Notes: generated by a model not told the origin, from the sequence alone. DNA of 40,975 nt from a bacterium (GCA_016202645.1 JACQOF010000086.1:1-40975); one strand, 5' to 3'; shown: positions 1-40,975, counted from the first letter of the stretch. Translations and numbers: made by a program.

Positions 1-1
1 C

Positions 2-163
2 GGCAAGGCCGTCGAGATTTCCATCCGGCATGAGGACGGAACGACAGAGACCGTGAGTTCCCACCATACCCTGACCGCCGAGCAGATCGACTGGTTCCGC
101 GCGGGCTCGGCGCTGAGTCACTTTCGCAATGTTGCATTGGCCGCCAAACCTGAGATAAGATGA
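2..163 (+). CDS. acn: Aconitate hydratase, mitochondrial type (C-terminal fragment)
   Basis: Only the last 53 codons are in the window; the gene runs off the left edge. The frame beginning at base 2 stays open to TGA 161-163. The visible tail contains HTLTAEQIDWFRAGSAL, which matches the conserved C-terminus of mitochondrial-type aconitases (family pattern H-T-x-x-x-x-Q-I-E-W-F-x-A-G-S-A-L-N). The enzyme would isomerise citrate and isocitrate in the cytoplasm using a 4Fe-4S cluster, but the cluster cysteines are outside the window. It points the same way as rpsB, with 135 bases of structured DNA between them. The family call rests on this C-terminal motif only. Confidence 0.8.
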   Translation, partial: GKAVEISIRHEDGTTETVSSHHTLTAEQIDWFRAGSALSHFRNVALAAKPEIR

Positions 164-190
164 CCTTTTGAGCCAGACGACATTCAGCGT

Positions 191-292
191 CTCCGCCCCT
201 GGGGCGGAGTTGAAACGGGTGTGGTTCGCCGTCAGGCGAAGGGAGCCCGTTGATTGCCCGGCTGGCCAACGTGCCGGTTGGGCCGGAGGTGA
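191..292 (+). promoter_or_regulatory. Structured 5' leader upstream of rpsB, possible ribosomal-protein autoregulatory RNA
   Basis: Several nested stems precede rpsB. CTCCGCCCC (191-199) pairs with GGGGCGGAG (201-209) and could also serve as an acn terminator, though no T-run follows. AACGGG (214-219) pairs with CCCGTT (246-251) and encloses a hairpin TTCGCC/GGCGAA with loop GTCA (225-240). CCGGC and CCAAC (258-270) pair with GTTGG and GCCGG (278-286) and run into the Shine-Dalgarno GGAGGTGA (285-292). The last stem would hide the ribosome site, as expected if S2 protein regulates its own translation. A weak promoter-like pair (TTGCAT 132-137, TAAGAT 156-161) lies inside the acn 3' end. The stems are seen; the regulatory role is inferred. 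Confidence 0.5.
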
Positions 293-298
293 AGGACA

Positions 299-1264
299 TT
301 GGTAAGAATCGCGATGAAGCAGCTCCTGGAGGCCGGCGCGCATTTCGGCCACCAGACGCGCCGTTGGAATCCCAAGATGGCGCCCTACATTTACACCAAG
401 CGAAAGAACATCCACATCATTGATTTGCAGCAGACGCTCCGGATTTTCCGGGAAGTGCTCGGCAAGATCACGGAGGTCGCGTCGACCGGCGCGCGCTTTT
501 TGTTTGTCGGCACGAAGAAGCAGGCCGCCGACGCGATCGAGCGTGAAGCCAAGCGATGCGGGATGTTCTACGTGAACACGCGCTGGCTGGGCGGCATGCT
601 CACGAACTATTCGACGATTTCCAAAAACATCGACAAGCTCGTCCGGATGGAGAGATTCGAGACCGACGGCGGACTTGAGCGGATGGGCAACCGCGAGGCC
701 AAGCGTTACCGCAAGGAACTGGCGCGTCTCCGGCAGGTCCTGTCCGGCATCCGGGACATGAAGCGACTTCCGGACATGCTGGTGATCATCGATATGAAGC
801 GGGAGTTGACGTCGGTGCAGGAAGCCCGAAAGCTCGGCATTCCGGTCGTGGGCATTCTCGACACCAACTGCGATCCCGATTGGGCGACCTTCGGCATTCC
901 CGGAAACGACGACGCCATCCGGGCCATCGCCCTCTATTTAAAAACCATGGCCGACGCCATTCTGGAGGGCGCCGCCGTTTACCAGCAAAAACTTCAGGAG
1001 GCGGAAAAGGCCGCAGCCGATGCTGCCGCCCAAGTGGCCGCCGCCTCGGCCGCCACCACCGCCGCGGCCATCGCCGCCGCGGCGTCCGCTCCGCAGGTTG
1101 AGCCCCAGCAGTCGGAGACGGCAGTGGCCGTCGCGCCGCCCCCAATGCGGACTGGAGGAAATCCCGTCCTGGGATTTCCTGATTCTGGAGCATTGGGGAC
1201 AGGACATCCTTGTCCGCCGTCACCCCAGGAGGGCGTTGCGTCCTCCGCCGGGAACAAGGAGTAG
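299..1264 (+). CDS. rpsB: 30S ribosomal protein S2 with long C-terminal extension
   Basis: S2 of the small ribosomal subunit. The core is canonical: MKQLLEAGAHFGHQTRRWNP near the N-terminus, then the IHIIDLQQT, GTKKQA and RWLGGMLTN motifs, through about residue 230. The start is TTG 299, because GGAGGTGA at 285-292 is 6 bases upstream, whereas ATG 314 is too far from it. At 321 aa it is longer than the usual 230-270 aa. After the S2 fold comes an Ala-rich, probably helical tail (about residues 235-270), then a Gly/Pro-rich segment (about 280-306) encoded by a copy of the 78-bp in-frame palindromic element. The last codons hold the tsf ribosome-binding site. It is first in the conserved rpsB-tsf-pyrH-frr order. 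Confidence 0.96.
   Translation: MVRIAMKQLLEAGAHFGHQTRRWNPKMAPYIYTKRKNIHIIDLQQTLRIFREVLGKITEVASTGARFLFVGTKKQAADAIEREAKRCGMFYVNTRWLGGMLTNYSTISKNIDKLVRMERFETDGGLERMGNREAKRYRKELARLRQVLSGIRDMKRLPDMLVIIDMKRELTSVQEARKLGIPVVGILDTNCDPDWATFGIPGNDDAIRAIALYLKTMADAILEGAAVYQQKLQEAEKAAADAAAQVAAASAATTAAAIAAAASAPQVEPQQSETAVAVAPPPMRTGGNPVLGFPDSGALGTGHPCPPSPQEGVASSAGNKE
1137..1218 (+). repeat. 78-bp in-frame palindromic element, copy A (in rpsB)
   Basis: This is the most diverged of three copies. A perfect 9-bp stem GGAAATCCC/GGGATTTCC with loop GTCCT lies at 1157-1179 and a second stem GGACA/TGTCC at 1202-1215. The left end starts CGCCCCC (1137); 78 bases later CGCC (1215) recurs but the rest of the terminal repeat has decayed. 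In the rpsB frame it encodes GNPVLGFPDSGA followed by GHPCPP, the same frame as copy B. It is preceded by the Ala-rich tail and followed closely by the rpsB stop. Confidence 0.85.
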
Positions 1265-1267
1265 CTC

Positions 1268-2095
1268 ATGCCGGCGATCACAGCGGATCAAGTCAAAGCC
1301 CTCCGGGACAAAACCGGCGCGGGCATGATGGAGTGCAAGACCGCCCTGGCGAAGACCGAGGGAGACATTCAGGCCGCGATGCGTATTTTGCGTGAAGCCG
1401 GCGCCGCCAGCGCGGCCAGGAAATCCGCCCGGGCCGCGCGTGAGGGCCGGATCGGCTCTTTCGTCGATCCGGGCCGTCTGGGGGTTCTGGTTGAAGTCAA
1501 CTGCGAGACGGATTTTGTCGCCAAGACCGAAGCCTTCCTGGAATTTTGCGATGAAGCCGCCCGAACCCTCGCGAAGAATCCTTCCGCGGACCTGGAGGCG
1601 TCCCGGACCGCTCTGGTTTCCAAGACCGGCGAGAACATCAAGATTTCCCGGCACACCCGGCTGGAGTCAAACGGCCGGAGCGCCGTTGCGGCGTACATTC
1701 ACATGGGATCAAAAATCGGCGTGCTGGCGGAACTGTCCTGCCAGACGCCCGCGTCTCTGGCCTCGCCGGACCTCCGTTCTCTTCTCGACGAGATCTGCAT
1801 GCAGATCGCCGCGTCGGCCCCGCAGGTTCTCACCCGCGAAGAAGTCCCGGCCGAACGACTGGCGGAGGAGAGGGCGATTTTGGAGAAGCAGGTAGACGCG
1901 AAGAAACCCGCGCCGATCCGCGAAAAGATCATCGCGGGCAAGCTCGGCTCGTTCTACGAGCAGATTTGTCTTCTCGAGCAGCCCTACATCCGCGAGCCCA
2001 AACGCCGGATCAAGGATTTGCTCCAGGAAAAGGGCGCGGCATTAAAGGACACCCTGCGAATCGAGCGGTTCGTCCGCTACGTCGTCGGGGACTGA
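1268..2095 (+). CDS. tsf: Elongation factor Ts
   Basis: Guanine nucleotide exchange factor that releases GDP from EF-Tu. The N-terminal UBA-like domain is clear (ADQVKALRDKTGAGMMECKT, about residues 6-25), followed by the core with the conserved CETDFVAKTE motif near residue 80, whose TDFV residues contact the EF-Tu Mg2+/nucleotide site. The C-terminal module (GSFYEQICLLEQPYI) is complete. Length 275 aa is typical. Start ATG 1268 has AAGGAG at 1256-1261, six bases upstream and inside the end of rpsB; the genes are 3 bases apart, so they are probably co-transcribed and translationally linked. Confidence 0.96.
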   Translation: MPAITADQVKALRDKTGAGMMECKTALAKTEGDIQAAMRILREAGAASAARKSARAAREGRIGSFVDPGRLGVLVEVNCETDFVAKTEAFLEFCDEAARTLAKNPSADLEASRTALVSKTGENIKISRHTRLESNGRSAVAAYIHMGSKIGVLAELSCQTPASLASPDLRSLLDEICMQIAASAPQVLTREEVPAERLAEERAILEKQVDAKKPAPIREKIIAGKLGSFYEQICLLEQPYIREPKRRIKDLLQEKGAALKDTLRIERFVRYVVGD

Positions 2096-2096
2096 T

Positions 2097-2810
2097 TTGC
2101 CGAAAGCCTCGCGCAAACCCGTACTTCTCAAACTCTCCGGAGAATCTTTCTCAGGCCAGTCCGGATTCGGCCTCGATCCCGACCGCCTCACATCCGTCGC
2201 CCGTGAACTGGCGCGTGCGTCGCGCCGGGGCATCCGTCTTGGCGTCGTGGTCGGCGGGGGAAACTTCATTCGGGGCGCCGCCTTCACGCAAAAAACCCGG
2301 GTCGTTGATTGGGCCACCGCCGACTACATGGGCATGATCTCGACCGTCCTGAACGCCATCGGTCTTCAGGAGGCATTGGAGCGGGAAGGCCGCGCCGCGC
2401 GCGTGCTGTCGGCCATTCACGTCCGGCAGGTGTGCGAGCCTTACATCCGCCGCCGCGCGCTCCGGCATCTTGAGAAAGGCCGTGTGGTGATTTTCGCCGG
2501 CGGCACCGGCAATCCTTTTTTCACGACCGACACCGCGGCTGCTCTCCGCGCGGTGGAGATCGGCGCCGGTATCCTGCTCAAGGCGACGAAAGTGGACGGC
2601 GTGTACGACCGCGACCCGAACAAATTCCGGCAGGCGCGGAAATTTTCCCGGTTGACCTACGCCGAAGCGATCTCGCGCCATCTTGACATCATGGACCAGA
2701 CCGCCTTCACCGTCTGCCGCGAGCACAAAATTCCCCTCCGAATTTTTAATCTTTTCCATCTGGCTGCGGCCTTGACGGGCAAACCCGTCGGAACGATGAT
2801 TTCCGCATGA
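2097..2810 (+). CDS. pyrH: Uridylate kinase (UMP kinase)
   Basis: Cytoplasmic ATP-dependent UMP to UDP kinase of the amino-acid-kinase fold, hexameric in known members. Family motifs are in order: KLSGESF near residue 12, GVVVGGGNFIRG about residues 46-57, FAGGTGNPFFTTDTAAALRA about residues 140-160, and ATKVDGVYDRDP near 167-178. Length 237 aa is normal. The start is TTG 2097, one base after the tsf stop; no better start keeps the N-terminal strand. The stop overlaps the frr start as ATGA (2807-2810), so translation is likely coupled. Confidence 0.95.
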   Translation: MPKASRKPVLLKLSGESFSGQSGFGLDPDRLTSVARELARASRRGIRLGVVVGGGNFIRGAAFTQKTRVVDWATADYMGMISTVLNAIGLQEALEREGRAARVLSAIHVRQVCEPYIRRRALRHLEKGRVVIFAGGTGNPFFTTDTAAALRAVEIGAGILLKATKVDGVYDRDPNKFRQARKFSRLTYAEAISRHLDIMDQTAFTVCREHKIPLRIFNLFHLAAALTGKPVGTMISA

Positions 2811-3367
2811 TCAACGAATCTCTTTTTACCGCCGCCGCGTCCGACATGGACAAATCCTGCCAGGCCTATTCGGACGAACTGGCTGGCATCCGGACCGGCC
2901 GCGCCTCCAGCAAACTTCTGGAAGACATCGAGGTCGAAGCCTACGGATCGAAGATGCGCCTGAAGGAACTTGCCTCCATCGCCGTCTCCGACCCGCGGCT
3001 TCTCGTGGTCCAGCCCTGGGACAAGTCAGTCATGCCGGCCATCGAAAAAGCCATCCGGACGTCGGACCTGAAGCTGACTCCGGCCGTCGAAGGCGGCGCG
3101 GTGCGGGTGCCGATCCCGGTTCTTTCGGAAGAGCGCCGCAAGGAACTGTCGAAAGTTCTTTCCAAGAAAGCCGAGGATGCGCGGGTGTCCGTTCGGAACA
3201 TTCGCCGGGAGGTTCTGGACCGCATCCAGGACATGCGGAAAAAGAGCGAGGCGACGGAGGACGAGGAGAAGCGTTCGAAGGACCGCGTTCAGAAGCTCAC
3301 GGACGCGGCCGTCCGGAAGATCGACGAATCCCTGGCGAAGAAATCCGAGGAGCTTGAAAAGTTCTAG
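2807..3367 (+). CDS. frr: Ribosome-recycling factor
   Basis: Splits post-termination ribosomes together with EF-G. At 186 aa it matches the family length and shows the two-domain pattern: an N-terminal helix with the ELAGIRTGRASSKLLEDIEVEAYG signature (residues about 24-47), the beta domain with LVVQPWDKSVMPAIEKAI, and the C-terminal helices with RKELSKVLSKKAEDARVSVRNIRRE. It starts at ATG 2807 within an ATGA overlap with pyrH and ends 3 bases before uppS. It is the fourth gene of the standard ribosomal/phospholipid operon. Confidence 0.96.
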   Translation: MINESLFTAAASDMDKSCQAYSDELAGIRTGRASSKLLEDIEVEAYGSKMRLKELASIAVSDPRLLVVQPWDKSVMPAIEKAIRTSDLKLTPAVEGGAVRVPIPVLSEERRKELSKVLSKKAEDARVSVRNIRREVLDRIQDMRKKSEATEDEEKRSKDRVQKLTDAAVRKIDESLAKKSEELEKF

Positions 3368-3370
3368 TCC

Positions 3371-4198
3371 GTGATCCGCCGCGCGCAGGACTGGGACCCG
3401 GCCCTCCGGGAAAAAGCCCGCCAACTCGACCCGCGCCGCATGCCCCGCCACATCGCCTTCATCATGGACGGCAACGGCCGCTGGGCCCGGCAGCGCCGCC
3501 GGCACCGCTTGATGGGGCACCGGGAGGGCATCAAGACCGCGAAGCGCATCATCCGGTTTTGTCATGACGTCGGCGGGATCGACTGCATCACGCTGTTTGC
3601 GTTTTCAACGGAGAACTGGAAGCGCCCGAAGCTGGAGGTATCCGGGCTGATGATGCTGCTCAAATATTTTCTCCGCCGCGAGACCGCCGAGATGGTTGAA
3701 AACGACATCCGGTTCCGGACCATCGGCCGGACCGACGAGTTCCCATCCTTCGTTCAGAGGGAACTTCAGCGCACCCGCGACGCCACGGCTGCCTGCCGGT
3801 CGTTTACCCTGAACGTCGCCCTCAACTACGGCGCCCGCCGGGAAATTCTGGAGGCGGCGATGGAACTCCACCGCCGTCTGGACCTCGGAGAATTGAAACC
3901 GGACCAAGTCGACGAATCCGTCTTCGAGAACCTCCTCTACACGGCGGACCTCCCGGACCTGGACCTTCTCATCCGGACCAGCGGAGAACACCGCATTTCA
4001 AATTTCCTTCTCTGGCAGGCCGCTTACGCGGAGCTGTACGTGACCCCCGCCCTCTGGCCGGACTTCGGGCCTTCCGAACTGGTCGACGCGATCCTCGACT
4101 ATCAGCACCGCGAACGCCGCTTCGGCGGTCTCCGGTCCGATTTCGCGGCTACTCGCTCCGGGGGAACGTCCAGACCCGCGATCCAACCCGCGCACTGA
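3371..4198 (+). CDS. uppS: Isoprenyl (undecaprenyl) diphosphate synthase
   Basis: Cis-prenyltransferase that builds the C55 lipid carrier for peptidoglycan and other envelope polymers. The signature HIAFIMDGNGRWARQR is present with the catalytic, Mg-binding Asp at about residue 33, then GHREGIKTAK, TLFAFSTENWKRP and, near the C-terminus, LLIRTSGEHRISNFLLWQ followed by YVTPALWPDF. It has 275 aa if it starts at GTG 3371; an ATG at 3440 sits just before the first motif and would give a shorter protein. There is no strong ribosome site before either. It is followed by cdsA, as in many bacteria. Confidence 0.94.
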   Translation: MIRRAQDWDPALREKARQLDPRRMPRHIAFIMDGNGRWARQRRRHRLMGHREGIKTAKRIIRFCHDVGGIDCITLFAFSTENWKRPKLEVSGLMMLLKYFLRRETAEMVENDIRFRTIGRTDEFPSFVQRELQRTRDATAACRSFTLNVALNYGARREILEAAMELHRRLDLGELKPDQVDESVFENLLYTADLPDLDLLIRTSGEHRISNFLLWQAAYAELYVTPALWPDFGPSELVDAILDYQHRERRFGGLRSDFAATRSGGTSRPAIQPAH

Positions 4199-4206
4199 AG
4201 GTCCGG

Positions 4207-4845
4207 GTGGCCGCCCGCCTTCCGGTTTTTTTCGGCGGTATCTTCCTCGGCGTCGGCGCCACAGTTCTCGGCGGATGGCTTTTCACTGGCGTCCTTGCGA
4301 TCGTCTCCGGTCTTCTTTTACTTGAAATGATCTCCGTCTTCACCCGCGCTGAACCCGCGCCGGGGGCGTTCGTTCCGGCGTCCGCGCTCATTTATGTCTG
4401 CGCTGGCGTGTCCGCCTTCTATCTGCTCAGATCGGCCGGCCGTTTCTGGCCCCTCTGCGCCATCCTTGTGGCGGTCACGGCCGACACCGCGGCGTATCTG
4501 GTGGGCCGCCGCTGGGGCAAAACGCCGCTCGCGCCGAAGGTCAGTCCCGCCAAGACCTGGGAGGGCGCGCTGGCCGGTGTGGTCTGTTCGGCGGTCGCCG
4601 TGGCGCTCGCGGCGACGGGCAAATCCATGCCGGCGTTCCCGGCCGCGCTGCTTGGCGCCGGTCTTGCGGTCCTGGCCGTCCTGGGGGATCTTTTCGAATC
4701 CTTTCTGAAGCGCCGCGCCGGCGTAAAAGATTTCGGTTCCAGCCTGCCCGGCCACGGCGGACTTTTCGACAGGGTCGACAGTCTTCTGGCGGTTTCCATC
4801 GGACTGTTTATTTTCACCCGCGGGCAGGCGGCGGGCGCGTGGTGA
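4207..4845 (+). CDS. cdsA: Phosphatidate cytidylyltransferase (CDP-diglyceride synthase)
   Basis: Polytopic membrane enzyme making CDP-diacylglycerol from CTP and phosphatidate, the entry to phospholipid synthesis. The C-terminal CDS signature is complete: VSPAKTWEG, LGDLFESFLKRRAGVKDFG, then LPGHGGLFDRVDS with the Mg-binding aspartates. Several hydrophobic segments precede it. At 212 aa it is shorter than the roughly 260-300 aa common in the family and seems to have fewer N-terminal helices. Start GTG 4207 is 8 bases after uppS. The stop TGA overlaps a GTG of the next gene. Confidence 0.92.
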   Translation: MAARLPVFFGGIFLGVGATVLGGWLFTGVLAIVSGLLLLEMISVFTRAEPAPGAFVPASALIYVCAGVSAFYLLRSAGRFWPLCAILVAVTADTAAYLVGRRWGKTPLAPKVSPAKTWEGALAGVVCSAVAVALAATGKSMPAFPAALLGAGLAVLAVLGDLFESFLKRRAGVKDFGSSLPGHGGLFDRVDSLLAVSIGLFIFTRGQAAGAW

Positions 4846-6569
4846 TTTATTTTCAGGTTCAAGACCGCGCGCTCCGGATGTTTCTCAACGGCCTCATGCG
4901 TCGCCTACCCTTTCCGGCCAGCGCCGGCGAAACGCCTCCGGGCCTGACCGACGCGCTGATCTTTTACGATCCTCTTGTCACTCCGACCCGTCCCGGCCAC
5001 ATTCTCCCGGCCGGCGTGTCCGCAAGTCTCGAATCCGGCAGTCCCGCCGAAGCGGAGCGGATCCTGATCGGATTCATATCCGACGCCCTGACCGCCGCGG
5101 CGGTTGAACACGACGCGGAACTCGACATGCTTGCGGTCGAGGAAGAAGACCACCGCCGCCGGATCAAGGACATCGAGACGCGCCGTGCGCGTCTCAAAGA
5201 ATTGGCGGAGCTGACGGTCTCGGCCGGCGCTCAGTTGAAGGACTGGTCGCCTCCCGCGCCCGATGCGGCGCCGGAGACTCCCCAAGATGCCGAGTCGCCC
5301 GCGCCCGCGCAGCCCGAATCATCGGACGACGCGTCTTTATACCCGCAGCTCACCGCGCGTCTCCGGTCGATCATGGAAAAAACGGGCGGCGTTCTCGATG
5401 CCTCCTCATTCGACGACGCCTTCCGTCTGACCTTTGATCTGGGTCTTTCCTCCGAAGTCTCCCCTCACAGCGCGGCCGGGCCTCTGGAGGAATTCCGGAC
5501 GCCGCATCACCGGGTCCTGCACATCAGCGAGTATCTGTCGCGGAAGTTTGTCGAGATTTATCAATTCGACAGCATCCGGGACACGGAACGGACCCTGTCC
5601 GGGATCCGCGCCGTGGTGGAGGAACACAAAACCCGGCTGGCAAAGCTCCAACAGATGCGACGGCAGTCCGTCGCCGCCGCCGGCCCCAACCTTTCCGCCG
5701 ACTTCGACCGCCAAGCCCGCGCGCAGTATCAGTACTCCTTTCTGGACGCCCGGCGCCGGACGGCGGCGCTGACGGTCGAGGAGAAAAAGCAGTTTGGAAT
5801 CCTGGAGGAGGAATTACAGAAGCTCGCCCGGTCGATCGAATCCGAACTGTACATGCGTTTTTCCTCCTCCCCGGATTTCCTCACGACGCTTGGCCGGATC
5901 AACCAGGCGATCCACCAGAGCATCCAGGAACTCATCCGCGCCCAGGAGGACGAGCCGGCCAAAGCGGACCTTCTCGCCAGGCTCCGGGAGACCTACGACG
6001 GGTCGTCCGTCCGGGAAAAGTGGCTGAAGATGGACGAGCAGGTCCGGCGCCTCTCGCAGTTCGCCAAACTGTTGGCCGGCCGGTCCCGCCACCGGCCGTT
6101 CACGGCCGTCACGCCGCCGCCGTGGCCGCTGACGGGAAAATTGGTGACGGACGAATTGAACCGGATCCAGTCCCTCGACACGACGCTCTTTCCGGAAAAA
6201 TTCCTCCGCCGTCGCGGACTTCCCTCGGTCCTGCTCCTGCCGTGTTTCGGTTCCGGCCTCTATGACTGGCAGGACGGTCTCATCGTGATGTCTCTCTATC
6301 CGGAAAACATCACGTCCGCCGCCGTCGCGGCCCTGGCGGAATTCCGGATGGACGCCGACGATTCGAAGGAACTTTTCAACAGCTTCGGCAGCGACATCAA
6401 GCGCAACCGCGGGCTGGGATTTGCGAAACTCAAGGAGCTGTTTATTTCGGATTATTCAGCCTGGATCCAAAAAGAAGCCCAGGGATTCCGGGTGATGGAG
6501 AAGGACATCCGGTCGTGGTTCGAGCGGAAGATCCCCATGGGCGACGGAAAATCCCGGGGCCGCGGATGA
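4842..6569 (+). CDS. Conserved-looking hypothetical protein with coiled coil, unknown function
   Basis: I do not recognise this 575-aa protein. It has no signal peptide or membrane span. About residues 85-130 are charged and helical (LDMLAVEEEDHRRRIKDIE region), likely a coiled coil; about 135-165 is an acidic Pro/Ala linker; about 230-360 is another long helical, Arg/Lys/Glu-rich stretch (TVEEKKQFGILEEELQKLAR); the C-terminal 150 residues look globular. It is placed between cdsA and an oxidoreductase with overlaps at both ends (GTGA 4842-4845, ATGA 6566-6569), so it is a translated operon member. GTG 4839 is an equally possible start, and ATG 4878 would also fit. Confidence 0.8.
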   Translation: MIYFQVQDRALRMFLNGLMRRLPFPASAGETPPGLTDALIFYDPLVTPTRPGHILPAGVSASLESGSPAEAERILIGFISDALTAAAVEHDAELDMLAVEEEDHRRRIKDIETRRARLKELAELTVSAGAQLKDWSPPAPDAAPETPQDAESPAPAQPESSDDASLYPQLTARLRSIMEKTGGVLDASSFDDAFRLTFDLGLSSEVSPHSAAGPLEEFRTPHHRVLHISEYLSRKFVEIYQFDSIRDTERTLSGIRAVVEEHKTRLAKLQQMRRQSVAAAGPNLSADFDRQARAQYQYSFLDARRRTAALTVEEKKQFGILEEELQKLARSIESELYMRFSSSPDFLTTLGRINQAIHQSIQELIRAQEDEPAKADLLARLRETYDGSSVREKWLKMDEQVRRLSQFAKLLAGRSRHRPFTAVTPPPWPLTGKLVTDELNRIQSLDTTLFPEKFLRRRGLPSVLLLPCFGSGLYDWQDGLIVMSLYPENITSAAVAALAEFRMDADDSKELFNSFGSDIKRNRGLGFAKLKELFISDYSAWIQKEAQGFRVMEKDIRSWFERKIPMGDGKSRGRG

Positions 6570-7699
6570 CGACACCCTACCGCGCCGCCGTCGTCGGCTG
6601 CGGCCGCGTCGGGTTTCTGCTCGAGCGCGACGCCCTGCGGGTCCGGCCCTGCACGCACGCCGGCGGCCTCGCCGCGCACCCGGACTTTCGTCTCGTGGCC
6701 GGTTGTGACATTGATCCCGGCCGTCTCTCGGATTTCGGGCGCACGTACACCATCGCCCCGGAACATCTGTACAGCCGCGTGGAGGATCTTCTCAGCCGGG
6801 AACGCCCGGACGTCCTGTCGATTGCGACGTGGACGCAGTCTCATGACGTCATCGTCCGTCTGGCCTGCCGGGCGGGTGTCGCGGCGATCATCTGTGAAAA
6901 GCCGATGGCCGTGAATTGGGCGCGGGCGCGGGCCATGCACAGCGCCGCAAGGCGCGCCGGGACTCTGCTCGTGATCAATCACGGCCGGCGCTGGACCTCC
7001 GAATACCGCGCGGTGCGGCAATTCGTCCGGGAGAAACGGTACGGCGAGCTCAAACACATTCAGGGTTGCGTACTCACGCCATTTTCTCCATCCGCCAAAC
7101 GGCCCAAAACGGACTGGCACTCTCAAATTCAAACCGCGGGCGGCGGCCCCTTGCTTCATGACGGCACCCATCTCATCGACATCGTGTATTACCTGACCGG
7201 CCGTCGTCCCGCGGAAATCGAGGCAAGCCTCGACCGGCCCAGGGGATCCGCGGTGGAGCGCCGGGCCTGGGGCCGAATCCGCTTCCGGGGAAATCCGCCC
7301 CTCGATTTCTGTTTCGAGGCGGGCGGCGCCCGAAAATATTTTCATTTTGAAGTCGAGCTCTGGTTCGAGTCGGGCCGGGTCGTCGTCGGCAACGGCATTC
7401 GAACGGCGGAATGCTCAAGCCCCAGCCGCCGGTACAGCGGCTTTCAGGATCTGACGCCGGACGACGCGTTCCCCTGGCCTCCGTCGGCGGGTTCTGTGGA
7501 GCGGGTCTGTCTGGCGGAAATTTCCCGGTGGCTGACCGACGGCGGTGCGCCCTGTCCTGTGAATAACCACGTCGACGACGCGCTCCTCTCGCAGGAATCG
7601 ATCTTCGCCGCCTACGAATCGGCCGTCCGCCGCCGCCCCGTCCGATTTCCGTATCGATCCCGCCTCTCCCACCCGCTCCTCCGACGGGCTTCCTCATGA
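6566..7699 (+). CDS. Gfo/Idh/MocA-family NAD(P)-dependent oxidoreductase
   Basis: Sugar or cyclitol-type dehydrogenase of the Gfo/Idh/MocA superfamily, 377 aa. The N-terminal Rossmann fold begins AAVVGCGRVG; the conserved CEKPMAVN motif carries the expected catalytic-site Lys, and the C-terminal alpha/beta domain has HGRRWTSEYRAVR and GGGPLLHDGTHLIDIVYYL with the family His. The ATG at 6566 overlaps the previous stop as ATGA and falls directly before the Rossmann strand; an open upstream extension was rejected for that reason. The substrate cannot be told from sequence. No pathway partner is adjacent, though later genes in the block act on glycolipids. Confidence 0.88.
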   Translation: MTTPYRAAVVGCGRVGFLLERDALRVRPCTHAGGLAAHPDFRLVAGCDIDPGRLSDFGRTYTIAPEHLYSRVEDLLSRERPDVLSIATWTQSHDVIVRLACRAGVAAIICEKPMAVNWARARAMHSAARRAGTLLVINHGRRWTSEYRAVRQFVREKRYGELKHIQGCVLTPFSPSAKRPKTDWHSQIQTAGGGPLLHDGTHLIDIVYYLTGRRPAEIEASLDRPRGSAVERRAWGRIRFRGNPPLDFCFEAGGARKYFHFEVELWFESGRVVVGNGIRTAECSSPSRRYSGFQDLTPDDAFPWPPSAGSVERVCLAEISRWLTDGGAPCPVNNHVDDALLSQESIFAAYESAVRRRPVRFPYRSRLSHPLLRRASS

Positions 7700-8292
7700 A
7701 TTACATCAACCGCCTCAATCCCGAGTCCGATTTCGTCGCCCTGGACGTGGAAACCACCGGCCGGTCGATTCTGCTGGACGTCGTGACGGAAATCGGCGCG
7801 ATCCGCTACAGGGGCGGCCGGGAGATGGACCGGTTCGTATCGCTGGTCAAGCCCTCGACCCCTATGGTACCGTGGGTGGAACGCTTGACGGGAATCACGG
7901 ACTCGATGCTGACGCGAGCGCCTTCGCCCGATTGGGTCGCCCCGCGGCTCATCAAATTCTTGCGGCGCCGGCCCCTCGTGGTCCACAACGCGGCGTTTGA
8001 TATTCCGATCCTGGAACGGTTCCTGTCGCGCCGGTCGTCCCGCCCGTGGCTGGCCCGCCGGGTGCTTTGCACCCTGCGCCTGTCGCGGCGGCTTCTGCCC
8101 CACCTCGAGTCCCGCCGGCTGTCGGCACTCGCGGCCTATTTTGATTTCGAGCCGCGACTTGAGGCATCGAGATTTCACCGGGCGGACACGGACGCGGAGG
8201 CGGCGGCGCATGTGTTTTTTCGACTTTCCCGATGGGCCACGCCCCGAACGCGCGCGGCCAGGGAACGCAGATCTTTTCGAAAGGAGGCGTGA
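7696..8292 (+). CDS. DnaQ-like 3'-5' exonuclease (DEDDh)
   Basis: Single-domain DEDDh exonuclease of 198 aa, related to the DNA polymerase III epsilon subunit. All three motifs are present: Exo I FVALDVETTG with the metal-binding Asp and Glu, Exo II VVHNAAFDIPIL, and Exo III HRADTDAEAA with the His of the DEDDh type. It lacks the C-terminal extension by which replicative epsilon binds the polymerase, so a stand-alone repair or RNA-trimming nuclease is as likely as a proofreading subunit. Start ATG 7696 overlaps the preceding stop (ATGA). Confidence 0.88.
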   Translation: MNYINRLNPESDFVALDVETTGRSILLDVVTEIGAIRYRGGREMDRFVSLVKPSTPMVPWVERLTGITDSMLTRAPSPDWVAPRLIKFLRRRPLVVHNAAFDIPILERFLSRRSSRPWLARRVLCTLRLSRRLLPHLESRRLSALAAYFDFEPRLEASRFHRADTDAEAAAHVFFRLSRWATPRTRAARERRSFRKEA

Positions 8293-8296
8293 CCTC

Positions 8297-8470
8297 ATGA
8301 TTCACCCGGAGCTTTTGAATATTCTGGCCTGTCCAGTCTGCAAGTCGGACCTTCGATATGATCAGCCGGAAGAGAAACTGACGTGCCTCGCCTGCGGCCG
8401 GCGGTATCCGATCCGGGAGGACATTCCGATCATGCTGGAGGAAGAGGCGGAAACGCCGAAGAAGGACTAG
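8297..8470 (+). CDS. Trm112-like (YcaR-type) small zinc protein
   Basis: A 57-aa protein with two Cys pairs, CPVC and CLAC, about 20 residues apart, in the layout IHPELLNILACPVCKSDL ... YPIREDIPIML. This is the bacterial Trm112p-like family (YcaR in E. coli), small zinc-ribbon proteins found near lipid A or glycosyltransferase genes and, in other organisms, partners of methyltransferases. AAGGAGG at 8281-8287 lies 9 bases before ATG 8297. It ends 14 bases before the FapA gene. Function in this organism is not known. Confidence 0.85.
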   Translation: MIHPELLNILACPVCKSDLRYDQPEEKLTCLACGRRYPIREDIPIMLEEEAETPKKD

Positions 8471-8484
8471 AAGGAGACCAGGTC

Positions 8485-11400
8485 ATGCCGGAACCCGGAT
8501 CAGCTGATTTCGATCTCGGCGAACTCGAACAGCTCAAAAAGGACATCGACGGCCTCGAAGATACGCTCACCGGCGCCAAGACCGCCGCGGCGGCCGCGAC
8601 CACCGAGGCCCCGTCGCTGTCGGTGGATCAAGTCCTGGACGAATTTTACCGGTTCGGCGTAATTTCCCTCCCGAAAAAACTGTTGTTCTTCGACCAGCCT
8701 CTCAGCGAATTCAAAAAAGCCTTCCAGGCATTCCCCGGCCAGGTCATCATGGCGCCCACCCAGCGCGTCAAGAACGTCACCCTGAAGAGTTTTCTCGGCC
8801 GCCACCTGATTCTCGACGAGGAGAGTTGCCGGATTTTCGCGCAGGTATCGGGATGGGTCCGCTGGGTCAACAACCGCGTGACGGTGGACCTCGTCCACGA
8901 CATTCCCCGCAGCGTGGTCGGCGCGGCCATCGAGTTCGACGGAACGGTCGTGATCACGGGAAACCTGGGCAAAGGGGGAAAGGTCAAGGCGACCGGGGAC
9001 GTGTATATTCTCGGGGATGTGGAGGGCGGCGCGGTATCGAGCGGGGGTTCGGTCTACGTCTACAACGGCATCCTGCGTCGGTCATCCGTTTTCGCCGAGG
9101 GGTCCATTTTCTGCAATTTTATCGAACGCGGAGAAGCGACCGCGAAACGGGACATCTGGATCAAAATCGGTTCGGCGCACTCGCGGATCCAGGCCGGCGG
9201 AAAACTGGTGGTATTCGACCCCAAACAGCAGGGATTCATCAGCGGCACCGCCGTCGTCGGGCGGGAACTGAATGCCGCGCAGATCGGCGCCGAGGGACAG
9301 CGGGTTGACGTCGCGATCAAGCCGGAGCTCTACCGGGAACGCCTGGAGGATTTCCGGGGGTGGCTGGGCGAGGTGTTGAACGCAACCCGGGAGAGCCAGG
9401 AGAAAAAAGTGGCGGACCTGTTTTCGATCGAAGCCCAGCCGATCGCCGAGAGTCTTCAGAAGGAATCAGAATCTCCCAGTCTCCTCAGAGTCTCCTTCTC
9501 CCGGAAAATGGCCCGTGGCGTCCGGCTTTCCATCGGGCCCGCGACGACGGAGATGATGCGCGAGGAGGGATCGGGAACGTGGAAGCTCGACGGGGAAAAA
9601 CTTAAAAAAGATGCGTACGAACCGCCGGAATACGTCGAAAGCCTGACCCGCCAGTATTTCCGCGTGTCCCAGGAACCGCCCGCGGCGGATACCCTGCAGA
9701 AGCTTCGCCGGAACGTCGTTTTGACTTCCAAAGATCTCAGCAAGATCGGCGTCGTTCGCGCCATCCTCGGCCGCGCGCCCGGGGACAATCTCCTTGAGGT
9801 CCCCGCGGGCAAATCGGCGGACGACCGGCCGCAGGAGATGCGGCGGGCCGTGCTGAAGGAGCCGGCGGATAAAGACGAGCCGTTAAAGGCGTTTTTCGAA
9901 ATCGACCCGCCGCCCAAGAAAGTCAAAGTCACATGCGATGAAATCAAAAAGGGCCTCGACGCCGCTTCTGGAAAACTCGACGTCCTGAGCCACGAACTGA
10001 CCTATACCGTTCTTCAGGAGAAATCAGACGGCGTCATGGGCCTGGCCAAGCGCCCGTACATCCTCGAGATTTACAGAAAGCCGATCGACAAATCGGAGCT
10101 CGCAAAAATGACCGCGCCCGTCGCCGCACGCGCGGGCGCCGCCGCCGCGAAGGACGCGGTAAAGCGGACCGAGGGATACTACACGATCGAAAACACGCCC
10201 GACGGGCTTTTCCTGACCGTCTATCCCGCCGAGGGGGAAAACGCCAAGGGCGTGGACGTCCGGGTACTTTTGGCGGACCTCAAGTCCCGCGGTTATACGG
10301 TGAATGTTTCCGAAGCCGTGGTCCGGACCGTCGTCGAGGAATCCAAGGCCGAGCGGATCCGGCTCGCCGAGCGCCAGCCGGAGGCCAAGCTCGACGGGAA
10401 GTTCGACATCGCGGTAACGCCGGACAAGCTGAAGGCCGTCCTGACCGTGACGCCGCAGAAAGAGGGCGGGATCCCGGTCTATCCGGAAGCCGTGATGCAG
10501 AAGGTGTCGGAGATGGGCCTCAAGAACGTCGACGCCGAGTCCGTCGCCGCCTACATCGAAGGCTCCGCCTATCACGACCCGCTGCTCGTCGCCGAGGGAA
10601 ACCCGCCCGTCGACGGCGAGGACGCCAAGCTGGAATTTCTCTTCAAGACCGAATCCGAAAAAGACTTGAAGGAGGACGGCGCCGGCCGCGTCGATTACCG
10701 CGCAATGTCGGCCTTCAAGGGCGTCAAAGAGGGGGAACTCCTCGTCAAGAAATATCCGCCCACCGACGGCACCGTCGGCGTCGACGTGTTCGGCGGGGAG
10801 AGCCGCCCGAAACCCGGCAAGGACCAGGCCATGCAGGCCGGCAAGAACGTGCAGGTATCGCCCGACGGCACGGAATTTTTCGCGGTCACCAGCGGGCACG
10901 TCGTCATCACCGGCAAGACCATCCGGCTGGACAACATCCTTGAGCACAAAGGCAACGTGAATTATGAAATCGGCAACATCAATTTCGACGGCACCGTCAT
11001 CATCCGGGGCGGCGTGGAGGAAGGCTTCGTGGTGCGCGCGACCGGTGACGTTTTTGTCGAGGCCGTCTCGCGCGGGTTCGTCGAGTCCGGCGGAAACATC
11101 GTCGTCGAAAAAGGGATCATCGGCACCCCCGACACCTACGTCCGGGCCGCGGGCGACATCACGGCCAAGTTCGTCGAGAACGCGAACCTCTTCGCGGAGG
11201 GAAACGTTCTGGTCGCCGAGGCCATCCTCCATTCCAACATCTCCGCGCGGCAGAACGTGGTCCTGCGGGACGGCAAGCGCAGCGTCATCATCGGCGGCGT
11301 CGTCCGGGCCGGCGGGAGCGTCGAGGCGAAGATGGTCGGGACGGACAACGCGACGAAGACCGTGATCGAGGTCGGCTACGATCCGACCATCCGGAGCCGG

Positions 11401-11787
11401 ATCACTGAAATCGAAAAAGAGGTCGACGCGAACCGGAAAAACTTCGAGTCCGTCAAGCAGGGCATCGAGACCTTGAACAAATTGAAGGAAAAATACGGAT
11501 CCCTGCCGATCGAGAAGGAGGAACTTCTGAAAAAACTGGTGTCCACCGCCCGCGGCATCGCCGAAAAAATCCGCCAGATGCAGCGCGAACTCCTCGATCT
11601 CAACCGCCGGCTGTCCGAGGCCAAGCCCGGCGTGATCTGCGCCAAAGAGAAAGTCCTGCCCGGGTCGGTTCTCACGATCATGAATTATACCCTTCAGATT
11701 GACAAGCCATATTCCTTTGTGCGATTTTACTTTGATCCCGGCGGGGACGACATCCGTTTCGGGGAATTCAAGGAAGTGGACGTCTAG
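8485..11787 (+). CDS. FapA/DUF342 family polymer-like protein with two beta-helix units
   Basis: A 1100-aa cytoplasmic protein; typical FapA proteins have about 450-650 aa. It contains two beta-helix units: one at about residues 150-270 (repeats such as ATGDVYILGDVEGG) and the FapA C-terminal unit at about 830-965 (INFDGTVIIRGGVEEG, RATGDVFVEAVSRG). Between them, about residues 478-530, is a Jag-N-like segment ending GVMGLAKRPYILEIY. About residues 975-1047 form a coiled coil, then the family's final domain with PGSVLTIMNY. ATG 8485 has AGGAG at 8472-8476; an open extension back to 8383 overlaps the Trm112-like gene and was rejected. The family is linked to flagellar assembly and polar polymers in other bacteria; the role here is unknown. 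Confidence 0.85.
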   Translation: MPEPGSADFDLGELEQLKKDIDGLEDTLTGAKTAAAAATTEAPSLSVDQVLDEFYRFGVISLPKKLLFFDQPLSEFKKAFQAFPGQVIMAPTQRVKNVTLKSFLGRHLILDEESCRIFAQVSGWVRWVNNRVTVDLVHDIPRSVVGAAIEFDGTVVITGNLGKGGKVKATGDVYILGDVEGGAVSSGGSVYVYNGILRRSSVFAEGSIFCNFIERGEATAKRDIWIKIGSAHSRIQAGGKLVVFDPKQQGFISGTAVVGRELNAAQIGAEGQRVDVAIKPELYRERLEDFRGWLGEVLNATRESQEKKVADLFSIEAQPIAESLQKESESPSLLRVSFSRKMARGVRLSIGPATTEMMREEGSGTWKLDGEKLKKDAYEPPEYVESLTRQYFRVSQEPPAADTLQKLRRNVVLTSKDLSKIGVVRAILGRAPGDNLLEVPAGKSADDRPQEMRRAVLKEPADKDEPLKAFFEIDPPPKKVKVTCDEIKKGLDAASGKLDVLSHELTYTVLQEKSDGVMGLAKRPYILEIYRKPIDKSELAKMTAPVAARAGAAAAKDAVKRTEGYYTIENTPDGLFLTVYPAEGENAKGVDVRVLLADLKSRGYTVNVSEAVVRTVVEESKAERIRLAERQPEAKLDGKFDIAVTPDKLKAVLTVTPQKEGGIPVYPEAVMQKVSEMGLKNVDAESVAAYIEGSAYHDPLLVAEGNPPVDGEDAKLEFLFKTESEKDLKEDGAGRVDYRAMSAFKGVKEGELLVKKYPPTDGTVGVDVFGGESRPKPGKDQAMQAGKNVQVSPDGTEFFAVTSGHVVITGKTIRLDNILEHKGNVNYEIGNINFDGTVIIRGGVEEGFVVRATGDVFVEAVSRGFVESGGNIVVEKGIIGTPDTYVRAAGDITAKFVENANLFAEGNVLVAEAILHSNISARQNVVLRDGKRSVIIGGVVRAGGSVEAKMVGTDNATKTVIEVGYDPTIRSRITEIEKEVDANRKNFESVKQGIETLNKLKEKYGSLPIEKEELLKKLVSTARGIAEKIRQMQRELLDLNRRLSEAKPGVICAKEKVLPGSVLTIMNYTLQIDKPYSFVRFYFDPGGDDIRFGEFKEVDV

Positions 11788-11827
11788 GCCGAAGGGTCGG
11801 CAGAGGAGGAATATCCTGACTTTCAGT

Positions 11828-13039
11828 ATGGATGCGGCTAATCCGGGAACGCTTCGGGTTCTCATTTTCCATATTCGCATCAGCATGGGCCACGAACGGG
11901 CCGCCCAGGCTCTCGCGGCGGCCTTCCGCTCGAAAGTCCCCGGCGCCGACGTGCGCCTGGTCGAGGCCATCGGGTATTCCTCCGGGTGGCTTGCGCCGGT
12001 CGTCTGCCGGTCGTATCTCTCCATCATCAAACACGCGCCGGGCCTCTGGGATTTCCTCTACGGCCACCCGAACGCCCGCCCGGCGGCGGGGTCCCTCCTT
12101 CGGACCTGGACCCGCCGGTCGCAAAAAAAATTCCTCGGCCTCATGGCCGCGTTCCGCCCCCACGCCGTCCTCTGCACGCAGGCCCTCCCGGCCAGGATTC
12201 TGGCGACCCTCAAGGAATGGGGATATGCCGGCGAACCCGGCATGCGGGCTCCGCTCTACGCGGTCGCGACCGATTTCAGCGTCCACCCGTACTGGGCCGC
12301 CGAGCAGATCGACGGATATTTTCTGCCGGGCGCCGACGAATTCGAAACCCTGAAGTCCATGGGCGTCCCCGCCGAAAAAATTTTCACGAGCGGCATTCCC
12401 ATCCTTCCCGCGTTCGCCGAAGCGCCCTCCGATGAATCGCTGAGGACCGCGCGTCTCGAATACGGAATCGAGGAGGGCCTCCCGACCCTCATGTTCATGG
12501 GCGGCAGCCGCGGCATTGGCCTCCGCAAGGGCTTGATCCATGAACTGGAGCGGCTGCCCAGCCGGGTCAATATCCTCGCGCTCGCCGGCACAAATCCGAT
12601 TTTGATGGAACTTTTCCGGTCCTGGGCCGCCGAATCCAGGCACCGCGTCATTCCTCTTGAGTATTCCCGCGACATGCGGCCTCTCTATGCGCTGTCCGAC
12701 GTGGCCATCACCAAACCGGGCGGCCTGACTCTGGCCGAATGCATGGCCGTCGGCCTTCCCATGCTTGTGCCGTTCGCCCTCCCGGGGCAGGAACGGTACA
12801 ATCTGGAATTCCTGCGCCGCCATCAGCTCGCCGAAATCGCCGTCGGCCCCTCGGAGGTCGCGTCCCGCGTGCAGGATCTGCTCGCAAGTCTGAGCCGCCG
12901 GGCGATGTATGCGAACCGCCTCAAGTCTCACGCGAGGCCCTCGGCGGCGCTGGATATCGTCGATACGGTTCTGGACGCTCTTGGGGAGGCCGCCCCGCCC
13001 GCCTGCCCCGGCCCCTACACTTTTTCCCGCGGTCACTGA
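11828..13039 (+). CDS. GT28-type glycolipid glycosyltransferase (MGDG synthase/UgtP-like)
   Basis: 403-aa glycosyltransferase resembling MGDG synthase and processive diacylglycerol glucosyltransferase. The N-terminal part has the ISMGHERAAQALAAAF loop, which resembles the GxGH loop for lipid acceptor binding; the C-terminal donor-binding half has MFMGGSRGIGLRKG and the hallmark ITKPGGLTLAECMAVGLPML, followed by PGQERYN. It probably adds sugar from a UDP donor to a membrane lipid. The start is uncertain: AGAGGAGGA (11802-11810) is 17 bases before ATG 11828 but only about 6 before an in-frame CTG at 11816. It sits between FapA and an acyltransferase, which fits envelope lipid synthesis. Confidence 0.88.
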   Translation: MDAANPGTLRVLIFHIRISMGHERAAQALAAAFRSKVPGADVRLVEAIGYSSGWLAPVVCRSYLSIIKHAPGLWDFLYGHPNARPAAGSLLRTWTRRSQKKFLGLMAAFRPHAVLCTQALPARILATLKEWGYAGEPGMRAPLYAVATDFSVHPYWAAEQIDGYFLPGADEFETLKSMGVPAEKIFTSGIPILPAFAEAPSDESLRTARLEYGIEEGLPTLMFMGGSRGIGLRKGLIHELERLPSRVNILALAGTNPILMELFRSWAAESRHRVIPLEYSRDMRPLYALSDVAITKPGGLTLAECMAVGLPMLVPFALPGQERYNLEFLRRHQLAEIAVGPSEVASRVQDLLASLSRRAMYANRLKSHARPSAALDIVDTVLDALGEAAPPACPGPYTFSRGH

Positions 13040-13054
13040 GCCGCGCCTCCGCCG

Positions 13055-13849
13055 ATGTTCACAGCTCTCCGTCCGTCTATTTTGCCGCCGCTCTCCGAAG
13101 CCATCTGGTACGCGGCGCTCCGGCGGATTCGGCGTTGGGCGGCGGAATTGCCCGAATCCGAACTCATCCGCCGGTCAACCTGCGTCGGTCTGCGCTTCGC
13201 GCATCTGACCGGCCGCCCCGCCGGGCCCTGTGTCGCGATGGCCCGGGGACTCGCGCTGACTCTGCACTGCCGGACCCGCGGCATTTCAGCTCTGGACAAA
13301 TTTGATCCTCGCGGCGCCGCGCGCTGGGCGGCGTTTGTCCGGGATACGCAGTCCTCTTCGAAGGCTGTTTTTGTGAGCGCGCATCTGGGCCCGTTTGAAC
13401 TTCAGATGGATCTTCTGTCCACACTGCCCAATCCGGTCTTGTTTCTCTATCGAGCCTATCGCTGGCCGCCGCTTCGGCGCCTGATAGAATCTTTCCGCCG
13501 GTCGGCGCCCAACTTGACCTATCTGGAATACCGCCAGAGCCGGGAAATTCTACGGGCGATCGACCAAGGTTGCAGTCTGGCTGTTCTCGGCGATCAATCT
13601 CCACCCACCCGTGCCCTCTCCGCGCTCGGCCGCCGGACCCTCGATAGTTTTCCTCTGCGGGTCGCCTCGTCGCAGGGCATTCCGCTCTTCGTGGGGGGAC
13701 TCTTCAGCATCCCGGGCCGGGAGTGCCGGCTGGGATTTGATTTCCACCGGATTGATCCCTCCACATCGGCCGATCCGAGCGGAGACTATGTGGATGCATT
13801 CGAGCGGACCATCCGGAACAATCCGTCGGACTGGGTCTGCTTCGCCTGA
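13055..13849 (+). CDS. LpxL/HtrB-family lysophospholipid (lipid A) acyltransferase
   Basis: 264-aa acyltransferase of the lipid A late-acyltransferase family. It has the HxxxxE catalytic motif as HLGPFE (about residues 110-115), the following YRAYRWPPLRRLIESFR region, and the downstream GDQSP motif typical of HtrB/LpxL proteins, ending with PSDWVCFA where the family has a P-x-x-W motif. It is shorter than the usual 290-310 aa and lacks an obvious N-terminal membrane anchor. ATG 13055 is 15 bases after the glycosyltransferase stop; no clear ribosome site. Its stop overlaps the prfB start (TGATG). It suggests a diderm envelope, though acyl donor and acceptor are not shown. Confidence 0.8.
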   Translation: MFTALRPSILPPLSEAIWYAALRRIRRWAAELPESELIRRSTCVGLRFAHLTGRPAGPCVAMARGLALTLHCRTRGISALDKFDPRGAARWAAFVRDTQSSSKAVFVSAHLGPFELQMDLLSTLPNPVLFLYRAYRWPPLRRLIESFRRSAPNLTYLEYRQSREILRAIDQGCSLAVLGDQSPPTRALSALGRRTLDSFPLRVASSQGIPLFVGGLFSIPGRECRLGFDFHRIDPSTSADPSGDYVDAFERTIRNNPSDWVCFA

Positions 13850-14973
13850 TGGACGCGCAGGAATTCATCGCGGCGACTGCCCTCCTGAGAGGCGAGGTGG
13901 ACCGGTTGGCGTCGCTGGTGGCGGAGGGGGACATGAAATCTGAACTGGATCGAATCGAGAAAGAGGCGTCGGACCCGTCGTTCTGGTCGAATCAGCAGTC
14001 GGCCAGGGCCGTCGGGAAGCGGCGCGGAGAACTGGAATCAAAATTGGAGGATGTGGACGCGGCTCGGAGGTCCGTTTCGGACAGCGAAGCCTTCGGAGAA
14101 CTTGCCCGCGAGTCTCCCGGATTTTTGGAGGACAACGCCCCGGAGGCCGCCCGGCTCCTGGACTCCGCGCGAAAAAACATTGAACGGCTCCGGCACTCCG
14201 TCTATTTCACAGACGCCATCTCGGACAAAAACGCGATCCTCTCCGTCCATCCCGGCGCCGGCGGCGTCGAGGCCCAGGACTGGGCCGACATGCTGCTTCG
14301 GATGTTCATCCGATGGAGCGAAGGCGCCGGATTCGACGTCGAACTCCTGGACCGCCAGCCTGGCGAGGAAGCGGGAATCAAGAGCGCGACCGTCCTGGTC
14401 GGCGGAAGATTTGCTTTCGGGCTGCTCCGGTGCGAGCGGGGCATTCACCGCCTGGTCCGGATTTCGCCATTCGACGCCAACAAGCGCCGGCACACGTCTT
14501 TCGCGGCCGTTTACGTTCTTCCCGAAATCAATGAAGAGATCACCATCGACGTCCGCCCGGAGGATCTCCGGGTCGATACCTACAGGTCCAGCGGCGCGGG
14601 CGGCCAGCACGTGAACAAAACCGACAGCGCCATCCGGATCACGCATCTGCCGACCGGGATTGTGGTCAGCTGCCAGACGGAGCGGTCCCAGCACAAGAAC
14701 CGCGAAAACGCCATGAGGATTCTCCGGGCCAAACTGTATGACCGGAAGGAACAGGAAAATCAGAAGGAGCTGGACAAAATGGGAGGCGGAAAGGATGACA
14801 TCGCGTGGGGAAACCAGATCCGGTCCTATGTCCTTGCGCCCTATCAGATGGTCAAGGACCACCGGACCGATTGCGAGACCAGCGGCGTGAACGCCGTCCT
14901 CGACGGCAATATTGACGCCTTCATCGACGCGGAACTGGCGCGGCAGGCCGGCGTCCGGGAACGCGGCGCATGA
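13849..14973 (+). CDS. prfB: Peptide chain release factor 2
   Basis: Class I release factor for UGA and UAA. The 374-aa protein has the anticodon-like SPF tripeptide at residues 206-208 (which marks RF2 rather than RF1) and the GGQ catalytic motif at 251-253 inside TYRSSGAGGQHVNKTDSA. The N-terminal helical domain starts directly at ATG 13849, and the frame is uninterrupted: the programmed +1 frameshift found in many prfB genes (a UGA around codon 25) is absent. Start overlaps the acyltransferase stop by one base; the stop overlaps the next start (ATGA 14970-14973). Confidence 0.95.
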   Translation: MDAQEFIAATALLRGEVDRLASLVAEGDMKSELDRIEKEASDPSFWSNQQSARAVGKRRGELESKLEDVDAARRSVSDSEAFGELARESPGFLEDNAPEAARLLDSARKNIERLRHSVYFTDAISDKNAILSVHPGAGGVEAQDWADMLLRMFIRWSEGAGFDVELLDRQPGEEAGIKSATVLVGGRFAFGLLRCERGIHRLVRISPFDANKRRHTSFAAVYVLPEINEEITIDVRPEDLRVDTYRSSGAGGQHVNKTDSAIRITHLPTGIVVSCQTERSQHKNRENAMRILRAKLYDRKEQENQKELDKMGGGKDDIAWGNQIRSYVLAPYQMVKDHRTDCETSGVNAVLDGNIDAFIDAELARQAGVRERGA

Positions 14974-16553
14974 GCGGGATGACCGACGGGATGGAGAAGT
15001 TCCAGAAGCTCCTGGTCCGGTCGCGGCTCTGGATCATCGGCGCGGTGTTTCTCGGGATCGCCGTTTATCTCCTGCCTCACATCCTCTATTTTTCCTGGCG
15101 CCCCGCGATCCTCCTGACCGAATCGGCCGTCCGGGACATTCAGGCCATGCCGGCGGTCGCCCGGAAGCGCATGGCCGAGCGGATCCGCCAGAAAAATGTG
15201 CAGGGCGTGGCGGTCCCGGAATTGACGCTGGCGGATCTCGAGGCATCCGGAAACGCATTTGTGGCGTCGGGCAATGATCTGCTCCGGATTTTTAAAATCC
15301 AGTCCATCGCCTCCTATTACGTGTTTGAACAGGTTCGGGACAAAAATTTGAAGAACGATGGGTCCTACATATTTTTTTCGGAATCCGCTTTGTTCGAGGC
15401 GGTCCACACCGCCCTGAAGTCGCGGCTGGACCAGGGCGAAATCGCCGTCTATGAACGCGGCATCTTCCGCGCGGACGCATCCTTCCCCGATAACTTTATC
15501 CTGGAATCATCCGTCCCGCCCGGCCGCATCCGGGACATGCCCCTCGGTTGGGTGATGCCGCCCGCCGCGGGTGCCCTGTCCGCGCTCACGGAATTGACCG
15601 GCGAATCCACCTACCGGGCGGTTCTCCACCCGGCAAGCCCCGCATCGCGGACGGACACGGGATATTTCGTGATCCACGAACCGTATTTGCGGTTCCCCTG
15701 CCGCTCAATCCGGATCATCGACGACCCGCTGGATTTGATTCACGCCCGCCGCGGCGCGTCTCTGCAGTCCGTGTTTGCCGTTCCGGTCGCTTCTCCCGAT
15801 GCGTGCCTGGCGGTCGCTGGATTGCTTGTTCTGTTGGCCTTGCTGAGTTTCGTCCAGTGGACCGTGTGGGCCCCGGCGGTCGCGGCCGGGTTTGTGGTGT
15901 TGACACTGGCGATTCTCCCGGCGCAGATCAACTGGGCCGCGCTTGGCATGGCGTTTCTTCTCCCGCCGGCCGGGCTGATTCTCTGGGTGGCCGCGTCGGA
16001 CACCGGGCGCCTTCGCGCGCATCCGGTCTGGGGATCGGCAAAATTTGGCGGCCGATTTCTCGGAGTTCTGTTTCTCTCGGCGCTCGTCCCCGGCTGGCTG
16101 ATCTCCTCCCTGGCCTGGCAGTTTCCGCATCTGCAGATTGGCCGCTATGCGTTCTTTGGAAATCTTCTCCTTCCGTTTATTTCCACGGGACTTTTTCTCG
16201 CGGTGTGGAGCATCGAAGCGTCGAACCGGTCGCTCTACCTGCGGCACGTCCGGATGGGCTTGGAACTGGCCATGGCGGCGGTCGTGTTGGCCGCGCCGGT
16301 TTCGCCGGGAATCGTGTGCGTCGCCGCCGTCTGCGCATGGGCGCGCTGGATGGTCCTCCTGGAACGTGCCCGCCTCCGGGCGCAGGAAGATTCTCCCGGC
16401 ATATGGGCCGTCTTTTTCATCTCCGGCGCACTCGGTCTCAAACTCTTTTTGACGGTGTCGCCCGTTTATGCATCCCTGCTGAATCTCTCGGGGGTCATCC
16501 TGGCCGCATTCATCGGCCGCGCCTGGATGTTGCGGACACACCGGGGGATTTAG
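14970..16553 (+). CDS. Polytopic membrane protein, DUF5693-like
   Basis: 527 aa. One membrane helix at about residues 20-42 is followed by a soluble, probably extracytoplasmic domain of some 220 residues that contains VQGVAVPELTLADLEASGN, then about eight hydrophobic helices to the end. This layout and the G-V-x-x-x-A-V-x-E-x-T-L-x-D-L-E-x-x-G pattern resemble DUF5693 proteins, which in other bacteria often sit near cell-wall or exopolysaccharide genes. No catalytic motif is recognisable. ATG 14970 overlaps the prfB stop. The family assignment is tentative; the membrane topology is clear. Confidence 0.75.
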   Translation: MSGMTDGMEKFQKLLVRSRLWIIGAVFLGIAVYLLPHILYFSWRPAILLTESAVRDIQAMPAVARKRMAERIRQKNVQGVAVPELTLADLEASGNAFVASGNDLLRIFKIQSIASYYVFEQVRDKNLKNDGSYIFFSESALFEAVHTALKSRLDQGEIAVYERGIFRADASFPDNFILESSVPPGRIRDMPLGWVMPPAAGALSALTELTGESTYRAVLHPASPASRTDTGYFVIHEPYLRFPCRSIRIIDDPLDLIHARRGASLQSVFAVPVASPDACLAVAGLLVLLALLSFVQWTVWAPAVAAGFVVLTLAILPAQINWAALGMAFLLPPAGLILWVAASDTGRLRAHPVWGSAKFGGRFLGVLFLSALVPGWLISSLAWQFPHLQIGRYAFFGNLLLPFISTGLFLAVWSIEASNRSLYLRHVRMGLELAMAAVVLAAPVSPGIVCVAAVCAWARWMVLLERARLRAQEDSPGIWAVFFISGALGLKLFLTVSPVYASLLNLSGVILAAFIGRAWMLRTHRGI

Positions 16554-18172
16554 TGTCCCTGAAAGTGGCGGAGTGGGCCGCGGATCTCAGGCCGGCCATT
16601 GAGCGCCACATCGCTTCGAATCCATCCGCCGGAACAATCCAGGATTCAGTCGCCGTCCTGGACATCCTCGTCCTTCTCTACGGAGAATTCCTCGATCATC
16701 GGCCCGTCAATCCGGCCTGGCCGGACCGGGATCGATTCATCCTGCTGAAGCGATCCGCATGGCCGGCGCATCTGTGTTTGCTCGCGCGTCTCGGGTATTT
16801 CTCCGCCGATGCCGCGGGGCCTTGTCCGGATATGAATGCCGCCCCCGGCATCGATTTTTCGACGCCCTCGCCGGCCGGCGGTCTTGCGGCCGCCGCCGGA
16901 ATGGCCATGGCCCTCCGCGCGGATAACCGGCCGTCCCGGGTGTTCGCGCTCATGGCCGCGCCGGATTTGTTCTGCGGCCGCGCGTGGGAGGCGGTGGAGA
17001 CAGCAGGCCGGGAAAAATTGGGAAAATTTTGCCTCATCGTCGAACAACGTCTTCCGCTCGAAACCAGGCCTTCGAGCGCCGCCCTTCTCGAAAGGTTCAG
17101 GGCCTTCGGATGGGATGGCACCGTCGCCGGAGCTCACGCGGCGGACGAACTGCGGTATGCGTTTTCCAAATTGCCGAAGACGGCATCCGGCCGGCCTTTT
17201 GTGGTCGTCGCGGAAGGTCGCGCCGATGGGTCCGCCCCGGACAATGCGGTCCATCCGGTTTGGGACGGATTTAAGAATCACATGAACCATGTCGCGAAAA
17301 AATATCCCGGGGTGACCCTCATCGAAGCTCCAAGCGCCGCCTCGACGCCGGTCGAACTCGCCTGCGGCATGGCCCTTGCGGGAAAAATCGTGGTCTTGAA
17401 ACTCGCGACCCGCGCCGCGGTCGGCCGGCTCTGGGAGGATATCAACACCGCGTCGGCGCACGTAAAAAAAAATCTGACGGTCGTGTCCGGCCCGCCCCCT
17501 TCGCAGATTGAAGGAAATCCCGTCCTGGGATTTCCTGAGTCTGGAGCTTCGGGGACTGGACATCCCTGTCCGCCCCTTTCGTCCGGACTGGAACCGATTT
17601 CCGGAGATCTCGGACTGCTCCGCCTCATTCCGGCGGCGGAGGTCTACGCGCCCGCGGCGGCGGATGAGGCCGGCCGAGCCCTTGAACGCTGTGTGAGCCG
17701 CCAGTGCCTCTCGTATCTTCGGCTCCCCGACGCCTGGGCGCCCGAGCCGCTTTCATCGGAATTGTCGAATGCCGTCCCCGGAGAGTGGACGCGGGTGCGC
17801 CCGGGCGACGACGTGATCCTGCTCTCCTGCGGAGAACTGACCGGGCCGGCCATCCGGGCCGCCGCGCGCCTGGGAAGCGAATGCGGCGTCCAGGCCGGCG
17901 TCATCCACGCGGGCTCTATCGCCCCGCCGGACCGAAATCTTCTCAAGGAAATCGCCCGCAGGGCCCGCCTCCTGGTGACATGCGAACCGGCTCTGCCGCC
18001 GTCAGGCCTCGGCGGCCTGGTCTCGGAATTTTTGGCGTCGGAGGGTTCCGCCGTTAAACTCATCCGGCTGGGAATGCCTTCCGAAGACGCCTCCGCTCCA
18101 GAGTCCCGGGCGGACGCCATCTGGTCATCGGTCAGGCGGCATCTCCAGCCAGTCCCCCGAAGAAGAAAATGA
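16553..18172 (+). CDS. Transketolase-like protein lacking cofactor and catalytic motifs
   Basis: 539 aa with full-length transketolase layout: N-terminal domain (AWPDRDRFILLKRSA, about residues 55-69), pyrimidine domain (about 253-385) and C-terminal domain. Key motifs have changed: the family SKGH is LKRS (65-68); the ThDP motif GDG...N has become MAAPDLF at 134-140 with no matching Asn; the Glu of IAEQ that activates ThDP aligns with Ala 263 in SAAS. A 78-bp palindromic element adds about residues 314-342 in the loop before GDLGLLRLIP. The start is GTG 16553, which shares one base with the previous stop. Probably not an active transketolase; a scaffold or regulator, or a gene in decay, are possible. 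Confidence 0.8.
   Translation: MSLKVAEWAADLRPAIERHIASNPSAGTIQDSVAVLDILVLLYGEFLDHRPVNPAWPDRDRFILLKRSAWPAHLCLLARLGYFSADAAGPCPDMNAAPGIDFSTPSPAGGLAAAAGMAMALRADNRPSRVFALMAAPDLFCGRAWEAVETAGREKLGKFCLIVEQRLPLETRPSSAALLERFRAFGWDGTVAGAHAADELRYAFSKLPKTASGRPFVVVAEGRADGSAPDNAVHPVWDGFKNHMNHVAKKYPGVTLIEAPSAASTPVELACGMALAGKIVVLKLATRAAVGRLWEDINTASAHVKKNLTVVSGPPPSQIEGNPVLGFPESGASGTGHPCPPLSSGLEPISGDLGLLRLIPAAEVYAPAAADEAGRALERCVSRQCLSYLRLPDAWAPEPLSSELSNAVPGEWTRVRPGDDVILLSCGELTGPAIRAAARLGSECGVQAGVIHAGSIAPPDRNLLKEIARRARLLVTCEPALPPSGLGGLVSEFLASEGSAVKLIRLGMPSEDASAPESRADAIWSSVRRHLQPVPRRRK
17493..17580 (+). repeat. 78-bp in-frame palindromic element, copy B (in transketolase-like gene)
   Basis: The 78-bp unit is bounded by CGCCCCCTTC (17493-17502) and CGCCCCTTTC (17571-17580). 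Inside are the perfect stem GGAAATCCC/GGGATTTCC (17513-17535, 5-base loop) and GGACA/TGTCC (17558-17571). It is nearly identical to copy C and reads in the same frame as copy A (GNPVLGFPESGASG, then GHPCPP). The reverse strand is also stop-free across it. Confidence 0.9.
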
Positions 18173-18220
18173 CCGGATTTCATTTGCGTATTTGCGTCAA
18201 CATGGCGCTGTTCCGGCACC

Positions 18221-18257
18221 GTTCCCTCACAGTTCCCTCCGGTTCCCTCAGTTCCCT
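18221..18257 (+). repeat. Four spaced GTTCCCT boxes upstream of the DUF4160 promoter
   Basis: GTTCCCT starts at 18221, 18232, 18242 and 18251, about one helical turn apart. The array ends at the -35 region of the DUF4160/DUF2442 promoter. The complementary box GGGAAC is repeated ahead of the RAYT transposon (34652-34683). It could be a protein-binding array or just a simple repeat. Confidence 0.5.
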
Positions 18258-18293
18258 TGACGATTTTACAACCGTCAACGGTCATGCGATAAT
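18257..18293 (+). promoter_or_regulatory. Promoter with overlapping inverted repeat for DUF4160/DUF2442
   Basis: TTTACA (18265-18270) and GATAAT (18288-18293) are separated by exactly 17 bases, a good sigma-70-like pair. The -10 ends 5 bases before ATG 18299, so the transcript would be nearly leaderless. TTGACG (18257-18262) and CGTCAA (18273-18278) form an inverted repeat that embraces the -35 and would suit autoregulation. Confidence 0.55.
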
Positions 18294-18298
18294 ACGCA

Positions 18299-18538
18299 AT
18301 GAGTCCGACCGTTTTCAGGCGAAAGGGATACCGTTTCTTCTTTTTTTCACTGGAAGAAAAGCGGATGCACGTTCACGTGTATTGCGCCGACGGAGAAGTG
18401 AAATTTTGGCTGGAACCATCCGTCGTTCTTGCGAAGAATTATGGGTTGTCGAATAAGCAGGTGGGAGAAGTCAGAAAAATCGTCCGGGAGAGAAAAGATG
18501 AAATTAAAACTGCGTGGCGGAAACACTTCAAAGGTTGA
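18299..18538 (+). CDS. DUF4160 domain protein
   Basis: 79-aa protein starting MSPTVFRRKGYRFFFFSLEE, then RMHVHVYCADGEVKFWLEP, which is the DUF4160 pattern over its whole length. Proteins of this family are usually encoded next to a DUF2442 gene, as here, and the pair is often suspected of being a toxin-antitoxin-like module; the activity is not established. Its DNA is visibly less GC-rich than the operon to the left, which points to acquisition. Start ATG 18299 lies right behind a predicted -10 box. Its 3' end overlaps the next gene by 41 bases. Confidence 0.85.
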   Translation: MSPTVFRRKGYRFFFFSLEEKRMHVHVYCADGEVKFWLEPSVVLAKNYGLSNKQVGEVRKIVRERKDEIKTAWRKHFKG

Positions 18539-18758
18539 AGTGACCAACATCTCCAACCACGGCATTTGGCTGTGGATAGACGGGGAAGAGTATTTTCTTC
18601 CATACAAAGACTATCCGTGGTTCAAGGGCGCGAGGGGCAACGATGTGTCCCAAGTCCGAATCCTCCACGATACCCACCTTCATTGGCCCAAACTTGACGT
18701 CGACTTGGATGTCTCCGCGCTCCGGGACCCCGGCCGGTATCCGTTGGTTTATCGTTAG
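18498..18758 (+). CDS. DUF2442 domain protein
   Basis: 86 aa beginning MKLKLRGG and containing VTNISNHGIWLWIDGEEYFL and DYPWFKGA, then VDLDVSALRDPGRYPLVYR at the end: the DUF2442 pattern (a small fold with a helix-turn-helix-like half in some structures). The start ATG 18498 lies inside the DUF4160 gene, with AGAGA just upstream; an open frame further 5' was rejected. It is the presumed partner of the DUF4160 protein. Which of the two, if either, is toxic cannot be read from the sequence. Confidence 0.85.
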   Translation: MKLKLRGGNTSKVEVTNISNHGIWLWIDGEEYFLPYKDYPWFKGARGNDVSQVRILHDTHLHWPKLDVDLDVSALRDPGRYPLVYR

Positions 18759-18774
18759 CAGTCTTGCCAATCTT

Positions 18775-18876
18775 GGTCAGTCCTTGACTTATTGGTGCGC
18801 CACTTTTCCCCGAAATCTGATGCGGTCTCATCGGCGCATACCCCGCTGGAAAGTCAATAAGTCAAGGACTGACCCC
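18775..18876. repeat. 100-bp inverted-repeat (MITE/REP-like) element
   Basis: GGTCAGTCCTTGACTTATTG (18775-18794) is repeated as its exact reverse complement at 18855-18874, with 60 bases between. The right arm extends to GACCCC. Read inward, the right end GGGGTCAGTCCTTGACTTA resembles the terminal repeat of the RAYT transposon at 34686 (GGGGTCATTCTTTAACA), so this may be a non-autonomous relative. It can also act as a bidirectional transcription stop between the DUF2442 gene and the ATP-grasp gene. Confidence 0.7.
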
Positions 18877-18917
18877 ATCATCACCAGAAGGGCCTAACCC
18901 AATGCCATAAGATACTT

Positions 18918-20117
18918 TTACCCAAGCGCCAGTGTGGCGAAGTCCAGAATTTCCCGTCGTTTTTGGTGATCATCTGTCAGAACCAGCAGAACATCGTCTC
19001 CATAAAGATCGACGCCCAGGGTAAATTGGCCGGCGACATGTGAACCATATTTTTTCAGAATTTCCTCGACGGATCGCCGGTATCGGATGCGCTTGAATCG
19101 GCCGATTTGCATGCAGACCTTGTCGCAGGCGGGCTGGACGATCACCTTTTCATCCTTCATGACCTTCGCGTAAATCGACCAGATGTCGATGCCGCTTGCG
19201 TAATTCATCATGTCAAGGTGCACGAATCCCGGCGGCCGCGCGTTGATCTCGACGCCGTAGTAGTCCTCGCCGATCCGGAAGAACTCAATATGGAAAAACC
19301 GCTTTCGGACGTTGAACGCCCGGACCGCGCTCAGCCCCACCTCCCGGAATTTCGGCGGGATCTCGTCCCGCCGCAGATTGTGGTAGTAGATGGTCTTGCC
19401 GGTGGTGGCGATTTCGAAATCTCCGTCATTGTAGACGTGGGCCGTGTGGAAAACGACGGCGCCGTCGCGGTCGGCCAGGCCGTCAAACGACATGAACTGC
19501 CGGTCCTCGCCCTGAATGAACTTTTCCATGAAGTAAATCGCGCCCGGTTTGCGCTGTTGCCAGAACTTGGCGACGTCCGCGTCCGTTTTGAGCCGAAACG
19601 TGTGCGCCGACCCGAGGCCCCGGTCGGGCTTCGCGATGATGTCGCTCCCGATCTCCCGCAGAAAATCATGGACCGATGCCTCATCCCGCACGATTTCGCC
19701 CCGGACCGTCGCCGCCCCCGCCTTCCGAAACGTCTCCTTCATCCGGGATTTCTTGATGAGGCCTTCAAGTTCATCCGGTCTCAGGCCTTCCATGTCAAAG
19801 TCCTGCCGGAGCCGCGCGTCAAGCGGCAGCCACCACTCGTTGAAGGATTCGACGAACGTCATCTTCCCGTGCCGCCGGACAAGTTGCTCGACCTTCCGGC
19901 GAATGGGCCGGTAGGCGTTTTCAAGGATACCCCCATTCGGGTCGTAGCAGTCAAGCGGCTGGACGACATAGGACTTGAGGGCCGATTTCAGTTCCGCGTT
20001 CAGCCCCGCATACGGCGCGTCGCCCATGCCAAAGACGTTGAACCCGGCTTCCTGGAGACGCTTCGCGAAAAAAAACACGCGCGGCGGATAGGACGGAGAC
20101 GGCATCAGGAAATTCAT
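18918..20117 (-). CDS. ATP-grasp domain ligase
   Basis: 399-aa ATP-grasp protein. The N-terminal pre-grasp domain starts MNFLMPSPSYPPRVFFFAKR and contains FGMGDAPY; SRMKETFRKAG begins the nucleotide-binding part, with SDIIAKPDRGLGSAHTFRL and MEKFIQGEDRQFMSFDG, and the metal site FFHIEFFR...YYGVEINARPPG (Glu and Asn). This subgroup resembles carbamoyl-phosphate-synthase-like ligases joining a carboxylate to an amine or thiol; the substrates are unknown. Start ATG 20117 matches the family N-terminus; a TTG 48 bases upstream also keeps the frame open, and neither has a good ribosome site. It is divergent from the esterase gene; such ligase-esterase neighbours may act in one pathway. Confidence 0.88.
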   Translation of the reverse strand: MNFLMPSPSYPPRVFFFAKRLQEAGFNVFGMGDAPYAGLNAELKSALKSYVVQPLDCYDPNGGILENAYRPIRRKVEQLVRRHGKMTFVESFNEWWLPLDARLRQDFDMEGLRPDELEGLIKKSRMKETFRKAGAATVRGEIVRDEASVHDFLREIGSDIIAKPDRGLGSAHTFRLKTDADVAKFWQQRKPGAIYFMEKFIQGEDRQFMSFDGLADRDGAVVFHTAHVYNDGDFEIATTGKTIYYHNLRRDEIPPKFREVGLSAVRAFNVRKRFFHIEFFRIGEDYYGVEINARPPGFVHLDMMNYASGIDIWSIYAKVMKDEKVIVQPACDKVCMQIGRFKRIRYRRSVEEILKKYGSHVAGQFTLGVDLYGDDVLLVLTDDHQKRREILDFATLALG

Positions 20118-20169
20118 CGGGTAATTGTGCACTGAAAATCGCCGGATTTCAAACCCAAGGGTCAACTAA

Positions 20170-20193
20170 CTAATGGCTAATGGGGGCTAATGG
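20170..20193. repeat. Three CTAATGG repeats in the ATP-grasp/esterase intergenic region
   Basis: CTAATGG occurs at 20170-20176, 20177-20183 and 20187-20193, about 55-75 bases upstream of the ATP-grasp start. Together with the palindromic element at 20258-20355 this fills most of the 324-base divergent gap (20118-20441). No convincing promoter for either gene was found there. Confidence 0.35.
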
Positions 20194-20257
20194 TGCCGGG
20201 TATTCAGTTTCATCAGTTATTGAGAATGGGTAACCGGTCGGTAGAAGGGGATGTATA

Positions 20258-20355
20258 AACTCTTCCCCCCTTGAGGGGGAAGCTGGATGGGGGGTTTCAG
20301 CGGGGCGTATTGGTGACACCCCCCTCCCAACCTCCCCCTCAAGGGGGGAGGAGTT
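20258..20355. repeat. 98-bp palindromic repeat element
   Basis: Two 38-base arms (20258-20295 and 20318-20355) are inverted copies with five mismatches, separated by 22 bases. Each arm itself contains the palindromic CCCCCTTGAGGGGG-type core. This motif resembles small intergenic repeats known from many genomes. It lies in the gap between the divergent ATP-grasp and esterase genes and would form a long cruciform or hairpin. Confidence 0.75.
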
Positions 20356-20441
20356 CTTGAAAAGCCGCCGTTCACCGACCCATTACGAGAATGGAGACTT
20401 CAATCTGGCGTTGTCGTGCCGGTAGGGGTATGATCTGCGGC

Positions 20442-21179
20442 ATGGAGTTTTATTGTAAGGAGTTGAAGCACCGTTTCAAAATCCATATCAAGCTGCCGGG
20501 AAAATATGCGGCGGATGGACCGCCGCATCCCGTGTGTATCCTGAACGACGGGCAGAACCAGTGGAAGAATCAGGGCGCCTACGGCGGGTGGCACACGGAC
20601 GTGATCACATCGCGGCTGCGCCAAAAAGGCCTCGGCCGGGATGTCGTCCTCGTCGCCGTCGAATCAACGGGAATTTCCAGGGACAAATACTACGTCGCGC
20701 CGCCCGCGGGCCGGTGCGACCTTTATGTAAAATTTCTTGCCGATCGCCTCCTGCCCGCCCTTCGCCGGAAATTCAACCTGTCTGTTCTCCCGGACGATAT
20801 CGGAATCGTCGGGTCATCTTACGGCGCCCACTGCGCCGTTTACGCGGGCCTGAAACGCCCCGATGTGTTCGGGCTTGTCGGAAGCCTCTCCTTTGCCCCC
20901 GCGCCCGGCCGACCGCTTGCCATGCGGCTGAAACGGATGCCACGCCTGCCGTTCAAAAAAATCTATCTCGACTGCGGCACAAAGTGGTCGCCGGGCCGAA
21001 AGAATACCCGTACGGACTACACACGGGTAACGGTTGGATTGATCCGGCTGGCCGAGGCCAAGGGTCTGGTCCCCGGTGTTCAGCTCATGGGGCTTGTCGC
21101 AAAAGGCCACTGTCACAATGAGATCTATTGGCGCAAACGCATCGGCAAGTGCATGGCATTTTTGTTCCCGCCTCTGTAA
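20442..21179 (+). CDS. Putative esterase (esterase D/enterochelin-esterase-like alpha/beta hydrolase)
   Basis: About 245 aa, alpha/beta hydrolase of the putative-esterase family. The nucleophile elbow GSSYGA has the catalytic Ser, an earlier YVAPPAGRCDLYVKFLADRLLP region fits the family, and the C-terminal GHCHNEIYW carries the likely catalytic His. VCILNDGQNQW matches the opening strand. No signal peptide, so it appears cytoplasmic. ATG 20442 gives MEFYCKELKHRFKIHIKLP; ATG 20430 and 20391 are also in frame, and none has a strong ribosome site. It is divergent from the ATP-grasp gene and convergent with asnB (8 bases between stops). Confidence 0.8.
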   Translation: MEFYCKELKHRFKIHIKLPGKYAADGPPHPVCILNDGQNQWKNQGAYGGWHTDVITSRLRQKGLGRDVVLVAVESTGISRDKYYVAPPAGRCDLYVKFLADRLLPALRRKFNLSVLPDDIGIVGSSYGAHCAVYAGLKRPDVFGLVGSLSFAPAPGRPLAMRLKRMPRLPFKKIYLDCGTKWSPGRKNTRTDYTRVTVGLIRLAEAKGLVPGVQLMGLVAKGHCHNEIYWRKRIGKCMAFLFPPL

Positions 21180-21187
21180 GCGCTCTG

Positions 21188-23017
21188 TCAACCGATGGGC
21201 CGCTCAAAAAAAATACGGTGCCACTGGTTGAGGCATATGATTTTCCAAATCGCCGCGAAATCCGATTCGCCGCCGCTTTGGCGGAGCCGCCTTAAAAGGG
21301 ATGGATGCGACAGATTCCGGGCCGCCCAGCCTTCGAGCAAAAGTTCCTCGCGGCGCTCCAGAAGTTTCTTGAGCCAGGCGGTCTGGGGCGTCTCGAATCC
21401 GATCTTATCCTTTCGATCCAGCACCCGCGCCGGAACAAATTCTCTCATGGCCTCCCGCAAAATCCATTTGGATCCCCTGGCGGACAGCCTCCAGTCGACC
21501 GGTGTTTGGCAGGCGGTTTCGGCGAGCCGGTGGTCCAAAAACGGCACGCGGGATTCGATGGAGAAGGCCATCGAGTTTCGATCCTCGTAGTGGAGCAATT
21601 TGGGCAGGTGTAATTCAAAGGTGTCCCTGTCGAGCCGCGTTTTCAGATCCCGGTACTGCAGATTCTCGAATGTCCGGGAAAGATATTGAAATTCGACATC
21701 GCCGCGCAGATCGGCATTGAGGGCCCGCCATGCGGGAGATCGGATCCGAAAGAGCGCGGCCTTGAGTCCCGCCGGCGCCAGTCCATAAACCGCGCGCGGA
21801 AGAGAAGACCCTTCCCGGAGCATCCGAATCCAACGGCCGTGGAGGAGCAAGTCGGAGGCCATCACGTCCCGGTGGGCCGGGTAACCGGCAAAGAGTTCGT
21901 CCGCGCCCTGGCCGTCCAGGAGAACCTTCACGCCCTTTTCCCGGGCCATGCGCATCACGCACCACTGGGCGTAGACGCTGCTGTGAACCGGCGGTTCGTC
22001 CTGAAAATAAATCATCTTCTCCAGATCCTCGAACATCCGATCGGGGCCGGGGATCACCACATGCCAGTCCATCGCCTTGGCTTTCACCACCTCCCGCGCG
22101 TACTCGCGCTCATCAAAGGGGCTGTCGTCATAAGCCGACGTAAACGCGACCATCGGCGCGGAATCCTGTTTCAGAGCGCGGGCCAGGCTGACGATGCTTG
22201 AGGAGTCGATCCCGCCGCTCAGACAAAATCCGACCGGAACATCCGCGACGAGATGTTCCCGGACCGACCGCAGGAGATCTTCCCGGACCTGCCGGACGGA
22301 GGCTCCCCAATCGGCGCGGTTTTCCTGCGCCGTCGGCAATGACCAATATCGCCACTGTGTCAGGCGATGCCCGGTCAAGTCCAACCGGAAGGCATGTGCC
22401 GGCGGGACCTGCAGGATGTCCTTGAACATCGTCTGCTCCGTGTGGTCATGCAGGTTGAAAAGGAAATAATCGAGGATGCGCCCGGAATTCGGCGCCGTTT
22501 TCACATGGGGATGGGCCAGGAGAGACTTGATCTCGGACGCCGCGCAAAAACGGTCTTTGTCCTGATAGTAATAGAGGGGCTTGATTCCGAACCGGTCCCG
22601 GGCGCCGAACAATTTATTCTTTCGCGGGTCCCAGATGACGAAGGACCACATGCCGGCGAGTCGATCCAGGCAGGATTCCCCCCACTCTTCATACGCGGCC
22701 AGGAGGACTTCCGTGTCGGTTTTCGACCGGAACCGCCGGCCGCCGGCCTCGAGAACGCCGCGGAGTTCCTGGAAATTATATATTTCTCCGTTGAAGACAA
22801 TCACCGGGCCACCGGGGGCCGACTGCATCGGCTGATGGCCGCGAAGGCTGAGATCGATGATGGAAAGGCGCCGGTGGGCCAGGCTTACCCGAAGCGGTCC
22901 CACATCCTGGGAAAAAACACCTCGATCGTCAGGTCCCCGGTGTGAGATCAGGTCCAGCTGGGCGCTCACGTCGGGCGCCAGGGACGCCGGGTCAACGCCT
23001 GTCACAAATCCGCACAT
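21188..23017 (-). CDS. asnB: Asparagine synthetase B-like, glutamine-hydrolysing
   Basis: 609 aa, two-domain amidotransferase. The N-terminal class II glutaminase domain begins MCGF with Cys2 as nucleophile and has SHRGPDDRG and FNGEIYN; the C-terminal synthetase domain has the PP-loop SGGIDSSSIVSLA and DGQGADELFAGY. It converts aspartate to asparagine with glutamine and ATP, or amidates another carboxylate in a polymer pathway, as AsnB paralogues in polysaccharide clusters are suspected to do. It is divergent from wecB with only 51 bases between starts. The context (epimerase, glycosyltransferase, ATP-grasp) favours a specialised role. Confidence 0.9.
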   Translation of the reverse strand: MCGFVTGVDPASLAPDVSAQLDLISHRGPDDRGVFSQDVGPLRVSLAHRRLSIIDLSLRGHQPMQSAPGGPVIVFNGEIYNFQELRGVLEAGGRRFRSKTDTEVLLAAYEEWGESCLDRLAGMWSFVIWDPRKNKLFGARDRFGIKPLYYYQDKDRFCAASEIKSLLAHPHVKTAPNSGRILDYFLFNLHDHTEQTMFKDILQVPPAHAFRLDLTGHRLTQWRYWSLPTAQENRADWGASVRQVREDLLRSVREHLVADVPVGFCLSGGIDSSSIVSLARALKQDSAPMVAFTSAYDDSPFDEREYAREVVKAKAMDWHVVIPGPDRMFEDLEKMIYFQDEPPVHSSVYAQWCVMRMAREKGVKVLLDGQGADELFAGYPAHRDVMASDLLLHGRWIRMLREGSSLPRAVYGLAPAGLKAALFRIRSPAWRALNADLRGDVEFQYLSRTFENLQYRDLKTRLDRDTFELHLPKLLHYEDRNSMAFSIESRVPFLDHRLAETACQTPVDWRLSARGSKWILREAMREFVPARVLDRKDKIGFETPQTAWLKKLLERREELLLEGWAARNLSHPSLLRRLRQSGGESDFAAIWKIICLNQWHRIFFERPIG

Positions 23018-23031
23018 GTCTCTTATATAAC

Positions 23032-23060
23032 TTGTCTGACCGCCGGATGAAAGTTAGCAT
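23032..23060 (+). promoter_or_regulatory. Possible wecB promoter
   Basis: TTGTCT (23032-23037) and TAGCAT (23055-23060) are 17 bases apart and end 8 bases before ATG 23069. Each matches the sigma-70 consensus at only four positions. The same TAGCAT -10 occurs before the cNMP-binding gene. An AT-rich TTATATAA (23023-23030) could serve the divergent asnB gene. Confidence 0.35.
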
Positions 23061-23068
23061 ACGCGCCG

Positions 23069-24124
23069 ATGAAAATTGTATCGATTGTCGGTGCCCGGCC
23101 TCAATTCATCAAAGCCTCCGTTCTAACCCCTCTGTTGAGGGAGCGGCACGACGAAATTCTCCTGCACACGGGCCAGCATTACGACTATGCGATGTCCAAA
23201 TTGTTTTTTGACGACCTGGGTCTGCCCGAACCCAAATACAACCTGGGTGTCGGCTCCGGATCGCACGGAGAGCAAACCGGCGCGATGCTGGCCGCCATCG
23301 AGAAGGTTCTGCTGTCCGAAAAGCCCGACTACGTCCTAGTCTACGGCGATACGAACTCGACCCTCGCCGGCGCCCTCGCGGCCGCGAAGATCCACATCCC
23401 GGTGGCGCACGTCGAAGCCGGGGAGCGGATTTTTGACCGGCGACAACCGGAGGAGACGAACCGGATTCTGACGGACCACGTCTCCTCCCTGCTTTTCTGC
23501 GCCACCCATCCGGCGGTCGGGCACCTGGCCCACGAAGGCATTCAAACGGGCGTGCACGAAGTCGGCGATGTGATGTACGACCGGCTGCTGCTCAGTCTGC
23601 CCACGGCCGAAAAAAAATCCCATGTTCTGAAAGACCATGGCCTCAAGGAGCGCGGGTATTTTTTTGCCACGGTTCATCGGGAGGAAAACACAAATTATCC
23701 GGACCGCCTCCGCTCCATTCTGGACGCCTTCAACCAGGCCGACTGCCCGATCGTCTTTCCCGTCCACCCCCGCACCCGAAAATTCATTCGGGAGATGAAC
23801 TTGAACGTGAAACCCCACGTCCGGCTGATCGAGCCCGTGAGCTATTACGACGCGCTGCTTCTGCAGATCCACGCGAAAAAAATCCTGACCGATTCGGGCG
23901 GCGTGGCCCGGGAAGCCTACCTGCTGGGTGTGCCCTGCATCACGCTCATGGAAAAAATCGCCATCCGGCAGACGGTGGACCTGGGCTGGAACAAACTGGT
24001 GGGCGCGGATCTCGCGGCCATTCAGGAGGCGTTAAGCCATTTCAATCCCGGCGGCGCCCGCCCCGCCGTATTCGGCGACGGAAAAGCGGGAGAGAAAATC
24101 CGGTCGATTCTGGACCGGCAATAG
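23069..24124 (+). CDS. wecB: UDP-N-acetylglucosamine 2-epimerase (non-hydrolysing)
   Basis: 351 aa, interconverts UDP-GlcNAc and UDP-ManNAc for surface polysaccharides. Motifs in order: MKIVSIVGARPQFIKASVL, the HTGQHYDYAMSKLFFDDL region, LVYGDTNSTLAGALAA, HVEAGERIFDRRQPEETNR with the catalytic acidic residues, TVHREENT, and LTDSGGVAREAYLLGVPCITL. In most family members HVEAG is followed by LR rather than the ER seen here, so a related UDP-sugar cannot be excluded. It ends one base before the glycosyltransferase gene, forming a two-gene operon. Confidence 0.92.
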   Translation: MKIVSIVGARPQFIKASVLTPLLRERHDEILLHTGQHYDYAMSKLFFDDLGLPEPKYNLGVGSGSHGEQTGAMLAAIEKVLLSEKPDYVLVYGDTNSTLAGALAAAKIHIPVAHVEAGERIFDRRQPEETNRILTDHVSSLLFCATHPAVGHLAHEGIQTGVHEVGDVMYDRLLLSLPTAEKKSHVLKDHGLKERGYFFATVHREENTNYPDRLRSILDAFNQADCPIVFPVHPRTRKFIREMNLNVKPHVRLIEPVSYYDALLLQIHAKKILTDSGGVAREAYLLGVPCITLMEKIAIRQTVDLGWNKLVGADLAAIQEALSHFNPGGARPAVFGDGKAGEKIRSILDRQ

Positions 24125-24125
24125 G

Positions 24126-25457
24126 ATGCCGCGCGTTTTACTCGTCAGTTTCACCTACCCGCCCGGATTCGGCAGCGGCGGGATACGGATTTCCAAATTC
24201 GCCAAATTCCTTCCGGAATTCGGATGGGAACCGGTCGTTCTGACCGTTGATCCCGCCTATTATCCATTCCGGGGCGGCCTCGAAACTCTGCTCGGGAATG
24301 AACGGCGATACACCACCGGATTCTTCGATCCCCTCGGTTGGATCCGCCGGAGGTTTCCGCTTGAATCGCCGCCCGCCTCCGATGCGTCTTCCGGCGCGGC
24401 TCCGGCCAGGACCTCGTTGTCCAGACGCATCTTGAAAAAATTCCGGCCCATTGCCAAATACATTTGGGACATCATCTATTTCCCCGATCCGCAGATTGGC
24501 TGGTACCCGTACGCCGTCTCAGCCGGGCACCGGATCATCCGGGACTGCGGCATCGATGTTGTATTTTCGAGTTCACCGCCGCATACCGACCATCTGATCG
24601 GCGCGAAGCTTTCGCGGGATTTCGATCTACCCTGGGTGGCGGAGTACCGGGATCCGTGGACGGACCAGCACACCTATCGGAAGAGCTGGCCGGTATCGGC
24701 CATCGAGCGGCGGCTTGAACGCCGAACCCTCGAGCGCGCGGCCGGCCTCATCAGCATTTCTCCGATCCTGGCGGAACGGTTGTCCCAAAAACTCGGAAAG
24801 CTTGTCCACGTCATAGAAAACGGATTTGATCCGGACGATCTGCCCCCCCCGGCCGCCGCGACCGGCGGTCCATTTCTTCTGATCCATGCCGGAACGCTGT
24901 ATCGGGGCCAGAGGGATCCCGGAGTGTTTTTTGAGGGATTAAAACGTCTCAGAGAAAAAATGGATTTGACGCCGTCGCGCATTCAGGCGCAGTTCGTCGG
25001 TGTGTTGTCGGAAATGGCGCTGGAGCTGGCGCACAAGCACGGCGTATCGGATCTGGTATCGGCGCTTCCGCGCGAGCCTTACGAAACGGTGTTACAGCGC
25101 CAATCCCGGGCCACGGCGCTCCTCCTGCTTGGCCTGAAGGATCCGATGGGCGGCGGAGTCCTCACCGGAAAGATGTTTGAATATTTCGGCCTTCGGCGGC
25201 CCATCCTGGGCGTCGGCGCGCCGGACCCGGATCTGGAGGAAATCATCCGCCGGACACAAACCGGGACCTTCACAACGACACCGGCGGCGGCGGCCGATGT
25301 GCTGTCCAGATGGATTTTGGAATATGAGCGGGACGGCGCTGTCCGTTACCAGCCGGCCGAGGACGAAATCAACAAATATCACCGGAGGGAAAGCGCCGGA
25401 AAACTGTCGGAGATATTAAACCGCGCGCTGGGCCGGGGGGTTGGCGGCAACTGTTAA
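24126..25457 (+). CDS. Glycosyltransferase, GT4-like GT-B fold
   Basis: 443-aa predicted glycosyltransferase. The N-terminal domain starts MPRVLLVSFTYPPGFGSGGIR, common in GT4-like proteins, and has VFSSSPPHTDHLIGA and VAEYRDPWTD; the C-terminal nucleotide-sugar half has LIHAGTLYRGQRDP, LPREPYETVLQRQSRATALLL and GGVLTGKMFEYFGLRRPILG, with the family's Glu position in KMFEYF. It follows wecB by one base, so it may use a ManNAc-derived donor. It converges with the histidine kinase gene; only four bases separate the two stop codons, and no terminator is visible between them. Confidence 0.88.
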   Translation: MPRVLLVSFTYPPGFGSGGIRISKFAKFLPEFGWEPVVLTVDPAYYPFRGGLETLLGNERRYTTGFFDPLGWIRRRFPLESPPASDASSGAAPARTSLSRRILKKFRPIAKYIWDIIYFPDPQIGWYPYAVSAGHRIIRDCGIDVVFSSSPPHTDHLIGAKLSRDFDLPWVAEYRDPWTDQHTYRKSWPVSAIERRLERRTLERAAGLISISPILAERLSQKLGKLVHVIENGFDPDDLPPPAAATGGPFLLIHAGTLYRGQRDPGVFFEGLKRLREKMDLTPSRIQAQFVGVLSEMALELAHKHGVSDLVSALPREPYETVLQRQSRATALLLLGLKDPMGGGVLTGKMFEYFGLRRPILGVGAPDPDLEEIIRRTQTGTFTTTPAAAADVLSRWILEYERDGAVRYQPAEDEINKYHRRESAGKLSEILNRALGRGVGGNC

Positions 25458-25461
25458 TCTG

Positions 25462-27117
25462 TTAGCCTCCGTCCCCTTTTGCGCCTTTTGCGGGGGTGTC
25501 CAGGACTTCTCGGATTTTCCGGGCGAGGTCTGATGGAGTGAACGGCTTTTGGATGAAGGCGATGGACGGGTCTGCGGGGGCGTGGTGGATGAGGACTTCG
25601 TCGGTGTAGCCGGACATGAGGAGGCATTTGATGCCGGGGTGGGAGGCTTTGACGATGCGGGCCATGTCGCGGCCTGTCATGACGGGGAGGACGATGTCGG
25701 AGAGGATGAGATGGAATCCGTCGTTCGAACGCTGGGAGAGGGCGACGGTCTCTTCAGCCGATCGCACGGCGTGGACGGTATAGCCCTTTCCTTTGAGGAT
25801 GCGTTCGATGAGGCTGAGGCGTGCCGGGTCGTCTTCTACGACGAGGATCGATTCAGAACCGCCGGGCGGTTCGATCGTTGATCCGGGTGCTCCCGCGCCG
25901 GCCCATTCCTCCCGGGCCCTGGGAAAATACACCGTGACCGTTGTGCCTTCCCCGGGTGCGGTTCTGACGCCGATGTGCCCTCCGCTTTTTCGGATAATTT
26001 CAGAACAGGTCGACAGCCCCAATCCCGAGCCGGTTTGATTATCCTTGGTGGTAAAGAACGGCTCGAACATCCGGGATTGGACATCGGGCGGCATACCTAC
26101 TCCCGTATCCGTCACGGAGAGGCGGACATGGGGGCCGGGTCGAAGCTGTTCGCCCCCTTCGCGGATTGAAGGAAATCCCGTCCTGGGATTTCCGGAGTCT
26201 GGAGCTTCGGGGATTGGACATCCCTGTCCGCCCCCTTCCGTCACGAGGAGGTCATCCGGTTCAAGGTGGACGTTGGCGGTTTCGATGGTGAGCGCGCCGC
26301 CGCCCGGCATGGCGTCTCTCGCGTTGACCACCAGGTTCAGGATCACCTGTTCCGCCTGTCCCGGACTCACTTTTACGAGGCCGAGGCCCTCCCCGAGGTT
26401 CAGGCGGAAGTCAATGTGTTTTCCGGCGATCTTGGCGAGCATCCGGTCCATGCCGATGAGGAGGTCGTTGACGCAGATGACGACCGGCTCTTGATTTGGC
26501 CGCCGGGCGTAGGTCAACAACTGCCGGGTGAGCCTTGCCGCGCGCTCCGATCCGGTTTTAATTTCCTTGAGGTCCGCCCGGGTTTGGGCCATCTCCGGCG
26601 GAATCGTCCGGAGAATGACCTCCGCGTATCCCATGATACCGGTCAGCAGATTGTTGAAATCGTGGGCGACGCCGGCGGCCAGCCATCCCACCGATTCCAT
26701 TTTTCGGGATTGATAGAGCTGGTTCTCCAGTTGTTTGCGGGCGGAGACGTCGCGGACCGTCGCCATGACCCACCGCCGCCGATGGGATCTGAACGGGACC
26801 AAGTGGACATCCGCCGGGAATTCCGACGCGTCTTTTTTTCTGCCCGCCACATCCGTCAAGACCGCGGGTGCGGCTCCGCCCGGGGCTGAGAGATGGGCCG
26901 ATCGTTGGTCCACGTGCCGGGCCCGCATTCGCGTCGGAATGAGGATCTCGACCGGCTGTCCGATCAGTTCATCTGGAGCGTATCCAAAGATAGATTCGGT
27001 TTGGCGGTTGGCCGCCGCGATCAGGCCGGCCTCGTCCACGACCACGGCCGCGTTGGGCATGGACTCAAACAACCGTTTGTAAAAAAGCGCGTCAGGCGGT
27101 CCCGGCGCCGTCGGCAT
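25462..27117 (-). CDS. Hybrid sensor histidine kinase (PAS-HisKA-HATPase-REC)
   Basis: 551 aa, no membrane span, so a cytoplasmic sensor. PAS domain about residues 12-130; HisKA with phospho-His 152 in VAHDFNNLLTGIMGYAE; HATPase with N-box NLVVNARDAMPGGG (261-274), G1 DTGVGMPP (337-344), FEPFFTTK (351-358) and GSGLGLST; then a receiver domain with VVEDD and phospho-acceptor Asp 474 in ILSDIVLP. Residues about 295-322 between N-box and G1 come from a reversed copy of the 78-bp palindromic element, in a loop that varies in this family. It starts 3 bases after the merR stop, so the two are one operon. The signal is unknown. Confidence 0.93.
   Translation of the reverse strand: MPTAPGPPDALFYKRLFESMPNAAVVVDEAGLIAAANRQTESIFGYAPDELIGQPVEILIPTRMRARHVDQRSAHLSAPGGAAPAVLTDVAGRKKDASEFPADVHLVPFRSHRRRWVMATVRDVSARKQLENQLYQSRKMESVGWLAAGVAHDFNNLLTGIMGYAEVILRTIPPEMAQTRADLKEIKTGSERAARLTRQLLTYARRPNQEPVVICVNDLLIGMDRMLAKIAGKHIDFRLNLGEGLGLVKVSPGQAEQVILNLVVNARDAMPGGGALTIETANVHLEPDDLLVTEGGGQGCPIPEAPDSGNPRTGFPSIREGGEQLRPGPHVRLSVTDTGVGMPPDVQSRMFEPFFTTKDNQTGSGLGLSTCSEIIRKSGGHIGVRTAPGEGTTVTVYFPRAREEWAGAGAPGSTIEPPGGSESILVVEDDPARLSLIERILKGKGYTVHAVRSAEETVALSQRSNDGFHLILSDIVLPVMTGRDMARIVKASHPGIKCLLMSGYTDEVLIHHAPADPSIAFIQKPFTPSDLARKIREVLDTPAKGAKGDGG
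26151..26238 (-). repeat. 78-bp in-frame palindromic element, copy C (antisense, in histidine kinase gene)
   Basis: CGCCCCCTTC at 26151-26160 and an identical copy at 26229-26238 bound a 78-bp unit. Stems: GGAAATCCC/GGGATTTCC at 26171-26193 and GGACA/TGTCC at 26216-26229. On the plus strand it differs from copy B at only a few positions; the host gene is on the minus strand, so the protein reads the other strand (GGQGCPIPEAPDSGNPRTG). The plus-strand frame used in copies A and B is also open here. Confidence 0.9.
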
Positions 27118-27120
27118 GGA

Positions 27121-27540
27121 TCAGGCGTTGATGAAGCTCTTGGTGATCAGTCCATACAACGCGTGCATGTCCGGAACGCCGCGCGGCTCCCGCATCCGGG
27201 TCAGGATTTTTTGCAGGGCCAGTCTTCGGGTCTTCAACGTGCGCAATTCGGCGTTCGTCGCCTGAATCTTGGCGCGAAGGATGTTCCGGACGGATTCGTA
27301 CCCGCCTGGCCTTCCGCTCCGGATGGACATGAGGATGCCGACTTCCTTCAAATCGAACCCGAGCCTCTGGGCCGACTTGATGAAGCGAATCTGGGTCACC
27401 GCGTGCTCGGGATAATACCGATAGCCCCCATAGGGCCGCGGCGGCTCGTCGATCAGCTTTCGGCGCTCATAGTATCTGATGGTTTCAATGTTCACTCCAG
27501 CCAGGCGCGCAAGCTGACCGGTGGTTATGTTCTTGCTCAC
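27121..27540 (-). CDS. MerR-family transcriptional regulator
   Basis: 139 aa from GTG 27540. The winged helix-turn-helix is typical: ITTGQLARLAGVNIETIRYYERRKLI, then PYGGYRYYPEHAV and QRLGFDLKEVGILM, followed by a dimerisation helix with RAKIQATNAELRTLKTRRLALQKIL. The C-terminal part has only one Cys-free stretch, so it is not an obvious metal or redox sensor. The frame stays open upstream to 27732 but that part looks non-coding; GTG 27549 and TTG 27552 are other possible starts. It is followed after 3 bases by the histidine kinase and preceded by an inverted repeat that is a likely operator. Confidence 0.88.
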   Translation of the reverse strand: MSKNITTGQLARLAGVNIETIRYYERRKLIDEPPRPYGGYRYYPEHAVTQIRFIKSAQRLGFDLKEVGILMSIRSGRPGGYESVRNILRAKIQATNAELRTLKTRRLALQKILTRMREPRGVPDMHALYGLITKSFINA

Positions 27541-27559
27541 GTATATCACCAACCCCCCG

Positions 27560-27613
27560 TTTACTCGGTTGCCATCGAGTAAATCGGCACAGTAAACCCC
27601 TGTACTCAAGTAC
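27560..27613 (-). promoter_or_regulatory. Likely MerR operator (two dyads)
   Basis: TTTACTCG (27560-27567) and CGAGTAAA (27576-27583) form a perfect 8-bp dyad with an 8-base spacer, 20 bases upstream of merR. A further AGTAAA half-site lies at 27591-27596 and a second dyad GTACT-CA-AGTAC at 27602-27613. All share ACT(C)/GAGT. Downstream of the predicted promoter, they would fit autorepression. Confidence 0.55.
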
Positions 27614-27678
27614 GGATGCAAGCCTTTTTGGAAGTTTTTTATCCTGCGTCGATGGAACCGGCGCGTCTCCCCATGCCA

Positions 27679-27707
27679 AGTATGACGCCGCGGTTGCGCC
27701 AAGTCAA
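27679..27707 (-). promoter_or_regulatory. Possible merR-kinase promoter
   Basis: On the minus strand TTGACT (complement of 27702-27707) and CATACT (complement of 27679-27684) are 17 bases apart. Transcription would start near 27672 and give a leader of about 130 bases containing the dyads. The divergent promoter for the cNMP gene starts 11 bases away, back to back. Confidence 0.4.
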
Positions 27708-27717
27708 AAAGCCCTGC

Positions 27718-27746
27718 TTGAATTTGACCCACCCCGGTGCTAGCAT
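27718..27746 (+). promoter_or_regulatory. Possible promoter of the cNMP-binding gene and ruvB
   Basis: TTGAAT (27718-27723) and TAGCAT (27741-27746) are 17 bases apart. The predicted start near 27753 is followed at once by the ribosome site GGGAGGTGA (27753-27761) and GTG 27765, giving a very short leader. Confidence 0.45.
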
Positions 27747-27764
27747 CCCGCCGGGAGGTGAGAG

Positions 27765-28238
27765 GTGTCCGCGGAGATCAAACCGGAACAGTTGGAGGCC
27801 TTTGAGATCCTTCGGGGGTTGACGGCGAAGGAGCGTGAAGTACTTGTGCCGCTCCTCAAGTTGGAGACGTATCCGACCGGGAGAGTGATTTTCCGGGAGG
27901 GGGATCCCGGCAACAAGCTGTATCTGGTATTAAGGGGCGTGGTTCAGATCGAGAAGGGAGTGGACGAGGCGAATTACACGCGCCTTGCCCGGCTTGGGCA
28001 GGGGGAGATGCTTGGCGAGATTTCGATTCTCGACAAAAGTCCGCGGACGGCCACCGCCACAGCCTATCTGGATACCGAACTTCTGGTGCTCCTTCGAAGT
28101 CAACTCGACACGCTGACGACGGACCAACCCGCCATCGGCGCCAAGCTCTTTTTGGGCATGGCGCAGTCTTTGGCCCGACGCCTCAGGTTTGCAGACGATG
28201 AAATCACCCAGCTCACCAAGCGGCTCTATTACTTCTAA
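27765..28238 (+). CDS. Cyclic-nucleotide-binding domain protein (no DNA-binding domain)
   Basis: 157 aa, one CRP-like cNMP-binding domain: [19 protein letters not shown], then [22 protein letters not shown], and the phosphate-binding-cassette region [21 protein letters not shown] with the conserved Glu and Arg. It lacks the C-terminal helix-turn-helix of CRP/FNR regulators, so it probably senses a nucleotide and acts through a partner. GTG 27765 has GGAGG six bases upstream. Its last 41 bases overlap the most plausible ruvB start, which implies coupled translation. Confidence 0.87.
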
Positions 28239-29331
28239 GCCTCGGATCAGTGCCTCCGGCGCTCCAAGTGCCGGCGGCTCTGGCGCCGGCAGGCCCGTCC
28301 TCTCGGCGGCCCCGGTCGGCGCCGAGGACGAGACGACGGACCGGGCCCTCCGTCCGACCCGTTTCGCCGATTTTGTCGGCCAGGAAAAATTACTCGACAA
28401 CCTGAAGATCTTCGTGGAAGCCGCCCGCCGCCGCGGGGACGCCCTCGATCATGTCCTCCTCTACGGCCCACCGGGCCTCGGAAAAACGACGCTTGCGGGG
28501 ATTCTCGCCTCGGAACTCGGCGTTCAATTCCGTTCAACCTCCGGCCCGGTCCTTGAGCGTCCCGGAGACCTCGCGGCGATTTTGACCCAGCTGTCGGACC
28601 GCGACGTTCTCTTTATCGACGAAATCCACCGGATGCCGCCGATTGTGGAGGAAATTCTTTATCCCGCGATGGAGGACAACAAAATCGACATCGTGATCGG
28701 CCAGGGCGCCGGCGCCCAGACGTTGAAACTCGCACTGCCCCGCTTCACGCTCGTGGGCGCCACGACCCGCACCGGCCTCATCACCGCGCCGCTCCGGTCC
28801 CGCTTCGGCGTCGACGCGCATCTCAGTTATTACAGCGCCCCGGAACTGGTCCGGATCGTCCGCCGGTCGGCGAAGCTTCTGGGAGTCGCCGTTGAGGACG
28901 CGGGCGCCGAGGAGATCGGCCGCCGCGCGCGCGGCACGCCCCGCGTCGCCAACCGTCTGCTCCGGCGCGTCCGGGACTTCGCCGAAGTTAAATCCGACGG
29001 CCGCATCACAAAAACCGTCGCGGACCTGGCCCTGACGTCCATGGAAGTCGACGCGTTCGGACTCGACCACATGGACCGCTCGATTCTTCACGCCATCGTC
29101 GAAAAATTCCGCGGCGGCCCCGTCGGCCTCGACACGCTGTCGGTCGCGGTGGGAGAAGAGGCGGACACGCTCAGCGACGTCTACGAGCCCTTCCTCATTC
29201 AGAGCGGCCTTCTCGAGCGGACTTTGCGCGGCCGGATCGCCACCTCCCAGGCCTATTCCTATCTCGGCGTCGACGCGCCCGCGGTCCAGGCTCCCGTGCC
29301 CCAGCTTTTCGAGACCGGCCGGGGGGACTGA
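28198..29331 (+). CDS. ruvB: Holliday junction branch-migration ATPase RuvB
   Basis: AAA+ motor that drives branch migration with RuvA. Walker [13 protein letters not shown], Walker [10 protein letters not shown], sensor 1 GATTRTG, arginine finger region APLRSRFGV and sensor 2 [18 protein letters not shown] are present, followed by the winged-helix C-terminal domain ([23 protein letters not shown]). At 377 aa it is some 30 residues longer than usual at the N-terminus, a Ser/Gly/Ala-rich tail before [13 protein letters not shown]. The nearest in-frame start upstream of the domain is ATG 28198 (or TTG 28189), inside the cNMP gene. No ruvA or ruvC is in the window. Confidence 0.93.
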
Positions 29332-29336
29332 CCATC

Positions 29337-30674
29337 ATGGCCGGCATCTTCCACGCCTACGACATCCGCGGCGTCTATCAAAAAGATCTCACCCCCGACA
29401 TCGCCGAGCGGATTGGCCTCGCGCTCTCCAATTTTCTTTCCCCCACCACCTGCGTGGTCGGCCGGGACATGCGTGACGGCGGAATTGCGCTGGCCGACGC
29501 CATCGGGACGGGCCTTCGGAAAGGCGGCTGCGGCACGATCGACATCGGTCTTTGTTCCACCCCCATGAATTATTTCGCCATCGCCAATTACGGCTACGAC
29601 GCGGGCGTCCAGGTGACCGCTTCCCACAACACCGCCGAGTATAACGGATTCAAGATCTGCCAGGAGGACGCCAAGCCCCTGAGTTACGAAGGCGGCCTGT
29701 CCGACATCGAGCAGCTTGCCGCGAAGGGCAACCTCACGGTTTCCGACGAAAACGGCGAGCGGCACAGCCGGCGGATCACGAAGGAATATCACGATTATGT
29801 TCTGTCCTGGGTGGATGCGAATTCGAAGCGCAAATTAAAAATCGTCGTCGACGCGGGCAACGGCATCGCCGGCGTCGACAGCGGCCCCGTCTGGGACCGC
29901 CTGCCGCACGACACCACGCGTCTTTACTTCGAGCCCGACGCGAAATTCCCGAACCACGTCCCGGACCCGATGAAGCCGGAGAACCTCACCGCCCTGATCG
30001 CCGAAGTCAAATCCCGGCATGCGGACCTCGGGATTGCCTTCGACGGCGACGCCGACCGGGTCGTCTTCGTCGACGAAACCGGCGCGGCGGCCCCCTCCGA
30101 CAGCATCACCGCGCTTCTGGCCGAGGAACTCCTCCGGAAAAACAAGGGCGCCAAGATCATCATCGACCTGCGCTCCTCATGGGCGGCGCGCGAGGCCGTG
30201 CAGGCGGCGGGCGGCGTCCCGGTCATTTACCGGGTCGGGCATTCCTACATCAAGACCCGTATGCGGGAACTCTCGGCGGTTTTCGCCGGAGAACTGTCCG
30301 GCCACTATTACTTCCGCGACAATTTCTTCACCGACAGCGGCATCATCGCCTCCCTCATTCTCATCAACATTCTCACGCGGACCGGCAAACCTCTCTCCGC
30401 GCTGATACAGCCTTACGCGAAGTACCACCGCTCGGGCGAGCGGAATTTCCGAGTGGCCTCCCCGAAGGACGCTCTCGCGCGGCTGGAGAAGGCGTTTTCA
30501 GAGGGCGCGAAAAAAGTCGAAAAGATCGACGGCCTGTCCGTCGAGTTCGACGGCTGGTGGTTCAACGCCCGCGCATCGAACACCGAGCCGGTCATGCGTC
30601 TCAATGTTGAATCCAAATCGGCGGATGAGCTCCAGGAAAAACTCGCGAAGATCGAGGCGATGCTCCGTGCATAG
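29337..30674 (+). CDS. manB: Phosphomannomutase/phosphoglucomutase
   Basis: 445 aa alpha-D-phosphohexomutase giving mannose-1-P or glucose-1-P for nucleotide sugars. The four active-site elements are present: FHAYDIRGVYQ at the start, catalytic phosphoserine loop VTASHNTAEYNGFK, metal-binding DGDADRVVF, sugar-binding GELSGHYYFRD, and the phosphate-binding NARASNTEPVMRLNVE near the end. ATG 29337 is 5 bases after ruvB, so it likely belongs to that transcript. The precise sugar preference cannot be told. Fourteen bases after its stop begins a 32-bp hairpin arm. Confidence 0.92.
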   Translation: MAGIFHAYDIRGVYQKDLTPDIAERIGLALSNFLSPTTCVVGRDMRDGGIALADAIGTGLRKGGCGTIDIGLCSTPMNYFAIANYGYDAGVQVTASHNTAEYNGFKICQEDAKPLSYEGGLSDIEQLAAKGNLTVSDENGERHSRRITKEYHDYVLSWVDANSKRKLKIVVDAGNGIAGVDSGPVWDRLPHDTTRLYFEPDAKFPNHVPDPMKPENLTALIAEVKSRHADLGIAFDGDADRVVFVDETGAAAPSDSITALLAEELLRKNKGAKIIIDLRSSWAAREAVQAAGGVPVIYRVGHSYIKTRMRELSAVFAGELSGHYYFRDNFFTDSGIIASLILINILTRTGKPLSALIQPYAKYHRSGERNFRVASPKDALARLEKAFSEGAKKVEKIDGLSVEFDGWWFNARASNTEPVMRLNVESKSADELQEKLAKIEAMLRA

Positions 30675-39600: not shown

Positions 39601-40975
39601 AGATGGTCGTCCGGCATCCGGCGGCCCGGCCCATCCTGGAATCCGCCGTTGGAGTTTTTGACCTGGCGACCGATTCGCCCATGCTTCTGAGAACGCTGGA
39701 GTCCCTGTCGTCCCTCACATCCGAGCCGGACCGCAAAATTGCGATTCTCCGGAGGCTTCTTGACGTCAAACTCCAGATGGGCCGGGCCGCCGAAGCAGAC
39801 GCGATCCTGACGACGCTCCTGTCAAAGTTCCCGAATGATCCCCAGCTCCTGACGGAGGCATGGAAACTTCGAAAGGGCACGTCGGCCGTCGAACCGATCT
39901 TGAAGCGCCTTGCCGTCATCCGGTCCCCGGGCGACCCGATCCAATTGATCCACGCCCGTCGGCTGATGGAGGACGGACGGCTGGACGATTCCCTGCGTGT
40001 CGTACGGGCCTACGGGACTGTTCAGAAAACCGACGCGGCCGCGCTGGCCCTCGAATCGGAAATCTGGATCGGGAAGAAGCGGCCGGATGAGGCCGCGCGC
40101 GTCTACCGCGCCCTCCTTGCGATCCGTCGTGACGAGACGGCGCGGCGCTGGCTGGTCAATCACATCCACGATCAGGTCCTGTCCGCGGTCGCCTCCGGCA
40201 AGCCCCTGCCCGGCGCGGGACCGCTCTACCGCGAGACGCTGGACCTGCTGGGCTCGGAGGAAAAAATCCAGGATTTGTTCGAGCTGTTTGGAAAACTTTT
40301 CGACCGCGCCGGCGACCGGACCCTCGCGATAGACGCTCTCCGGCGGGAATTTCGGAATACGACCGATGTCTCCAAACGCATGCGGCTGGCGGAGCGGCTC
40401 GGCGACTGGTACTACCGGGACGCACAGCTTTCCCTCGCGCGGGAGATGTACGTGTCCGCGCGGGAGGCCGGGAATCGTTCGCCGGATTTTCTCAGAAATT
40501 TTTCGGGTCTTCTCGAACGGCTGGGCGAATCGGATGAGGCCGCGAGCCTTCACGCGGAAATCCTGAAAAACTTCCCGTACGACCGGGACGCAAATCTCTT
40601 TCTCGCCCGGCGCGCAACGGCACAGGGCCGGCGGGAGGAGGCTCTGAAGTTTCTGGAATCCTTGCGCGCAGCGTCACCGGCTGACTCGGCTGTCCTGACC
40701 GCCATCGGCGGCGCCTATGCGGGGCTCGGCCGGCACGATCAGGCGGCCGGCGTGTGGAGAAGCCTGCGGGACCTGACCGGTGATCCGAAGTTTTTATCGA
40801 AATACGCCGACGCCTTGTATGAATCCGGACAGCACCAGAAGGCCCTGCTTGAATACCGGGAACTCTTCACCTACGGCGTCGCCGATCCCGAACAGCTCCG
40901 GCGGCTCGCGGCATTGGAGCAGAACCAGGGCAGCTGGGATCAGGCCGTACGGATTCTGCTGACGCTTCTCCGGAC
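36624..40975 (+). CDS. Very large propeller-TPR envelope protein, open at right edge
   Basis: Read codon by codon from ATG 36624, the frame has no stop up to the window end: at least 1450 codons. Residues 1-20 are a signal peptide (MRLLAAVFLCAFTAAGPAAA). About 30-350 look like a beta-propeller (DIYLATSGGLLQVNLSERR). A membrane helix follows at about 359-384, then an Arg-rich stretch, then MALCAGLLLQAC, a lipobox-like segment with Cys 408. The rest is helical TPR-type repeats (AAALAAEHLGRLDIAVRYYARL; GRAALSAGRPAEAAAWFERRL; GRREEALKFLESL). The topology would put both propeller and TPRs outside the cytoplasm. An in-frame ATG at 37812 could start a separate TPR lipoprotein. GAGGG precedes ATG 36624. 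Such TPR arrays serve as assembly scaffolds. Confidence 0.85.
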   Translation, partial: MRLLAAVFLCAFTAAGPAAAIEPDYTETDILKVLDRRPLEVEFFDAAAQGSDIYLATSGGLLQVNLSERRAKKIIREPVTAAAWDGERIVAAGAGGVWREDLGWVRPVGFDPSVLRVSSMQLAGGVLLVSRTDLWKLSGSRSVHLYYDSAGLAGAPAASTDEIAVLGFWALHKIGFSGADAAEINVQDIPLPPALRADVPLGVAYVDRTILAIGRRTGVHLLPPGASEFSGLIPPPPLAEAHLQAGFPEGWVDFAVVEGRIYLMLADAALYTLDPARSPAVLHRVSRWPDPAQPFQFEVLPAAAARGDLSRHILLFPFSGNFVLDADLTDNLPKKWNFVTTPLGEILVREGLPPKQFGAAGLVFSLWGSLVVVLLLLLIVFAARIFRRRFSGTTAAMALCAGLLLQACGAPRDIPPPSVSVPVAPVAETDTETQLRDTLSQAIEAAESILKISPADADALLAAALAAEHLGRLDIAVRYYARLQEVTRETAHLQKLAELTRLSDPAAAYQYAIRFFEGGGSDDRLRFWLIQQHANRQNVSQAYALTEFLTPPPDQFAAGFLRDLCLQYALSLPSAAPDALTALRRATRFAPLPSHLAETAALGFLNAGDARAAEEMLKPFPGPAHVLRARIAESLGNAPDALSQRLKYFRAGGRDPRELLVLLDALGRADPARGVAEALWSANRDLDPRMRIQIARRLARFYRESPSPDTAAEIGFLEELRPLNDPLFLDRLAELQRAVGNAREALSILQTRYPDGVPKDKIDFYVSQALSAGEIQEALRAAEAAPQAVSAPIRLRLADILNRSAEESMSAGEWDKASAAAQRAARLAVDPRNHKTFARISLRQSDTPAALRYLSAALKDAPGDPVANFMKGMILVSQGKWSEAKAPLEIAHAARHPDDRVTLLLGRALFSLGLFDRAFSALQEYAVIRNQQVDPPVQELTGRAALSAGRPAEAAAWFERRLVSGADEKISAALLDALIASGQKAKALGAAREMVVRHPAARPILESAVGVFDLATDSPMLLRTLESLSSLTSEPDRKIAILRRLLDVKLQMGRAAEADAILTTLLSKFPNDPQLLTEAWKLRKGTSAVEPILKRLAVIRSPGDPIQLIHARRLMEDGRLDDSLRVVRAYGTVQKTDAAALALESEIWIGKKRPDEAARVYRALLAIRRDETARRWLVNHIHDQVLSAVASGKPLPGAGPLYRETLDLLGSEEKIQDLFELFGKLFDRAGDRTLAIDALRREFRNTTDVSKRMRLAERLGDWYYRDAQLSLAREMYVSAREAGNRSPDFLRNFSGLLERLGESDEAASLHAEILKNFPYDRDANLFLARRATAQGRREEALKFLESLRAASPADSAVLTAIGGAYAGLGRHDQAAGVWRSLRDLTGDPKFLSKYADALYESGQHQKALLEYRELFTYGVADPEQLRRLAALEQNQGSWDQAVRILLTLLR

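Follow-up and report, generated by a model that had tools for sequence, protein, structure and literature searches.

How does one and the same palindromic segment of DNA come to lie in frame within three unrelated protein genes, and do other genes of the same genome carry it? Most of what is known about palindromic elements that lie in frame comes from Rickettsia and Wolbachia, and their way of moving is still open. The window analysed here, a 40,975-nucleotide stretch of bacterial DNA, is contig C60 of a 2.9-Mb assembly (146 contigs, 82% complete).

Three copies of a 78-bp unit in the window

An earlier note on this DNA had placed palindromic copies at 1137–1218, 17493–17580 and 26151–26238, all within coding sequence. 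All three are present; these coordinates took in some flanking bases, and the net unit is 78 bp in every copy (Table 1). The host genes encode uS2, a transketolase-like protein and a hybrid kinase, which bears out the coding location, and the GGACA/TGTCC stem and the reading direction were also as described, with copies 1 and 2 in one shared forward frame and copy 3 in a reverse frame. The GGAAATCCC-GTCCT-GGGATTTCC stem shows no difference among the copies, and the main-hairpin pattern gave three exact matches in the window against 0.00 expected from shuffled sequence.

In uS2 the insert lies in the C-terminal tail, past the Pfam domain and past the residues that match ribosome structures (PDB matches stop near residue 230–270). 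The insert in the transketolase-like protein separates the N-terminal from the C-terminal part, with PDB matches on either side. That in the kinase lies in a loop of the HATPase domain, flanked on both sides by structure matches; residues 136–284 and 329–400 were matched to 5idj, which has a 15-residue loop where there are ∼45 residues here. An AlphaFold2 model of the kinase segment made without an alignment had a pLDDT of 37 and was unusable.

Table 1. Element copies, host genes and hairpins in the window, and loci of subfamily C.
Feature	Position or locus	Strand	Remarks
Element copy 1	1139..1216	+	A/B intermediate (B-type helix 1, A-type helix 2), 78 bp, forward frame of uS2 gene
Host gene 1, ribosomal protein uS2 (rpsB)	299..1264	+	Pfam Ribosomal_S2, 2e-91
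Element copy 2	17495..17572	+	Subfamily A, 78 bp, forward frame
Host gene 2, transketolase-like protein	16547..18172	+	Pfam Transketolase_N and _C; start codon uncertain
Element copy 3	26153..26230	+	Subfamily A, 78 bp; host gene on minus strand
Host gene 3, hybrid sensor histidine kinase	25462..27117	-	PAS-HisKA-HATPase-response regulator (Pfam)
Helix 2 of copy 2	17512..17536		AGGAAATCCC-GTCCT-GGGATTTCCT; equivalents 1156-1180, 26170-26194
Helix 3 of copy 2	17558..17571		GGACA-TCCC-TGTCC; equivalents 1202-1215, 26216-26229
C-tRNA loci	L111, L112, L116-L120, L122, L132, L147, L155, L158, L135		Helix-3 end toward tRNA
C-terminator loci	L138, L149, L151, L153, L154		L153, three tandem units

A repeat family with a narrow distribution

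The 78-base repeat occupies ∼54 places in the 2.9-Mb assembly, and DNA searches found at least ∼40 copies per query among the matches listed. A covariance model (41 copies) gave 61 matches in the genome itself (G000) and 11 in G001; it matched neither G002 nor G003. A second model, run over 60 genomes, gave matches only in G000, G001 and, doubtfully and weakly, G002, where the match (L125) looks spurious. Copies were thus found only in this genome and in G001, Candidatus Lindowbacteria RIFCSPLOWO2_12_FULL_62_27, which belongs to the same family (contigs MFPR01000001, 292,560 bases, and MFPR01000004, 507,730 bases); the window organism sits near that lineage. The first wide DNA search had found only two G001 copies, and the covariance models detected more.

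Scanning a genome collection with a first pattern, which was too strict and excluded subfamily B, gave no match. The matches of a looser pattern were mostly chance ones in unrelated organisms, and only two Lindowbacteria contigs were accepted; over genome contigs this pattern gave no Rickettsia match. No copy was found in the viral contigs and the plasmid and phage records searched, and an Rfam search with copy 2 and its flanks only gave nothing significant, with no family above its gathering score.

Three subfamilies differ in divergence. Subfamily A, with 29 copies in the first alignment, has copies at unrelated places that are 93–96% identical to copy 3 across ∼82 bp, and it is recent. Subfamily B is more diverged than A and is present in G001 too. 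Subfamily C is the most diverged, and we infer from this divergence and from its occurrence in both genera that it represents the older state.

Three hairpins are supported by covariation

The unit consists of three hairpins, helix 2 being nested inside helix 1 and helix 3 forming the right end, and all three have covariation support. In the family alignment, 97.6% of the cells of helix 2 are paired and 9 of its 10 pairs show changes on both sides; for the whole structure, 89% of cells pair and both-side changes occur in 19 of 26 pairs. A covariation score as high as that observed was reached in none of 500 shuffles, and the signal was lost when partner columns were slid. An alignment built without the covariance model gave the same structural picture.

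The middle of helix 1 is unpaired in subfamily A, and its arms in subfamily B are CAAYGC/GCRTTG. In subfamily C, direct reading indicates a CATCC-N-TG-like core shared by the loops of helices 2 and 3. The A and B copies are 78 bp long with three exceptions: copies of 75 and 45 bp, which lie in genes and keep the frame, and an intergenic copy of 77 bp. The 45-bp copy (L036:3377-3427) lacks helix 2 and is read in frame as 15 codons just after a signal-peptide-like start.

The copies are insertions

We carried out the orthologue comparison proposed in the earlier note, using as query the two flanks of each segment joined without it. Orthologues of RecF, LeuRS, RibF, the E2 acyltransferase and ValRS from two other genera have gaps of 25–26 residues; those of a spermidine-synthase-like protein have gaps of similar size, and RecG, SMC and an OGG-like protein aligned less cleanly at the insert site. 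Because the segment is absent from sister-genera orthologues at exactly these places, the copies are insertions. The presence of all window copies in reading frames could also be expected if the segments had belonged to the proteins ancestrally, or formed a protein motif in common, rather than being inserted DNA. We give this idea almost no credence: besides the empty orthologous sites, it is the DNA that is conserved while the peptide varies by frame and strand, and ∼11 copies are intergenic.

The conserved unit spans alignment columns 3–80, that is, 78 bp. Most copies are preceded by YG, usually CG, and CC is preferred after them; no target-site duplication was seen beyond the 2-bp YG at both ends, and the flanks do not covary. 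The simplest reading of these sequences would be a 78-bp insertion that follows a YG dinucleotide. Movement itself is inferred from the dispersion of the copies and the empty orthologous sites, without a polymorphic site from a close strain.

Copies within genes respect the reading frame

Frames were judged from codon usage, with a score trained on the retrieved loci, and the gene calls are our own, so the counts are approximate. In the genome itself 54 A/B copies could be judged: ∼34 lie within a frame, ∼9 over a gene end and ∼11 are intergenic. For the ∼34 internal copies the frame is supported on both sides of the element, and Pfam domains lie on one or both sides; the ∼9 that overlap a gene start or end, the uS2 copy among them, do so in an open frame. 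Such a tally of position and frame had also been suggested beforehand, and it places most of the other copies in genes and in frame. The claim that no copy is intergenic holds for the window but not for the genome.

In nearly every copy, five of the six frames are open. Host genes use all five of these, with the element in both orientations relative to the gene, and the closed sixth frame is never used within genes. We estimate that 78 bp at 61% GC would be open in five of six frames with a chance of ∼5%; this is not very surprising, and adaptation to coding sequence is therefore not shown. No visible gene disruption was seen among the copies examined, as expected if disrupting insertions are lost.

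Hosts concerned with DNA repair or the chromosome (at L011, L013, L020, L022 and L035) include RecF, RecG, an AddA-like nuclease-helicase (two copies), SMC and an OGG-like glycosylase; we have no enrichment figure for them. This host list recalls the bias towards DNA-repair genes reported for intragenic REPs (PMC3733652). Among the other hosts are ValRS, LeuRS, RibF, 2-oxoacid dehydrogenase E2, histidine kinases, NAD-glutamate dehydrogenase and a glutaredoxin/thioredoxin-reductase-like fusion.

The insertions inside domains of essential enzymes (LeuRS, RibF, E2), together with the stable hairpins, raise the possibility of post-transcriptional skipping or removal of the element, as a mini-intron or by a byp-like bypass, so that the proteins lack the 26 residues. 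The byp elements are translational bypass elements of Magnusiomyces mitochondria. We consider such skipping very unlikely, because an RNA-level device works in one orientation and the element occurs in both, because the stop-containing frame is unused in genes although removal would render it harmless, and because the in-gene length variants (75 and 45 bp) preserve the frame. The use of both orientations likewise fails the expectation for group I/II or other mobile introns, which work in one orientation only. Orientation and strict frame use thus point to translation through the element rather than splicing, and argue against bypass of the byp type, although we have no protein data on ribosome skipping itself. 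Translation through the element is an inference, expression being untested.

Subfamily C lies at tRNA and terminator ends

The copies of subfamily C are 78–82 bp long, sometimes tandem, and intergenic, never inside genes. At ∼18 of 22 sites they lie at tRNA ends or intrinsic terminators, each time with the same element end, that of helix 3 (Table 1). This right end adjoins a tRNA gene at ∼13 sites; far fewer than one contact would be expected by chance, by our own estimate from tRNA density. The tRNAs contacted are Leu(CAG), Lys(TTT), Arg, Gly, Trp, Met, Leu(TAG) and Lys(CTT) in G001, and Glu, Cys (via a tandem unit), Val and Leu(CAG) in G000, where a further contact involves a tRNA-like T-arm that ARAGORN did not call. 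Glu and Gly are contacted at the 5′ end and the remaining tRNAs at the 3′ end. At ∼5 more sites, direct reading shows the right end entering the A-tract of an apparent intrinsic terminator on the other strand.

The 3′ end of tRNA-Leu(CAG) is occupied in both genera (L116 in G001, L158 in G000), by units that differ in sequence. In G001 (L121:2085-2510), a 3′ fragment of tRNA-Leu(CAA) adjoins one element, and ∼340 bp off lies a complete tRNA-Leu(CAA) gene whose 5′ end carries a further hairpin unit; the arrangement resembles a small island in which a tRNA end has been duplicated.

The position of C at tRNA and terminator ends, and the Leu(CAG) site shared between genera, could reflect a functional module maintained by the host, with C acting in tRNA 3′-end formation or termination and the A/B copies as strays. 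This seems improbable to us: with Glu and Gly contacted at the 5′ end, polarity relative to the transcript varies, the two genera have units of different sequence at the shared Leu site, the element is present at only some tRNAs and tandem arrays also occur.

We saw no tRNA or terminator target context for the A/B copies, and an apparent excess of structure on their right side, which would have suggested insertion next to hairpins, was gone after a dinucleotide control. The difference in target between C and A/B looks new. Helix 3 is mostly RTACA/TGTAY at tRNAs, RTCCA/TGGAY at terminators and GGACA/TGTCC in A/B; since it differs by context, it may carry or track target specificity. We suggest tentatively, and with rather less than even confidence, that one palindrome lineage switched target, from the older C at tRNA ends and terminators to the derived A/B element, fixed at 78 bp, within protein genes.

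A mobile element inferred to be moved in trans

We are fairly confident that the segment is a mobile DNA element, short, palindromic and non-autonomous, whose in-frame copies are tolerated by the host proteins. That it moves as hairpin-bearing DNA by means of a trans-acting enzyme is inferred, as is its near-neutral effect on hosts. The usual position of the element is after a YG dinucleotide, mostly CG, and before C-rich sequence, and no longer stretch of the target is duplicated. An insertion that falls in a gene in a usable frame would be transcribed and translated through, the protein tolerating an addition of 26 residues; with 26 codons and five stop-free frames, copies in a usable frame would be read through, and other in-gene insertions would be removed by selection. 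Insertion and purifying selection suffice, so that the in-frame pattern is explained without adaptation. The earlier proposal of a selfish element that resembles those of Rickettsia and is adapted to live in genes is upheld as regards in-gene, in-frame insertion, while ‘selfish’ and ‘adapted’ remain inferences. For the guanylate kinase of Rickettsia with a Rickettsia palindromic element, there is a report of an active product (Abergel 2006, summarized in PMC2229807).

Neither a mobilizing enzyme nor an autonomous parent was found in the 82%-complete assembly. For a parent with split ends, the right-end pattern gave the known copies plus C8:969, where no left half was visible. The hairpin-rich ends, a duplication of ≤ 2 bases and the short flank preference suit HUH single-strand transposition or recombination by a 2-bp crossover. 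The former draws attention to ten Y1 transposase genes (Y1_Tnp) in the genome (L089–L098), resembling the TIR-associated tyrosine transposases described in PMC3733652. The element could be a REP-like substrate of these IS200/IS605-type, RAYT-like enzymes, an option that we think unlikely but worth retaining: the element does not flank any of these genes, every one of the ten is bordered by a terminal inverted repeat of its own (∼30 bp), which is unrelated to the element, and the element has no GTAG tag.

Relation to known elements

Like the element described here, the palindromic elements of Rickettsia and Wolbachia are short repeats found in frame in unrelated conserved genes and also between genes; they are absent from outside orthologues and have no known mobilizing enzyme (PMC2229807, PMC3767692, PMC10969869). 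The Rickettsia elements (RPE) are ∼100–150 bp single long stem-loops of Rickettsiales with terminal inverted repeats (PMC2229807, PMC3767692), whereas ours has 78 bp and three hairpins, belongs to a Lindowbacteria relative and has a sister subfamily that lies where tRNAs and terminators end. In-frame insertion in unrelated genes is met; the length and the single stem are not, and no direct comparison with RPE sequences was made. We therefore describe it as a separate in-frame palindromic family that works like RPE, which is our best reading. Protein-coding palindromic repeats outside Rickettsiales were reported in Methanocaldococcus jannaschii (Suyama 2005), and, as far as the account in PMC2229807 goes, they share palindromic form and coding potential with this element in a different domain of life.

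Like this element, bacterial MITEs are non-autonomous, structured and dispersed, with occasional in-frame gene fusions. MITEs such as ERIC, RUP, Correia/NEMIS and YPAL end in inverted repeats and usually duplicate TA or a longer target sequence. In the present element only the YG dinucleotide matches at both ends, and the combination of terminal inverted repeats and target-site duplication expected of a DDE-type MITE is not met.

GTAG- and CGTC-tagged REPs are also short palindromes, some of them in genes and several in DNA-repair genes, and CGTC REPs resemble this element in having no dedicated transposase (PMC3733652). REPs are 20–40 bp long with an unpaired GTAG or CGTC tag (PMC3733652), in contrast to 78 bp and a YGTCCC end paired in helix 1. 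A tagged palindrome of that size and copies flanking a RAYT gene, as expected of a RAYT-REP system, are both lacking.

With its recent copies, orthologue comparisons, defined hairpins and a sister subfamily whose target is different and precise, this family from an uncultured lineage is an independent case that makes it testable where protein-coding repeats originate and how they choose their target. It also indicates that a genome can acquire many protein insertions of 26 residues, even in tRNA synthetases and DNA-repair proteins.

Other repeat- or insertion-like sequences were met near some copies. In the LeuRS fragment (L033), a Pro/Ser-rich stretch at residues ∼20–50 (PHQASPAPDPPSGRVPRGFPSVTRGEED) immediately precedes the matched editing domain and looks like a further insertion, unrelated or decayed. 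Translations like VIPAKAGI and CHSRESGNP, fused or adjacent, occur at ORF ends in L011, L030 and L032, and the left flank of L112 contains ttcccgcgaaagcgggaat; these recall the dRS3-type repeat.
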